Position numbers and translations under genes: made by a program. Below the pieces are notes generated by a model that had not been told where the DNA came from, did not search any database, and saw only the letters and a list, made by a program, of their open reading frames with translations. Positions 1 through 54,119 of a DNA stretch of 54,119 nucleotides are shown here, in pieces (the first letter of the stretch is position 1; every line of letters begins with the position of its first letter). The stretch is from a virus. The stretch spans positions 1 to 54,119 of IMG/VR virus record IMGVR_UViG_3300022939_001635; one strand, 5' to 3'.

Positions 1-439
1 CACGGTGAAATGGCTTTACACGTTCTACGTAGTCTTCAAACCAACTCATCGGACGACTACAGTTTGATGTCATATGAACGCTAGTATAATTAGTATTGTT
101 GACATCATCAGCTAAGTGACCAAGTATGTCCAAGTACCCTGGATGAAAAGTAGGCTCGCCCCCAGACAAACTAAAATGAAAACTATTAAAACCGTTATCA
201 CGTGCTTGCTTCTTTATCTCGTCTATAGTTGTTAAACACAACTCTGTTGGTCTATGATCTTTACGGTCGCTACGGGCGTAAGGCCAGCAGTAACTACATC
301 TATAATTACAAAATCTGCCTAACAACCAAGACACTGTAAAAATATCTCTGTACAACAATGTACGTTGTCCTACTTGGACAATATCCTCAAATGGTATTTT
401 AGTGAAGTCATAATTACTCCATTTTAAATCTTCAGTCAT
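1..439 (-). CDS. Radical SAM protein, C-terminus outside window (partial)
   Basis: The frame is open from an ATG at 437-439 to the left edge, so about 146 N-terminal residues are visible. The translation has the radical SAM iron-sulphur motif CNYRCSYC at about residues 44-51 and the SAM-binding motif SGGEP near residue 91, about the usual spacing. The core starts at once, with no N-terminal Cys domain, so it differs from the dominant family of the array. Whether it has a C-terminal SPASM domain cannot be seen. It lies 6 bases after the SGNH-like gene at 446-1189 and shows that the operon continues beyond the window. The substrate is unknown. The family assignment is secure. Confidence 0.85.
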   Translation of the reverse strand, partial: MTEDLKWSNYDFTKIPFEDIVQVGQRTLLYRDIFTVSWLLGRFCNYRCSYCWPYARSDRKDHRPTELCLTTIDEIKKQARDNGFNSFHFSLSGGEPTFHPGYLDILGHLADDVNNTNYTSVHMTSNCSRPMSWFEDYVERVKPFHR

Positions 440-445
440 ATTTTA

Positions 446-1189
446 TTATAACAGCCTATAGTTTTTTGTCAATACTTTTTGTCGTAAAAAAGGTAGCATT
501 ACTTTCTTAACATATTCTTTATGTTGTAATCTACTAGGGTGATGATCATTTTTGTGCTGATTTCTCCAAGGCTGCTGTGTATTTTTTATTAACCATTCAT
601 ATTGCGATTCTTCTATAAAATACGTATAATCAATCATGTCTTTCAAACGATCAGTTTGTATATGTTTATAGTCTTCAGCTTTCCAATCGTCTTTATACCC
701 AGCAAAAATATATCTTATATTGTTTAATTTTAAATACCATTGTAAAGCTAAAATAGCTTCATACGATTCTACTAAACTATATGTGGTATTATCATAATTT
801 TTATACCAATTTGTTATATATCTACTACGCATACCTCCGGTAGCTAAACACCAATATCCATTTACATCCTCTTCTGGCCATATAACAGGATTGACTGTAT
901 CAAATTTTTCAGAAGTTGTATTCAATACTTCGCCAACTTTATAATTGTAAAATTCTTTATCATCAAAATAAAACGATTTTCTACTCGAGCCGCTCCACAT
1001 AACTACTACCAAAACATCATTAAAATTATCGAACTGTTGTAATTGATGAATTACTCTTCTAGTAATCATAGGATTTGAAGCAGATCCTATTCCCACATTG
1101 TACAAATCAAATTTAATAATGTTGGCTAGATGATTTGGCCAAGTATAATCTCCTGCTGTAAAACTACAACCACCCGTCACTAAAAGCAT
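446..1189 (-). CDS. SGNH/GDSL-like protein
   Basis: A 247-residue protein beginning with a short hydrophobic strand and GGCSFTAG (residues 6-13), which matches block I of SGNH hydrolases (usually GDSxT) with Cys in place of Asp. A Gly-rich segment with Asn follows near residues 33-39 (GIGSASN), and DHHPS near residue 215 fits the DxxH block carrying the catalytic His. Such enzymes cleave ester or acetyl groups on sugars and lipids; which substrate applies here is unknown. There is no signal peptide, so it should be cytoplasmic. ATG is preceded by GGAG. It overlaps the end of the upstream radical SAM gene by 10 bases and is one of four SGNH-like genes in the operon. An esterase role is inferred from motifs alone. 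Confidence 0.55.
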   Translation of the reverse strand: MLLVTGGCSFTAGDYTWPNHLANIIKFDLYNVGIGSASNPMITRRVIHQLQQFDNFNDVLVVVMWSGSSRKSFYFDDKEFYNYKVGEVLNTTSEKFDTVNPVIWPEEDVNGYWCLATGGMRSRYITNWYKNYDNTTYSLVESYEAILALQWYLKLNNIRYIFAGYKDDWKAEDYKHIQTDRLKDMIDYTYFIEESQYEWLIKNTQQPWRNQHKNDHHPSRLQHKEYVKKVMLPFLRQKVLTKNYRLL

Positions 1190-2235
1190 TTTATCTCCTC
1201 AAACCATTCTGTAAATTCAGGTCTAATTTTAAGTATATTTGTACCCCGTACTTTGTCAAGGTCAGTAATCCATTTTACAAAATATTTTTGTAAATCTATA
1301 TCTTTTTTTCCTTGTGGGAAAAATTCTTTAGGTAAAACAGTGTGTACATTTAGCCATTCAGGTTTGTAAACAAAATTGCTGTTGTGTCTAACTTTGTGTA
1401 ATCCGTTGTCTTTCAACCATTTTATACCCTTTGCTGGTTGATCATATGTTACACAATGTATTGTATCAGCTATACTCATACTATGTACATTATCGTATAT
1501 TTTTGTCAATACATTTTTTACATCATCTAACTTGTGTATTCCACCTCTACTGTATTGATATACATCGTCTTCCCAAGCATCAACACTACAAAGTACATTT
1601 ATCCAATCAAATCTTTTAAAGATTTTTAAAAGATAGTCGTCAAAAAGAGTTGCGTTTGTTATAATTCTTAATTGTACTTCGGGAACACTTGTTGATAAAA
1701 ATTCTAAAAAATCTATAGCATCTTCTTGATACAATGGTTCGCCGCCTGAAATTTCTACTCCGCCTAAATTACGCCACCAATTTATATCTATTTCTTTCCA
1801 CCATTGATTGCCTATTGTGGTATGAGTTTCAATATGATAATTATAGCCGTATTGTTCGTTTAATTTTTTTTCATCTTTTATCCAAGCAGTACTTCTGCTA
1901 CTGCTACACATTATACATTTTAAATTACACTTATTACTAAAATCAATTTTTAAAAAAAACTTTTCACCATTTAATGTAATATCATTAATTTTTAAACGTT
2001 GACTTGTTCCAATGTTTTGCTCATTCTTTACACAAATATCACATGCACCAGGAATAGGTTGTGTTTCTAATATTTTGTATGCTTGTAAAAAATCTTGTTG
2101 CTGTGTTAATTTTACAAAATCTTGAGGTTTATCAAGTTTATAACTATGTCCAAGTTGAGGTATGCTACAACAAACTTGTGCTTTGTTATCATTTCTTAAC
2201 CATATGTGTTTTGATCCTGCTTGACAATATCTCAT
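1180..2235 (-). CDS. Radical SAM protein with N-terminal twitch-like Cys domain
   Basis: A 351-residue member of the expanded family. N-terminal cysteines at 4, 22-23 and the pair 65/68 (ACDIC), followed by ExxxGxSxR, look like a truncated SPASM (twitch) domain that could hold an auxiliary 4Fe-4S cluster. The radical SAM motif CNLKCIMC is at 103-110, followed by the family mark SxxW (115-118), and GGEP is at 164-167. A barrel strand SVDAWEDDVYQYSR and the C-terminal signature LDKVR with a following Pro also match the paralogues. The start ATG overlaps the preceding SGNH-like gene stop (ATGA). It is shorter than most siblings because the N-terminal aromatic motif is reduced. The substrate is unknown. 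Confidence 0.85.
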   Translation of the reverse strand: MRYCQAGSKHIWLRNDNKAQVCCSIPQLGHSYKLDKPQDFVKLTQQQDFLQAYKILETQPIPGACDICVKNEQNIGTSQRLKINDITLNGEKFFLKIDFSNKCNLKCIMCSSSRSTAWIKDEKKLNEQYGYNYHIETHTTIGNQWWKEIDINWWRNLGGVEISGGEPLYQEDAIDFLEFLSTSVPEVQLRIITNATLFDDYLLKIFKRFDWINVLCSVDAWEDDVYQYSRGGIHKLDDVKNVLTKIYDNVHSMSIADTIHCVTYDQPAKGIKWLKDNGLHKVRHNSNFVYKPEWLNVHTVLPKEFFPQGKKDIDLQKYFVKWITDLDKVRGTNILKIRPEFTEWFEEIKCF

Positions 2236-2990
2236 TTTAAGTTTTTTAATAGTTGTTTTTCTTTTAGAAAGTGTTTTTCTATTGTTTCTTTTTCGAATTG
2301 AAATCTGTCGATATCTACTTTTAATTCTTTGTATCCTGCATTTAATTGTCTAGATATTTCTTTTGCTAAAATTCTGTTGTTATCGCCTGTCAAATGATTG
2401 TATCTCATATCTATGATACCTTTTTTTTTATATTCCCAAATATTATAATGATCAAATACAGTTGCAGTTTCTTTCCATTGAATTTTATATAAATTATCTT
2501 CAGTATCAATTACATAAGGAAATGCATTTATACGAAATACTTTTGGATCTTTTTTTATATCTTCATAGATTAAATTGTAAATAATTTTATCTTTTTCAAC
2601 ATCCTGCATGTGTGCAAAATAATTTATAGCTGACTTAAAAAATAATTTTTCTTCTCCATTATGTAACTTTTCTTTTGCTATTGCAGAATCTATATTAGGT
2701 GCAGCTAAAACATAGCCTTCGTGGGTATTAGACATACGGCTTATTCTTGAATGATCTGTACAAACAAAAATAATTTTATCAAACTCATCTCTGTTTTCTA
2801 AATATTGTTTGTAACTATAATAAAAGCAAGTTCCCGGAACAGCAAAGTTTTTTATTTTCCATGACTTATACCGATCTCTTAAATAGTTAACCCAAGGTTT
2901 ACCAAAGTCGTCTAAGTACTTATAATTTTTGTATGCAGTGTATAACACTCTTTCGCTTGCAAAACTGCACCCAAAGATACCTAGTTTCAT
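2232..2990 (-). CDS. SGNH/GDSL-like protein
   Basis: About 252 residues from the ATG at 2990. A TTG five codons upstream (3005) is also open, but the ATG has GGAG nine bases upstream and forms an ATGA overlap with the preceding radical SAM gene, so I prefer it. The N-terminus has FGCSFAS (block I like, Cys instead of Asp), then NFAVPGT with conserved Gly, a THSR-like strand end (CTDHSR), and NHLTGDN near the C-terminus as a possible catalytic-His block. The similarity to the SGNH-like genes at 446 and 5339 is in the arrangement of these blocks rather than close identity. It lies between two radical SAM genes. Function beyond a possible esterase or acetyl transfer is not visible. Confidence 0.5.
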   Translation of the reverse strand: MKLGIFGCSFASERVLYTAYKNYKYLDDFGKPWVNYLRDRYKSWKIKNFAVPGTCFYYSYKQYLENRDEFDKIIFVCTDHSRISRMSNTHEGYVLAAPNIDSAIAKEKLHNGEEKLFFKSAINYFAHMQDVEKDKIIYNLIYEDIKKDPKVFRINAFPYVIDTEDNLYKIQWKETATVFDHYNIWEYKKKGIIDMRYNHLTGDNNRILAKEISRQLNAGYKELKVDIDRFQFEKETIEKHFLKEKQLLKNLK

Positions 2991-4162
2991 AAATGTTTTC
3001 TCCAATAGTTTTTTATTTCAGTAACAATATCTAACTCTTTTGCTTGTCTTACATTATCTAATTTGTCATTCCAATCAATGAAATGTTTTACAGCATCTAA
3101 ATCTTGAGGCTTTTCTAATTCTGTTAATAGATCAGGTAGATAAAATTGATTTGGAAATTTTTCTAAAAGTCGTTGGACCTGTTGTTTGCTTTTTTCTTTT
3201 ATGTAATCAGGTGCATGTCTAGCTTGTAATTGCTTAGGTCCAGTTAACACTCTATATTCTATCCAATGAGATCCGTCATCTCTAAAGATATCTGCTTCCC
3301 AGTTCCAAAAATCTTCTACATCTAAAATATTGTAAATTTGAAATGCACCGTTTACTGTTAAAAGAATATTTTCTTGTTCTACATTTTGTATTTCTTTAAT
3401 TTTTTTATTTAATTGGTCAAAATCATAATTATATGCACGTATATAATTGTAAATTTCACCCGTTGCATCAACACTTATATTTAAATGCAATTTTTTTAAA
3501 TTTTTCAACATATGTAATTTGTTTACATCTACTTTACTAGCATTTGTATTCACAGTAACATTTATTTTTCCTAGATCACAATAATCTTTGAGTTTATCGA
3601 AAAACTCGTATACGCTATTATCCATAAATGGTTCACCGCCGGTAATCCAAATTTGTCTTAGGTCAGACAAATCCTCACCAAATTCTTGCAAAAATTTATC
3701 TGTATCAACCTGTTGCTTTGGAGGAATAGGAACACGTCTAGCATCTATTTTTTTCCAATCTGGAATCCAAGCATTACTAAACCAAGGACCGCACATTCGA
3801 CATTTAAAATTGCATATATTGTTAAAGTTCATGTACAAATGGTAAATTTTATTTCTATCTATATCTAAATTAGATTGGTATATTCCAGTTTCGCCTAGAT
3901 ATTTTTCTTCTCGTTCTAACCATTTTTGTCTTTGACTTTTTATTCCGTTTTGTTCTTTGTAAAAACAACTTTCACAACCTACTTCATCCCAAGTTCCGTT
4001 AAGCATGTTTTTTCTCAAAGATTGAAATTCATTATTACTGTATGTTTTATGTTCAATTGGTCCCATGGACCCTAAACTCATCATACAACGAGAAACATAA
4101 TTGCCAGGATTAGCCGTTAATGTTACAAACGGCATTGGACAGTATGTTTTTTTATTAAGCAT
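2987..4162 (-). CDS. Radical SAM protein with N-terminal twitch-like Cys domain
   Basis: 391 residues. The N-terminal domain has Cys8 (YCPMPF), Cys26 (RCMM, where most siblings have CC) and the pair 63/66 (GCESC) followed by ExxxGxxSxR. The radical SAM cluster motif CNFKCRMC is at 117-124 with SNAW after it, and TGGEP lies near residue 175. SVDATGEIYNYIR and the C-terminal LDNVR match the family signatures. It overlaps the upstream radical SAM gene at 4155 by 8 bases and the downstream SGNH-like gene by 4. All cluster-binding residues for the radical SAM site are present, so it should be active. What it modifies is unknown. Confidence 0.87.
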   Translation of the reverse strand: MLNKKTYCPMPFVTLTANPGNYVSRCMMSLGSMGPIEHKTYSNNEFQSLRKNMLNGTWDEVGCESCFYKEQNGIKSQRQKWLEREEKYLGETGIYQSNLDIDRNKIYHLYMNFNNICNFKCRMCGPWFSNAWIPDWKKIDARRVPIPPKQQVDTDKFLQEFGEDLSDLRQIWITGGEPFMDNSVYEFFDKLKDYCDLGKINVTVNTNASKVDVNKLHMLKNLKKLHLNISVDATGEIYNYIRAYNYDFDQLNKKIKEIQNVEQENILLTVNGAFQIYNILDVEDFWNWEADIFRDDGSHWIEYRVLTGPKQLQARHAPDYIKEKSKQQVQRLLEKFPNQFYLPDLLTELEKPQDLDAVKHFIDWNDKLDNVRQAKELDIVTEIKNYWRKHL

Positions 4163-5342
4163 TTGTTATTTCCTTATAAAAACTTTGCCATTCTGGAAAA
4201 GTAGTACAAAAGTCTTGCCCTCGTGTTTGATCTAATTTGTTTATAAAAAACAAAAATTGTTCTTTTAACTGCATACGTTGTGTATTACTTTTGCGTGTTT
4301 GTTTATATTGATTTCTTAACCATTTTTTATATTTTATTTTTTTCTCTGTAACAACATTAGATTTATTTAATTGTTCGATAATATTTGCAAATTGTTTTTT
4401 TGGAAGATATCCTAAACTCATAAATTCTGGATTTGTAACACTGTTAAATCCAATGTTCACATGTTTATATCTTTCCAAAACTTTTATCATGTGTTGAGCA
4501 TTAAGCCAAGATACACTACTCAAAAAAGATACATTTCCGTTGAAGTTTAAAAATTGTTCGATGTTATTTTCTACTTTTTTCCAATCATTTTTTCCACTGC
4601 GTAGATAATTATGTACATCTTGCATTCCATCGATGCTTAAACTAATATTTACTTTAGAAAAATTTTCTAATAGGCGAACAATATCTTTTTTACCGTATTT
4701 TATGAAACTAGCATTAGTGTTTATTAATATTTCAGTATCTAATTTATTTAAATTAATCATTTCTTCTAATAGCTGATATGTTCCTTCCATCATTAAAGGT
4801 TCGCCGCCTGCTAATTTTATATATCTAACATACGGCAAGTGCTGTTGCAAATCTTCCCAAGACACATTTGCTTCAATTAAACCAGTTTTATTATCATAGT
4901 TTTCTGGAACTTTATCTAACAATAAATGATCATTTAGCCAACTATTACTCGAAGATATACCGCAAAATCTACATTTATAATTGCATAAATTACTCCATCG
5001 AATATCTAACCATTCTAATTTAAAATCTTCGTAGGTGCCATCTTTTTGTGTATTTTTTATATAGTGTTTTTTTCTGTCATTAAACACTTTATTTGCTTGT
5101 GTTCTTAAACTAAATCCTTTTACTTTTTCATCTCTATAACATTCATCGCATCCTGGTAAATGTTCATCTGAGTCTAAAACTTTTTTCCTTAAATCTTTTA
5201 AAACACTGTTAGTAGCGCCGACTTTGTTTATGGTGTCATCCATATCAAAGTAACTTTTATGAACACAACAAGGTTTAGTCATTGTTTTATCTTGCGAAAA
5301 AATAAAATGATTCCATAAAAGTGCGCAATAATTATTTTTCAT
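4155..5342 (-). CDS. Radical SAM protein with N-terminal twitch-like Cys domain
   Basis: 395 residues. Cys6 (YCALLW), Cys25-26 (PCC) and Cys65/68 (CDEC) form the N-terminal Cys set, followed by SLRTQ. The radical SAM motif CNYKCRFC is at 119-126 with SNSW after it, AGGEP near 179, a SIDGMQDVHNYLR strand, and a C-terminal LDQTRGQDF...FPEW tail. The middle of the C-terminal third is Lys/Arg/Gln rich (about residues 330-370), unlike most siblings. It overlaps the preceding SGNH-like gene by 4 bases (ATGA). The radical SAM assignment is secure. The auxiliary cluster is inferred from cysteine spacing. Confidence 0.87.
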   Translation of the reverse strand: MKNNYCALLWNHFIFSQDKTMTKPCCVHKSYFDMDDTINKVGATNSVLKDLRKKVLDSDEHLPGCDECYRDEKVKGFSLRTQANKVFNDRKKHYIKNTQKDGTYEDFKLEWLDIRWSNLCNYKCRFCGISSSNSWLNDHLLLDKVPENYDNKTGLIEANVSWEDLQQHLPYVRYIKLAGGEPLMMEGTYQLLEEMINLNKLDTEILINTNASFIKYGKKDIVRLLENFSKVNISLSIDGMQDVHNYLRSGKNDWKKVENNIEQFLNFNGNVSFLSSVSWLNAQHMIKVLERYKHVNIGFNSVTNPEFMSLGYLPKKQFANIIEQLNKSNVVTEKKIKYKKWLRNQYKQTRKSNTQRMQLKEQFLFFINKLDQTRGQDFCTTFPEWQSFYKEITNA

Positions 5343-6049
5343 AATAGTATTCCTGTTTGTGATAAATCTTTTGTAACAGTAAAATACTTATTCACATTAT
5401 CTTTACTTATAATGTCATTTATGTTTAAATTTCCTTTTATATGTTTTACAAGATAATTTGCAAATTCTTTGTTTTGCTTTAAACTCATATGACAAGGTCT
5501 CAATTTGTTATCTTCAACACCTGAATACTTGGCTTTGTTTTTGTCTTCAAAATGATAATGATAATCTAATGATTGTATATTTTTTAAATTACTATCAGTA
5601 AAATCATCAAATGCATATAGTAACAAAATATTTGGATCATTAAATTGTAAACTATCAATGATGCTTTGTATATAAATTTTTTGATTGTTTGGATAATGAG
5701 AAACTTCAAACATTTTATTTTTATAGATTTTTTTATCTACATTGCTTAAATTATAGTTATATCTTTGTGTATTATGTTCAATTGTTTCATTAATGTTACT
5801 AATTCTAGTAGTCCATAGATGATCAAAATTATCAAAAAAACTAAATCTGTTGCTGTGTGTTAAAACAAATATATTTTTTTCATAGTTTTTATAATTTTTC
5901 AAAAAAATAGAATATGAATATACTGCACTAGATGCAGAAACTGCAAAATTATCAATCTTTGTATTTAAATTTTTTTCTAATAATTTTGGCCATGCTTGCA
6001 CATTACTTCCACTGTCTGCAAAACTATCGCCATAAATTGCTATACTCAT
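5339..6049 (-). CDS. SGNH/GDSL-like protein
   Basis: 236 residues. This is the clearest SGNH protein of the window: IYGDSFADS at residues 5-13 is the canonical GDS block with the nucleophile Ser, NFAVSASS near 34-41 supplies the Gly/Ala-Asn region, LTHSNR near 83-88 follows a hydrophobic strand, and CHMSLKQN near 187 can provide the catalytic His. No signal peptide is seen. It is coupled by 4-base overlaps to radical SAM genes on both sides. The family removes acyl groups from carbohydrates or lipids, and in glycan clusters such proteins may also transfer acetyl groups. The activity here is inferred. Confidence 0.6.
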   Translation of the reverse strand: MSIAIYGDSFADSGSNVQAWPKLLEKNLNTKIDNFAVSASSAVYSYSIFLKNYKNYEKNIFVLTHSNRFSFFDNFDHLWTTRISNINETIEHNTQRYNYNLSNVDKKIYKNKMFEVSHYPNNQKIYIQSIIDSLQFNDPNILLLYAFDDFTDSNLKNIQSLDYHYHFEDKNKAKYSGVEDNKLRPCHMSLKQNKEFANYLVKHIKGNLNINDIISKDNVNKYFTVTKDLSQTGILL

Positions 6050-7215
6050 ATAAAATATTCCGTAAATTCTGGTACAATATGTATTAAACTTTGTTTTCTA
6101 CTTTTATCTAGTTGAAATGTGTAATCGATAAACTTGTCAAACTTATCGCTCCAGTCTTCTGCATACATATAATCAATTATGCCTTTTACTTTTGGAGTGT
6201 CTAAGTAAGGCATTAAATTTTCAAATGCTTTATCTTTAAGTTCAGGAGGTAACACTCTTATGTTAAGTTGCTCTGGATGATTTAAAATATTAAAATATAT
6301 TTTATGTTCATAAGGTAATGCCCACTCAATAAACTTATGTAAATGCAAAATATTGTACATTTGCACAGTACAGTGTATTTCAATATTTACTTTTCCTCTA
6401 TTTCTTACTTTTTTAAAATTTTGCTCAATTTTTATCCAATTACTTGGATATCTAATATATCTATCTAATGCTCCAATTCCGTCAATACTACAGTTTAATT
6501 GGATTTTTTTAAATTTATTCCATTTGTTTAACATTTTGTCTGGAATATTTGTTAAATTTGTATTATATTTTAATTTTATTTTATTTGATGTACCTTTTTC
6601 AATATAATAATCTAACAAACGATACTGTTCTTCGATAATTGTAGGTTCACCACCAGTTAAATATATTTCTTCAACCGAATCCGCTATCAATTCTAAATTG
6701 TCCCAAACCAAATCATTTGATGGCCAATCCATATTTTTTAATCTATTATACTCGCTTTCTTCTAGTGCATTTTCAACTAAGTGCCATTCTTTAACCCATT
6801 GATTACTTGCGTATGGATTGCACATACGACATTTTAAGTTACATAGATTTCCTAAACGTATATCAACATAACGTATAGTGAACGGTGCTTCTACAGTATA
6901 ATCTCTGTCTTGCGCCCATTTGTCATTCCAATTTTGTCTAGTGCTTGTTATACCAGCATCTTCTTCTCTAAAACAACGTGTACACATTTCAGGACGTTCG
7001 CCATTTAACATTTGTTGACGTATAGTTTTGTACGTTTCACTATTCCATGCTTCTTTGATGTTGTCTTTGTATATCCGATATCTTGTGCCATCTTCTTTGG
7101 TGATAAAATTCTTTCCAGGAGTGCTGTTACAGCATACACGTAAAATGCCACTGGCACTGGTTGCTAAACTCATCCACGGTAAAACACAAAATGTATCGCT
7201 AGGATTTTTTGTCAT
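6046..7215 (-). CDS. Radical SAM protein with N-terminal twitch-like Cys domain
   Basis: 389 residues and a good type member of the family. FCVLPW (Cys10), VCC (28-29), a segment AWNSETYKTIRQQMLNGERP typical of SPASM/twitch regions, CTRC (78/81) and EEDAGITSTR come first. The radical SAM motif CNLKCRMC is at 125-132, then SNQW, TGGEP near 192, SIDGIGALDRYIR, and the tail FIDYTFQLDKSR...VPEF. It overlaps the upstream cobalamin-type radical SAM gene and the downstream SGNH-like gene by 4 bases each. All expected cluster ligands are present. The substrate is unknown. Confidence 0.9.
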   Translation of the reverse strand: MTKNPSDTFCVLPWMSLATSASGILRVCCNSTPGKNFITKEDGTRYRIYKDNIKEAWNSETYKTIRQQMLNGERPEMCTRCFREEDAGITSTRQNWNDKWAQDRDYTVEAPFTIRYVDIRLGNLCNLKCRMCNPYASNQWVKEWHLVENALEESEYNRLKNMDWPSNDLVWDNLELIADSVEEIYLTGGEPTIIEEQYRLLDYYIEKGTSNKIKLKYNTNLTNIPDKMLNKWNKFKKIQLNCSIDGIGALDRYIRYPSNWIKIEQNFKKVRNRGKVNIEIHCTVQMYNILHLHKFIEWALPYEHKIYFNILNHPEQLNIRVLPPELKDKAFENLMPYLDTPKVKGIIDYMYAEDWSDKFDKFIDYTFQLDKSRKQSLIHIVPEFTEYFI

Positions 7216-8687
7216 GCTATGTCCTTATAATATGATTCTAATTTTTTCTCTAAAAAATGTAATTGTTTCTCATCCCATCTAACATTATACCCTAAATCAT
7301 TAGCAATTACACTTAATTCTTTTCTACGTTTTACTCTTACATCAAATGTTAGATCTTCAACAACTGTGCTTTTCCAAAACATCATATCTTTGTTATGCAC
7401 TGGCATATCATGCAAAGGAGAATCAGGAAGTATACCTAATGTTTGTCCTAAGTTAATATCTGCAACACTGCCGTTTGGGCCATCAGGATCAATTACACTG
7501 CTATTTCTATCTGCATAATATTTTAAAAATTTTATGTTTTCTTCATAATCTTCGTGTGTTTCTGTTGGATATCCAACTATAAACATTAATGTACAGTTTA
7601 TGTTATTCTTAAGTAATTCATCTATACTAAAATACATATCCTCGTTGGTAAATTGTTTATCCATGTGATTTCTAACATTTTCAGATGCAGATTCTATACC
7701 TATACTTGCCCAACGCATTCCTGCTTTTTTCATTAATTTGTAATCTTCTGCAGGACTTTGTCGTTCACTTCTTATAATAAACTGCCCACCCCATCTAATA
7801 GCTGCTTCTGGTTCCGGATTGTTTTCATGGTACTCTGCCATAACTTCGCAAAGTTCTCTAAATGCTTTCATACTACCGTTGATTAAACTATCGCTAAAAA
7901 AATGTGTTCTACTGCCATAAAGTTTTTTATTTCTAATTAATTCTTCAGCAATATTTTTTCCACTACGATACCTAAACTTTTTCCAAAAGGCACCGATATC
8001 GCAAAAACTGCAACGTCTAACACATCCTCTGCTACCAGTTAATGTAATTTTTTGAATACGCCCATAATCATCATAATAATCACTGTAATCAGGAAACGGA
8101 ATACTATCTAAATCGTCAATTTGATTATATGTAGTTGAGTTAATTCCTGGATAATTTAAATTTCCTTTTAAAAGTTCTACTAGTGCTAGTTCGCCTTCGC
8201 CGTCAATAAAATAATCAGCTAGATTTTGTTCCAACATAGTATCGCCATAGTCTTTTTTACCGCCCATTGTTACACCTAAGCCTGTCCCACCTAACACAAT
8301 TTTACTATCAGGCAACACTTCTCGTAACGACTTGCACAATATACTTGCTGATTTTTGACTGTTTTGACTAAACACACTGACTCCAATATACTCTGGTTGT
8401 AGTGGTGCTATCTTTTCTAAGACATAATCTCTATAGTAATCTAATAGTAAGTTGTATATTTCTTTATCTTGTGGATCGGCATGTATACCGCTATGCCAAT
8501 CTGCTAACAAAAAACTGTTTACTTTTTTACTGTCTTCTTTTCCAAAGTATTCTTCACTATCTCTAACAAGATCAAAACATCTACTTGTAAAACCATGAGG
8601 ATTTAGTGCTCCTTTTAAATAATAAATTGCAGGAGCAGGCACTCGTGTTTCCATTACAGGAGTGCTTATTAAAACAATATCAACCAT
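7212..8687 (-). CDS. Cobalamin-binding-type (B12) radical SAM protein
   Basis: 491 residues with a different architecture from the rest. Residues 1-190 read as a Rossmann-like B12-binding domain: a VDIVLISTP start, YIGVSVFSQN, a strand KIVLGGTG, and DYFIDGEGE before the core. The DxHxxG base-off motif is not evident. The radical SAM motif SRGCVRRCSFC lies near 216-228, followed by RYRSGKNIAEEL, and a later barrel strand ASIGIESAS. B12 radical SAM enzymes carry out methylations, ring contractions and related reactions at unactivated carbons. It overlaps its neighbours by 8 and 4 bases. It is the only enzyme of this class in the window and could supply a distinct step. The substrate is unknown. 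Confidence 0.82.
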   Translation of the reverse strand: MVDIVLISTPVMETRVPAPAIYYLKGALNPHGFTSRCFDLVRDSEEYFGKEDSKKVNSFLLADWHSGIHADPQDKEIYNLLLDYYRDYVLEKIAPLQPEYIGVSVFSQNSQKSASILCKSLREVLPDSKIVLGGTGLGVTMGGKKDYGDTMLEQNLADYFIDGEGELALVELLKGNLNYPGINSTTYNQIDDLDSIPFPDYSDYYDDYGRIQKITLTGSRGCVRRCSFCDIGAFWKKFRYRSGKNIAEELIRNKKLYGSRTHFFSDSLINGSMKAFRELCEVMAEYHENNPEPEAAIRWGGQFIIRSERQSPAEDYKLMKKAGMRWASIGIESASENVRNHMDKQFTNEDMYFSIDELLKNNINCTLMFIVGYPTETHEDYEENIKFLKYYADRNSSVIDPDGPNGSVADINLGQTLGILPDSPLHDMPVHNKDMMFWKSTVVEDLTFDVRVKRRKELSVIANDLGYNVRWDEKQLHFLEKKLESYYKDIA

Positions 8688-9888
8688 TGACCCATTCCAC
8701 TATCTTTGGATCAATGTCTTCGTATTTTTTTGTTGTTATATTATCAAAAAAGTTTATTTGACGTTTTAGTGCTTCTTTATTAGTCGGTGCTTTGCTTAAA
8801 ACATCTATCAACTGTGTTATATTTGTATACTGATACTTAGAATAAAAATTACGTCTTTCTAACTTCTTACAAAAAGATAGTGCTTCTTGTTTTAATTCGT
8901 CAGGAAGATTGTTTGGTTCTAAACCCGGTTTATTAAGAACAGGTCTTACCAATATATATGGAACATTTGGATATCTTTCTGTTAAAAATTCAACAAGTTT
9001 TGGTAAACTTCTAATAGTTAAAGAAGATAGTGTTAAATCAAAAGAATCAACATGAAAGTTTTTGTAGTAAGAATCAATGACTTTGATTTTTTCTTGCCAT
9101 TCAACTCCTCCTGTGCGTTGGTAATTGTCAGTATCTTCAAATCCATCAATACTAATTCTTAAATTAAGTTTACCTTGCAATTTATCATTTTTGTCTTTAG
9201 GTAGTAATCTTGTAGCATTTGTATTAATTTCAATATAGGGATCTTTAGTAATATAAACTATTTTTTCTACATAGTCAGCAAAGTTTTTAATATAAAAAGG
9301 TTCTCCACCTGCCATGTATATCTTTTTACAATTATCATCTATGCTAGAAAAAATGTTTTGCCAACTTGATTCGTGTTCGGCCCAATTCAATTTACCGTAT
9401 TGATCTTTAATTGATTGTATGTGTCCTTGTGTTCTGTCTAATACATCAGTAGCATACTGAGGATAAAGTTTTAACCATTTGCTGCTATCTGACGGATGGC
9501 ACATTATACAATTTAAATTGCAGGTGTTTCCTGTACGTAAGTCTAAAGCTCTGATTATATTATCATCAAAGGTTGTTGCTTTTTTCATTCCAAGATGAAA
9601 ACACATACTTTTTAAATTGCGTGTTCTAAAACTCCATTCGTCAACATTTTTTTCATGATCATAACATATATCACATCCTGATGGACATTGTCCGTTTTTA
9701 ACTTGTTCACGTTTTTCTTTTATTGCCAAAGAACTGTAAAGTTCTTTTAATGGATAATTTACAATTGTACGGTCAGTATCATCTTCTAGTATAGTGTTAT
9801 TCTTACAACACATAGCAACTCTACCTTTATTATTGATAAAGGGAAAGTTATTTAAGTAGACACAATATCTATCATACGGTGTATTCAT
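8680..9888 (-). CDS. Radical SAM protein with N-terminal twitch-like Cys domain
   Basis: About 402 residues from the ATG at 9888, which has AGGA eight bases upstream. An in-frame ATG at 9897 abuts the same AGGA and is less likely. The N-terminal Cys domain has RYCVYL (Cys9), MCC (27-28) and CPSGCDIC. The radical SAM motif CNLNCIMC is near residue 120 with SSKW after it, AGGEP follows about 65 residues later, and SIDGFEDTDNYQR is present. The C-terminal signature is weaker than in siblings (FFDNITTKK, no LDxxR). It overlaps the preceding gene by 17 bases. Assignment to the family is firm, function unknown. Confidence 0.87.
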   Translation of the reverse strand: MNTPYDRYCVYLNNFPFINNKGRVAMCCKNNTILEDDTDRTIVNYPLKELYSSLAIKEKREQVKNGQCPSGCDICYDHEKNVDEWSFRTRNLKSMCFHLGMKKATTFDDNIIRALDLRTGNTCNLNCIMCHPSDSSKWLKLYPQYATDVLDRTQGHIQSIKDQYGKLNWAEHESSWQNIFSSIDDNCKKIYMAGGEPFYIKNFADYVEKIVYITKDPYIEINTNATRLLPKDKNDKLQGKLNLRISIDGFEDTDNYQRTGGVEWQEKIKVIDSYYKNFHVDSFDLTLSSLTIRSLPKLVEFLTERYPNVPYILVRPVLNKPGLEPNNLPDELKQEALSFCKKLERRNFYSKYQYTNITQLIDVLSKAPTNKEALKRQINFFDNITTKKYEDIDPKIVEWVNG

Positions 9889-11149
9889 ATATTGCATCCT
9901 TTAGTTTTGGCAATAATTCTTGCCATGATTTTACAACATTTTGTTTTGCATCTAACTTGTTACTAAATTCAATAAATGCAGGTAGCTGCTCTGTCATATC
10001 CCCACCTTGCAAACTTGCTATTGCATCTTCAATATGAGATTTAGTATTTGTAATAATTTCTTTAGGCCAATTTTTACTATCTATAGACTCTAAATAATTT
10101 TGTAATTTGTTTATTATAAAGTCTTTATGCGCTGTTGGTATTACTCTGCAATCTAAAAATTTAGGATAATTCACTCTATGTGTATGAAAAACCAATCCTA
10201 ATTGTTCAATAAATTCATCTGCAATTTCCGGTAAATGTTCAACATTATAAACTTGAACTGTACAAGCACCTACCATTTGCGATACTTTAGGATGATTACG
10301 TACCTTTTGAATATTTTCTTTTACAATATTGTAATCGCCTAATTGTCTAATGTAATCATAAACATCATAGATGCCATCAATACTAATATTAATTTGTATT
10401 TCTTTAAAATGATTCCATAGATCTAAAATATTATCTTTTTTGTAATTAAGTTTAGTTAAGTTGGTGCTGTATTTGATTTCAATATTATCGCCATATGGTT
10501 TTAAAATGTGTAAAATTTTATAGTGAATAGGATCAATTAACGGCTCGCCACCTGCAAATTCAATACGTTCAAAGTATGGCGCTAATTCTTCAAACTCTTT
10601 CCAAAAATCTTCATTATTTTCCCAACCACTGACATACGGTTTGCGTGTTAAATTGTATTCTCTAACTTTTGTAAAAGTGCTTTCATTAGCATCTTCCATT
10701 AGGTGTTCAATTTCTATCCAATCTTTAGACCAACTTGTGCTATCTAAAGGATGACACATTCTACATTTTAAATTACAAAAATTACTTAGTTTTGCTTCTA
10801 AAATAGGAATTTCAAATGGCATAGAGTAATCATCTGTCATTTTTTCTACTTTTGGAAGATATCTTTTCATTCGTGTTTTATTGTATCTTTGACGCATACT
10901 GCGAACACCAATGTCTTCGTGCCTCCAACAAGCATGACACTCTTGTGGACGTTCTCCGTTTAGCATTTGTTTTCTTACTTCTTTGTACTTGTCGCTGTTC
11001 CACAAATCTTTTATATTTGTATCATTAATATTACCAACAGGCCAGCTTCTACAGCAAAGTTTCATGTCACCGTCTGTTTTTGTAGCCATATGTATAAAAG
11101 GTAGCAAACAGAATGTTTCACTGTTTTCAGCTAGTTTTTTTGTATCCAT
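9872..11149 (-). CDS. Radical SAM protein with N-terminal twitch-like Cys domain
   Basis: 425 residues. FCLLPF (Cys14), LCC (32-33), LWNSDKYKEVRKQML, CHACW and EDIGVRSMR form the N-terminal domain. CNLKCRMC lies near 135 with STSW after it, AGGEP near 210, SIDGIYDVYDYIR, and a C-terminal FIEFSNKLD. The start codon sits directly next to the stop of the nitroreductase-like gene upstream (11150), and the downstream radical SAM gene overlaps it by 17 bases. The length matches siblings, and all Cys ligands for both the radical SAM site and a putative second cluster are present. No substrate can be inferred. Confidence 0.88.
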   Translation of the reverse strand: MDTKKLAENSETFCLLPFIHMATKTDGDMKLCCRSWPVGNINDTNIKDLWNSDKYKEVRKQMLNGERPQECHACWRHEDIGVRSMRQRYNKTRMKRYLPKVEKMTDDYSMPFEIPILEAKLSNFCNLKCRMCHPLDSTSWSKDWIEIEHLMEDANESTFTKVREYNLTRKPYVSGWENNEDFWKEFEELAPYFERIEFAGGEPLIDPIHYKILHILKPYGDNIEIKYSTNLTKLNYKKDNILDLWNHFKEIQINISIDGIYDVYDYIRQLGDYNIVKENIQKVRNHPKVSQMVGACTVQVYNVEHLPEIADEFIEQLGLVFHTHRVNYPKFLDCRVIPTAHKDFIINKLQNYLESIDSKNWPKEIITNTKSHIEDAIASLQGGDMTEQLPAFIEFSNKLDAKQNVVKSWQELLPKLKDAIYEYTV

Positions 11150-12178
11150 CTAAATAATACCGGTCCATTTTTTTGGTCTTTTTTGAAAAGTTGCGTATCT
11201 TAATCCACGATGTATTTTAAATTCATTGCTTGGTCCTAACGGCTCTGCTTTGCCTATACATACAGCCAAGTTTGGTTTTAATTGATAATCATCAACTCCT
11301 ATATGAGCTTGTATAGCATTATCAAAGTATTCTTTAATTTTATCATCAAATTCTTTCTTTAATACATTATAATTATCATTGTATGCGTGTGTACAACCAA
11401 TAGTAGCTACATCGTATCCTAATGATAATGCTTCTTCCATAATTATACCTGCATGTAGTCCGATGTTTCGATTGGCGTCAAGTTCATTATAATTCCAAAA
11501 ATCTATACCTTTTTTAAGATTTCTATGTCTTATGGTCATAGCAATAAATGTAAGTGGAGAACTTAAAACAGGCATCATGTATTCCACAGCATTTTCATTT
11601 TCATCGGGATAGTTAAAAATGTTTTTAATTAACCATAATTTTAAATCGTCATATTCTGGAGTCAATGCAATCCAAATATTGTCATTTAAACTTTGCTGTG
11701 TTGGCATAAAACGCCACATGGATTTTAAATGATCGACGTGTTCATCACTTACTGGCTGACTTTCATCAAATTTTCGCACTGTATATCTATTTTGCCATTT
11801 GTCAAGTGCTTTATCTTCAAACGGACCATCATTTAATATCGTGCAGAAAATATTACACAAAGCATCTAATTTATCTGCTGCTTCTTTTGATACATTACCT
11901 TTAATAGTTTCCACAATAAACCTATGAACTTCGATTTCGGTTTCGTGTGCTATAACTTGCCTTTGTCCTCTTTTCCAAAAGTTGTTTGCAATATAGATTG
12001 TTTTAGAACTTGTATTGCTGTTCAAATCGCTAACATATGCATCAAGCATATATTTTATATCTCTAGCACATTTGTTTGTTTCTTTAGTGCGTGTAGGGTA
12101 ATTTGATTTAACATATTTGACTGCTTGTTTTGCAAGTTTATCCTTATTAGCAATTATATATGCGGTTGCTTCAATCAT
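11150..12178 (-). CDS. Nitroreductase-like protein with extra N-terminal domain
   Basis: 342 residues in two parts. Residues from about 130 to the end resemble the nitroreductase fold: RYTVRKFDE (the RRSxRxF phosphate/FMN site), MPTQQSLND where the family has PSxxN, then NIGLHAGIIMEEALSLGYDVATIG, which matches the conserved helix before the flavin site, and a VCIGKAEP strand. Residues 1-100 (NKCARDIKYMLDAYVSDL and following ANNFWKRG) look like a small helical domain that I associate with tail/virion proteins of marine T4-like phages; this link is from memory and weak. A flavin-dependent reduction or dehydrogenation is inferred. AAAGGGA upstream of the ATG is a good ribosome site, and an 11-base gap separates it from the gene before. 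Confidence 0.6.
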   Translation of the reverse strand: MIEATAYIIANKDKLAKQAVKYVKSNYPTRTKETNKCARDIKYMLDAYVSDLNSNTSSKTIYIANNFWKRGQRQVIAHETEIEVHRFIVETIKGNVSKEAADKLDALCNIFCTILNDGPFEDKALDKWQNRYTVRKFDESQPVSDEHVDHLKSMWRFMPTQQSLNDNIWIALTPEYDDLKLWLIKNIFNYPDENENAVEYMMPVLSSPLTFIAMTIRHRNLKKGIDFWNYNELDANRNIGLHAGIIMEEALSLGYDVATIGCTHAYNDNYNVLKKEFDDKIKEYFDNAIQAHIGVDDYQLKPNLAVCIGKAEPLGPSNEFKIHRGLRYATFQKRPKKWTGII

Positions 12179-12189
12179 TTTATTTCCCT

Positions 12190-12576
12190 TTATTCAGCAA
12201 ACTTCTTCCCTGTTCCGTTGTTTACTCTCAATTTTTTTGCTATGTTAGCGTCTTTAGCTTTACTTGTATTTAAGTCAGCAGCACAAACACACCAGTTCTT
12301 TTGGCAAACAATAGGTTCGGTTGGAATTTCAAAGTCATCATATATGTTGCCTAATTTTTGATTTCTACAAGTTGCTACAAAAACATCGCCGTTTGCTGCA
12401 ATCATTAAACTTTCTTGTCCTGCCCAACACAACCAACCTTTGTATGTGTTTTCCTGTCTTTTGAGAATATCATTTACATTTTCTTCAACATATAATATTT
12501 CATTGTCAACTTCTTGTATTGTTGCAGTATTTGGAAAACTTCCTGCTTGTTGTGCATTTGCTATTCTTTTAAACAT
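12190..12576 (-). CDS. Stand-alone SPASM-like Cys protein (partner of split radical SAM)
   Basis: 128 residues with no radical SAM motif. WLCWAGQESLMIAANGDVF, then ATC, GNIYDDF, PIVCQKNWCVC, has the order of a C-terminal SPASM/twitch region (C, aG, nGdvy, C, GNi, C..C.C). It directly follows the short radical SAM gene 12569-13318, overlapping it by 8 bases. The fused gene at 18628-19782 carries an equivalent Cys region at its own C-terminus. The two genes together therefore equal one fused enzyme. Its own ribosome site (GGAG, seven bases before ATG) argues for a true separate gene rather than a sequencing frameshift. It probably binds an auxiliary 4Fe-4S cluster and docks on the core protein. 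Confidence 0.6.
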   Translation of the reverse strand: MFKRIANAQQAGSFPNTATIQEVDNEILYVEENVNDILKRQENTYKGWLCWAGQESLMIAANGDVFVATCRNQKLGNIYDDFEIPTEPIVCQKNWCVCAADLNTSKAKDANIAKKLRVNNGTGKKFAE

Positions 12577-13318
12577 TGTTGTTCTCCAAATAATCTATTT
12601 CGTCTTGACTATAATAATCTTTACCGCCAGTATAATCAGCTTGCCCATTGTTAAATTTAAGTGTTACAACACCATCATAAAATGGTTCGGCAATATTGCC
12701 TGCTGTTAATTGTCCTCTATCATTGTATACTGCATCATCATCTTTTTTGTATGCAGGACGTATTCTACGCATTACTACAGGAATATCGTTTTCTTTGAAG
12801 TATGCTATTGCTTCTTTTGCTTCGTTAAAAGTACTAGGCAACATCATCATATGAACATGCATATGTATGTGTTTTTCAAAAGTTTGTGCAAGTTGAAATA
12901 ATTTTACAAGATTCTCAGGAATCACTTCTCTTTTGTGATATTCCATATGATAACTAAAAATTAAACTATCTAATTTAGGAAGTAACTTTTCGTAAAATTC
13001 ATATTTTCTACTTCCGTTTGTTGTTAGCCCAATCATACAACCTTTATCATACATGTAATCTATAATTTTTTCTATTTCAGGATTGTTAGTAGGTTCGCCT
13101 CCTGTCAAATTCATTTTAAAACGTTTGTTTGGAAGTTTACTTACAATTTTATCTATTGTTCGTTTTGCCACTTCAAAACTCATATGTGGGCTTTTATTAT
13201 CATGTGTAAATTCGTCACAATAGCTGCAATTGAAGTTGCATCTCTTTCCAAGATTCCATTCAATTTTTACCACTTGTGATTGTGCATCACTACAATGTTC
13301 TACTGCTATTGTTTTCAA
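12569..13318 (-). CDS. Short radical SAM core protein (TTG start)
   Basis: 249 residues. The start is a TTG at 13316-13318 overlapping the upstream stop (TTGA) with GGAG eight bases upstream; no ATG exists before the core, so TTG is required. The radical SAM motif CNFNCSYC is at 27-34 and TGGEP at 72-76, followed by GLTTNGS and a FSYHMEYH strand. There is no N-terminal Cys domain, and the protein stops before a SPASM region. The next gene (12190-12576) supplies that region separately. It resembles the N-terminal two thirds of the protein at 18628-19782 and the 7-carboxy-guanine-like short radical SAM architecture only in general form. The substrate is unknown. Confidence 0.82.
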   Translation of the reverse strand: MKTIAVEHCSDAQSQVVKIEWNLGKRCNFNCSYCDEFTHDNKSPHMSFEVAKRTIDKIVSKLPNKRFKMNLTGGEPTNNPEIEKIIDYMYDKGCMIGLTTNGSRKYEFYEKLLPKLDSLIFSYHMEYHKREVIPENLVKLFQLAQTFEKHIHMHVHMMMLPSTFNEAKEAIAYFKENDIPVVMRRIRPAYKKDDDAVYNDRGQLTAGNIAEPFYDGVVTLKFNNGQADYTGGKDYYSQDEIDYLENNNV

Positions 13319-14475
13319 AAATAATTCTCCAATTGTGGCACTACATCTTTTATGTTTGTGTTTCTCATATCGTCTAATATTTTAGTATAATCAATAAAAT
13401 TTTTCCATTCAGAATCATTATAATTGCTGTTAAATAATGAATTTTTAATTACTTTAAGGCTTTTGTAATTTTTTTCATCAATAATGTCAATGGCTTTTTG
13501 TTTTAATTCTTTTGGCATGATAGTAATGTCTAAATACTTTGGTTCAGTGACCATACAATCAAATTTAAAAGTATCTGGATCATTATGCCATTTATCACTT
13601 GCATTTACAGTGTCTCGCATAAACTCTAAAATATTGTTCAAATCAAAAATATTGTAAATTTGTATAGCACTGTTGAAACTGCCAGATATATTATCAAACT
13701 GATCAAACCAATGTATATTTTCTAATAACTGTGCTTGCGTTTGGATTTCTCCGCCTCTAATATATTCGTATAATTTTCCAGTACCTTCAATACTAATAGT
13801 TAATTTAACTTTTTTAAATTTAGGCCAAAGTGTTTTCAATCTTTCTGGTGTTTTTGTTCCGTTAGTAGTATAGGCTATCATGATGTTTTTTGCATATCCC
13901 CATTCGACTAGATATTCTAAAAAATCATACATTCCGTCTTGCATCATAGGTTCGCCGCCTTTGAAATCAATACGTTCTAAATATTTAAACATTTCCTTTT
14001 TATCAGCCCAATAGCTCGCAGGAATAATTGTAGGTGGTGCATAATCTTTAGCCCTTCTAAAACGATTTTTTTCTATTTTAGATAATTTAGATTCTTCTTT
14101 ATACCAAGCAGTGCTGCCCCAAGTTCCGCACATTCTACATTTTAAATTACAGGTATTACCAAAATTTAAATCCATATGTCTTAAACGCATGTCAGGATCA
14201 AGTTCGTATGTTTCAGGCCAATTTTTTATTTTATCATCATACCATGTACGTCTACTTTGTCCAAGTGTTTCTTCTCTTTTCCAACACTGAACACATTCAG
14301 CAGGTTTTTCTCCTGCTATAAATTTAGCACGTAATTCATTTAGATCTTTCCATGCACTATCAATTGTATCTCCTTTATGAATACTAGGTCCACCGCCTTT
14401 GTAAACACAACAAGGTTTAATATCACCATTTCCAGAAAGTGTAATTGAAACCCAAGGAACTTTACATGTCAACAT
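13315..14475 (-). CDS. Radical SAM protein with N-terminal twitch-like Cys domain
   Basis: 386 residues. CKVPW (Cys4), PCC (22-23), the segment AWKDLNELRAKFIAGEKP, CVQCW and EETLGQSRR make the N-terminal domain. The radical SAM motif CNLKCRMC is near 110 with STAW after it, then KGGEP near 176, SIEGTGKLYEYIR and the tail FIDYTKILDDMR...VPQL. A Lys replaces the usual Ala/Thr before GGEP, as in the next gene downstream (14462), suggesting these two are close relatives. It overlaps the upstream gene by 14 bases and the downstream one by 4. The family is certain; the reaction is not known. Confidence 0.88.
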   Translation of the reverse strand: MLTCKVPWVSITLSGNGDIKPCCVYKGGGPSIHKGDTIDSAWKDLNELRAKFIAGEKPAECVQCWKREETLGQSRRTWYDDKIKNWPETYELDPDMRLRHMDLNFGNTCNLKCRMCGTWGSTAWYKEESKLSKIEKNRFRRAKDYAPPTIIPASYWADKKEMFKYLERIDFKGGEPMMQDGMYDFLEYLVEWGYAKNIMIAYTTNGTKTPERLKTLWPKFKKVKLTISIEGTGKLYEYIRGGEIQTQAQLLENIHWFDQFDNISGSFNSAIQIYNIFDLNNILEFMRDTVNASDKWHNDPDTFKFDCMVTEPKYLDITIMPKELKQKAIDIIDEKNYKSLKVIKNSLFNSNYNDSEWKNFIDYTKILDDMRNTNIKDVVPQLENYF

Positions 14476-15637
14476 ATTCTTTTATGTCCCAGCCTCTTAC
14501 TTTTGTCATATACAAGTGTGTTTTTTCAAAGTCATTTATATCTACTTTTTTATCTAAACACTGAATTAAATAAGTTTTTAACAGTTCTAACCTTGGTTTA
14601 AAAATACTACTTTGAGAACAAACACCTCTCGGATCTTCTACAATTCTTTCTATTTGCTGTATTCCGCTTTCTAATCTTTTTTTGCTTGCATATGATGGAG
14701 ATATATATTTTGGAGTATTAACAACTTGAGTAAAATGACAAGCAATAGGTTTGTTATATTTTTCACTCATATCTGCTGCCCAATTATAAAACTCTTCAAA
14801 ATGATCAAGATTATAAATCATTGTTGTATAATTTAAATTAGGCGTATGGTTTACATATTGCAAACATCTTTCATAATTTTCTTCTGCATCTTTCCAATTT
14901 GTATTTCTAATCCATTCAAAAGTTTTACCAATACCGTCAAAACTTATATCTATATTAATTTTTTTAATACGATTTAACATATCTATGTTTTTTTGATTAA
15001 AATGAGTACCATTTGTGTTTGTACTAAAAGCTATATTTGGATTGATTTCTAAAACTTTATTTACAAAGTATTCAAATCTTTTATCATACAAAGGTTCTCC
15101 ACCTTTTATTTCAATTTTTTTAGTGTGTTCGCTTACTAGACTTGCAATTTGATCTAAATGATCATAACTTAAACTCCAGTTTTTCAACTGTAAATTTTGC
15201 TGTTGTCTAATATACGGCGCCTCATCCATCATTAAAATATCATCTTTTAACCACTGACTACTAAAATTACTATTACACATAATACATTTTTGATTACAAC
15301 TGTTACCAAAACTAATATCCATGTGTATTATAGCATATTTGTTTTCATTTGTAAAGTTTATATCTGCATGTGGAAACCAATTTAGCATTTTGTCTTTTCT
15401 GCTAACTAGTCCTTGTTCAGCTTTCCACTTACATCCGTTGCATTCTTCTAACCACGTATCTGTTAATTCAGTTTGTCTAGCAGATTCTAAATCTTTGTTA
15501 GTGTAAAAATAATCTACAATATTATCAATTTCAGTTATGTGTTTAAAATCAAACGAAGTAGCACAGCATGGATTTACTGCACCATATGCAGTAATACAAA
15601 GTCCATGATGTACTGCTGAGCAAACTGCTTTATCCAT
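14462..15637 (-). CDS. Radical SAM protein with N-terminal twitch-like Cys domain
   Basis: 391 residues. The N-terminal Cys set is Cys6, PCC (24-25) and CNGC near 67-70, followed by EQGLVSRK. The usual PW after the first Cys is replaced (CSAVHHGLC), adding an extra Cys14. The radical SAM motif CNQKCIMC lies near 119 with SSQW after it, KGGEP follows, and SFDGIGKTFEWIR gives the family strand. The C-terminus ends early with MTKVRGWDIKEYVDM and lacks the full LD...P signature. It overlaps the genes on both sides by 8 and 14 bases. Secure family assignment; substrate unknown. Confidence 0.87.
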   Translation of the reverse strand: MDKAVCSAVHHGLCITAYGAVNPCCATSFDFKHITEIDNIVDYFYTNKDLESARQTELTDTWLEECNGCKWKAEQGLVSRKDKMLNWFPHADINFTNENKYAIIHMDISFGNSCNQKCIMCNSNFSSQWLKDDILMMDEAPYIRQQQNLQLKNWSLSYDHLDQIASLVSEHTKKIEIKGGEPLYDKRFEYFVNKVLEINPNIAFSTNTNGTHFNQKNIDMLNRIKKINIDISFDGIGKTFEWIRNTNWKDAEENYERCLQYVNHTPNLNYTTMIYNLDHFEEFYNWAADMSEKYNKPIACHFTQVVNTPKYISPSYASKKRLESGIQQIERIVEDPRGVCSQSSIFKPRLELLKTYLIQCLDKKVDINDFEKTHLYMTKVRGWDIKEYVDM

Positions 15638-16952
15638 TGACGTATTCTCCTAAGGCGGGTACAGTATCTATCAATTTTTCACCTCTAATTTTATCTAAAC
15701 TGAAACTGTACTCTATAAATTCTTTCCAATGTGTATTATAATAACTTTCGTTATTCATATAACTGCACACACCATTTTTAATTCCTTGTGCAGCAATAAT
15801 ATATTTTTTATCTAAGTTTTCATCTTCGCACCATTGTATAAAATTATCAAATTGTTGAGTAATTCTATTTTTATATCTATCTGGTAAAACACGAATATTC
15901 AGGTGCGGAGGATTGTGTGCTACATGATAGGTTACAAATGGTTTAATTGCACTGTTGTTTATTTTTGTCCAACCACTTTCTTGTATTTTCCATTTCATAA
16001 AATCAATCATATGTTCTACATTATACGCTGTTACAGTAAACGCAATCCATGCTTTGATGTTATTAGGTAACTTATCTATAGTATTTAAATTTTTTAATAC
16101 TTTATTCCATTTAACTGGATATCGTTGATATTCTAACACTGCACCCATGCCGTCGACACTTACTCCTAAACGCACTTCTTTAAACTTTTTCCATAAATTT
16201 ACAACTCTAGGAGGTAATGTAGTTCCATTTGTATTATATTCTAACATTATATTTTCTGCATAGCCACTATCTATACACTTTTGTAAAAATTCATAATGAC
16301 GTTCTATAAGCATAGGTTCACCGCCAGCAAAATAAACATGCTCCATATATTGTATATTACGTTCTAGTTGCGTCCAAAACATTTCACTGTTTGGCCAATC
16401 AAAGTCAACAGCACAAAGTTTACCATTAACTTCTTCTATTGTAACTTCGCCACTGGTATCATTAAAACTTGTTTTACCTGTTAATTTAATCCAGTCTTCA
16501 AACCATGCATTACTGTCACTCGGTCCACACATTCTACATTTTAAATTGCAAAAATTTCCAAAACGCAAATCATAATATCTCGTAGGTGATTTGTTTACAT
16601 CAATACTGCCATCTGGTTTAGTGTTTTTAAGTGCATCTATGATACTGTACTTCCATTGTACTCTTTCATATTGGCGTCTACTGGTTAAACCGTTTTCTTC
16701 TTCTTTCATACAGCGGCCGCATTCTTCACTCCATTTGCTACTCAACATGTTCTTACGTATGTCTTTCATTAATTGAGCATTACGTGCTTCGCTTAGATCG
16801 TCTATGCCGGCATTGTATGCTGTTCCGTCCTCTTTGCGTACTACACCTCTATTTTTGGTTACATTAGCTTGGCAACACACACGAATATCTCCGTTACTAC
16901 GGACTGCTTGAAATATCCATGGTATAGGACAAAATGTCTTTTCACCTTTCAT
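15630..16952 (-). CDS. Radical SAM protein with N-terminal twitch-like Cys domain
   Basis: 440 residues, one of the longest siblings. FCPIPW (Cys8), VCC (26-27), MKDIRKNMLSS, CGRC and EENGLTSRR form the N-terminal domain. The radical SAM motif CNLKCRMC is near 132 with SNAW after it. An insert of about 30 residues (including a GEVTIEEVNGK stretch) lies between this motif and AGGEP. SVDGMGAVLEYQRYP and the tail FIEYSFSLDKIR...VPAL match the family. Its layout is closest to the gene at 22752, which carries a similar insert. Its start overlaps the upstream stop by one base (TAATG). Confidence 0.88.
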   Translation of the reverse strand: MKGEKTFCPIPWIFQAVRSNGDIRVCCQANVTKNRGVVRKEDGTAYNAGIDDLSEARNAQLMKDIRKNMLSSKWSEECGRCMKEEENGLTSRRQYERVQWKYSIIDALKNTKPDGSIDVNKSPTRYYDLRFGNFCNLKCRMCGPSDSNAWFEDWIKLTGKTSFNDTSGEVTIEEVNGKLCAVDFDWPNSEMFWTQLERNIQYMEHVYFAGGEPMLIERHYEFLQKCIDSGYAENIMLEYNTNGTTLPPRVVNLWKKFKEVRLGVSVDGMGAVLEYQRYPVKWNKVLKNLNTIDKLPNNIKAWIAFTVTAYNVEHMIDFMKWKIQESGWTKINNSAIKPFVTYHVAHNPPHLNIRVLPDRYKNRITQQFDNFIQWCEDENLDKKYIIAAQGIKNGVCSYMNNESYYNTHWKEFIEYSFSLDKIRGEKLIDTVPALGEYVNG

Positions 16953-18097
16953 TAAAACAACTCCGGAGTAATGAGTGGTTCAATTTTGTTCCACAATTCT
17001 GTATTTTTATCCATCCAATGTTCTTTACGTATTTTATTTAATTGCGCATCGTTACGCACAAATAATCCAAAGTCGCCATCAACATTCATTTCATTCTTTA
17101 ATAAATTAATAATTTTTTTGTATGTCACAGGAACTTTTAAATATAAATCTTCAAGATATTGATTTACCCAAGGTTTAATTTCTTGTGGAAGATTTCTTGG
17201 CTGCATCCATTGTGGACCGTCTACAACAACACATTCGTGATATAGATCATTATCATTACAAAAGTCAATTATTTCATGCAATTTATTAACATTATAGATA
17301 CTAATTGCACTATGTACATTTATATTATCAAAATGTTGTTTGTACCATTGTATATTATTAGAGACGTTTTCCCAGTTACTATCTTTTCTTAAAAATTCGT
17401 TTAATTTACCATAACTGTCAATACTTAAATCAATATTTACATTTTTACACTGTTTTAATAAAGATAACAATTCATCATCTGGCAATATACTTACATTTGT
17501 AACTAATAATATTGTTATATTTTCAAGTGTGCATTTATTCAATACTTTTTTAAGTTTTGCTTGCTCCATCATAGGCTCACCACCTAATACTTTAATAAAA
17601 CGCAAGTCACTCAAATCATACGAATCAACAATTGTGTTATCAGTGATAACACCTTTAGGTATTTCCATACCTAGTTTTTTAGCATCACTGTACCAATGTG
17701 TGCTTAATTGAGGCATACACATTCTACATTTGTTATTGCACACATTAGATAAAGCTAAATCAATATTAGTTAATTTTTTTACACGCCCTAGCCCTTCTTC
17801 TTCACTGGGTAATCCAAAATCTCCACCCCATGGTGCAATTAAATCTGTACGCATACTTCTTGCACTGTGTTTTTCATCATCATAGCATTTTCTACAACCA
17901 TGTACGTATTCATCATTGAGCATTTTTTGTCTTAACCAATTCATATACTCGTGATTAAATGGATCAGGATGTGCTACATTTAGATCTTCAGGAACTTCTT
18001 CCTGTCTAAATACACAGCAAGGAAATATCTGCCCATCTGGACGCATTGCCATATGATGGAATGGCATTACACATGCATGTTTAGGTATCTTCTTCAT
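16952..18097 (-). CDS. Radical SAM protein with N-terminal twitch-like Cys domain
   Basis: 381 residues from the ATG at 18097, which has GGAA seven bases upstream; a TTG nine codons earlier is open but unsupported. HACVMPF (Cys9), PCC (27-28), a helix with LRQKMLND, GCRKC and EKHSARSMR form the N-terminal part. The radical SAM motif CNNKCRMC lies near 126 with STHW after it, LGGEP follows, then SIDSYGKLNEFLR. The C-terminal LNKIR replaces LDxxR. It overlaps the dehydrogenase-like gene upstream by 17 bases and the next gene by 1. The family is certain; the function is unknown. Confidence 0.87.
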   Translation of the reverse strand: MKKIPKHACVMPFHHMAMRPDGQIFPCCVFRQEEVPEDLNVAHPDPFNHEYMNWLRQKMLNDEYVHGCRKCYDDEKHSARSMRTDLIAPWGGDFGLPSEEEGLGRVKKLTNIDLALSNVCNNKCRMCMPQLSTHWYSDAKKLGMEIPKGVITDNTIVDSYDLSDLRFIKVLGGEPMMEQAKLKKVLNKCTLENITILLVTNVSILPDDELLSLLKQCKNVNIDLSIDSYGKLNEFLRKDSNWENVSNNIQWYKQHFDNINVHSAISIYNVNKLHEIIDFCNDNDLYHECVVVDGPQWMQPRNLPQEIKPWVNQYLEDLYLKVPVTYKKIINLLKNEMNVDGDFGLFVRNDAQLNKIRKEHWMDKNTELWNKIEPLITPELF

Positions 18098-18644
18098 GCC
18101 ACATTTCCGGTTGCATAGGATCAATACTCAATTCATTAATATTTAAATGTTTTGGTTGATCAACAATCCATTTAATGTAGCTTGCAGCTACATCTATATC
18201 CATACACTTTCTATCTGGATGTTTTTTTTGGTTGTTGCTTAGTGTACCAAAACTGATATATGTGATTTTAGGGCCGCTTGCCCATACACCTGTTAATCCT
18301 AGTGTATTTGAATAATCACGCAATGCTTTCTTTTCTGCATTGTACAGCCAAGCACCGCCTTTTTTTACTCGGTCAGTTGTACTACCTATATTGATAATAT
18401 GACAGTTGTGTTTTTCTAACACACATTTTTTATAAACAATATCTAACAAACTGGTTTGATTAAATCTAAACAATGCACTGCAATTTATAAAAATATCGTG
18501 TGCCAATACTGCTTCTGCACAACGTTCCATATCTAATTTTTTACCAAAATCATAACCTGTTTCTCTGCTGATAAATTCAGCATTAGGATATATTTTTGCT
18601 AAAGATGCAGCAAGTCCTTCATTGGCATTACCTGTTATAATCAT
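18081..18644 (-). CDS. Short-chain dehydrogenase/reductase-like protein
   Basis: 187 residues, shorter than the usual 240-260. ITGNANEGL at residues 3-11 sits where the TGxxxGxG dinucleotide motif is expected (altered Gly spacing). HDIFINCSA corresponds to the NxAG strand, HIINIGST to the catalytic Ser strand, and YNAEKKAL (about residues 122-129) to the catalytic YxxxK. The C-terminal part after the active site is shortened. An NAD(P)-dependent oxidation or reduction of a sugar or alcohol is the family role, but the substrate is unknown. It overlaps genes on both sides by 17 bases, keeping it inside the radical SAM operon. Confidence 0.6.
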   Translation of the reverse strand: MIITGNANEGLAASLAKIYPNAEFISRETGYDFGKKLDMERCAEAVLAHDIFINCSALFRFNQTSLLDIVYKKCVLEKHNCHIINIGSTTDRVKKGGAWLYNAEKKALRDYSNTLGLTGVWASGPKITYISFGTLSNNQKKHPDRKCMDIDVAASYIKWIVDQPKHLNINELSIDPMQPEMWHEEDT

Positions 18645-19782
18645 TCATAACTCCTAAATCTATGTGATTTCCTAAAACATCAAAAAATCTATCTTGCTTC
18701 ATACTCTTTGGCGCACACAATCCACATCCACATGTTTGTTTAGGACAAACAACAGTGGGCAAAGTTCCAGTTTCCATTTGTGCTTTAAGATCTTCGATTA
18801 ATTTTTTACCTTCACTAATTTTACCTATACGTCCTCGTTTACCATCGAAACGTGCTTGACAAGTTTGGTGATGATAAATGCTGTCTGTTTGTTGTTCTAA
18901 ATGTAAGAAGAACCAGTTTACACTGCAATTCCATCCTTTGAATTCTCTAAAGTCTACAAAGTTGCTTTTGCGTGATTCACTTCCGTTGTGTAACAACATA
19001 TCCCTACTACCACAACACGGACGTCCGATACTGTTGCCAAGTTTTTTAGCATTCTTTACTACATCACCGGCAGCACTACTTGCATATAGTGCATCATTTT
19101 TTTGTTTCCAGTAGTTTTTCATCCATGCCAATTGTTCTTCGCTGTACTTGTGTGCAAATGTAGGCTTGCTATCAGGCTCTTCACCGATAACTCTTGGCAC
19201 AAAATCTACTTCATGCTGTCTTAAAAACTCGCAAAGTTCTACACACTCATCAAAATATTCAGCATGAAACATAACATTTACGCTAACTGTGAAATCAAAC
19301 ATACCACCTGCGTAATGAAACTGGAGAATTCTGTCTTTTACCTGTTGTTTAAGTTTGTTATCGCTTTCTGCATGATAACTTACCGTAGCATGACCAAAGT
19401 TATTCATTACAGCATAACCCATTTTTTCACTCATGGCACCATTAGTAGTAAGAGCAAATCCTGCTTCCCAACGATCAGCATATTTTTCTTCATAAGACTT
19501 ACGCAAGTATTCTGCAAAAGGTATAAAATTAGGATTTACAGTTGGCTCGCCTCCAGTAAAACCAAAATTTGCTTCTTTAAAATTTCTATACGTCATATAC
19601 AAGTCAGTATATTCAAATAAAAAATCTACATTGTTTTTTAGTTCTTCAAGCGTAGCATGTTTACTAAAATTGTCATGCCTATGTGCTGGACAGTATGTGC
19701 AATCGTAATTACACCGACGTCCTGTATCCCAAGTAACTTGAAAAACCTTACCTGTTAATAGGTCAATTGTGTCAAAACTCAT
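18628..19782 (-). CDS. Radical SAM protein with C-terminal SPASM-like Cys region
   Basis: 384 residues. The core begins at once: radical SAM motif CNYDCTYC at 24-31 and TGGEP near 78, then a LTTNGAMS strand and a VSYHAES strand. The C-terminal third is Cys rich: GRPCCGSRD, GWNCSVNW, HHQTCQARFDGKRGRIG, then VVCPKQTCGCGLCAPK. This resembles a SPASM-type double-cluster domain and is the fused counterpart of the split pair at 12569/12190. It does not have the N-terminal Cys domain of its neighbours. It follows a PP-loop gene with an 11-base overlap. Which molecule it acts on is unknown. Confidence 0.85.
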   Translation of the reverse strand: MSFDTIDLLTGKVFQVTWDTGRRCNYDCTYCPAHRHDNFSKHATLEELKNNVDFLFEYTDLYMTYRNFKEANFGFTGGEPTVNPNFIPFAEYLRKSYEEKYADRWEAGFALTTNGAMSEKMGYAVMNNFGHATVSYHAESDNKLKQQVKDRILQFHYAGGMFDFTVSVNVMFHAEYFDECVELCEFLRQHEVDFVPRVIGEEPDSKPTFAHKYSEEQLAWMKNYWKQKNDALYASSAAGDVVKNAKKLGNSIGRPCCGSRDMLLHNGSESRKSNFVDFREFKGWNCSVNWFFLHLEQQTDSIYHHQTCQARFDGKRGRIGKISEGKKLIEDLKAQMETGTLPTVVCPKQTCGCGLCAPKSMKQDRFFDVLGNHIDLGVMNDYNR

Positions 19783-20596
19783 TTATTTCCTTTATTACTT
19801 GCTGTACCCTGTTGTTTGCCCATTTACGTTCTTCGCACCACCAGCACTGTTCGCATTCTGGAATAAACATGCCATCTTTGTAATCTTTAAAATGTCCGCA
19901 GGCATCCTTTACAACATCGTGATGATTTATATCGCCTTCACAACTGCGTGTTGTGTTATACAAATCCAATATATTGTGTATATGATACTGTGCAACAATC
20001 CAATCTTTTTTAACAAATCTAAAAGGATGCACAAATGTAGTATTTACTTTGCCGCTGTAGAACCATAGATCTGTTAATTGTCCATCTTCTGCATCTTTGT
20101 CTCTGTTTGTCATGCGATCTTCACGTAAATCATCAGGATTTTTGCTGGTTGCATTATATACTGCATCTAAATTATATTCCCATCCTGCAAATTTATTAAA
20201 ACTACCAACAATAATTTGGTCTCCGCTACGGCCTTCTATCACAGGACCAATAACTCCATGTTCTAATTCAGGTGGAATATATGTTGTATACCTGTTTTCA
20301 ATAATATAAGGAAACATGTCTTTTAATTTGTTAAAAACTTGCATAGAAATATGCCCTTGCCAGGGCCTTGTTTCCCAACAACGTTGATATGTAATTACAT
20401 CAACTTTAGTGTTTAGATTGTAACGTTGAATAATACTACAAAGCAAATATGTTAATAACGCACTATCTGCTCCGCCACTGAGATTTACACCAACTCTTTG
20501 CCACTTGCTGTCAAACGGAATAGTAAGATGAGACACAGTATGTAGTAATACAGTATCAGCAATATTTTTATAAAGACTATTGTTTGCTTCATACAT
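19772..20596 (-). CDS. PP-loop ATPase with QueC-like Cys motif
   Basis: 274 residues. VNLSGGADSALLTYL near 37-51 is the PP-loop (SGGxDS) of ATP pyrophosphatases, which adenylate carbonyl or carboxyl groups. The C-terminus has SCEGD, then ECEQCWWCEERKW; one Cys plus CxxCxxC resembles the zinc site of QueC (7-cyano-7-deazaguanine synthase). Overall sequence is not plainly QueC, and relatives include NAD synthetase-like and asparagine synthetase-like domains. It is a paralogue of 21914-22762; the pair brackets one radical SAM gene. ATP-dependent amidation, nitrile formation or thiolation is inferred only from the fold. Confidence 0.7.
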   Translation of the reverse strand: MYEANNSLYKNIADTVLLHTVSHLTIPFDSKWQRVGVNLSGGADSALLTYLLCSIIQRYNLNTKVDVITYQRCWETRPWQGHISMQVFNKLKDMFPYIIENRYTTYIPPELEHGVIGPVIEGRSGDQIIVGSFNKFAGWEYNLDAVYNATSKNPDDLREDRMTNRDKDAEDGQLTDLWFYSGKVNTTFVHPFRFVKKDWIVAQYHIHNILDLYNTTRSCEGDINHHDVVKDACGHFKDYKDGMFIPECEQCWWCEERKWANNRVQQVIKEINEF

Positions 20597-21917
20597 TATA
20601 TACTAGTTCTCCGTCTACAAACTTAAAACGTTGTATATGATCATTGAAGTTTTGATTCCATAATGCGTCTGATTTAGGAATATACTTTAATAATGCTTGA
20701 TAATCTTTATTTGTGGCTTGGTGTTTCATAACATATTCTCGTACTTGCTCAATGGCTTGTAATGCACTGGTAATATCAGTCCACCATCCGTATTTTATTT
20801 CTTCATCCCAAACATAATTATACATTTCTTTGGTTGTAAGTATGTTTTTCCTGCGTTCTTTGTCTATTTTAATAACCGCATTCCTAGCGTTTTCAATTTC
20901 GTTTAAAGTAGGACCTCTAAATTTTAACATCATTACACTTGGATTTAAATATGCAGGTGTATAAACTATACTGCAATTTATGTAATCTAATTCGAGAGAC
21001 AAAAAACCACGCATAACGTCTTCAAATTCCATCAACTGATATACACTTGTAGTACATACCAAGTTGATATGACTGTGCTTGTTATCAACTGCTTTGAATT
21101 TTTCTATGTTTTCTTTTAACTTGTTCCAATCGCCTTGTCTAAAGTATGGATACAATCGAGGACCTGCATCTACACTTATCATTATATTACAATATCCAAA
21201 TTTTTTCAAGAGAAAACTGAGTTTTTCTGGATCAAAATCTGCATTAAAATTACTGTGAAATATAATTTTTATGTTTTTAGCATTTGGGTGTTCACTGAGT
21301 TTTTCAAGTGTAGGCAAAAACTGTTTTTGATATAGTACTTCGCCGCCTGCAAAATCAATGCGTTCCAAGTTAGGAAAGTTTTTGTTTAAATCTTCTGCTA
21401 TTTCCAATGCACGTTTAGTACTGATTTGCATCGTAAAATCGTCATCCATTGATGACCTATGCATACGTCCTGTAAGTTGATGCAATTGATATTTGTGATC
21501 TTCCTCATCGGGCTCATATCCTTTAAGTTTTTTCATCCAACCGCTACTAAACACTTGACTACAATGCAAGCACGCCATATTACAACTATGACTAAAACGT
21601 ATTTCTACTGTTTTTAAACCTTCAAAATCTACTTCACCTGTTTCTGGATTATAATGTTCGAGATCTGCTTCTTGTTCTTGACGCATACTTGTGCCGCTAC
21701 GGTCACGTTCTACATGCTCGCACATGTCGCAACCAAAACTCCATTCACCACGCATCATTTCTAATCTGTGCTTGCGGAATAGTTCATTGTTGTAAAACTC
21801 ACTGGGCAGCCAGGCATCATCTAAAATTTGCATTTTTTCATGCTGCTGCGGACAACTTGTTACAAAGCCATTTTTAAAGTTCAATCCACCTATTGTATAG
21901 TAGCAAGGTAAACTCAT
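20589..21917 (-). CDS. Radical SAM protein with N-terminal Cys domain, divergent GGEV
   Basis: 442 residues. The N-terminal domain has Cys5 and Cys22 (single, not CC) and GCDMC followed by RDRSGTSMR, with no PW motif. The radical SAM motif CNMACLHC lies near 112 with SSGW after it. The SAM-binding motif reads AGGEV instead of GGEP. SVDAGPRLYPYFR gives the family strand. The C-terminus is longer and lacks the LDxxR...P tail. It lies between the two PP-loop genes with 4- and 8-base overlaps, so it may act with them on one substrate. It is the most divergent member of the N-terminal-Cys family here. Confidence 0.83.
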   Translation of the reverse strand: MSLPCYYTIGGLNFKNGFVTSCPQQHEKMQILDDAWLPSEFYNNELFRKHRLEMMRGEWSFGCDMCEHVERDRSGTSMRQEQEADLEHYNPETGEVDFEGLKTVEIRFSHSCNMACLHCSQVFSSGWMKKLKGYEPDEEDHKYQLHQLTGRMHRSSMDDDFTMQISTKRALEIAEDLNKNFPNLERIDFAGGEVLYQKQFLPTLEKLSEHPNAKNIKIIFHSNFNADFDPEKLSFLLKKFGYCNIMISVDAGPRLYPYFRQGDWNKLKENIEKFKAVDNKHSHINLVCTTSVYQLMEFEDVMRGFLSLELDYINCSIVYTPAYLNPSVMMLKFRGPTLNEIENARNAVIKIDKERRKNILTTKEMYNYVWDEEIKYGWWTDITSALQAIEQVREYVMKHQATNKDYQALLKYIPKSDALWNQNFNDHIQRFKFVDGELVYNV

Positions 21918-22762
21918 AAATTCTCCAATAGAAAGCCATTACAATTATCTAATCCCCATTGCTTTTCTTGACAGAAAAAACAATGTCCGCACTCTGGAGG
22001 ATATTGCCTATTGTGTCTGTATTCTTCACCAAACTCTGCAACATCACCTTCGCAACTACGTGTAAGTTTTAGCAAATCCCACTGATTGTAATTATGATAC
22101 TGTGCCATTGTAAAGTTTTTGCGTAATAAACCAAATGGATTGATAGCAGGGCCGCTAATAGCCCAATCCCAATTGTCTTTCATATATTCTTCATTGCGGA
22201 ATGTAGGTTCGTCTTCAGTAGCGAACGGAGGATTCATTGTTATACCTGTATAAATCAAATCGATCTTATACCTATGCATTACATATTCTTGGAAATCCAA
22301 TGTGCATAATACATCACAATTTGCTTCTCTTGGTAATTTTGTAAACAAATGTTCTTTACCCAAACGTGTAAGCGGCACATCTTCAAACTCAGGAGGTAAA
22401 AATCCCCATACTTGTTCTTGTATGATATTTGGAAAACGTGCTTTTAGATAATTGTACACATCTTCTGCCATAGGAGCAAGCCAAGGTTTTTCTTTCCAAA
22501 AACGTACAAGTGTCATACAATAAATTTTATTATTATAATTGTTTTTTTCTATGTAATCACACAGCATGTATGTTAGTATACTGCTGTCTGCACCACCGCT
22601 TAAACTTACAAGTAAGTTTTTCGCATTTGGATCAAAATGCACTGGTAACCCATTTATTCTATGTATATCAGGATATGGACGAAAAAGCATTTCATAAGTT
22701 TTTATAAACTTTTCATCTTTATAACCTGATTCTAAATAGTCAAGATAATGTTTATCGTCCAT
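21914..22762 (-). CDS. PP-loop ATPase with QueC-like Cys motif
   Basis: 282 residues from the ATG at 22762, which has AAGGA eight bases upstream; the TTG one codon earlier is not needed. LLVSLSGGADSSILTYML near 51-67 is the PP-loop. The C-terminus has TRSCEGD and ECGHCFFCQEKQW, the same one-plus-three Cys pattern as the paralogue at 19772. The shared middle motif (AQYHNYNQWDLLKLTRSCEGD here, AQYHIHNILDLYNTTRSCEGD there, quoted in part) shows recent duplication of function. It is probably an ATP-dependent activating enzyme. Its placement between two radical SAM genes suggests joint action. Confidence 0.7.
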   Translation of the reverse strand: MDDKHYLDYLESGYKDEKFIKTYEMLFRPYPDIHRINGLPVHFDPNAKNLLVSLSGGADSSILTYMLCDYIEKNNYNNKIYCMTLVRFWKEKPWLAPMAEDVYNYLKARFPNIIQEQVWGFLPPEFEDVPLTRLGKEHLFTKLPREANCDVLCTLDFQEYVMHRYKIDLIYTGITMNPPFATEDEPTFRNEEYMKDNWDWAISGPAINPFGLLRKNFTMAQYHNYNQWDLLKLTRSCEGDVAEFGEEYRHNRQYPPECGHCFFCQEKQWGLDNCNGFLLENL

Positions 22763-24152
22763 CAAATATGTCCTTCATATCAGGAAATACTTCTGAAAAA
22801 CTGTTACCACGTTGAGCATCGCATCTTTGTAAAAATTCCTCCATCTCTGGCAAACGTCTACTCCAGTCTTCGCTTTCCATAAAACTTAACATGCCTTTTA
22901 GTCGTTTTATACCATAAGGTGCAGCATCAAACATGTCTTTAGTAATCTTGCCTTTGTGCCAAACAGGCACACCAAGTTCCCAGTTTTCTTCCCACCAAGG
23001 ATAAAATTCTTCATATTTCTTACGCACTTCTGCTTTAAACCATTCTGGTAATACTTTTACATTCAAGTGTGGCGGATGATACACAAAGTGATAATTTATT
23101 CCACCTGCACCAAATGGCCACATATTGATTTTGTTAAAGTTTTGTGTTAGTTTCCATTTTATAAAGTCTGGCAAATAATAAATGTTTAGAGCTTGTACTG
23201 CACAAGCAATTGTAACTTCTACATTATTGCTTGTTTCTTTATCTAATATATGAAATACTTCTTCTGTGCGTTTCCACTTACTTGGGTAACGAATATAATC
23301 ATTCATTTCATGTATGCTATCTACACTATAATGAAAACGCACTAATTTAAATTCTTTCCATAAATCAAATAAGTCTTCACGCCACTCTACACCATTTGAG
23401 TTATAACGCAGTTCCAAATCTTTTGCTATACCTTGACGTATTGCTTCTTCAAGTATTTCATAATGTTCTTCAATGATAAGACTTTCGCCGCCTGCAAAAT
23501 AAATTTGCTGCATATTTGGCATTTGCTCATAAAACTGTTCCCAGAACACAGGATTTTGCTTGTGCCAGTTGTAACTACTGCCATTGGTGCTGCCTTTGTC
23601 TTGCCATTGCATTGTTTCTTTTAAAGATTCATTTTTTACTTCTGGAAATATCTTTTTGTAGTCTTTAATCCATCCGCTTGAATCGTGTGGGCTACACATT
23701 ACACAAGCAAGTTGACATTTTGTACCAAAACGTAAATCAATATATGCTAATTGCGGTGGTACTTCTCCGTCCTCAGTTGTATTTGCAAGAAGTTCATCTA
23801 CATTAGTTCTTTGACTCCAGTATGCAGTTTCCCACATACGTTTGGAATTGTGTCCTGCTTCTTCTTCTTTGTAACACTTTAAGCAACTAGGTGGCTTTTC
23901 ACCGTTCATCATTTGCTTGCGCACATTTTTCATATATTTGCTGTTCCAAGCAGTTTGAAAATCTGTAACATTTAAGTTGTTTGGTTTGCCGTCATCTGTT
24001 TTGAGAATACCAACTTGTCCGCCGTGTTCTTTGTCATTGGTAGGGCCAACACTTGATGCATTTGCTGTACAACACACACGCATACTACCGTCTGGCCTTG
24101 TACTTAGATGCACCCAAGGAAGGATGCAGAATGTATCACTAACTTTAGTCAT
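22752..24152 (-). CDS. Radical SAM protein with N-terminal twitch-like Cys domain, GGES variant
   Basis: 466 residues, the longest sibling. FCILPW (Cys9), VCC (27-28), AWNSKYMKNVRKQMM, CLKC and EEAGHNSKR form the N-terminal domain. The radical SAM motif CQLACVMC lies near 151 with SSGW after it. The SAM motif is AGGES, not GGEP. SVDSIHEMNDYIRYP and the tail CDAQRGNSF...FPDM follow the family. Like the gene at 15630 it has extra segments before GGE and in the last third. It overlaps the upstream SGNH-like gene by 8 bases and the downstream PP-loop gene by 11. Likely active; substrate unknown. Confidence 0.87.
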   Translation of the reverse strand: MTKVSDTFCILPWVHLSTRPDGSMRVCCTANASSVGPTNDKEHGGQVGILKTDDGKPNNLNVTDFQTAWNSKYMKNVRKQMMNGEKPPSCLKCYKEEEAGHNSKRMWETAYWSQRTNVDELLANTTEDGEVPPQLAYIDLRFGTKCQLACVMCSPHDSSGWIKDYKKIFPEVKNESLKETMQWQDKGSTNGSSYNWHKQNPVFWEQFYEQMPNMQQIYFAGGESLIIEEHYEILEEAIRQGIAKDLELRYNSNGVEWREDLFDLWKEFKLVRFHYSVDSIHEMNDYIRYPSKWKRTEEVFHILDKETSNNVEVTIACAVQALNIYYLPDFIKWKLTQNFNKINMWPFGAGGINYHFVYHPPHLNVKVLPEWFKAEVRKKYEEFYPWWEENWELGVPVWHKGKITKDMFDAAPYGIKRLKGMLSFMESEDWSRRLPEMEEFLQRCDAQRGNSFSEVFPDMKDIFDGR

Positions 24153-24885
24153 TTACTGCCTTTTCTATCATAGGTTTTATATACACTTCAACTAATTCAT
24201 ATTGTGCTTCATTTGTTAAATGGGCTTCGTCTGGTCCAATATGTTCTCGTTTTTTATTACCTTTTATATTTCTAAAATATTCTAATGCACTAGGTATAGT
24301 ATGATGATCGCCTACTCTACCTGGTCGTGGATCATACACCCAAACTATTGGACGTATTTTTAAATGTTTACAAAGTGTTTTTGTTGCATGAACATCAATA
24401 AGACCTTGCATATAGAATTGTTTTGCTCTTACCAACATTAGGTTAATATCACACCAAGTTTTTGCTTTTTTAAGCGGAACATCTCCTAATACTGTATTTT
24501 TCCAACGTTTTTCATTCAACCACGGTGTATAATAGACATTTCTGTGCTTCATAAATCTTGGATAAAAGTTTTTAATTTTGCTCGGATCTTGTCCAACTTC
24601 TCTTTCCATTTTATCAAACCAGTATGAACCATCATGGAAACTTTTGTGTGTTCTATTTTCTACATTTTCAATTAACAGGTGAGTAATATTATATGTTTCT
24701 TTCAAATAAACAGTATATTGTAAAAAACGTTCACTTCCAAAACCTTGGAAAGCACAATTTATAAAATCATAATCGGGCATAAAATGTTTACACACATCTG
24801 CCATGTCATCACTCACTTGATTAGAGTCTTGATGATTATTTCCTTTACTGTTGCTACTACCAATTATTCCAACTTTAATGTCCAT
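24145..24885 (-). CDS. SGNH/GDSL-like protein
   Basis: 246 residues. VGIIGSSNSKG at 5-15 occupies the block I position (GSS instead of GDS), NCAFQGFGSERFL near 43-55 supplies a Gly/Ser region, LLIENVENR follows a strand, and GPDEAHLTNEAQ near 221 fits the terminal DxxH block. No signal peptide. It sits 11 bases after the preceding radical SAM gene, one of few real gaps in the operon, with no strong ribosome site (TAAGTACAG). An esterase or acyltransferase role is inferred from the block pattern, and the residue changes leave room for loss of catalysis. Confidence 0.5.
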   Translation of the reverse strand: MDIKVGIIGSSNSKGNNHQDSNQVSDDMADVCKHFMPDYDFINCAFQGFGSERFLQYTVYLKETYNITHLLIENVENRTHKSFHDGSYWFDKMEREVGQDPSKIKNFYPRFMKHRNVYYTPWLNEKRWKNTVLGDVPLKKAKTWCDINLMLVRAKQFYMQGLIDVHATKTLCKHLKIRPIVWVYDPRPGRVGDHHTIPSALEYFRNIKGNKKREHIGPDEAHLTNEAQYELVEVYIKPMIEKAVND

Positions 24886-24896
24886 ACTGTACTTAG

Positions 24897-25940
24897 TTAA
24901 TTATGTACGTAGTTTATTTCATTATGATATGCTTTGTTTTTTGCACATGTTCTAATACACCTAGTAAAATGCAACGGATGTGTAGGTTCCCAACTTGCTT
25001 CTAAAAGTTCACTAAACCATTCATGTTTCTGTATTTCTTTTATACTATGATGTTGTAAACTATTCCAATTTGGATCAAAGTGATTGAGTTTATCAACAAT
25101 TCTCTCTTTGTTTTTAAATGCACTATCCCACAAAAAACAACAAGGCCACATAGTTTGATCACTTGCTATAAAAATTTCATTTTCATGAATGTACTTGCAA
25201 ACAACAGTTTTTAATATTTCTTCAGTATTTTTTCTGTCTGCTTTATTTGCCTTATATTCTGTAATAAATTTATCTAAATCTTTTACAACATCTTTTTTAC
25301 TGTGTTCTTTTTTACCTGTTGTTGTAATTTTTTGTTCTACTTTGTTGTCTTTTTTTCCAAGTTTTGCAATCCAATCATGATAACTGTTGCGCATACCTGT
25401 GCGAGTTGCAAATTCAAATCCTAATACTGCTGCATTTGCTTTGGCTGTTGCTAGTTCATGTTCATTGTGATCAAATACAATGTATATCCAAGTGGCATGC
25501 TTTTCTGGTGCTGCTTGAGAAAATGCTATTATGTTACGTTCTACGATATTCCATTTGGTATTGACTCGATATATGTGATTTGTTTCTTTGTGTCCGTCTA
25601 TACAAAAATGTATGTGTACTAAACCAGGATGCTGTGCTGCTACATTTCCTAGTTCTGTCCACCAATTTGCTGTATTATACCCGCCGTTTGTGCTAACTTC
25701 ACAATAACCGCCCAAATCAGTTAAATATTTTATCATATCCAAAAAGTCAGGATTAACAATTGGATCTCCTAACACACCACAAAATTTAAATTCATATCCA
25801 GTGTAATCATGTGTAGGAAAAATACGTTGTAAATCTGCTAAACTAAAACTATTGATTTGTAGTTTGTCTTTGTTAAGTGTTCTAGCACAGCCAGGACAAG
25901 CTGCATTGCAATCACTGGTAATTTCTAGTTCTACTTTCAC
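24897..25940 (-). CDS. Radical SAM protein with C-terminal SPASM-like region (GTG start)
   Basis: 347 residues from a GTG at 25938-25940 that overlaps the upstream stop (GTGA), with GGAG ten bases upstream. The radical SAM motif CNAACPGC is at 11-18. The usual GGEP is replaced by GVLGDPI near 55, shared with the next gene upstream. STNGGY and IHFCIDG follow. The C-terminal part has CKYIHENEIFIASDQTMWPCCFLW and later RCIRTCAKN, which reads as a SPASM-like auxiliary cluster domain. It is a paralogue of 25937-27016 and both are unlike the N-terminal-Cys family. Function unknown. Confidence 0.82.
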   Translation of the reverse strand: MKVELEITSDCNAACPGCARTLNKDKLQINSFSLADLQRIFPTHDYTGYEFKFCGVLGDPIVNPDFLDMIKYLTDLGGYCEVSTNGGYNTANWWTELGNVAAQHPGLVHIHFCIDGHKETNHIYRVNTKWNIVERNIIAFSQAAPEKHATWIYIVFDHNEHELATAKANAAVLGFEFATRTGMRNSYHDWIAKLGKKDNKVEQKITTTGKKEHSKKDVVKDLDKFITEYKANKADRKNTEEILKTVVCKYIHENEIFIASDQTMWPCCFLWDSAFKNKERIVDKLNHFDPNWNSLQHHSIKEIQKHEWFSELLEASWEPTHPLHFTRCIRTCAKNKAYHNEINYVHN

Positions 25941-27016
25941 TTAAACTGCGCTCCAAACGGATCAAACTCTTTACCACATTTCATACTACACACTTTTAAT
26001 TTGCCATCAGCACAACTCGACTTGTTCCAACTGTTTTCTATGTTATCAAATATACCTGTGTCAAACACTGCACGTAATCCATGAGTCTTAGCACTGATTG
26101 CATCTTTGCCGCCTACAGCATCAATAAAGTCCCATACTTGTTCTACCTTAGGGTCTTTGTGCCACCACTTGTACATGCGTCCGGCAGTCCAACAACAAGG
26201 CATAGCAAGTCCTTCTGCTGTTATAAACAAGTTACCTTCGTCTTTTACTTTACATTGTATTTCAGCACGATCATAATATGCATCCATACTACCGTGTTTG
26301 TCTTTTACTTTGTCGTACTGTTTTATTGCATCATTTTGAAACTCTTCTTTTGGCTTAGATAACTTTTGTGTTTCTTTGCCTTTGCGATTTACCGCTTGAT
26401 GCGATTCTTTCTTTTCACTGCTGGCGGTGACAAATCTTCCTGTTTTCTTTTTTATAAATCTTTCACATCCCCAAGAATTTGCTAATGCTTCTGCTTCTTC
26501 AACTTGATGTTGGTTGTGTTCAAATATTAGAAAATCCCAACGTGCTCTTCCACCAGCATCTATAAATGCCCGCATATTGCGTTCTACATTGTCCCAGACA
26601 ACACCCTGCCTGTATAAATGATTAGTGTCACTAAGACCATCCACGCTGAAAATAACAGCACCCATTCTACCAAAGACTTTGGCCAATTCACGCCACCACG
26701 CTTCATCTTTTGCTCCTGCATTTGTATTCATACTGAGCCACATTTTACTGTTATGCTCTCTAAAGTATTTGAATATATCAAGTGTATCACGGGCAACAAT
26801 AGGATCTCCTAAGTTGCCACACATATACATAGTTTCAAGTTGTGCAATAAATTCTGGTTCAAAAATACGCTTACAATCATCTAAGGTTAATTCGCTTAAA
26901 TCAATATGTGGATTTAATGCTCCGCCATTTTGATTGCGATCACACATTGGACAACTTGCTTGACAATTTTGTGTGTTTTCTAAGTGAATAACACGTATAT
27001 CTTTATAATTATACAT
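25937..27016 (-). CDS. Radical SAM protein with C-terminal SPASM-like region
   Basis: 359 residues. The radical SAM motif CQASCPMC is at 18-25. GNLGDPI near 68 replaces GGEP. MNTNAGA and IFSVDGLSDTNHLYRQG follow in the barrel. The C-terminal third has IQCKVKDEGNLFITAEGLAMPCCW and later CADGKLKVCSMKCG, a SPASM-like Cys set. A Lys-rich linker (about 185-235) separates the two domains, as in its paralogue at 24897. It overlaps the 74-residue gene upstream by 8 bases. The radical SAM assignment is firm; the reaction is unknown. Confidence 0.82.
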   Translation of the reverse strand: MYNYKDIRVIHLENTQNCQASCPMCDRNQNGGALNPHIDLSELTLDDCKRIFEPEFIAQLETMYMCGNLGDPIVARDTLDIFKYFREHNSKMWLSMNTNAGAKDEAWWRELAKVFGRMGAVIFSVDGLSDTNHLYRQGVVWDNVERNMRAFIDAGGRARWDFLIFEHNQHQVEEAEALANSWGCERFIKKKTGRFVTASSEKKESHQAVNRKGKETQKLSKPKEEFQNDAIKQYDKVKDKHGSMDAYYDRAEIQCKVKDEGNLFITAEGLAMPCCWTAGRMYKWWHKDPKVEQVWDFIDAVGGKDAISAKTHGLRAVFDTGIFDNIENSWNKSSCADGKLKVCSMKCGKEFDPFGAQFK

Positions 27017-27233
27017 CGTATATCAACTTTACATCTTTACCAGGACCAGTTTTACTTGGCAAATCGCCATATTGCTCTATGTACCATTCAATAACTGCTT
27101 TGTACCAATTTTGACTATTATGATGTGCTTTTTTGTTAAACTGCCAAATGTTATTATTCGTTGCTTGCATGGTACTTAGAGCCCTTGCACTTTCTTTTTG
27201 CAATTGCCTAACATCTAAATCATTTATATCCAA
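27009..27233 (-). CDS. Small unknown protein (74 residues, TTG start)
   Basis: 74 residues from a TTG at 27231-27233, the only start that keeps the frame close to the upstream gene; AAAAGG lies ten bases before it. The protein has no cysteine, is rich in Asn, Gln, Trp and Tyr (IWQFNKKAHHN, WYKAVIEWYIEQYG), and ends with PSKTGPGKDVKLIYDV. I recognise no family. It overlaps the methyltransferase-like gene by 14 bases and the radical SAM gene by 8, so it is a coupled operon member. It could be an adaptor or a substrate of the adjoining enzymes, but nothing in the sequence proves either. Confidence 0.6.
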   Translation of the reverse strand: MDINDLDVRQLQKESARALSTMQATNNNIWQFNKKAHHNSQNWYKAVIEWYIEQYGDLPSKTGPGKDVKLIYDV

Positions 27234-28260
27234 TTTTCATAAACCTTTTGTATCTCGGTAGTTCTAACTCGCCTTCGTATAAAACTTTACTCATAGGTGA
27301 TTTTTCACTAAATTCATCTAATGTTTTACTACAATTTACATGTTCTTCTATTTCAAAATAATTATTTCCTTGCACTATTATTAGTTGTTTATCCAATATA
27401 TTATCATACCAGTTTTTATAATCTTCTATATGTTCTGTGCTTGTATTGATAACAGTATTAGGATAACCCCATAGTGTTTCAGTTGTTCCGTCTAATTTGT
27501 TTACATCATATATATGTTCTTCAAACATAATTTCGTGAATATCTTGTGTTGAAGCTTTAAACTTCCAATCTTCTAACACCCATTTTTTATTAAACGTTTC
27601 TGCAATTTTCCAAACAGTAGGATCGCTATCAAAACTAACAATTTTATTTACAGGTATTTTACTTTCAAAAAGCATTGTCGCTAGTGTAGCATACCAACCT
27701 GCACATAAAAATACTGTGCCTAAATTTAAGTCTAAATTTTCAACTGTATTTACTAACCAAAGTTTACTTTTTATTTGACCCTGACTAAGACAATCTTTAT
27801 CAAATTTAACTTTATTTGTAACTAAATCCTTTAAACCTTTTACAAAATAGCTATCGGTATATTTTTGTAAAAGTTTGAACATACTCCAAATATTATCATC
27901 TAAAACAAGTTTACGCAAATCTTCATTGTCTAACAATCTAAACAAACTGTGCATGTTGTCTTCAATAGTGGCTTTTCGTAAATCATCATTGCCTGGTAGT
28001 AATCTGAACAAACTGTGTAAATTATCTTCAAGAATTGCTTTACGCAGATCTTCAACTTCGCCAATACAGCGTTTATTGGTAATCAATCTAAAAATACTAT
28101 GAACATTTTTTTCAACTACAATTTTTCTTAATTCTTCATTATTGCAAAGTCTAAAAATACTAGATAAATCTTGATCAATGTATGCACGTCTTAAATCGCC
28201 AAAGTTATTGTCGTTTGGATTTAACAGTTCAAATCTATCTAAAATTTCATATAGTTCCAT
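27220..28260 (-). CDS. Repeat-bearing SAM-dependent methyltransferase-like protein
   Basis: 346 residues from the ATG at 28260, with AAAGGA upstream; a TTG one codon earlier is open. The N-terminal 130 residues hold five repeats of the form LRKxxxEDNxxSLFRLL. The C-terminal half looks like a class I methyltransferase: GTVFLCAGWYATLATML near 183-199 fits motif I, VSFDSDP near 210 fits the acidic end of strand 2, NTSTEHIEDYKNW near 268 fits motif IV, and LIIVQGNNY follows. The repeats may form a helical docking surface. It overlaps the glycosyltransferase-like gene upstream by 14 bases. The target of methylation is unknown. Confidence 0.6.
   Translation of the reverse strand: MELYEILDRFELLNPNDNNFGDLRRAYIDQDLSSIFRLCNNEELRKIVVEKNVHSIFRLITNKRCIGEVEDLRKAILEDNLHSLFRLLPGNDDLRKATIEDNMHSLFRLLDNEDLRKLVLDDNIWSMFKLLQKYTDSYFVKGLKDLVTNKVKFDKDCLSQGQIKSKLWLVNTVENLDLNLGTVFLCAGWYATLATMLFESKIPVNKIVSFDSDPTVWKIAETFNKKWVLEDWKFKASTQDIHEIMFEEHIYDVNKLDGTTETLWGYPNTVINTSTEHIEDYKNWYDNILDKQLIIVQGNNYFEIEEHVNCSKTLDEFSEKSPMSKVLYEGELELPRYKRFMKIGYK
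27871..28197 (-). repeat. Five tandem 17-residue repeat units in the methyltransferase-like gene
   Basis: Five in-frame units, at residues 23-39, 44-60, 72-88, 94-110 and 115-131 (counted from the TTG at 28263), share the pattern [DE]LR[KR]xx[IV]xx[DK]NxxS[ILM]F[RK]L. Unit spacing is 21-28 residues, so linkers vary while the core is fixed. At DNA level units three and four are most alike, suggesting recent duplication. The repeat likely forms paired helices. Confidence 0.85.
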
Positions 28261-29299
28261 CAAACTTTTCCTTTAACCAGTCAAAGTCGTTTATCTTTTT
28301 AAGTGCTTCTATATCATTTCTAAATCTTGCTCCATAAGCAGCACCTGCTTTGGCACCTTTTTTTGCAAACTCTGAAAATTCTACATCAGGCTTAGTATAT
28401 GTACACCATACACGCAACCTTGTGTTTGTTTCATCGTCTTTTTGTCTATCAATAATTTTACTCGACAATTTTACGCACTCTCTAAACGCACCTTTCCATG
28501 TGTTAAACGGATCACTATTAAAAGCAGTAATATTTGATACTTTATTTACGGCTACAAATTTATTACTAATACTTGTAGTCATATCAGGTTTTGTCAAATC
28601 CATTTCAATAGTTTGAGTTCTTGGTAGTAATTTTACGCCGCCGTATCCATATATCAATCCGTTAATAGGATTTTCACTACGCCATACATGAACTGCGTCC
28701 CAATTGTGTGCTTCAGGCGAATAATTAAAATGCCAATAATCAGTTAGTTGTGCATCGCCATCAACAACATAAAACATTCTACTATTACAAAGTTTAGCAG
28801 CTTCTATGTGTGCTTGGTGTATTCCTTTTACACCGTGTACACGTTTTACATCAGGAAAACGTTCTAGTATACGTTCATAATTTTCATCAGCATTTGGTTC
28901 ATTGTAACTGATAAACACTGCGTCAAATTTTTCTATACGAGGTCTACTAGCAACAATAGGTACAAATTTTTTGTTTACATAAAATCTTGACTTTAGTTCA
29001 CCGGGTCCGTGATGACTATTTTTTGGCATTAATGCAACACCGTCATAAAAGTCTTCTGTATAATACGGCCGTTCATTAATAAAAACGTGTGTCATGTCCT
29101 GACTATATTCATCAGGCACATATTTAAAATCAAAATTTTCGTGCACCACTAAGTCATGATAAACAATCCAAACAAATTTTGTTAAACATTTTTGTTTAGC
29201 TTCTTGTACTGTTTGAGCATGTTTTGCAGTAGGAAAACGTTTTTTTAGATTCCTGTAACTGCTCCAGTTTGATTGACCAATTAAATATATATCATACAT
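28247..29299 (-). CDS. Glycosyltransferase-like protein, first gene of the operon
   Basis: 350 residues. AVFISYNEPNADENYERI near 146-163, then VHGVKGIHQAH, and MFYVVDGDAQLTDYWHF near 195-211 give a GT-A type nucleotide-sugar fold with DGD as the DxD motif. NPINGLIYGYGGVKLLP and AFRECVKL are shared with the protein at 33827-34744, so both belong to one family. The N-terminal 140 residues are extra and not recognised. It is the first gene after the sigma-70 promoter at 29306-29334, and its ATG coincides with the predicted transcription start, with no ribosome site upstream. Sugar donor and acceptor are unknown. Confidence 0.6.
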   Translation of the reverse strand: MYDIYLIGQSNWSSYRNLKKRFPTAKHAQTVQEAKQKCLTKFVWIVYHDLVVHENFDFKYVPDEYSQDMTHVFINERPYYTEDFYDGVALMPKNSHHGPGELKSRFYVNKKFVPIVASRPRIEKFDAVFISYNEPNADENYERILERFPDVKRVHGVKGIHQAHIEAAKLCNSRMFYVVDGDAQLTDYWHFNYSPEAHNWDAVHVWRSENPINGLIYGYGGVKLLPRTQTIEMDLTKPDMTTSISNKFVAVNKVSNITAFNSDPFNTWKGAFRECVKLSSKIIDRQKDDETNTRLRVWCTYTKPDVEFSEFAKKGAKAGAAYGARFRNDIEALKKINDFDWLKEKFDGTI

Positions 29300-29305
29300 A
29301 TTGTA

Positions 29306-29334
29306 ATTATATGATAACTTAACTTCGAAGTCAA
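29306..29334 (-). promoter_or_regulatory. Sigma-70 promoter of the radical SAM operon
   Basis: Reading the minus strand, TTGACT (29334-29329), a 17-base spacer and TATAAT (29311-29306) form a near-consensus host promoter. The expected start, seven bases past the -10 box, is 29299, the A of the first ATG, so the transcript is predicted to be leaderless. No other intergenic space large enough for a promoter is seen in the following 29 kb. Confidence 0.8.
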
Positions 29335-29344
29335 GAACAGAATA

Positions 29345-29352
29345 GATAAATA
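29345..29352 (+). promoter_or_regulatory. T4-type late promoter box of the tail-fibre gene
   Basis: GATAAATA, one base different from the T4 late box TATAAATA and matching the NATAAATA form known from marine T4-like phages. It lies 18 bases before the ATG at 29370, with GGAGGA at 29360-29365 as ribosome site. The same box occurs twice in front of other structural genes in this window, which supports it. Confidence 0.65.
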
Positions 29353-29369
29353 ATGTAGCGGAGGACGTT

Positions 29370-30812
29370 ATGGCAGATTTTATACCAGGTGAAGCATATA
29401 GATTAGATATTGTAGGCGCAGACGAATCTACACTTGTCGATAGTTGGCAAGGTGTTATTAAAGCAGATGTTGTATCAAACGAAGGATTAATTCAGGTTGA
29501 TGTTTCAACTGGAAAATTATATGGACCATTAGTTGGTGACATTCATGATCCAGAAGGTAATGTAGTTTATAATGCCAGCGAACGTTTATTTAAAGCAGAT
29601 GTATTAGGTAGTGTATATGATAACAGTGGCGCAACAAAACTTATTGACGGTATTAATGCTAGAATCAATGCGCCGGTTTACGGAAATGTTGTTGATCCAG
29701 AAGGCACAACTATTGTTGATGCTTCAAATAGGACTATTTCTGCTACAACAATTACAGGTGATTTGTATGGAGATGTCTATGGCAACATCACAAGCGAAGG
29801 TGTTGTATATGGTACATTTAGTGGCGACTTTAACGGTACTTCATATGGTGAATTTTTTGGTAATAGTGTAGGCGAGCACACTGGCGATGTTATTGGCGAT
29901 GTTACTGGTAATGTTACTGGTGTTGTTTTTGGTCGTTTAGATGGTACTGTTACTGTTACCTGGACTGAAGAAGAAGGACCAGTTCCACTGCATGGATGGA
30001 ATCCACAATTTAATCAACACGAATTTCTTGGAGGTATAGGTTCACCCCACATGCCAGCTGAAGGCGAAACTGCAAGAGGACCAGTTTTAATAGTTGGGGA
30101 AAATAGAGGAGAAACTGCACTTAGAGCAAATGTAATCCATTACAATGGCCAAGAAATTATTACACTACACGATCCTGTTGATCCAACTAATGCGTATGCA
30201 CCTGCAACCATAAGAGGACATTTTGATGGCAAGGTTATTTGGGAAGATCCAATTGATGAATGTCAAGATGTTTTAAGTTGTAGTGAGCAAGGAACTGTGT
30301 TACACGCTGTTAATGGTGTAGTAACAATTGGTGGTTATATTACAGATGATATAGATTGTGACATAAATATTTTTTCAGATGCAATTACAGTAGAAACAAG
30401 CACAGATGAAGAATTTTTAAATGTTAAAAATTATAATGGTACGGTAACTGCAAAAACTGCTATAGGACCTGACAACACACTTGCAATTATTTCAAGTGCA
30501 GGTTACAATGGAACAGACTTTGTTCCTGGTGGAAGGTTTGGTATCTATGCAGATGCTACACCAACAGATACACACGTAGAAAGTAAATTTATTGTTAGTT
30601 TGCCAAAAGGAAACGCCAATACTGAGCATACTAATCCAAGACGTTTGAGCTTTGATGGCGACGGTGTACTCACAGTACCAGTGTTCAAAGCAAGAGGTAC
30701 AACTTTTGCAGACAGAGATAGTATGATTGCAGAAGCAGGTATGATTATTTTCAATGTTAACACAAATAAATTCCAAGGGTATGACGGAACTAATTGGATT
30801 GATTTACACTAA
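29370..30812 (+). CDS. Tail-fibre-like virion protein with Gly-periodic repeats
   Basis: 480 residues. Residues 55-128 hold three imperfect units of about 24 residues (GDIHDPEGNVVYNASERLF, GSVYDNSG..., GNVVDPEGTTIVDASNR). Residues 130-195 are a near-perfect tetrapeptide series starting with Gly (GDLY, GDVY, GNIT, ... GTVT), typical of beta-structured fibre shafts. The C-terminus (MIIFNVNTNKFQGYDGTNWIDLH, quoted in part) is common in phage tail fibres. It is expected to be a trimeric fibre or receptor-binding component. It stands alone between the divergent radical SAM operon and the adenylating-enzyme gene, under a late-type promoter, with a strong GGAGGA ribosome site. Confidence 0.7.
   Translation: MADFIPGEAYRLDIVGADESTLVDSWQGVIKADVVSNEGLIQVDVSTGKLYGPLVGDIHDPEGNVVYNASERLFKADVLGSVYDNSGATKLIDGINARINAPVYGNVVDPEGTTIVDASNRTISATTITGDLYGDVYGNITSEGVVYGTFSGDFNGTSYGEFFGNSVGEHTGDVIGDVTGNVTGVVFGRLDGTVTVTWTEEEGPVPLHGWNPQFNQHEFLGGIGSPHMPAEGETARGPVLIVGENRGETALRANVIHYNGQEIITLHDPVDPTNAYAPATIRGHFDGKVIWEDPIDECQDVLSCSEQGTVLHAVNGVVTIGGYITDDIDCDINIFSDAITVETSTDEEFLNVKNYNGTVTAKTAIGPDNTLAIISSAGYNGTDFVPGGRFGIYADATPTDTHVESKFIVSLPKGNANTEHTNPRRLSFDGDGVLTVPVFKARGTTFADRDSMIAEAGMIIFNVNTNKFQGYDGTNWIDLH
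29757..29954 (+). repeat. Gly-x-x-x tetrapeptide (12-base) repeats in the tail-fibre gene
   Basis: Sixteen tetrapeptides beginning with Gly, broken once by a two-residue step (SE). The most regular DNA stretch is 29883-29954, where 12-base units such as GGCGATGTTATT, GGCGATGTTACT and GGTAATGTTACT follow each other. Such repeats extend beta-helical fibre shafts and can change in number by slippage or recombination. Confidence 0.85.
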
Positions 30813-30821
30813 AAGTAAAGG

Positions 30822-30849
30822 TTGACTTACACAATATCTCTGTTATAAT
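30822..30849 (+). promoter_or_regulatory. Sigma-70 promoter of the adenylating-enzyme gene
   Basis: TTGACT (30822-30827), 16-base spacer, TATAAT (30844-30849). The ribosome site GGAGG (30867-30871) lies ten bases before the ATG at 30882. This places the pair 30882-32457 under host-type (early) control, separate from the late-promoter fibre gene just upstream. Confidence 0.78.
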
Positions 30850-30881
30850 TAAAACACTAGAAATTTGGAGGTTCTTTCAGT

Positions 30882-31871
30882 ATGATCTATATCGATGGCG
30901 TAGAATATTTAAAAAGTGATAATGAACACGTTAGGGAATCTGTTATCAATTATCTTAATAACTGGAATATTACAGTTAGTACAAGTGGAACAACAGGCAA
31001 ACCAAAAACATATCAACACAGTGAAAAACTAATGAGACAAGTTGCAGAATACAATGCAGAATATTTTATGCTCGATTCTAATAGTAGTATGATGGCGTTG
31101 TACAATCCTAGAGGTATTGGGTTTACAAGTATGAGCTTATATCCTTGTCACGTTGCAAAGTGTGATACATTCATCGAGACAACAGTTGCAAATCTACCAG
31201 ATAGAATACGCGAAGTGCAGCCAACAAATATGTTAATTCTTCCTAATGTTTGGAAAACTTGGCATAGACACAAGAAATGGAAAAACTTAGATTTAAGTTG
31301 TATGAAGCAAATGCAAGTTGGAAGTGATATTACTCCTACAGGACTAATGGAAGATTTACGAGCACGTGGTGCACAACAAGTAAACACAGGTTATGGAAGT
31401 ACAGAAGTACCACCTATCATTATGAGTACAGAACGCCAAGATATTTACAAATTCAGTGATATCAATCCAAATATTGATTTCAAATTTGTTGAGCACGATG
31501 ACGGCAGTACCGAATTTTACTGCAAATACAAAGAACAAACAGAATGGTGGGACAGCGGCGATCTTGTTGAATTTAACAGTGCAGATGAATTTAGATTGTC
31601 TGGAAGAAGATACAATGCATTTAAAATGGAAAATTGCGGCGACAGGGTATATCCAGAACAAATTGAAAAAGTTGCTATTGAAAATGGTGCAAGTTTAGCA
31701 CTATGTAGGAAAGTTGCTCATGAATGTGTTGTGTATTACACTGGAGATTTAGATGTTGAAAACTTTACCAAACAACATAAATGTGCATATGAAATTAAAC
31801 CCATCAAAGTAAATGAAATTAAAGTAGATGACAATCTACGTAAAATTTCTAGGAATCAAGAATTTGTATAG
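30882..31871 (+). CDS. Compact adenylate-forming enzyme (ANL superfamily)
   Basis: 329 residues. The core motifs of acyl-adenylating enzymes are all present: STSGTTGKPK (33-42), NTGYGSTEV (about 168-176), WWDSGDL (about 222-228), GRRYNAFKMENCGDRVYP near 241, and a C-terminal KISRN with the candidate catalytic Lys (about 320). Typical members have 450-550 residues; about 150 residues before the P-loop motif are missing, so the enzyme is a minimal form like some MenE-type ligases. It should activate a carboxylate with ATP, then pass it to CoA, a carrier or an amine. The next gene, a GNAT-like protein, may be the acceptor enzyme. The substrate is unknown. Confidence 0.75.
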   Translation: MIYIDGVEYLKSDNEHVRESVINYLNNWNITVSTSGTTGKPKTYQHSEKLMRQVAEYNAEYFMLDSNSSMMALYNPRGIGFTSMSLYPCHVAKCDTFIETTVANLPDRIREVQPTNMLILPNVWKTWHRHKKWKNLDLSCMKQMQVGSDITPTGLMEDLRARGAQQVNTGYGSTEVPPIIMSTERQDIYKFSDINPNIDFKFVEHDDGSTEFYCKYKEQTEWWDSGDLVEFNSADEFRLSGRRYNAFKMENCGDRVYPEQIEKVAIENGASLALCRKVAHECVVYYTGDLDVENFTKQHKCAYEIKPIKVNEIKVDDNLRKISRNQEFV

Positions 31872-32457
31872 ATTTGAAGCGTACGACGGATCACAAGATC
31901 TAACACAATGGTTTGAAGATGCAGAAAAGCATGGATACTACAATAATAGTAGTAAAGAAATGCTTATTGATTATATTGCAAAATACGAAGATGCAACTCT
32001 ATTTTTACTTTACTACAACGATAAAATTGTAGGTAACAGTGTAGTGCATAGTTTAAAAAGCCTAGGTATACTAGGAAAAAATGCCTATCGTATTGGTGCT
32101 AGAACTTGCTTAGTTAGAGACCATATTGACGGTAATAGAGTTTATGCTCCTAGATCGTGGGGACCAATAAATCATCATACGCTACAAATGTTATTTCCAA
32201 TTTGCATTGAACATGTTGGTAGAGATAAACCAGTTTATATCAGTACGCACGAAGGCGGTGTAGGCAGTCAAAACCGTGTTCATAGAGTTTGGACTAAGCG
32301 TTTTACTAATCAACTCGGTGTAACAAAAGATCCAATTGAACTAGAATACAAAGGCACATTTCAAACATTTTATCGTATCGACGTTGATCGCTTGTACGAA
32401 TTGTTAAAAGATGCAAGATGGCCTGAAGCAGAACAAGCTGTTCCGCTTTTTAGTTAA
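31864..32457 (+). CDS. GNAT-like acyltransferase candidate
   Basis: 197 residues if it starts at the TTG 31864-31866, which has AGGA nine bases upstream and overlaps the previous stop by eight bases. An ATG at 31828 would add twelve residues but overlaps by 44 bases and has only a weak ribosome site. ATLFLLYYNDKIVGNSVVHSL, then AYRIGARTCLV and CIEHVGRDKPVYIST resemble the strands of a GNAT N-acyltransferase, but the acyl-CoA motif (Q/RxxGxG/A) is not clear, so the call is weak. Its coupling to the adenylating enzyme suggests it uses the activated product. Confidence 0.4.
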   Translation: MYRFEAYDGSQDLTQWFEDAEKHGYYNNSSKEMLIDYIAKYEDATLFLLYYNDKIVGNSVVHSLKSLGILGKNAYRIGARTCLVRDHIDGNRVYAPRSWGPINHHTLQMLFPICIEHVGRDKPVYISTHEGGVGSQNRVHRVWTKRFTNQLGVTKDPIELEYKGTFQTFYRIDVDRLYELLKDARWPEAEQAVPLFS

Positions 32458-33827
32458 ACATACTTTTTACAAAGTTCAAAAAAATCTGACATTTCAGGAA
32501 ACGCTGCGGTAAAATCATTTCCGCGGCGTTTGTCTTGTTCTGTAAAGAAGTTATGAAAATCTCTACGTCCTTGAATAATTTTATCCAATGGATATTCTGT
32601 AGTTTCCATGTAGTCTACAACTCTACGAAACTTTTCATACTCAATAGTACTAAAGGCATCTTTACGATTATCATCTACGTTCTCTTTTATAAATTGTAAA
32701 TGATCATACATATAACTCATATAATTTTTTGGCAGTATGTTGATATCGTATTGCAATGGCTCTTTTAAATGTGGTGTATCAAAACCCAAACGCTGCCATC
32801 TGTGTGTTTCAACATCGTTGTACTTAGCACGCCATTCTAATATTTTTTCTAATAGTGTGCGGAATGTTGTTACACTGAATATGTTAAACGTAATCATCAA
32901 CACCATAGGTGCTTCACAGTTGCGCATAAAATAATCCAAGTTGCGTTCAAACACCTCAACGTCTAATCCGTCACGTATGTATTCTGCACGTTTGCCCCAA
33001 GTATCAATACTTGTAAACATTTTAAAACGTTTTATTTTATTGTCTGTTAGCAAGTCATTTACACGATTTGTAAACTTTTCTAACTGCTTTGGTTTTCCAC
33101 CTAAATTGCTGTTGCAGTTTAGTTCCAGTTCTGGCTTAGGATCTGCGTCTAACATATCAAACAGTTTGTATGTGCTTTGTTGTATTGTTGGCTCGCCTCC
33201 TGTTATACGCAGTATGTGTAGCTCTTTACTAAGCTCAGGCCACCACCGCCAAAATGCATCTAAATATGGATTATTTTCTTCTTCAAATATTTGAAACCAG
33301 TCAATATCACATCGGTGATTTTTTACGTTTGTGTACGGACCGTGCTGTTTGATTTCTTGATAGTATCTGCTGCTGGCTTTGGGATGACAGTATCCGCAAC
33401 GGAAATTACATTCGTTGCCAAACGATACTTCCAAGTATTCAGGATTTACATCAAACTCTGCACCACCTTCTTTTACAGCATTTAGTCTATGCTTGAAAAA
33501 AATAGTTTGATTACGTTGTTTGCGATCACTAACATAATCTTTACCCATTGCTTCAATTTTCCAGCAATAGTTGCAACCACTAGGCTGTTCACCACGCATC
33601 ATAGCAGCACGTTCTTGTTTCTTTTGCGCTGTATTGTGTATTGCACTTGGATTTTCTAATAATGGTGCTGTGTCAATCTTATGAGGAGCGGGGTGATAAC
33701 AACTGTGTGTTTCTCCTGTTTGAAAATATATATTTGCGTGATACCACTTTGCAAAACAAAACGTAGGAGATATTTCCTGCGTAATAGCATCAATACGCTT
33801 GATTTCTTCGCTTTCGCTACGCTCCAT
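32454..33827 (-). CDS. Radical SAM protein with N-terminal twitch-like Cys domain (outlying)
   Basis: 457 residues. After a 20-residue charged start come FCFAKW (Cys24), Cys43 (single, SCYHP), CNYCW and AMGKDYVSDR. The radical SAM motif CNFRCGYC lies near 139 with SSRY after it, TGGEP follows, then SIDTWGKRAEYIR and the tail EQDKRRGNDF...FPEM. It is the thirteenth member of the family in the window but sits outside the large operon, beside a glycosyltransferase whose paralogue opens that operon. Its stop overlaps the plus-strand stop by three bases, giving convergent genes with no space between. Confidence 0.86.
   Translation of the reverse strand: MERSESEEIKRIDAITQEISPTFCFAKWYHANIYFQTGETHSCYHPAPHKIDTAPLLENPSAIHNTAQKKQERAAMMRGEQPSGCNYCWKIEAMGKDYVSDRKQRNQTIFFKHRLNAVKEGGAEFDVNPEYLEVSFGNECNFRCGYCHPKASSRYYQEIKQHGPYTNVKNHRCDIDWFQIFEEENNPYLDAFWRWWPELSKELHILRITGGEPTIQQSTYKLFDMLDADPKPELELNCNSNLGGKPKQLEKFTNRVNDLLTDNKIKRFKMFTSIDTWGKRAEYIRDGLDVEVFERNLDYFMRNCEAPMVLMITFNIFSVTTFRTLLEKILEWRAKYNDVETHRWQRLGFDTPHLKEPLQYDINILPKNYMSYMYDHLQFIKENVDDNRKDAFSTIEYEKFRRVVDYMETTEYPLDKIIQGRRDFHNFFTEQDKRRGNDFTAAFPEMSDFFELCKKYV
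32499..32531 (+). terminator. Possible hairpin terminator inside an opposing gene
   Basis: AAACGCTGCGG (32499-32509) pairs with CCGCGGCGTTT (32521-32531) over 11 positions with one T-G wobble and an 11-base loop. It begins 41 bases after the stop of the plus-strand gene ending at 32457 and is followed by a T-rich but interrupted stretch. It lies within the 3-prime end of the opposing radical SAM gene, so it could be chance. Confidence 0.4.
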
Positions 33828-34744
33828 TAATTTTCTCTATCTAAAAATTTTGTACTGTTGTCTCTTACAGGATTTTGATATACACTTTTAAAGAATGCAC
33901 TTTGTTGTGCATTTAAACATTCTTCAGCGATTGGAATGTCTAATTCGTGAATTAGTTTTGCACCAAGATCTTCGGTTTGCTCTTCCATATCAGAAATGTC
34001 TTTGGTACTCCAATAATTGTTCAAATAATCAAAGTCACGTACATTTATATAATCCCAGTCTGTACACATGGTCTTGTATAGACCTTCTCTTGCACCATGT
34101 ATCGCCCAACGTCCGTTTTCAACATCAGCACCTACCATTAACCAAATATAAAGTCTGTGCAAGTTTTTCCAATGGTTACGTTTAAAGCCTTCATAGTCAG
34201 GCCGTACACCTTGATCTAATGCCATTTTAACACCTTCACGGAAACCAGCACGCCAGGCTTGCTGTGGTGTTGCATTGTTGTGTATGGTACTAAATGTACC
34301 ATTCATTTGTATGTACTGAGTATCCCAACAAAAGTCTACTTGTGCATGTGGATTGTCTGCAGGTGCATTTTCATGTGTACGCATATTTAGAACATGCTGT
34401 TTAGGCCAACACTTTAATCCACCGTTGCCGTAACTAAGTCCATTGATAATATTTTTTGCTGTCCAGCTAATAACCTTGTTAGTCAAATCTGTGTCTTCGT
34501 CAAAATCAATAGATTGATTTAAAAAGTCATCATTTATAATATTGTCAGCATCAACAGTAATAAATCTGTCTGTTGTAGATTTTTCTGCTGCTGCTTTGTG
34601 CGCACTATCGCTGCCTTTTACCCCACTAACGTGTTCAGCCCAAGGGCATTTGCTAACTAAATCAGCATAATTTTTTTCTGCATTTGGTTCATCGTAACTT
34701 AGATAGATAATGTCATAGTCAACGACTCTAAATGTATTACTCAT
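33827..34744 (-). CDS. Glycosyltransferase-like protein
   Basis: 305 residues. IIYLSYDEPNAEKNYADL near 12-29, HVSGVKGSDSAH, and RFITVDADNIINDDF near 67 give a GT-A fold with DAD as the DxD metal site. NIINGLSYGNGGLKCWP and AFREG-like RAGFREGVKM are shared with the protein at 28247-29299, so they are homologues; this one lacks the 140-residue N-terminal extension. It overlaps the radical SAM gene downstream by one base (TAATG), forming a fixed pair. A sugar is probably transferred, but donor and acceptor are unknown. Confidence 0.6.
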   Translation of the reverse strand: MSNTFRVVDYDIIYLSYDEPNAEKNYADLVSKCPWAEHVSGVKGSDSAHKAAAEKSTTDRFITVDADNIINDDFLNQSIDFDEDTDLTNKVISWTAKNIINGLSYGNGGLKCWPKQHVLNMRTHENAPADNPHAQVDFCWDTQYIQMNGTFSTIHNNATPQQAWRAGFREGVKMALDQGVRPDYEGFKRNHWKNLHRLYIWLMVGADVENGRWAIHGAREGLYKTMCTDWDYINVRDFDYLNNYWSTKDISDMEEQTEDLGAKLIHELDIPIAEECLNAQQSAFFKSVYQNPVRDNSTKFLDREN

Positions 34745-35285
34745 TTACTACCTCAAAAAAGTAACTGTCAAATCTACGTGTAGTATACACTGAAATTTCA
34801 TCATCGTCAAATTCAAAATTGTCTGTAAAAGGTAATTGCATAGTTTCATCAAAGTTTAGTAGTTTGTACAGTACGTTTGGATCACTTTGTTTAGTTACAC
34901 TAAAATAATAATTACTCATATCAATTGTTATTTTTTGATCATTTATTTGTTTTTCAAACGTTTTATCAATAGACAGTTGCCATTGTCTTTTTAAATTATT
35001 TTTTGTAATTACTATTTGTTTTTCTTCCGGCACAGTTGTAGGAATCTCATATAAAAATGCCCACATGAGTTTGTCATCGTTAAGTTGTTTTTGGCTTTTG
35101 ATGTTATATTTTTTTTCTATAAAATCAAACTCAACTTTGTGTTCTAATAAACTACACTTTCCTGTGATAAAATCTTCTACCTCAGTAAAATCTACTTCTA
35201 AGTTTTGAAACCTATCATCTGGTTTATTTGTAATTTTGTAAATAGATCCGTCTTCTTCAAAGCACACATAACGTTTTATCTGCAT
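34737..35285 (-). CDS. Unknown protein (182 residues)
   Basis: 182 residues, acidic, no cysteine cluster, no membrane segment. It starts MQIKRYVCFEEDGSIYKITN, which reads as a beta-hairpin with a GSI turn, and ends with an acidic stretch FEFDDDEISVYTTRR. I do not recognise a family. It overlaps the glycosyltransferase gene by 8 bases and is one base from the gene upstream. The beta-rich start and location next to structural genes leave open a virion or assembly role, but this is a guess. Confidence 0.55.
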   Translation of the reverse strand: MQIKRYVCFEEDGSIYKITNKPDDRFQNLEVDFTEVEDFITGKCSLLEHKVEFDFIEKKYNIKSQKQLNDDKLMWAFLYEIPTTVPEEKQIVITKNNLKRQWQLSIDKTFEKQINDQKITIDMSNYYFSVTKQSDPNVLYKLLNFDETMQLPFTDNFEFDDDEISVYTTRRFDSYFFEVVNE

Positions 35286-35286
35286 A

Positions 35287-36135
35287 TTATATTCCTAAAT
35301 ATGTTTCATATTTTTTTACAATATTACTTGTAACAAAATCTTTTTCTGTATAATGAAAAATACCAGTTTGTTGATAATTGCCAATCTTTAATTTTAGTTC
35401 ATTATCTAAATAAACACCTACTCTGTCTTGCCATCTATAACTAAAATTATCTATCCAATTTTGCACTTTTGGTTTCATGTGTACAAAACTTGGATATCTA
35501 GTTTTTTCGTTTGTAATTAAATGTTGATTATCCATTATTAAACTTGCTATTGCTGCTGTTATATCCATACTAGGATGCGGTAGGTGTTTTAATGAATTGT
35601 TGACCTGCATATAAAATTGTTGCCAATTATTGGTAATTAGTTCTAACCAATTATTAAACTCGTGTGCTGTGTCACTCTTTTTAAAGTAATGAAATCCGTT
35701 GTATAAATTAGGCAAATTAAAATTATAAAATATTTTTCTGTAATGAGAATCTTTTGGAATTTGTTCCCCTCTATATGTAGTAACAGTACTTGTATAAAAT
35801 AGATCATAATTTTGTAAAAAATCAAACCACAAGGACAAATCATCCAATACAAGCATATCAGTGTCTATAACAGCCGTTTCAGTATAGGGAATCGCATGAT
35901 AAATTTTCCAACGGTTACTAACTTTCCAATTTTCATTTTCGGCATGATCTCCCCACGGAATATCTACAATGTCATCAAAAACTTGTTTATACTTTGTAGG
36001 AACTGGATCATTTGTAATTAAACAAATTTTGCTGTTTTTGTTTGTAGCTTTGATACTCATAGCTGCAAGATATGCTTGACGCACGTAGTCAAAATCACTG
36101 TTTTGTGCCAACATTGTAAAATTATTTGTTTTCAA
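35287..36135 (-). CDS. GT8-like glycosyltransferase (TTG start)
   Basis: 282 residues from a TTG at 36133-36135 with GGAG seven bases upstream; the first ATG lies seven codons later without a ribosome site, so TTG is preferred. YVRQAYLAAMSIKATN and ICLITNDPV near the start, then TAVIDTDMLVLDDLSLWF near 87-104, match the GT8/glycogenin-like fold with DTD as the metal motif. GFHYFKKSD near 147 fits the acceptor side, and FHYTEKDF lies near the C-terminus. It is homologous in layout to the next gene (36122-36955). Cytoplasmic sugar transfer is inferred. Confidence 0.55.
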   Translation of the reverse strand: MKTNNFTMLAQNSDFDYVRQAYLAAMSIKATNKNSKICLITNDPVPTKYKQVFDDIVDIPWGDHAENENWKVSNRWKIYHAIPYTETAVIDTDMLVLDDLSLWFDFLQNYDLFYTSTVTTYRGEQIPKDSHYRKIFYNFNLPNLYNGFHYFKKSDTAHEFNNWLELITNNWQQFYMQVNNSLKHLPHPSMDITAAIASLIMDNQHLITNEKTRYPSFVHMKPKVQNWIDNFSYRWQDRVGVYLDNELKLKIGNYQQTGIFHYTEKDFVTSNIVKKYETYLGI

Positions 36136-36955
36136 TAATTCTCTCCAAACTAAATTTGTTCATCACATGACAATTGCTGCCTTTTAATTTTACAGCAGTA
36201 TATTCACCAAACCTATTTGTTTTCTGCACTAAAATTTTGATTTCGTCATCTACTATGTCAATTAATACATCTTTATCTATAGCATAAAACTTTTTACCAG
36301 GCAATGCACCTGCAAATTCTCCAGCTTGATAGCCATTCATAATGTGTATTGCCATACTAAATGCAAAATCATTTCTAAACACTGTAGTCCTAAATTGATA
36401 CATGCTTCGATAATGTAGATAGTTTTCATGTATGTGTTTAATTAAATCAAAAAATATTTTTGTATCTTGAGATTTTCTAAAAAAGAATACTGTTGCCCAG
36501 TAAAAATCAACACTAGTATCGCTTACCCTTTGGAATTCAGGAGTACCTGTATGTATTCCTATGTGTGTAGCATCTTTATAGATTAGAAAGTTTTTGTTTT
36601 GTATAAAACAATTATTCAGTAAATTATTTGAAATAATAAAATCTGTGTCCATGACAATAGTTTGTTCATAGGGAGTTAAATCATATGCAAATGCTCTATC
36701 GTTATTATAAAATTTAGTTATTTTATCATACATATCGCCGTCACAATGGCGCTTGGTGGTGCTTTTTGCCACTGATAATGTAGATGGAATAACTTGATCA
36801 AATACCTTTGATTGTTCTTTTGTTAATTTGTTACTTGTAACTAAACTAACAGGTAATTGTAAATACTTTTCAATCCGTTTTGCCAAATATACTGCTTGTT
36901 TTACATAATCAATACTTCCATTGTTATTGGCAAATAACAATACACCTCTGCTCAT
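36122..36955 (-). CDS. GT8-like glycosyltransferase
   Basis: 277 residues. DYVKQAVYLAKRIEKYLQLP and SLVTSNKLT at the start, then YEQTIVMDTDFIISNNLL near 96-113, give the same fold and DTD metal motif as the neighbour at 35287. YWATVFFFRKSQD corresponds to the acceptor strand, and GEFAGALPGKKFYAID lies in the last third. The ATG overlaps the upstream stop by four bases (ATGA), and the downstream gene overlaps it by 14 bases. Sequence identity to its neighbour is modest, so the two may use different sugars. The reaction is inferred from the fold. Confidence 0.55.
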   Translation of the reverse strand: MSRGVLLFANNNGSIDYVKQAVYLAKRIEKYLQLPVSLVTSNKLTKEQSKVFDQVIPSTLSVAKSTTKRHCDGDMYDKITKFYNNDRAFAYDLTPYEQTIVMDTDFIISNNLLNNCFIQNKNFLIYKDATHIGIHTGTPEFQRVSDTSVDFYWATVFFFRKSQDTKIFFDLIKHIHENYLHYRSMYQFRTTVFRNDFAFSMAIHIMNGYQAGEFAGALPGKKFYAIDKDVLIDIVDDEIKILVQKTNRFGEYTAVKLKGSNCHVMNKFSLERIIENK

Positions 36956-37299
36956 AAATTAACAACACTTTCTACAGTTCTGTTTTTCTTTAATTGATTG
37001 TATTCAACAAGATAACTATTTGCTGCTTCAAAGTATTTGGTAACAATTTCACTTAAAAAATTGTTTAAATCATCTACTGCAATAGGCAAATCATTATCAT
37101 CAATCAAGATAGTTTCGTCTTGATTAAGACTAACTAAACTTTGACAAAAACTTACAAGTCCTTGTGTAACTGTAAATTGCCCACCATTGTAATAATATAC
37201 AAGATTTTCTTGATATTGCTCTTTTAACAATCTTTTTTGATTGTTTAATGTAATCATATAATTGCTATGATCAAGTGCTTTCTGAAGACGTTCGTCCAT
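36952..37299 (-). CDS. Small unknown protein, first gene of the glycosyltransferase cluster
   Basis: 115 residues, largely helical with Lys/Gln/Asn-rich segments (NNQKRLLKEQYQEN, YNQLKKNR) around a central IDDNDLPI strand. No cysteine pattern of note and no membrane segment. I do not recognise the family. A perfect-consensus sigma-70 promoter lies directly upstream, and AGGAGG before the ATG is a strong ribosome site, so it should be well expressed. It is coupled by ATGA to the GT8-like gene. Its position suggests a helper of the downstream genes or a small virion-assembly factor. Confidence 0.65.
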   Translation of the reverse strand: MDERLQKALDHSNYMITLNNQKRLLKEQYQENLVYYYNGGQFTVTQGLVSFCQSLVSLNQDETILIDDNDLPIAVDDLNNFLSEIVTKYFEAANSYLVEYNQLKKNRTVESVVNL

Positions 37300-37320
37300 G
37301 TATTCCTCCTACATAACATT

Positions 37321-37349
37321 ATTATATAGTAGTTTTTTTCGATTGTCAA
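37321..37349 (-). promoter_or_regulatory. Perfect-consensus sigma-70 promoter
   Basis: On the minus strand, TTGACA (37349-37344), 17-base spacer, TATAAT (37326-37321). Both hexamers are exact consensus. It begins right after the stop codon of 37350-38513 and drives the cluster 37299-32454 (small unknown, two GT8-like, unknown, glycosyltransferase, radical SAM). Confidence 0.85.
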
Positions 37350-38513
37350 TTAAAAGTCGGAATTTTTTACACCAGTCGGAGTTTCTAAAACAATACCATT
37401 ATAAGTAACACCGTCATACACAAATGTACTGTTTGGTGTTTTTGTGTAAACTGTGCTTGTAATATTTGCTGTTACACTTTCATCAACTAAAGTACCTCTA
37501 TCAGTTTCTCCAGGATATCCAGACTGACCACCTGTGCCTAAATCAGCATCATCAACTTCTATTCTAAATTGTAATTGTGTTGCAGTTGCAAATGCAGTAT
37601 TTGTTCTTGCATATATCCTAAACACGTTGTCGTCGTATATAGTTGTACCCGTTGGATCTCCAATATTTGGATTACCTATGGTAGAACCACCAAACTTTTC
37701 AAATATTTTAGTCCATGTAGTACCGCTTCCAATAGTAGTATTACTAAAGCCAGTACCCGACCCTGGAGAAATAGCTTCGCATTCCCATGTGGTTTGATTT
37801 CTGCGTCTAAATCTTACTGTTCCAGCACCTGATAATGTTTGGGCCCAATCCCAATCCTTTGTGTTAGGAGTTCCTGTACTACCTCCTGATGCACTAGCTT
37901 GGAATAATATTTCACCGCCTGCTGCTAGATAGTAAATTAAGGCATTGTGACTGCCAAAATCTACAGTTACTTCGTGTCTAATTACTTTTACTGCATCGGA
38001 ACTTCCGCCAAACTGTGTAGTTCTTGTACTACTGGTGCTTGTTCCTCCAGTAGTTTCAAGTGGCTCTAAACCTGTAAAACTGCTGCTAGGAAATTCTGTA
38101 CTTGCATGATTAAATGCTAATACTGTATCAGCTATTGTATCTAAATCTAATTTGTGTTGCCATTCGATTAAATCTCTATTAGGAATGTCAACATCATTTG
38201 GATATGTAGTTTTGCCTTGAAATTCAGTTGGAGATATGTCAGCAGCTAATGATCCATAACAATGATTATGTCCAGCTTGCAAATCTAGCCACAAATTAAA
38301 GTGTTGATCTTCAGTAACAATATCACTTACACCAGGCGTATTTCCTCCAACAACAATATCACTTGTAAAATTTCTTCCGTAACCACCACTGGTTGTAAGA
38401 GGTGTTGTTAAACTGCCATACTCTACATACACCGAAACACTGCCTAATCTTCCAGCAACAAGTTCTCTAATTGCATTATAATGTGATGCTAATATCGGGG
38501 TATTTTGAGCCAT
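37350..38513 (-). CDS. Virion structural protein (paralogue of 38560-39462)
   Basis: 387 residues, rich in Gly, Ser and Thr. It starts ILASHYNAIRELVAGRLG and has NALIYYLAAGGEILFQAS near 190-207, W...TLSGAGTVRF, and ADLGTGGQSGY near the C-terminus. The neighbour at 38560 has the same blocks in the same order, so they are diverged duplicates. Beta-rich composition and position in the structural region suggest a baseplate or tail-fibre associated component; I know no enzyme motif in it. The ATG follows AAAAGGA and a sigma-70 promoter at 38531-38559. Confidence 0.6.
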   Translation of the reverse strand: MAQNTPILASHYNAIRELVAGRLGSVSVYVEYGSLTTPLTTSGGYGRNFTSDIVVGGNTPGVSDIVTEDQHFNLWLDLQAGHNHCYGSLAADISPTEFQGKTTYPNDVDIPNRDLIEWQHKLDLDTIADTVLAFNHASTEFPSSSFTGLEPLETTGGTSTSSTRTTQFGGSSDAVKVIRHEVTVDFGSHNALIYYLAAGGEILFQASASGGSTGTPNTKDWDWAQTLSGAGTVRFRRRNQTTWECEAISPGSGTGFSNTTIGSGTTWTKIFEKFGGSTIGNPNIGDPTGTTIYDDNVFRIYARTNTAFATATQLQFRIEVDDADLGTGGQSGYPGETDRGTLVDESVTANITSTVYTKTPNSTFVYDGVTYNGIVLETPTGVKNSDF

Positions 38514-38530
38514 TTACATTCCTTTTAAAT

Positions 38531-38559
38531 ATTGTAATACTAATTATCTTTTTTGTCAA
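38531..38559 (-). promoter_or_regulatory. Sigma-70 promoter before a structural gene
   Basis: On the minus strand, TTGACA (38559-38554), 17-base spacer, TACAAT (38536-38531). AAAAGGA precedes the ATG at 38513. It sits in the 46-base gap between two paralogous virion genes. The spacer also contains GATAATTA, close to the late box, so both early and late use is possible. Confidence 0.75.
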
Positions 38560-39462
38560 TCATAATTCGCTTGTTTTTACATATGCAGGAGCATCATTAC
38601 TCACATACGTCCCCGATGCTCTTAAATGAGATACAGAACTTGTTAAAACTCCAGCCACATATTCGTCAGCACCCCCAGTTCCTACGTCTAAATCCCAAAA
38701 TACAATATTAAATGTTATTGTAGAATCATTTTTGTTTTTGGCTTCAACATACCAGTTGTTTTCAGCATATGTTCCGCTTGGGTCTCCTTCTTTAAGATAT
38801 ATTTTTTGATATGTACTGGTAAGATCTTCATTGCCGATAGTATACGCTGTGCCGCTTCCTGTTGTAGCAGTTGCAGCTCTACCAAACTGAACTTGCCCAC
38901 TGTTATCAAGCATTGTTTCCCATGCTTGATTTTTTGCCAAGTCGGCACCGCCTACTGAACTAATGTCAATACTAGCATTAAAACGTATCTGGCCGCCTGC
39001 ATTAAAAAATGCTCTACGTTCATTTGCAGATGCAAAGCCAACATCAATAGTATGATTAATTTGCTGAGGTGTAGCAGTTCCGCCCCAAGGACTTGCTAAA
39101 CCATTTTTTATACTGTTTACACCAGCTGTTTCTGCAGTTGCTTGTGTAGGGTGTATAATGAACCTATCATTTTCTAAAGTGTTTATTAAAGATTCGTATG
39201 CAGCATACAATGCCTCTTCAATGTCGTCATCGTCGGTCACAGTTGCAATTGTTGTAGGTGTTGTACCATTTATATGTACATATACCTTTTCAAAATCAGT
39301 ATACAAACTGTTCATATGTGATGCTAAAACAATAGTTTCTTTTGGTTGACCATTAGACGATACTGTTTGGTTGTATCCTTTGTCTCTGTTTCCTACTCCT
39401 AATAAACCTGCTATCCGACCTTGTAATTCATTATATCTTGCTGCTGAAACTATTTCTGGCAT
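38560..39462 (-). CDS. Virion structural protein (paralogue of 37350-38513)
   Basis: 300 residues. It begins IVSAARYNELQGRIAGLLG, and has ERRAFFNAGGQIRFNAS near 147-163, W..MLDNSGQVQFGRA, and LDVGTGGADEY near 266. These blocks repeat those of the gene just downstream at 37350, which is larger by an insert before the GG strand. The protein is beta-rich with no catalytic motif. It probably forms part of the tail or baseplate. CGGAG lies seven bases before the ATG, and a TATAAGTA late-type box overlaps the stop of the gene before. Confidence 0.6.
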   Translation of the reverse strand: MPEIVSAARYNELQGRIAGLLGVGNRDKGYNQTVSSNGQPKETIVLASHMNSLYTDFEKVYVHINGTTPTTIATVTDDDDIEEALYAAYESLINTLENDRFIIHPTQATAETAGVNSIKNGLASPWGGTATPQQINHTIDVGFASANERRAFFNAGGQIRFNASIDISSVGGADLAKNQAWETMLDNSGQVQFGRAATATTGSGTAYTIGNEDLTSTYQKIYLKEGDPSGTYAENNWYVEAKNKNDSTITFNIVFWDLDVGTGGADEYVAGVLTSSVSHLRASGTYVSNDAPAYVKTSEL

Positions 39463-39480
39463 ACTTAATCTCCGTTATAG

Positions 39481-39488
39481 TACTTATA
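39481..39488 (-). promoter_or_regulatory. Late-type promoter box
   Basis: TATAAGTA on the minus strand, one base from the T4 late box. It overlaps the stop codon of 39484-41046 and lies 19 bases before the ATG at 39462, the same arrangement as the boxes at 41071 and 45607. Confidence 0.5.
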
Positions 39489-41046
39489 CTTTCAGCACAC
39501 ACTCTACTAATTTTTCTTCTGGGTTTGTGTTTGTTTCTAATGCAATACCGACAAGTGCTCTTGTTGCAGTGGTTGTGCATACACCATCTTCCCAGGCATA
39601 TACAGGCGTGCCTTTTTCAACTATACCGGTGCATCTCACTGGAACACGACCCTTTAGCGCAATTGCTTGTCCATCAATTTCACTATTCATTAAATATGCT
39701 GGATTTTCACTAATAACACCAATTGCTAAATCACTTGATCTTGCTGGTCTTGTTTCTGCACTAACATCTGCTTCTTCAACAAATCTTTGTGCAGATACCG
39801 CCATTACAGTACCTACAGGATGTTCAATTTCTGTAGTGTATTTTTCAGCCAAATCTGCATACTGTGCTTGTGTTGCAGTGCCATTAAAAAACACTGCTGT
39901 TAAATTTCCCGAACCATCTCTTGCAGCAATAGTGTTTGGCGTTGCTGCTGTGCTTGCTGTACGAGCTGTGCCTCCTACTAAAACAGCAGTTGACTGAGTT
40001 GCTGTACCTACAAAGGACGAAGCGTGTACTTCTGCAAATCTTTCATCAGCACTACCAATATTATAAACACTTGTTTGTGTTGGATATAACCCTGCAATAG
40101 TACTTACAGCAGGTGCATTCCTGCTGTTTTGAATACGAAGAATGTAACTGTTTGATGCACTAAATGAACCACCTTCAGCTGTTGCACCAAATTTCATACT
40201 ATGGCCTACTTTATTTGCAAAACCTGGTGTCACAGTGTCTGATACATCAATAAGCAAATCTGCTTGATTACCTACTGTAAACCCAGCATCGTCGTAATTT
40301 ACTGCATCTGTTGTAAGTCGATAATCGCTTGCTGGTCTGCCTCCTAATTTTAAAGCATTGCTAACTGTTCCCCAATAAATTGGCTCATTTGTTAAGCCAG
40401 AAACATCAGTGCCGCCCGATGCTAGAGTTTCAGTTACACCATCCGATCCTGTATTAACAAAAGTAATACCACGTTTAATAACATTAAAACCTGTAAGCAC
40501 AGGTGTTCCTGCTGGCTGGGTTGTAGCAAGAGTAAATTCTTCATTTGAAATAACGTAAATGGCAACGTCATTAATTAAAGCAACGATAATTGTTTTTTCT
40601 ATGTTATCTGGTGCCGATAATACATTAACACTAAGCATCTGTGTTGTACCGCTACCAGCACTTTGAGGACCAACAAGAATAAACTCGCCACCGGCAGTTT
40701 TACCATACAACTGATTGCTTGTGCTCGACCACCATAAATCGCCTTCGTCTAAGCCAACCGGTTCTGTTGCACTAACTTCTGTACCGCCCGCAGTTTTCCA
40801 TGCGCTGCCTGTATAAAATTTTAGTTTAGTGGTACTTGCATCGTACCAAACCTGTCCGTCAATTGCTTTCACAGGTGCAGTAGTACCGCTGAAGTTTTCT
40901 AATAAATGAAGATAGTTTTCATTTTGTACTTCGCCGTAACCGCTGTAATTTCTACCAACAAACTTGATGTCTGTTGTTTGATCAATTGTACCGTCCTCAA
41001 CAACTGTTAGTTGTGTACCGTTAAATCTATTTACAATATATGCCAT
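39484..41046 (-). CDS. Tail-fibre-like virion protein
   Basis: 520 residues. The N-terminal module (IKFVGRNYSGYGEVQNENY, LHLLENFSGTTAP, IDGQVWYD; about residues 28-68) is shared with the next two genes upstream. A Gly-poor middle (ALKLGGRPASDYRL) is followed by YNIGSADERFAEVHASSF near 330, which is typical of fibre head or tip regions, and a compact C-terminal domain with EHPVGTVMAVSAQ and IALKGRVPVRCTGIVEKGTPV. No collar domain is evident. It is likely one of several fibres built on a common N-terminal attachment module. Confidence 0.65.
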   Translation of the reverse strand: MAYIVNRFNGTQLTVVEDGTIDQTTDIKFVGRNYSGYGEVQNENYLHLLENFSGTTAPVKAIDGQVWYDASTTKLKFYTGSAWKTAGGTEVSATEPVGLDEGDLWWSSTSNQLYGKTAGGEFILVGPQSAGSGTTQMLSVNVLSAPDNIEKTIIVALINDVAIYVISNEEFTLATTQPAGTPVLTGFNVIKRGITFVNTGSDGVTETLASGGTDVSGLTNEPIYWGTVSNALKLGGRPASDYRLTTDAVNYDDAGFTVGNQADLLIDVSDTVTPGFANKVGHSMKFGATAEGGSFSASNSYILRIQNSRNAPAVSTIAGLYPTQTSVYNIGSADERFAEVHASSFVGTATQSTAVLVGGTARTASTAATPNTIAARDGSGNLTAVFFNGTATQAQYADLAEKYTTEIEHPVGTVMAVSAQRFVEEADVSAETRPARSSDLAIGVISENPAYLMNSEIDGQAIALKGRVPVRCTGIVEKGTPVYAWEDGVCTTTATRALVGIALETNTNPEEKLVECVLKV

Positions 41047-41070
41047 TATTGTTGTTCCTCGTGCTTATGT

Positions 41071-41078
41071 TATTTATC
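41071..41078 (-). promoter_or_regulatory. Late-type promoter box
   Basis: GATAAATA on the minus strand, 25 bases before the ATG at 41046 and one base after the stop of 41080-42963. GAGGAAC supplies the ribosome site. Identical to the boxes at 29345 and 45607. Confidence 0.65.
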
Positions 41079-41079
41079 G

Positions 41080-42963
41080 TTATACCGCTGATGTCTCGAT
41101 TACGCCTGTGTTCACATCCCACAAAGACGAACTAATTTCTATTGTGATCACTCGTCTTGTTACAGTAAGTGTAACTGTTGCAGTAGGATCACTAATAGCA
41201 AAATCGCCTACAACGTTAACGTTCTGTACACCAGCACTGTCAACAGCAGTAAGTGTTTTTGTAATTCCTGATTGTACATCAATTGGATCTGTTGTAGCTT
41301 CTGTGTAATACGCATGAATTTTTGCAACTGTTCCGTTTCTTTGTGTTGTTGGTGGCGAAATTTCTGCCAACATAGTCGCTATTTTAACTATTAATGCATC
41401 GTCGCATGTACCGTCGCCATATGTTCCAGGATTATATGTAGTTCCTAAACCTGTAACGTCTACTCCAAATACAACCGGAGTTTGTAAAATTGAATCGTCT
41501 AAATATTTTTTGTTTACAACATCACCGTTGTCAGTAGGATCGGCAACATTTTTAATTTGTTTTGCGTTTGTTAATTCAATAGCATCTACACTTGTAATTT
41601 GCAATCCAGCAGTTGTTGAAATTGTATCTTCTGTGATAGTCATTGTTTCACCACCAGCAGGTCCAACTGTTAGATTAATTAACTTACCAACTGTTCTTAG
41701 ACTACTGTTTTCAACTGATGCGCCAAGTGTGTCTCTTGAAAGAACTTCATTTGCACCTACGTAATAACTGTCACTGTCATTTAACAATGATATATCATGA
41801 CTACTTGTCCAACTGTTTGTGCCTGTGTAAAATGCCCATTCTTTATCGTCGCCTGATACACGGATAACCATACCAGCAGGACCATTTAACGCTTCTAAGC
41901 CTGCTAAATCTGCTTCACTTATTAGTGTACTATCGTCTTGAATTGCAAGTTCAATTCTGTGATCTTCAACACGCAGTTTAGCAACATCTAAACTGACACT
42001 ATCGCCTTCAACTAAAATATTGCCAGTAACACGTAAATCACCTGCAATATCAACTGTGTATGCAGGAAGTGTGTTTTGAAAAAATCCTACACGTTTTTCA
42101 CTTGCATCAAAGTATACACTGTCTTGTAAATTATTAGTTACAAATGCTATTTTAAAATCTTGATTAGATTTCTGCATTTTTAGATTTGTTACTGCACCAT
42201 CTTGTCTGATATTAAGGTCAAAGTCGTCACCTAGAAATAATCCATTATCATCTTTGATACTAATACTGCCTGTGGTTGTACTATTGTTATTTGAACTTAA
42301 GAAACTACTTTGATCATAAACATTTCCAAAATCGTCAATAAGTTGTTTTGCACTATTCGCTGCACCTAAGAATTTGTATGAACTAAAACTTTCACTTAGG
42401 TTAAAACCAATTTCTAAATTTGTAAATCCTGGAATACTAGGTGCCGGTGTAAATGCAACTTTGGTTTCAATACCAATCAAACTTCCGTTAATATAACGTT
42501 TTACAACTGTTCTATTTTGTCCTAATGTATCTTTGATTGTTTCAACTACATCACCGGTAGTTGACTGTGTTTTATCAAAAACTGGCCCAACAAGTACAGT
42601 TTCGGTGCCGTTCCAAAAGAACACTTGATCTTTTGATCCGTCAATCCAAATATCGCCTTCTATCAATTCATCTGGTTGTGTAGCACTGTAAATTGTACTA
42701 TCTGTACTTCTAAAAGTAATACCGTCATATACTTTTAATCTACCTGTAGCAGTATCGTACCATAATTGTCCTTTGATAGGATTAGAAGGCGCAGTTGTGT
42801 TAGAAAAGTTTTCCAACATTTTAATAAAGTTTTCATTTATACTTTCGCCAAATCCTTGATAGTTTTTACCTATAAGATTAATATCAGCGGATGTTGTGTC
42901 TAATCGTCCATCTACTAATTCTACTAATAACGATCCGTCTGTTTTGTTTAATTTATAGGCCAT
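41080..42963 (-). CDS. Tail-fibre-like virion protein
   Basis: 627 residues. The shared N-terminal module reads INLIGKNYQGFGESINENF, IKMLENFSNTTAP, IKGQLWYD (about residues 28-68). The middle has NLKMQKSNQDFKIAFVTNNL and YTVDIAGDLRVTGNILVEGD near 305, common in fibre shafts, then KKYLDDSI. The C-terminal part (about 500-627) has PTATVTLTVTRRVITIEISSS, a beta-sandwich-like end. It overlaps the upstream gene by one base (TAATG). I see no enzymatic motif. Confidence 0.65.
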   Translation of the reverse strand: MAYKLNKTDGSLLVELVDGRLDTTSADINLIGKNYQGFGESINENFIKMLENFSNTTAPSNPIKGQLWYDTATGRLKVYDGITFRSTDSTIYSATQPDELIEGDIWIDGSKDQVFFWNGTETVLVGPVFDKTQSTTGDVVETIKDTLGQNRTVVKRYINGSLIGIETKVAFTPAPSIPGFTNLEIGFNLSESFSSYKFLGAANSAKQLIDDFGNVYDQSSFLSSNNNSTTTGSISIKDDNGLFLGDDFDLNIRQDGAVTNLKMQKSNQDFKIAFVTNNLQDSVYFDASEKRVGFFQNTLPAYTVDIAGDLRVTGNILVEGDSVSLDVAKLRVEDHRIELAIQDDSTLISEADLAGLEALNGPAGMVIRVSGDDKEWAFYTGTNSWTSSHDISLLNDSDSYYVGANEVLSRDTLGASVENSSLRTVGKLINLTVGPAGGETMTITEDTISTTAGLQITSVDAIELTNAKQIKNVADPTDNGDVVNKKYLDDSILQTPVVFGVDVTGLGTTYNPGTYGDGTCDDALIVKIATMLAEISPPTTQRNGTVAKIHAYYTEATTDPIDVQSGITKTLTAVDSAGVQNVNVVGDFAISDPTATVTLTVTRRVITIEISSSLWDVNTGVIETSAV

Positions 42964-44981
42964 TATGAAGTTACTCCGTGATAGATAATAAAGTTGAGAG
43001 CAAGGTAGGGGTTAACAATATTCATTGGCAAATTTTGTAAATCTACTACTCCACCACTTGTTTCAAGTCTAGTACCAATACCTGTTGTATCGCCATCATT
43101 TGGTACACTGTCTGTGCCTGAGTATGTTGCTGAACTTGAAGCATAGTATTGATTGTCTCCGCCGTCTTGTAAATCATGTTTGTGTTCTGGTAAGTTTTCT
43201 TGCTGAATAGTAACTTCTGAATTACCATCTGTACTACCTAAATCTCCAGTAGTAATTGCATTAGGAGACAACGTTCTTCCTGATAATGTACTAGATGTAC
43301 TCATCAATGGCAGTTGACCTCTAAGATCGGGAATTCTAAAGTTACCAGTTGTCGGTGTTCCGTAATACCATGTGCTACTATTACTTGGATCAAATCCTAG
43401 TGCATCTGACAATGCCGAATAAGTTGTTCTAGAATATTCTTCTCCGTCACAAATAAACCATCCAGTAGGTGCAACAGGTCCACCAAACATTATAATTGTA
43501 CCAATTGGCATTGTATCTATACTACCAATAAGTTGTGCCGGAGTTGCTTTTGCTAAAACACCTCCTTGATTAATTAGTAATTCATCATCAGTTCTATTAA
43601 TAGTTGTTGCAGCAGTTTGATCGCTAATAATAGCAGGTGCAGCTTGTGTTCCAAAAGTTTTTGTACTACCGCCTGTTTGACCATCAAAAACAAAACTACT
43701 ACTAATGACCTGCCCTGTCATAGCAAAAGTTGTTGTACTATTTAATTTACTGGTACTACCTGCTGTACCGCTAACATTACCTGTAACATTACCAGTTAGA
43801 TTACCTGTAATTCTGTTTGCATACAATGTATCAAACGGTAAAACACTTGACCCAATATTTCTTACATTAGCTTGATCTGGTATCAAATTTGCTAATGTTA
43901 TATTTCCGTCAATTGTTGCATTGCCGCCAACATTTAAATTCTTTGTTACTCCTAAACCACCAGCAGTTACCAGTGATCCTGTAGATGGATCATTACTTTG
44001 ATCTGTACCGTTGACTATAACTTTACTGTCTGTTTTGATATTTCCTATAACATCTAAACTTTCTGTAGGATTTAAATTGTTGATGCCTACATTTGTATTG
44101 CTTTTTACACGTAGCGGTACAGTAAATGTGCCATTATTGTTTACACGTAAATCGATAGGTGCACCAGGAATGGTATTTTCAACAATACCGTTATTTCCTT
44201 CTACTAAAATACTAATTGTTTTAGCATTACCAACTTCAATGCCTTCGTTGTTTTTAATTTGTAATTTTTGTGTAACTTGATTGACAACGTTTGTTCTCAT
44301 AAAATCGGATGCAGGAATACTCGCACCACTGATTTTTAAATTTTCAGCTATATCTGCTGTACCGTTAAATTTAGCATCTGTTAAACTTTTATTGAAGTTT
44401 ACCCCTACCTTTAAAGGTGTTGTACTACTGTATCCAGCAAAAGGTGTTTTTGGTGAAAATTCTGATCTTGTATAAATTGTTACAGGAATATTTTCAATAT
44501 AATTAATAATTACAGTTCGTGTAACACTTGCAGTATCTACAATTTCTTCTACTAATGCCCCACTTTTATTTCCATCACTGTAATTTGGACCTACTAGTAG
44601 CCAACCGCTACCTGTATACAAATACAGTTGACTAGTGCTGGTGTTTACCCATAGATCGCCAGCAACACTATTTGATATATCAGGTTCAAATGGTCCTTTT
44701 TTTAGGCCGCCTGCTGCAACCCAATTGGTACCATCGTAGATTTTAAGTTGATCAACATCTTGTGTTGTATCATACCATAATTGTCCTTCAACCGGATTAA
44801 CAGGAGGACTAGCATTTGCAAAATTTTCTAGTAAATGTAAAAAGTTTTCATTAACACTTTGACCGTAGTCTGTTGTTAATCTTCCTGGTAATTTCATACT
44901 TGTTTCAGTGTTGATACTGTTATCTTCTACCGTGACATTACCTTTGTTTGCTTCATCTGTAAACGGAATATTATATGGCAT
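42963..44981 (-). CDS. Tail fibre with C-terminal collar-type domain
   Basis: 672 residues. The shared N-terminal module has MKLPGRLTTDYGQSVNENF, LHLLENFANASPP and VEGQLWYD. A shaft-like stretch contains IGSSVLPFDTLYANRITGN and LTGNVTGNVSG. The C-terminus, from MPIGTIIMFGGPVAPTGWF near 490 through FICDGEEYSRT, FRIPDLRGQLP and the final NPYLALNFIIYHG, is the phage tail-collar domain found in short tail fibres. It is expected to bind host surface or to close the baseplate fibre. It overlaps both neighbours by one base. Confidence 0.8.
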   Translation of the reverse strand: MPYNIPFTDEANKGNVTVEDNSINTETSMKLPGRLTTDYGQSVNENFLHLLENFANASPPVNPVEGQLWYDTTQDVDQLKIYDGTNWVAAGGLKKGPFEPDISNSVAGDLWVNTSTSQLYLYTGSGWLLVGPNYSDGNKSGALVEEIVDTASVTRTVIINYIENIPVTIYTRSEFSPKTPFAGYSSTTPLKVGVNFNKSLTDAKFNGTADIAENLKISGASIPASDFMRTNVVNQVTQKLQIKNNEGIEVGNAKTISILVEGNNGIVENTIPGAPIDLRVNNNGTFTVPLRVKSNTNVGINNLNPTESLDVIGNIKTDSKVIVNGTDQSNDPSTGSLVTAGGLGVTKNLNVGGNATIDGNITLANLIPDQANVRNIGSSVLPFDTLYANRITGNLTGNVTGNVSGTAGSTSKLNSTTTFAMTGQVISSSFVFDGQTGGSTKTFGTQAAPAIISDQTAATTINRTDDELLINQGGVLAKATPAQLIGSIDTMPIGTIIMFGGPVAPTGWFICDGEEYSRTTYSALSDALGFDPSNSSTWYYGTPTTGNFRIPDLRGQLPLMSTSSTLSGRTLSPNAITTGDLGSTDGNSEVTIQQENLPEHKHDLQDGGDNQYYASSSATYSGTDSVPNDGDTTGIGTRLETSGGVVDLQNLPMNIVNPYLALNFIIYHGVTS

Positions 44982-45583
44982 TAAGTGTTACCTCCACTTA
45001 AACTTTGTACTCTTACAGTGTAGTCAATTTGAATCAATCTGTTTAGTGATTTTTGTACAGGATGGAATATAACGTGTGTTAATAATCTACCGGTTCCGCT
45101 TGGCGAATAACCAATTAATCCTAGTTCATCAAATACAAATTGTTGTTCTGTATCTGTTGCAGTATCAAATGCATCTTGTCCATCTGGTTCACCATAATCT
45201 AGTAATGCACTAACAACAATATCAGTATAATTAGTACCAGTGACGTGACGTGTTTCTATTTTGTTACGTTGCGGATCTACGTTGTTAACTGAACGGTCGT
45301 CAACAACTTTACTATAGGTTTGGTTATACAAACTTGCATTTGTACCTGTGCTATTGGGTGTTAAGTATGTGATAATACCTGTAGGATCTACACTAGTTCC
45401 TCCATTACCAAACCCCATTTCATATATAAAGCCTTCGCCGGCATTACCTAAACTTTCGGCAAGACTAATACTCATGTTTTCATAATGAATAGCATTACGT
45501 TTGTTAATATACACATGTCCAGATTCAGGGTTGTATATTTTTATGTGTCCTTCAATGTGTACGCCACTTTGTTCATTAACCAT
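44981..45583 (-). CDS. Virion structural protein, baseplate-like
   Basis: 200 residues, no Cys. GHIKIYNPESGHVYINKRN near 13-31, ENMSISLAESLG, YEMGFGNGGTSVDPTGIITYL near 54-74 and the C-terminal HVIFHPVQKSLNRLIQIDYTVRVQS read as a beta-rich virion protein. I believe similar proteins occur beside fibre genes in marine T4-like phages, though I cannot name the gene. A late-type GATAAATA box lies 24 bases upstream of the ATG. It probably bridges the giant protein and the fibres. Confidence 0.6.
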   Translation of the reverse strand: MVNEQSGVHIEGHIKIYNPESGHVYINKRNAIHYENMSISLAESLGNAGEGFIYEMGFGNGGTSVDPTGIITYLTPNSTGTNASLYNQTYSKVVDDRSVNNVDPQRNKIETRHVTGTNYTDIVVSALLDYGEPDGQDAFDTATDTEQQFVFDELGLIGYSPSGTGRLLTHVIFHPVQKSLNRLIQIDYTVRVQSLSGGNT

Positions 45584-45606
45584 ATTTTTATTCCGTTCCT
45601 ATATTG

Positions 45607-45614
45607 TATTTATC
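45607..45614 (-). promoter_or_regulatory. Late-type promoter box
   Basis: GATAAATA on the minus strand, overlapping the stop codon of the giant gene (45610-45612) and 24 bases before the ATG at 45583, with AGGAACGGA as ribosome site. Same sequence as at 29345 and 41071. Confidence 0.65.
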
Positions 45615-48600
45615 GGGGTAGCGATATTGTTTTGTCTGTTATAAATTTGCAGATTTCATTTTCACTATCTGCAATTGATTTGCCTAATTCGTTCCAAATT
45701 CTACCTGTTTTTCTTACAATTTCAATAATTGTTCCATCTGCAGGAGGATCGATGTAATCTGCAAGATAAATTGCAACTCTTGTACTATCTCCCCAAACAA
45801 TTGTTTCCATAGTGTATTCTGGAGCTATTGTAATGTCAGCTTCTGGAGAATCTTGATCTATAGTTGGATCAAAAGTTACAATATTATCTTTACGTAGTTT
45901 TATACCACCTAAATAAACATCAAATTCATTAATACTTGTGGGTGTCCAATCTAACAAGAATTGTTTTGTACTACTATCACCGATAAACTTAGTTCTATAT
46001 ACTGCATCTTTGTAAGGAATATTTTCTTCAATACCTTGTCCTACAACTTTTGTATTTGCAGCATATTGTTCTTTTATACCTGTACCTAATGTTCCTCTGC
46101 GTAATTGTCTTAGAACATTTCCGTCAAGTGAGAAATATTCAATACGCTCTTTGTCAATCCAAATTACTCCCGGTAATCCTAATGCTCTGTTTGGAGATTC
46201 AAGATTTGTAGCGTCTACAAGTTGAATACTTTGATCATAATAATTTAAAGGCTGTTGTAATTCATATTCGTTCAAATTATTCAAACGTTTGTAATGGAAT
46301 CGATTTAAAATATCTTTAAATATTCTAAATCCAAATTTTGGCTTACTTACTGGTGCTGCAAATTGAAGCACATCTATTGTATCATTAGGATCAACCTTTT
46401 CATACATTTGAACTCCATCTTTACGTTCAGTAATTTTATAATCTTTTTGTGGTACTTGTATAATACCATTTTTAAAGACCCAAACATAATTTGCACTAAG
46501 AGCAGGTTTTTGTAATTTTACATACCCTGTACTCAACAAGTTTTTATCAATATATTCTTGTGAGCCTGCTGGTGCTTGACTTGTGTTCCAAACTACATCA
46601 TAACTGTTTCTTTCAAACTCATTTATGTCATGATTGCTAAATGTATAGATGTTTACTTCTTCCCATTCTTCTGGTGCTTCTAATAACACAAGATTATCAG
46701 TTTCTTGTAATTTTACATCTAATATTTTTAATCCTGGAGTACTATCATCATTTGCAATTATTGCTGGAGTATCGTCTGTACTCTTTAGATCAAACAAGTC
46801 TCTAACATAACCTTGTAATTCTAAAATTGCGTTATTGCCATCATAAGTAAAACTTTCTACCCTTGCATTAACAACTGTGCTATCATCTGATAGAGCAAAT
46901 GCTACATCTGTGCCTTGTGGAATTGGAGCAAGTTTATTTGCATTATCGCCTTCAATAGTAGCTATTGTATTAAAGAAGAAATATTCAGCATCTCTAATAA
47001 TAAAGATTTCGAGTTTATCGCCAATTAAACCTATGTTATTTGACAATATTTCAACTCTACCATTTAAAGGATCGTAGTTCCATAATGTTTCATCTAATAT
47101 TTCATTGTTGATATAAACTCTAACATCACTACTGTTAACTTGAGTTGTATCCTCAAATTGCCACGCATCAATGTCGTAATCTCTTTGCAATGTCATTGTG
47201 TAAGATTTTCTATAACCAGGATTTAGGAATTTTGAACCTTTGCTGCGTTGCACTAGTATATTATGCGAATATGGTTTCTTAATAAACGGAACAACAACTT
47301 CGTTGTTAAATCTATGTACTCTGTTGTCTCCATCAACTAACATTGTTTTATCAACAACCATTTCACTGAATTGATTAACGTTATCACTATAAACAGTGTA
47401 TTGAATTATTGATCCTGCATCGATTACAGTAGGGAATTCTAAAACTCCAAAACCTGCTGCGTTAGTATCGTAACCATATTCAGTAGTACGTTCTTTCTTG
47501 ACACCATTTATTGTTACAAATATACTTTGATCAGTTGTGAATTTAAATGGTAATTCGTACAGTGTGCTTGTACCATCTGCAACAATAATATCACTATCTA
47601 CAATATCAACACCATTAGTACCAATACACAAAATACTTAGATTCTTATTTGCTTCAATAACTGTGCTGTCAGCTAAACTAATAACTTTGCGTTCAAAATC
47701 AATAACAAGATCATCGTGTCCAATTACTTCTCCGTTTACTGTTACAATTACTGTGTTTTCTGTTTGTGGTAGTAAATCAAAGTCCCATTCTAATGTGTTG
47801 CCATCTGTAATATAATTACGAACTGCAATTAAGCCTTGTCCTTGAGACACCCTGTTATAAACTGTTATGTCCATAGTATCTAATACTTGCCCTGGAACTT
47901 GTTCTTCAGGACCTTTTGATGTAGTTTCTGTAACAAATCCGTCACCATCTACAACGATTTCACCTGGATCTATGCCTGTAGCAGTTGTTGTTTCAAAAGT
48001 GCCGCCGCCTAGACTAACATCAAAGGCTACGCTTTCAGGTGTAAAGCTACCATCACTAGTAGACTTACGTACAACTACTACATCGTCCATTTGAGTGCTA
48101 ATTACATCACTGTCTAGGAAAACTGTTTTAGTAATTCCGTCACCTGTAATAGTAACCATTTTTGCATTAGGGTTAATAGTGCCAGGCCCTGGATATTCAG
48201 GATCGTCAATACGCACATTGTTTAGATATACGTTGTACTCAACACCTGCTTCTAATTCTTTAGACAAATTAACAATTTGTGTACTTCCATCTAATACAAT
48301 AACTTCATCTTCATTGTTTGTATCAAATGTATCAAAATCAATACCGAAGCCTTGTAGATCCCAGCCTAAACTTTCGCCAAAGCCAATACTGTCCATTTGA
48401 ACACCACCGTAATCAATTCCGTCCATCAATTGTGCTAAGTCTTTGCCTGGCATACCTGTTGTAGGATTATAGAAGAAATTGATTCTATCAGCTGCTGTCA
48501 ACAAATCAGTAGACTTTTTGTAATTTATAATTACTTCTGCGTTATTTGCTGGTGCATTTGTAAATGTGATGCGACCTTTGTATCTTTCAAAGTTTTTATT

Positions 48601-51600
48601 TTTATCAAGTTCATTGCTAATAGTAAAATCACTAATAAGTTGATCAACTCCTCCTACAGTAATACTAATATCAGCACTACGTGTGCTCACCGGCCATTTT
48701 AAGTTAAATTCTGTTAATCCGCCATTGCCAATAAATGTTTCAGTTTCATCTAGCGTAGTAAACAAATAATTTCCTGTAACACGATCAAAACGCATCAACA
48801 TATGTGTGTTTCTAACTAGGTTATTACCTATGATAGCATAAACGATAGCTTCTTCGCCGTCCTCAGTTAAACTACCGTTAATTGTTACAGTTGGAGTGTT
48901 GAAGTATTTTGCACCACTGGTATTAACATCAATATAACTGATACTGCTACCGCCTAAATATGCAAATCCTTCTAGTGTAGGACCACCTCCTCCACTTACA
49001 GTTACATTAGCTGTATTAGTATAACCACTACCGCCATCAAAAATTACAAACTCTTTGATTTCAAAACCCACATTGTCTAGCCAGTTGCGTTTTGGATATG
49101 TCAATGCACTAGCACTAACGTTTGTTAATTCATTGTTTATAAATTTAATTGCTTCAGGAATCACTCGTCCTGTTTCTGCATCATATGCAGGTGGCAAATC
49201 AAAGTCGGTTGTTACAGTTTGTGTAGGTTCTACTTTTTCATATGCACTGATATATTCACGAACTTTAGTGCTAAATGGTTTTACTTCATTAATGTATTCT
49301 TGATAGTTTGGCAAATTATCATTTTGATATGTGATTTTTTGTTGCAACTCGCCAACATTGTGTTTTGCTGTAACAAAACTGGATTTGAATATCCAATCTA
49401 CATCTATTTGCTCACTTATAGCATAACGAATACTGCTAAAGAATAACTTATTCCACTCAACTTCTAATTGATCAACAAATATATTTTCCTGTATTGTTTT
49501 TAAGATAATTCTTATTTCTTCACTAGGTTCTCTATCATAGAAACTAGTATCATAAATTTGTTTATCGTAACCTACACTGTCGCTTTGATATAACTGGCTA
49601 CTAAATTGTATAGTGCCGTTTTGTCTACCAATTGATTTGTAGTTAACAGTATAATCTACATTTTGTTGGTTGTCAATCTTTTCTAACAACAACCAACCGC
49701 CGCTGCCAATAGTTTCAATTTTTACAACACTACCAATTTTGTCATCTAAACTTTCTAGTGCATAAGCGCCAGGAATAATAAAGTTGATTGCAGTTTCTGA
49801 ATTGTATCCATCAGCATACCAGTCTGTGTAGTTCCAATACAAAGATACATCATAATCTTGTATTTGATTTCTAAACCATTCACCTGTACTGCTAATCCAG
49901 TTGTAAATTGCCCAGAACCCGCCAATGTCACTATCATTTTTAACAAGAACGCTAAACGGACGCACAATTAGTGTAGTATTATCTAAATAATTTTTACCGC
50001 CGTTTAAAACTTCTGCACTGATAATTTGGCCCAAGTTATTGATATAGGTTTTAATTTCGGCACCAGTACCTGTTCCTTCTATAGTTACTGTAGGACCGTG
50101 TCTTGTTGTTCCTTCAGTATAGTTACTGTCAATATAGCCTCTGCCTGGATTTGTAATTGTGACAGATTTAATTTTACCATCTTCAATTACTGGAGTTAAA
50201 ACTGCTTGTGTAATTTTTGCTGTACCGATAAACCTAAGTAAACTTTCGCTTTCAATTTCGGTATCCCAAAGATTACTAAATTTACTTGGCGTTGGATCAA
50301 TTTGCATCAACGGTGAAATATCAAATTCGTCTACTACAACATATTCAGTAAGTATTCCATTTACTCGCTCAATAATTTGTTTTAGAGCTTCTTTTCGGTT
50401 TACAAACATACTTTGATTTGGTTCGTTTAGTATACCAAAGCGTCTAGCAATACTTACTCTTGTATCTGGTAATTGAATATTCTGCTCGTTGTAACCTACC
50501 AAGCTGTCTACCCATTTGTCCACAATATCTGCATTTGGTTTGCTGCTTGCAAGACCTTCAGTTAACAATTGATATTCACTGTGAATATTATTTTCTTCGT
50601 TGTCTGTTGTGTAATAATCAATATGTAGAACAGTATCTTTATCTTTTATTAAATTTCTAACATTGTGTAAAGCATAATTCTTACTATCAAATAAATTGAT
50701 ATATCTATAGCCTTGTGCTGCTGGATCTTTAATTAAATTTTCAACATCTAATGCAGAAATTTTTCTGCCATAGGTATTAGGTAATGTTGTTTTAGATTTT
50801 ACCCAGAAATAATATTTAGGTATTGCAACACCTGTTATAGAATCGTAACTGTTTGCCACAGTATAGGTCTCGTCGCCATATAAACTTGTACCGCTTACAC
50901 CTTCTGCTAAACCTTCAGTTGTATCTGCTAAACTATCCCATTCACTAGGAATGTAATCGCTTTCAACCCACTCATAAATGTCAACATCGAAACCTGGAAT
51001 AATTTGATTCCAAGTATTTGTTTTAAATTGAAGGTCACCTTGATATGGATTATACCACTTTATTGTGTCTAAATTCCACCATAGTTTTCCTACATATTGT
51101 GTTGACCAAAGATCTTTAGTTCCTGTGTCAGTCGAGCCTACATTATATACAGCAGGATCATAGTACAACTTGTATGAAAGTTCTTGTTCAGCTGGTCCAG
51201 CAATACGTCCTTGTATTGGATCAATAAAATCTAAATATGTAATTAAATCTTTTGTGGTATTGTCGTACAACCAAACACCTTTGATTTTGCTTAAATTTAC
51301 GAAAGGTTGAATTTGAGAATTTACTGTCCATGCAGTTGCATTTAAGTCATTTCTAAAATCTTGAATAACTCCGTTATTGTTAGAAGAATCACCAAGTATG
51401 TTTTCAATTGGTTGTGATGGTGCTACCATGTACAAATGGTTTCTATTTAAATATCCATAATTCATATCAGAATCACTAATGTCGGTACTTGACATTAATT
51501 TTTCAGAGTAAATTAATTTGTTATTAATAGTTTCATATAGATATACACGGCTGTTATCAGCAACTTTATCAACAATATTTGTTGCTCCGTTGTCAAAAAT

Positions 51601-54119
51601 AGTTTCTCCACCATCTAACGTAATTTCATATTCGGTGTCACCTCGTTGACTTGTAACAGCTAATTTATCGCCATCTAAATCTACATGCACACCAAATCTA
51701 TTGTTCTTTTCTCCGTCTGGTGAAAATAATTTTTGATCTAAAACAAATTGTTGATTTTCTAATTTATAGACGTATACTTGTCCATTTTTAATTCCAGCTT
51801 CATCTGAGTCGGGCGCTCCAATAGCAAGTTTATCACCTAATGTGTTCAAAGACACACTGTGTCCAAAAAATTCTCCGTCTGTTGGTGAATCTATATTTTG
51901 ATCAAATACATATCTGTTGTTTTGCTTTCTATAAATTGCTACTCTAAATTCGGCACCACTTAATACACCACTGAGTGCTATTACTTCAGCATTATCACTT
52001 ATATCAAATGTAGTACCTACATCTGTTGCTAAACCAAAACCACTGCTGTCCTCGTTATATAAATCTGTGTGATCAGATAAATCTGCTGTTAAATATCCTG
52101 TGTAGTCCACAAATGTGTCTAGCTGATTCCAATGTGCAACATCAAAGGGATTACCTGGGAACACTGTTTGGTTAGCTTGATATAGATTACCTTCATAATA
52201 AACAACTTCGTTTTCTATATACTTTGCAACAGTTTGCCACTCTCCTCTATAATTTTCATCAATATTATAGGCATATGATTCTACATCATTTACACCTTTG
52301 TTATTGATGATGTACAATCTACCATTGTCAGCAAGACTGCGTACATACAAACTATGATCATAATCACCAGGTGATACAACTTTAAGTCCTATACCAAATT
52401 TTTCATTTGTTCCAGGCGCACTACTACAAATTACGTCTATTAGATCAAAAGTATTATCAATCAGTTTTTTGTAAATGTATACAACACCTTGTTGAGTATA
52501 TGACAGAGCAGGTGCGTTTGGATCTGCAGGTATAATTGTTACACGTTGCCAATCTTGGCTTTCTAAATTAATAGTGCTACTTTCAACTGTAACTGTTCTT
52601 TGTGCTTCCCATAATACGCCCTTGCTACTAACAATATCGCCTTGCTCATATTCTTGTAGTGGGTCTAATATACCTTTATATCTACTATGCACATTTGACG
52701 CAAGTGGAGCACCTACATATAGATATAACCCATTGCTAGACATTGCAACACTATCACCAAATTGACTATTGTTGTCGTGATACAACGTGCTTGGTTCTAG
52801 TATTTGATTTAATTTTAATTGTAATGCATCACTCCCACGTGTATACACATATACTTTACCGTCATTGATATCAGGTACGCCTACTGCTAAAACAGTATTA
52901 TTATAACTTGCTGCAATACTTTGTCCAAATAATGTACTGTCTTCTTCAGTTGCTAATATATTTTGAACTTTTTCTAAGATAGGTTTGTTATCATATACAC
53001 CAGAGATACTATCGCCTATATCGTCAATCCAAAATCTATCATTATTTAAATCATAGGTTTGTAGCGCAATGTTTACATCAGTAACTTGAGTAACTCTACG
53101 GATGCAGAATTCACTTACAATACCTAGTGTACTGTCTGCTAAATCAATGAATTCATCACTGATAGGATTATCAGTTTCGATTTCTATATTTGGATTAGTT
53201 ATAGTGCTATCATTGTTGTTAACTATATTTCTTTGAATATTTGTTGCCAGCCAAAATCCGTTTACTTCATCATTGATATTGTTAACACCTATAATAGCAT
53301 CTTCTTCTAATTCAATATTTCTATCAAAATACATTTTAAAACCTAAATCGGTTTTTTCAATGTGTGTAATTTTGTATGGAGCAATTACATGACGATAAAC
53401 CATCCAACTTGTTCCATCTTTTGGTGTCCAAATATATGAACCAATATCTACAGTATCAATATCAACTGTTAAAATATCTTCTAATACTTTTGCCAAAAAG
53501 TCAACCTGATCTAATTTAACATACCCGCCAGTTTTTGTGTATTCATTTACAGTGTTATTAACAGGTAAAAATCCTGCATCATAATCAGCAGGTTTGACTA
53601 GCACATCAGAACTAGGATATTGATAAACTAGATCTGTTCTAGTATTATCTACTTGATTTACCAACTCCATAGTTTGAGGTTCAATTCTAAATTGTTTTTC
53701 GTCTAACTTAAATTCTACTTCATCAAAACTTGTTACAGCACCGTATTGTCCAACACGTATCGCCCATTCTTCATACAATTCAATGCTATCACGATTTGCA
53801 CTTCCTAGTTTGTCAAACAATTTTGTTATACTATTTGACGTACCTTTGTCTTGAATAAATCCTTGGTAGAATTTATACTGACTAACATCATCTTGAATAA
53901 TGTTTGACAAATAATTGCGTTTTTGATAACCAATCAAGTGTTGTGCTAAACGTTGTTGTTCTGCATCAAAATTGTCAGTGTCTAAGTCGTAAAAGTCTGC
54001 AAACTGATTTGCTCTATAATCCCAGTTAGGCTGAAGTTTATTTTCTGGCTTTTCTGGTAATCTTGACCATAATCCAAAATCAAAAGTTTGTGTTCCACTG
54101 TGAGACACTGTTGCTGCAT
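45610..54119 (-). CDS. Giant virion protein with FG-GAP-like repeats (5-prime end at window edge)
   Basis: At least 2832 residues. The frame is open to the right edge; a GTG at 54108 is a possible start but codons before it are also open, so the N-terminus may lie outside. TQTFDFGLWSRLPEKPENKL and LIGYQKRNYLSNIIQDDV open the protein. Residues about 390-830 hold at least six FG-GAP/integrin-like blades (FGQSIAAS, FGDSVAMS, FGIGLKVV, FGLATDVG, FGHSVSLN, FGVHVDLD) with AVGVPD, VGAPL, AIGAPD turns. YEQGDIVSSKGVLWEAQ (about 486) and YYEGNLYQANQT with HWNQL (about 640) resemble small chitin-binding-type carbohydrate modules. Repeated beta domains fill the rest. A tail or baseplate role is inferred. 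Confidence 0.75.
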   Translation of the reverse strand, partial: AATVSHSGTQTFDFGLWSRLPEKPENKLQPNWDYRANQFADFYDLDTDNFDAEQQRLAQHLIGYQKRNYLSNIIQDDVSQYKFYQGFIQDKGTSNSITKLFDKLGSANRDSIELYEEWAIRVGQYGAVTSFDEVEFKLDEKQFRIEPQTMELVNQVDNTRTDLVYQYPSSDVLVKPADYDAGFLPVNNTVNEYTKTGGYVKLDQVDFLAKVLEDILTVDIDTVDIGSYIWTPKDGTSWMVYRHVIAPYKITHIEKTDLGFKMYFDRNIELEEDAIIGVNNINDEVNGFWLATNIQRNIVNNNDSTITNPNIEIETDNPISDEFIDLADSTLGIVSEFCIRRVTQVTDVNIALQTYDLNNDRFWIDDIGDSISGVYDNKPILEKVQNILATEEDSTLFGQSIAASYNNTVLAVGVPDINDGKVYVYTRGSDALQLKLNQILEPSTLYHDNNSQFGDSVAMSSNGLYLYVGAPLASNVHSRYKGILDPLQEYEQGDIVSSKGVLWEAQRTVTVESSTINLESQDWQRVTIIPADPNAPALSYTQQGVVYIYKKLIDNTFDLIDVICSSAPGTNEKFGIGLKVVSPGDYDHSLYVRSLADNGRLYIINNKGVNDVESYAYNIDENYRGEWQTVAKYIENEVVYYEGNLYQANQTVFPGNPFDVAHWNQLDTFVDYTGYLTADLSDHTDLYNEDSSGFGLATDVGTTFDISDNAEVIALSGVLSGAEFRVAIYRKQNNRYVFDQNIDSPTDGEFFGHSVSLNTLGDKLAIGAPDSDEAGIKNGQVYVYKLENQQFVLDQKLFSPDGEKNNRFGVHVDLDGDKLAVTSQRGDTEYEITLDGGETIFDNGATNIVDKVADNSRVYLYETINNKLIYSEKLMSSTDISDSDMNYGYLNRNHLYMVAPSQPIENILGDSSNNNGVIQDFRNDLNATAWTVNSQIQPFVNLSKIKGVWLYDNTTKDLITYLDFIDPIQGRIAGPAEQELSYKLYYDPAVYNVGSTDTGTKDLWSTQYVGKLWWNLDTIKWYNPYQGDLQFKTNTWNQIIPGFDVDIYEWVESDYIPSEWDSLADTTEGLAEGVSGTSLYGDETYTVANSYDSITGVAIPKYYFWVKSKTTLPNTYGRKISALDVENLIKDPAAQGYRYINLFDSKNYALHNVRNLIKDKDTVLHIDYYTTDNEENNIHSEYQLLTEGLASSKPNADIVDKWVDSLVGYNEQNIQLPDTRVSIARRFGILNEPNQSMFVNRKEALKQIIERVNGILTEYVVVDEFDISPLMQIDPTPSKFSNLWDTEIESESLLRFIGTAKITQAVLTPVIEDGKIKSVTITNPGRGYIDSNYTEGTTRHGPTVTIEGTGTGAEIKTYINNLGQIISAEVLNGGKNYLDNTTLIVRPFSVLVKNDSDIGGFWAIYNWISSTGEWFRNQIQDYDVSLYWNYTDWYADGYNSETAINFIIPGAYALESLDDKIGSVVKIETIGSGGWLLLEKIDNQQNVDYTVNYKSIGRQNGTIQFSSQLYQSDSVGYDKQIYDTSFYDREPSEEIRIILKTIQENIFVDQLEVEWNKLFFSSIRYAISEQIDVDWIFKSSFVTAKHNVGELQQKITYQNDNLPNYQEYINEVKPFSTKVREYISAYEKVEPTQTVTTDFDLPPAYDAETGRVIPEAIKFINNELTNVSASALTYPKRNWLDNVGFEIKEFVIFDGGSGYTNTANVTVSGGGGPTLEGFAYLGGSSISYIDVNTSGAKYFNTPTVTINGSLTEDGEEAIVYAIIGNNLVRNTHMLMRFDRVTGNYLFTTLDETETFIGNGGLTEFNLKWPVSTRSADISITVGGVDQLISDFTISNELDKNKNFERYKGRITFTNAPANNAEVIINYKKSTDLLTAADRINFFYNPTTGMPGKDLAQLMDGIDYGGVQMDSIGFGESLGWDLQGFGIDFDTFDTNNEDEVIVLDGSTQIVNLSKELEAGVEYNVYLNNVRIDDPEYPGPGTINPNAKMVTITGDGITKTVFLDSDVISTQMDDVVVVRKSTSDGSFTPESVAFDVSLGGGTFETTTATGIDPGEIVVDGDGFVTETTSKGPEEQVPGQVLDTMDITVYNRVSQGQGLIAVRNYITDGNTLEWDFDLLPQTENTVIVTVNGEVIGHDDLVIDFERKVISLADSTVIEANKNLSILCIGTNGVDIVDSDIIVADGTSTLYELPFKFTTDQSIFVTINGVKKERTTEYGYDTNAAGFGVLEFPTVIDAGSIIQYTVYSDNVNQFSEMVVDKTMLVDGDNRVHRFNNEVVVPFIKKPYSHNILVQRSKGSKFLNPGYRKSYTMTLQRDYDIDAWQFEDTTQVNSSDVRVYINNEILDETLWNYDPLNGRVEILSNNIGLIGDKLEIFIIRDAEYFFFNTIATIEGDNANKLAPIPQGTDVAFALSDDSTVVNARVESFTYDGNNAILELQGYVRDLFDLKSTDDTPAIIANDDSTPGLKILDVKLQETDNLVLLEAPEEWEEVNIYTFSNHDINEFERNSYDVVWNTSQAPAGSQEYIDKNLLSTGYVKLQKPALSANYVWVFKNGIIQVPQKDYKITERKDGVQMYEKVDPNDTIDVLQFAAPVSKPKFGFRIFKDILNRFHYKRLNNLNEYELQQPLNYYDQSIQLVDATNLESPNRALGLPGVIWIDKERIEYFSLDGNVLRQLRRGTLGTGIKEQYAANTKVVGQGIEENIPYKDAVYRTKFIGDSSTKQFLLDWTPTSINEFDVYLGGIKLRKDNIVTFDPTIDQDSPEADITIAPEYTMETIVWGDSTRVAIYLADYIDPPADGTIIEIVRKTGRIWNELGKSIADSENEICKFITDKTISLPR

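Follow-up and report, generated by a model that had tools for sequence, protein, structure and literature searches.

The window analysed here, a stretch of 54,119 nt (IMG/VR record IMGVR_UViG_3300022939_001635, positions 1 to 54,119), encodes 19 radical SAM (rSAM) proteins, 18 of them in a single gap-free unit of 29 kb and 30 genes (g01-g30, 1-29299, all on the minus strand) and the nineteenth, g34, at 32454-33827, also on the minus strand. As judged by comparison with related sequences, this operon beside tail-fibre genes is composed of a conserved, largely syntenic core and of variable rSAMs and small tailoring enzymes. Our best reading, put forward tentatively, predicts that the island is a protein-tailoring set decorating the tail and fibre proteins of the phage. 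If the virion is the target, this would be a new viral route to surface diversity through radical chemistry on proteins; if the host is the target, its cell surface would be remodelled in an unusually elaborate way. In both cases the island represents a large reservoir of uncharacterised rSAM enzymes.

Composition and integrity of the array

A preliminary description, made from the sequence alone, had counted 18 rSAM genes in 1-29299 and one more at 32454. All of them are present, the operon members being recognised by PF04055 matches and motifs; g27 was missed by a fast scan and recovered in a later one, and g26 and g34 match PF04055 below the Pfam cut-off with their motifs present. All 29 intergenic gaps between g01 and g30 are of 15 bp or less, mostly overlaps. 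CxxxCxxC is found in 19 of 19 rSAMs, and the further claim that each carries GGE or LGDP holds for 16 (GGE) and two (LGDP, g26 and g27), but not for the B12-type g09, which has neither. By type the set comprises 13 N-terminal twitch (N-twitch), three SPASM-type, two LGDP-type proteins and one B12-type protein. The N-terminal Cys architecture ascribed to twelve operon members occurs in exactly that number, and in g34 as well: C8, C26 and C78xxC81 (g17 numbering) are invariant in all 13, which thus combine CxxxCxxC, GGE and the N-terminal twitch Cys residues, the motifs of the N_Twi_rSAM family. Six of the 13 were taken into a scan with the corresponding model NF033640, and five exceeded its 170-bit cut-off (g05 240, g11 354, g22 189, g24 423.8 and g34 305.9 bits); g03 scored 150.9 bits, below it.

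The separate SPASM-like gene of the preliminary description is g13 (12190-12576; weak Pfam match PF13186, E 0.019), located directly downstream of g14 (12569-13318), a short rSAM without its own SPASM domain, and the g14-g13 pair recurs elsewhere. Assignment of g14 to viperin (NF038283) was rejected at 54.8 bits against a cut-off of 180.

Two circumstances that would have deprived the array of meaning, inactivation of most copies and an assembly artefact, are largely excluded. Signs of inactivation are seen in none of the 19 rSAM copies, and the dN/dS of the tested genes (0.02-0.21, a rough range given that dS is above 1 in many cases) indicates purifying selection; an artefact is unlikely since the same gene order recurs in independent contigs. 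The rSAM paralogues share only 20-37% identity and most of them cluster with genes from other phages or from bacteria, so that a recent tandem expansion is not the origin of the set.

Conserved core and variable genes in relatives

The viral origin assumed in the preliminary description is borne out by tail fibre, collar and baseplate-type genes at 37-54 kb, and by relatives carrying the array and a T4-type Gp23 major capsid gene on one contig (6 of 17 and 5 of 10 relatives), the window fragment itself being without Gp23. Contigs bearing g01 reach 275 and 382 kb. The window, a 54-kb fragment, probably comes from the host-recognition region of a phage of the Gp23 type (T4-superfamily), which is probably a jumbo phage. 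The source phage is large, uncultured and aquatic. The gene g01 occurs in at least 544 IMG/VR stretches, relatives of g17 were found at 49 loci, and 50 related contigs (42-382 kb) carry 2-23 rSAMs each. No match to g01 was detected among 50,697 catalogued phage genomes, so it represents a common environmental phage trait unseen in the catalogued ones.

Conservation as a block applies to the core, which lies next to tail fibres in largely syntenic form, the remainder being combinatorial around the g01 anchor. The largely fixed order in relatives is tail fibres-g39-GT8-GT8-g36-g35-g30-g29-g27-g26-g24-g21-g17-g20-g01. The first gene of the unit, g30 (28247-29299), and g35 (33827-34744, minus strand) are GT-A glycosyltransferase-like; the fold of g30 is based on a family model made on g35 (AF2 pLDDT 87), with weak Foldseek matches to GT2-type enzymes. 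For g29 (27220-28263) a class I SAM-dependent methyltransferase fold with a helical-repeat N-terminus is predicted (AF2 pLDDT 93; best Foldseek match, to methyltransferases, E 6.9e-7), and homologues exist in Bdellovibrionota too. The core contains about six rSAMs: the LGDP-type g27 (25937-27016) and g26 (24897-25940), the N-twitch g24 (22752-24152), whose clade is shared with Bdellovibrionota, and g17 (15630-16952; 56-83% identity in most of the 49 loci), g20 (18628-19782) with a Cys-rich SPASM-like C-terminus, and the anchor g01 (2-439; PF04055, E 4.5e-12), a SPASM-type rSAM. The N-twitch g18 (16952-18124) and g22 (20589-21917) are often present as well, and identities to other phages span 46-97%. 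The remaining core member, g21 (19772-20596), is a PP-loop ATPase-like protein with SGGADS and a C-terminal CxxCxxC, and g23 (21914-22765) is its paralogue. In the window g01 is a 146-aa fragment, its C-terminal part lying beyond the left edge, 96.6% identical to an orthologue of 373 aa in the relative G001. The array had been thought to continue past this edge; it probably does not do so far, as g01 is usually the last or near-last array gene in relatives. In one related locus (L190) further rSAMs are present after g01.

Eleven rSAMs are accessory and differ between phages. Nine are of the N-twitch type: g03 (1180-2235), g05 (2987-4162; 50-59% relatives in seven viral contigs), g06 (4155-5342), g08 (6046-7215; 78% in G001), g10 (8680-9897; no match in the viral_contigs search), g11 (9872-11149; 70-74% in two other viral contigs), g15 (13315-14475), g16 (14462-15637) and g34 (95% in G001). 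The others are g14 and the B12-binding-type g09 (7212-8687; PF04055, E 1.8e-18), whose B12-binding match (E 1.1e-5) is below the cut-off and whose best NCBIfam model, TIGR04072, gives 97.8 bits against a cut-off of 360. Between the rSAMs lie genes for putative SGNH-like proteins, a reading based on motifs, namely g02 (446-1189; also DUF6071, PF19547, E 2.9e-8), g04 (2232-3005; a 21% relative in G001), g07 (5339-6049) and g25 (24145-24885; with relatives), a conserved, possibly SDR-like protein g19 (18081-18644; weak adh_short match, E 0.0055; 53-94% in phage relatives) and a small protein g28 (27009-27233; 86% in the nearest relative). Among the array-interior genes between the rSAMs of relatives (n=91) are matches to the nitroreductase (10/91), Asp/Asn beta-hydroxylase (9/91), methyltransferase and carbamoyltransferase families.

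The preliminary description had offered either a long biosynthetic pathway or a diversified set, and the comparison suggests both: the conserved, largely syntenic core looks like a fixed pathway, and the accessory rSAMs, changing from phage to phage, look like diversification. Since hundreds of viral contigs carry the same anchor with changing neighbours, the island is probably a mix-and-match chemical decorating system, most likely directed at the phage's own tail proteins or at the host surface.

Target of the encoded enzymes

Tailoring of virion proteins is suggested by synteny with tail fibres in relatives. In the window the operon is followed on the plus strand by g31 (29370-30812), a tail-fibre-like divergent insertion recognised by its repeats (29-45% in relatives), an AMP-binding (ANL) enzyme g32 (30882-31871; PF00501, E 2.5e-13) and a conserved protein without assigned function, g33 (31828-32457). 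On the minus strand lie the conserved GT8-like glycosyltransferases g37 (35287-36135) and g38 (36122-36955), assigned by motifs, the tail-fibre/collar-type genes g40-g44 (37350-44981), the structural protein g45 (44981-45583; phrog_11259, E 2.3e-68), 45-55% identical to jumbo-phage proteins of which some are annotated as baseplate, and a virion structural protein of 2832 aa, g46 (45610-54108; phrog_10938, E 1.6e-104; FG-GAP_2 repeats). Among g40-g44, g44 matches PF07484 (Collar), g42 and g44 belong to PHROG tail families, g43 was assigned by similarity, and g40 and g41 by position. The promoter type common to the operon and g40 points the same way: near-consensus sigma70-type promoters precede g30 (29334-29306), g01 (its own, 12/12), g32, g39 and g40, a consensus of at least 11/12 occurring in 0.6% of random 80-mers.

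Virion-protein tailoring is also consistent with g12 (11150-12178), in which a phage tail/short-tail-fibre-type helical domain (~1-130) is fused to a nitroreductase-like domain (~130-342). The fusion recurs, with homologues in other arrays, and the helical domain also occurs in short-tail-fibre and baseplate proteins of cyanophages (best E 2e-6), although it could be a generic helical domain instead. The nearest solved relatives of the window rSAMs, e.g. SkfB for the N-twitch type (E 1.4e-15) and a sulfatase-maturating enzyme for g01 (E 2e-4), largely modify peptides or proteins; the substrate class of an rSAM cannot, however, be read from sequence similarity. Further arguments are the tailoring families matched by genes between rSAMs in other arrays, and purifying selection combined with variation around the anchor. 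The enzymes would act inside the infected cell on newly made tail, fibre and baseplate proteins. Changes to side chains or backbone would fall to the SPASM- and twitch-type rSAMs, and carboxylate activation to the PP-loop and ANL enzymes; the oxidation state would be set by nitroreductase-like enzymes, joined in relatives by Asp/Asn hydroxylases, and capping would be the task of the glycosyltransferases and the methyltransferase. A common modification would come from the core, and from the swappable part a lineage-specific chemical surface, which may alter receptor binding or protect the virion. It is possible, if somewhat doubtful, that a widespread uncultured aquatic jumbo-phage lineage has a modular post-translational system, in which g01 and the core place a base modification on the tail proteins that bind the receptor. 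Exchangeable rSAM/SGNH/PP-loop cassettes would then diversify this modification, and fibre chemistry would be varied instead of, or besides, sequence.

The main rival, which we consider rather unlikely, is modification of the host cell surface, with sugars or a lipid-linked (O-antigen-like) glycan being tailored, e.g. against superinfection. Glycosyltransferases are among the core members, the anchor-plus-variable layout resembles surface-polysaccharide loci, and for GT8 in the similar host-recognition clusters of pelagimyophages a host-surface role, e.g. a superinfection block, has been proposed (PMC7029224). The Bdellovibrionota block, standing among GT2 enzymes with no tail-fibre genes nearby, fits a cell-surface product equally well; PagP, a lipid A acyltransferase, is annotated close to the rSAM mini-array of the cultured Vibrio phage K566, and the weak glycosyltransferase fold match also counts against protein tailoring. 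However, no Pfam family of an O-antigen-like locus (nucleotide-sugar synthesis, flippase, polymerase) was matched in the window, and one cytidylyltransferase was found among the 91 array-interior genes of relatives. The SPASM and twitch types, to which many of the rSAMs belong, have nearest solved relatives that act largely on peptides, and Asp/Asn hydroxylases and nitroreductase-like enzymes are atypical for glycan work.

Natural-product pathways draw on the same enzyme families (rSAM, PP-loop, ANL, methyltransferase, carbamoyltransferase), but a diffusible small molecule or RiPP-like peptide for host takeover or against competitors is quite an improbable product of the island: in an operon with no gap above 15 bp neither a precursor-peptide gene nor a conserved small peptide was recognised, the smallest gene, g28, is found only in the nearest relatives, and transporter, NRPS and PKS families are unmatched in the window and among the array-interior genes of relatives. 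Hypermodification of phage DNA (or tRNA) by QueC-like PP-loop proteins and rSAMs is very improbable. The SGGADS and CxxCxxC layout is shared by g21 and g23, g23 has a weak QueC-like match, and a QueC match also adjoins a bacterial array; against this, known DNA-modification pathway families (e.g. a thymidylate synthase homologue, deazaguanine genes) are unmatched within the 54-kb fragment, the locus is linked with tail genes, and the rSAMs are too many and too variable for a single base modification. Least probable of all is auxiliary Fe-S or viperin-like metabolism, or counter-defence producing modified nucleotides, as might be proposed from the viperin model being the best NCBIfam match of g14 and from the Fe-S gene sets and 12 rSAMs noted in a T4-like genome by Nishimura et al. 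(PMC5332604). The pairing of g14 with a SPASM-like protein, and the fact that most members belong to or resemble N_Twi_rSAM, speak against it.

Comparison with known systems

The N_Twi_rSAM family shares with the array the order of an N-terminal twitch Cys pattern followed by the CxxxCxxC rSAM core, whereas six window rSAMs are of other types. We know of no characterised member or product of this family, nor of rSAM arrays in mycobacteriophage virion glycosylation. In the latter, glycans are placed on capsid and tail proteins by much simpler gene sets (Freeman 2023, as cited in PMC12619734). Similar in layout are the host-recognition clusters of pelagimyophages (PMC7029224): in both cases a T4-superfamily phage carries tail fibres, GT8-type glycosyltransferases and rSAM cassettes together in one hypervariable island, as do the relatives of this locus. 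Here, however, relatives are as large as 382 kb and carry as many as 23 rSAMs, and there is a conserved rSAM/PP-loop/methyltransferase core with g01 as an anchor. The T4-like marine viral genome TARA_ERS488813_N000010 likewise has many rSAMs (12), discussed in terms of Fe-S metabolism, with no description of an array, core or combinatorial structure in the accessible part of that report (PMC5332604). T4-like marine phages with smaller rSAM sets were reported in 2017 and 2020, and the core-plus-variable rSAM architecture appears to be undescribed so far.

Several of the N-twitch arrays of Bdellovibrionota (L077, L091, L093, L108) encode homologues of g01 (58-75%) and g24 (58-64%) together with clustered homologues of g27, g17, g29 and the glycosyltransferases, but they are chromosomal and accompanied by GT2, Asp/Asn hydroxylase and other bacterial genes. 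The cultured Vibrio phages K566 and K567 (OZ196521, OZ196593) show only ~21-22% identity and no match to g01; their four N-twitch-type rSAMs, located among glycosyltransferase-like genes of a 255-kb phage, form a small version of the array that makes the question testable.

Content and integrity of the radical SAM array

In this linear IMG/VR virus record of 54,119 bp, searches with Pfam PF04055 combined with motif checks located the eighteen radical SAM (rSAM) genes claimed for the operon in a preliminary description, between positions 2 and 27,016, and the nineteenth at 32454-33827 (g34). The minus-strand unit holding the eighteen begins at 29,299, and its 30 genes (g30 to g01) are tightly packed, with the largest intergenic gap not exceeding 15 bp. 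The CxxxCxxC motif is present in all 19 proteins and GGE in 16 of them; g26 and g27 have LGDP instead and g09 encodes a B12-type enzyme. The common N-terminal Cys architecture ascribed to twelve operon enzymes was borne out and is also found in g34, and in these 13 rSAMs of the N-twitch type (with an N-terminal twitch Cys pattern) four N-terminal Cys residues are invariant. The separate SPASM-like gene is g13, adjoining the SPASM-less rSAM gene g14. Inactivation of most copies was rejected on the basis of intact motifs and dN/dS values of 0.02-0.21 in the genes tested (approximate where dS exceeds 1), and chance was discounted as the source of the array.

An assembly artefact joining several genomes is unlikely since the same gene order is repeated in G001, G002, L034, L044, L072 and other separate contigs. 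The order g17-g08-g01, which runs across the variable part, is kept in contig G001 at 83, 78 and 97% identity, respectively, and no second contig spans the same block for the junctions inside g02-g07 and g09-g16. Recent tandem duplication was rejected because the paralogues are 20-37% identical and belong to separate clades: a FastTree phylogeny built from 262 N-twitch sequences places most genes of the window apart from each other, with proteins of other phages and bacteria (support 99-100 for g24, g17 and g34, weak for some others), and g03 stands alone.

Conserved core, accessory genes and the g01 anchor

The question whether the array recurs as a block in other viruses was answered for its core, which is repeated in related contigs; the remainder is variable. 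With g17 as query, 49 loci were found, and in most of them the match has 56-83% identity; 30 contigs among them carry 2-22 rSAM genes each, and 20 further contigs found with g01 (79-382 kb) carry 8-23 each. Gene-content alignment defined the core as g27, g26, g24, g17, g20 and g01 with g21, g29 and g30/g35, often accompanied by g18, g19, g22 and g23, and the accessory set as g03, g05, g06, g08-g11, g14-g16 and g34. For g10, one of the accessory genes, viral contigs yielded no match. The shortest version of the island (the rSAM operon and adjoining glycosyltransferase genes beside the tail fibres), found at locus L040, is g39-g38-g37-g36-g35-g30-g29-g27-g26-g24-g21-g17-g20-g20'-g01. In loci L014, L016, L027, L069 and L072 the ORFs for glycosyltransferases of the g30/g35 type span about 540 aa, compatible with a tandem fusion of both domains. 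In the window g18, g19 and g21-g24 are 90-98% identical to L044/L049 and the adjoining g17 and g20 62-66%, so this step in identity may be read as a sign of cassette exchange.

At least 544 viral-contig stretches encode g01, and the genes upstream of it vary widely from phage to phage; of the 51 loci at which g01 has full flanks, 26 have g24 within reach, 17 have g17 and 14 have g27. Judged from these sequences, g01 is the anchor of the island. Among 50,697 catalogued phage records g01 had no match, and g24 and g11 matched only Vibrio phages K566 and K567 (about 21-22% identity), in which four N-twitch-type rSAM genes alternate with genes that are glycosyltransferase-like by inspection. In the 255-kb record of K566 (OZ196521), a possible laboratory model for the array, the four rSAM genes lie at 161.5-168.3 kb and PagP is annotated close to them.

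The 13-member N-twitch alignment was too divergent for the genome scan and a 5-member alignment was used. Twenty MAG or isolate genomes, mostly of Bdellovibrionota and with phage contigs present in some bins, contain 4 to 37 N-twitch genes each. A 916-kb Bdellovibrionia contig (L077) has more than 10 of them within about 30 kb, and one MAG genome of its group up to 37. At G036:C47:66525-69038 one 886-aa open frame with two N-twitch rSAM matches suggests a tandem fused enzyme. Bdellovibrionota contigs carry a block with g01 (58-75%), g24 (58-64%), g27, g17, g29 and glycosyltransferases, adjoining housekeeping genes recognised by inspection, e.g. HtpG- and SerRS-like. The distribution of g01 within Bdellovibrionota is patchy, since only 12 of 192 genomes have it in a sample which included several genomes already found by an earlier search.

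Tail-region setting and putative target

The products of g40-g46 are proteins of the tail fibre and collar, baseplate-type proteins and large virion proteins. With structural proteins from jumbo phages (e.g. Atu_ph07, Phosso and Munch) g45 shares 45-55% identity. The array lies on one contig with the Gp23 major capsid gene in G001, G005, G018, G022, G007 and G015, and five further array contigs have a Gp23 match above the cut-off. The window is therefore the tail-fibre region of a phage of the T4 superfamily, probably a jumbo phage. The contractile sheath model PF04984 had no match in 17 contigs, which is uninformative. The 2832-aa virion protein g46 (45610-54108) has FG-GAP_2 repeats, a sub-threshold chitin-binding-type (CBM_5_12) match and a stretch resembling structural proteins of Pseudomonas jumbo phages. 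A plus-strand insertion (29370-32457) splits two parts of the island and encodes a tail-fibre-like protein, an AMP-binding enzyme that is short at 329 aa, and a conserved protein.

Near-consensus sigma70-type promoters precede g30, g01, g02, g32, g39 and g40; as they precede both g30 and g40, the rSAM operon and a tail-region gene have the same predicted promoter type. T4-type late promoters were rejected: TATAAATA, the T4 late promoter sequence, occurs 0 times in 1-54119 versus 11.7 +/- 3.3 expected in shuffles, suggesting avoidance.

Among proteins of solved structure the N-twitch type is closest to SkfB and g01 to sulfatase-maturating enzymes; viperin, MoaA, BlsE and others come next. The g12 protein (11150-12178) fuses a cyanophage tail/short-tail-fibre and baseplate protein domain to a nitroreductase-like domain, and such fusions recur in arrays of other phages. 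Among 91 genes lying between rSAM genes in other phages 10 match nitroreductases and 9 match Asp/Asn beta-hydroxylases, with matches also to methyltransferases, a carbamoyltransferase, an Asn synthase and 2OG oxygenases. In the window g21/g23 have a PP-loop motif and a C-terminal CxxCxxC, g30/g35 are modelled with a GT-A glycosyltransferase fold (matches to GT2-type enzymes are weak), and g29 with a class I SAM methyltransferase fold after a helical repeat; PDB sequence searches gave nothing significant for the PP-loop, glycosyltransferase and methyltransferase families. The g29 repeats were rejected as a peptide substrate, the repeat part being a helical scaffold missing from many homologues.

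We tentatively favour the reading that the island enzymes would modify the phage's own tail proteins, because of the fixed fibre neighbourhood, the g12 fusion, the peptide-type rSAM relatives, the protein-type hydroxylases and the lack of polysaccharide-assembly genes. Modification of the host surface, somewhat unlikely in our estimate, follows closely because of the glycosyltransferases in the island and the bacterial contexts of related blocks. A diffusible product, DNA modification, and an Fe-S or counter-defence role are less likely than either.

Relation to described phage systems

Topic searches of the open-licence literature for phage-encoded radical SAM, or for radical SAM with tail-fibre modification, returned nothing, and no description of a conserved core, of the g01 anchor, of g01 abundance or of a combinatorial organisation was found there. 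Nishimura et al. 2017 (PMC5332604) reported 12 rSAM genes in a single T4-like marine genome, a pelagimyophage host recognition cluster with rSAM cassettes was described by Zaragoza-Solas et al. 2020 (PMC7029224), and glycosylation of phage virions is already known (Freeman 2023, as cited in PMC12619734). As far as this literature goes, the conserved core, the anchor g01 with its abundance and the combinatorial layout appear to be new here, and rSAM sets and cassettes in phages were known before.

Follow-up and report, generated by a model that had tools for sequence, protein, structure and literature searches.

Analysis of a marine virus record 54,119 bases long (hereafter the window) supports a functional coupling between a PP-loop ATPase, PP-A, and a radical SAM enzyme carrying the motif GGEV, since the two genes are strictly adjacent in related viruses and, in some of them, fused into one reading frame. 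A second ATPase gene, PP-B, lies on the other side of the GGEV gene. Judged by sequence profiles and a structural model, both ATPases are members of the zinc-type QueC superfamily, in a branch that so far has no name. A preliminary description of this DNA had considered it possible that the radical SAM enzyme and the ATPase work together, and the adjacency and fusions bear this out.

The genes concerned are listed in Table 1. Neighbouring ORFs overlap by 4-14 bp and form a single minus-strand operon extending in both directions past the trio. Since the PP-A ORF overlaps a radical SAM ORF on either side, i.e., that of the GGEV protein and that of the protein directly downstream, the trio is part of a longer array. 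Eighteen radical SAM-type genes lie within positions 1180-33827; of these, the gene at 7212-8687 belongs to another type. Structural and tail genes are present in the same window, and jumbo phages (e.g., PA5oct and 121Q) give distant matches to the largest structural protein encoded there. For PP-B, an alternative TTG start at 22765 would give 283 aa; the ATG at 22762 agrees with homologues and with the preliminary description. Next to the gene of the 74-aa protein, a methyltransferase-like gene (27220-28263, minus strand) encodes an N-terminal part of approximately five imperfect repeats (DLRKAVLEDNxHSLFRLL-like), the number of which differs among relatives.

Table 1. Features of the array around the PP-loop ATPase genes (window coordinates).
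Feature	Coordinates	Strand	Remarks
SDR-type oxidoreductase-like protein, 187 aa	18081..18644	(-)	kept in some of the arrays
Radical SAM protein directly downstream of PP-A	18628..19782	(-)	weak likeness to peptide maturases
PP-A, QueC-like PP-loop ATPase, 274 aa	19772..20596	(-)	start ATG
Motif positions within PP-A (aa)			SGGADS 40-45; PF(x)4K 191-197; S-C-E 218-220; CxxCxxC 248-254
GGEV radical SAM protein, N-terminal twitch type, 442 aa	20589..21917	(-)	start ATG; NF033640 E 1.2e-55
PP-B, second QueC-like PP-loop ATPase, accessory paralogue	21914..22762	(-)	282 aa from ATG at 22762
Radical SAM/SPASM protein with GGES	22752..24152	(-)	NF033640 E 6.8e-127
Radical SAM protein, one of conserved upstream pair	24897..25940	(-)	
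Radical SAM protein, other of conserved upstream pair	25937..27016	(-)	
Small protein, 74 aa, highly conserved	27009..27233	(-)	without PHROG match

PP-A and PP-B are true paralogues, as the preliminary description had recognized, with 31% identity over 252 aa (E 1e-43), and both carry SGGADS and S-C-E...CxxCxxC unchanged. Among 88 nonredundant relatives, the fixed positions of SGGxDS are 97-100% conserved; Lys197, which is equivalent to QueC K165, is present in 100%, as are Cys219, Cys248, Cys251, and Cys254, the four cysteines of a predicted zinc site. Conservation in the same set is 93% for E220, 98% for P191, and 84% for F192. The same arrays also contain a third subtype of PP-loop protein, shorter at 216-235 aa (L005:14690-15340, L007:15401-16069, L018:12991-13698, and L020:14712-15395).

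Pfam and NCBIfam searches gave only sub-threshold PP-loop matches for the window's PP proteins. A profile of the 88 relatives, aligned with hhalign to nine canonical QueC proteins, matched over the full domain (Prob 97.65, E 2.6e-12, 204 columns). When the same profile was compared with seven single E. coli PP-loop proteins, QueC aligned over 197 columns and MnmA over 178, while TilS, TtcA, NadE, GuaA, and AsnB aligned around the PP-loop only (22-55 columns). The AlphaFold model of PP-A (pLDDT 92.3, pTM 0.92) pointed the same way: QueC was the top match by VIA-align (Z 14.6 and 14.4), followed by Cap9 and TilS (13.1), NcsA (12.7), and QatC (12.4), and Foldseek ranked Cap9-CdnD first (E 4.7e-6). 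Since the scores of QueC, Cap9, TilS, and NcsA fall within ~2 of each other, the fold alone does not settle which reaction is catalysed and would also be compatible with sulfur transfer or tRNA chemistry. Sequence searches for solved relatives returned none with single proteins and weak matches (E > 0.1) with the profile. The C-terminal part of one distant relative, on the L056 contig, exceeded the cut-off of the QueC model PF06508 (25.8 bits).

Membership in the superfamily does not make these proteins canonical QueC. Neither PP-A nor PP-B matched PF06508 over its cut-off. In a tree, the PP family was separate from QueC (SH-aLRT 99), although long branches make the deep placement of some rows unsure; the relation to QueC that the preliminary description had seen is supported by profile and fold. 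QueC is characterized by SGGxDS, C(x)8CxxCxxC, YxQxHxxE, VPxRN, and YPDC, and its residues Y35, R99, Y131, and Y189 are essential in vivo (PMC13329287), while deazaguanine recognition rests on a Tyr and an Asp matching those of YPD (PMC13279940). Across the 88 sequences, Y35 is replaced by Arg (84%), R99 by Asp (79%), and Y189 by Glu (93%), and the positions of E. coli Y131 and D133 are variable, with the loop positions, the weaker part of this comparison, mapped through a single profile alignment. Since a canonical model match is lacking, the branch is separate, and four essential residues are replaced, PP-A and PP-B are not canonical QueC, having lost its CDG-recognition and catalytic residues, and these losses speak against the deazapurine parallel drawn earlier. 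The product of the array is probably not preQ0.

Genes of deazapurine synthesis are nevertheless present in related viruses. We surveyed 20 larger viral records, all of which carry the PP family and any of which may be fragments, and found FolE over its cut-off in 14; the same 14 contain a QueE homologue (E ~1e-50 or better). Full-length canonical QueC occurred in none of the 20, with one partial match over the cut-off (G018); QueD was over its cut-off in three, and TGT was matched in none, although DpdA may evade the TGT model. In the ten regions that were read, FolE and QueE lie side by side or a few kb apart, except for one in which the distance is ~9 kb; in L257:5304-6883 and nine similar regions (L258-L266), the FolE-like and QueE-like genes are together and away from the array. 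FolE was not found in the window, which is itself the whole 54-kb record. Since FolE and QueE occur together in these records, a source of CDG within the phage is possible, as judged from the genes. Phage FolE and QueE, with host QueD, could then supply CDG, and PP-A and PP-B could stand in for the missing QueC, either to produce a nitrile or an amide destined for DNA or to couple CDG to a protein in the manner of Cap9. The closest folds are indeed those of QueC and Cap9, and the CE and PF(x)4K of Cap9 recur in the PP family. However, besides the replaced residues and the scarcity of QueD and TGT, the FolE-QueE pair is distant from the array, QueE matches 125 records of a phage collection without any PP match, and no ORF of the window starts with the MG motif of Cap9 and QatC partners, so we regard this reading as quite unlikely. 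It is more doubtful still that 7-carboxy-7-deazaguanine made by phage FolE and QueE is attached by the PP enzymes and the radical SAM array to a peptide, protein, or sugar; if true, viruses would have their own equivalent of bacterial deazaguanylation, extended by radical tailoring.

The link between PP and GGEV genes was examined from both sides. Among the loci that had been gathered through their PP genes, 44 of 45 GGEV genes adjoin PP, and in the remaining one (L036) PP runs off the contig; by comparison, GGEP radical SAM genes in the same loci (n = 221) stand beside PP ~50 times. Since this set had been chosen by PP, a second scan took the radical SAM subfamily as its starting point. Among its 80 loci, PP was directly downstream in 57, fused in six, cut off by the contig end in three, and absent from 14; the loci counted are related by descent and do not amount to independent observations. 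All 14 members without PP have at most 43% identity to the GGEV protein of the window and lie in other gene contexts; at 45% identity or more, every decidable member has PP directly downstream or fused. The fused ORFs encode 827-873 aa, in which both the GGEV and the PP domain are intact. Fused members occupy two places on the PP tree, and we favour two origins of the fusion, although a single origin was not rejected (AU p 0.089).

Seen from the ATPase, the association is looser. A GGEV gene is present in 32 of 71 nonredundant PP loci. The most widely shared PP neighbour is the GGES radical SAM gene, with an orthologue in 61 of the 71. In three loci (L025, L028, and L035, around 6549-7990), what is left of the GGEV gene encodes 190 aa, lacks CxxxCxxC, and stands alongside an intact PP-A, and the PP-B-like gene carries SSGADS, an apparent decay of the PP/GGEV unit in one lineage. 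Since PP occurs without GGEV in many loci and beside a remnant in these three, the partnership is not obligatory for PP. PP-B, in turn, is lacking or reduced to a remnant in a number of loci (e.g., L018, L024, L026, L029, and L031). Since PP-B diverges in the tree before PP-A and most other viral members, the duplication appears to be old rather than local, and PP-B an ancient, dispensable paralogue; its absence from many otherwise similar loci weakens the earlier suggestion that the ATPase was duplicated to serve two steps.

The partner itself, correctly placed between the ATPase genes in the preliminary description, is a member of N_Twi_rSAM (189.2 bits vs. the NF033640 curated cut-off of 170) with the motif CNMACLHC, and it alone among the window's radical SAM proteins contains GGEV. 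Its orthologues form a discrete group, scoring at least 452 bits in viral loci vs. ~66 bits for the next paralogues. The structural model (pLDDT 92.7) is closest to anSME, BlsE, CteB, SkfB, ChlB, and DesII; viperin and MoaA are close, and SuiB scores lower. QueE was absent among the 50 structural matches listed for this model, and the QueE model was not among the profile matches of the protein. The parallel with QueE drawn in the preliminary description is not sustained. The GGEV enzyme is better described, from profile and model, as SPASM/twitch-like, and since its structural neighbours include peptide-, sugar-, and nucleoside-modifying enzymes, all three chemistries would be compatible with it.

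Peptide chemistry would agree with a RiPP-like maturation: a phage peptide or a tail or receptor-binding protein, e.g., the 74-aa protein, would be the target of SPASM/twitch radical SAM enzymes acting with PP-loop ligases. The peptide enzymes anSME, CteB, SkfB, and ChlB nearest to the GGEV model (with BlsE alongside), the weak peptide maturase likeness of the protein downstream of PP-A, the conserved 74-aa ORF within the operon, the structural and tail genes nearby, and the action of Cap9, and probably QatC, on protein N-termini are all consistent with this. The sugar/nucleoside enzymes BlsE and DesII and also viperin, however, score about equal to the peptide enzymes, and the 74-aa protein is conserved over its full length without a variable core and occurs in 43 of the 113 loci examined (34 of 49 bearing GGEV), which makes such maturation unlikely. 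The 74-aa protein is nonetheless a candidate substrate, carrier, or subunit.

PP relatives are encoded by at least 472 uncultivated viral contigs in IMG/VR. Single-sequence searches of that collection gave 38 and 13 loci in which reading frames were kept and gene order was largely kept; this conservation of frames and order is far above chance. By tblastn, PP-A, PP-B, and two other family members found nothing in 50,697 phage records. Seven bacterial MAG contigs encode relatives, two of which were shown to be phage-like. A bacterial origin was rejected for L054 and L055, whose contigs carry genes for a T4-like DNA polymerase, UvsX, major head, and baseplate; these contigs (regions L166-L173) were assigned to Chloroflexi and Acidimicrobiaceae genomes, most likely through misplacement of phage sequence. 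L056, on a Bdellovibrionia contig, looks chromosomal, judged by its neighbours: in the region L056:5578-9281, the PP member stands beside genes, named by eye, that resemble CysC, CysD, and CysN of sulfate assimilation and a sulfotransferase, and a similar sulfotransferase-like gene occurs in L060. Overall, the branch appears to be almost confined to uncultivated large T4-like viruses, and the biosynthesis that it probably serves would be widespread among uncultured viruses of the ocean.

Radical SAM arrays have been noted in marine phages: one T4-like genome has 12 radical SAM genes (PMC5332604), and pelagimyophages differ in the radical SAM cassettes of their host-recognition cluster, which lie beside LPS genes (PMC7029224). 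The latter, together with the sulfotransferase- and sulfate-assimilation-like genes flanking the bacterial relative, would suit a PP enzyme that resembles the sugar amidotransferases WbpG and PseA and serves a pathway for surface sugars or tail-fibre glycans, with a role in host recognition or superinfection exclusion. We consider this improbable: the WbpG-type motif CxxC(x)6CxC (PMC13329287) is not seen in the PP family, a glutaminase subunit was not recognised in the operon, and the L056 neighbours are those named by eye.

We give somewhat better than even credence to a reading in which PP-A adenylates and ligates a carboxylate in a step consecutive with the radical step of the GGEV enzyme, within a phage modification array. 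The acyl-adenylate/amide mechanism is drawn from family membership and the fusions. The GGEV enzyme would make or modify a molecule, and PP-A would adenylate its carboxylate, or act just before GGEV, and join the activated carboxylate to an amine, be it ammonia, an amino sugar, an amino acid, or a peptide, creating an amide-type bond. Where the two are fused, the steps would be channelled. PP-B would be an older paralogue that the array can do without, and it might pair with the GGES radical SAM enzyme to act on a related substrate. The two-step pathway may form the core of the large modification array beside the structural and tail genes. Literature searches found neither this branch of the QueC superfamily nor any PP-loop/radical SAM pair described for phages. 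The branch, which counts at least 472 viral members, now has a firm radical SAM partner; the natural fusions (~830 aa) make the chemistry testable in one protein, and that chemistry would reveal the purpose of the large radical SAM arrays in ocean phages.

Comparison with known systems places PP-A close to, and apart from, several characterized enzymes. PP-A resembles QueC in its Rossmann-like PP-loop fold, SGGxDS, four-Cys zinc-type site, and the Lys165 equivalent, while the inner spacer of the Cys motif is 28 residues in PP-A vs. eight in QueC. Cap9 of type IV CBASS is characterized by CE ahead of the zinc cysteines and PF(x)4K (PMC13329287), both of which the PP family shares. However, the spacer in CE(x)nCxxCxxC is longer in the PP family, the substrate motif Y..DC of Cap9, with its CDG-recognising Tyr and Asp (PMC13279940), is not kept, and a CD-NTase gene was not recognised near PP genes by inspection of neighbours. 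QatC, of qatABCD, shares with PP-A the QueC core, the loss of the YPDC residues, and a zinc-type site, and differs in being ~400 aa long with N- and C-terminal extensions for which PP-A is too short. The PADLOC QueC and QatC models left the window proteins unmatched and gave a weak QueC match for L054 and L056. Literature searches on the NF033640 family name found no published function for the GGEV subfamily, which belongs to N_Twi_rSAM but is set apart within it as a discrete group linked to a PP gene.
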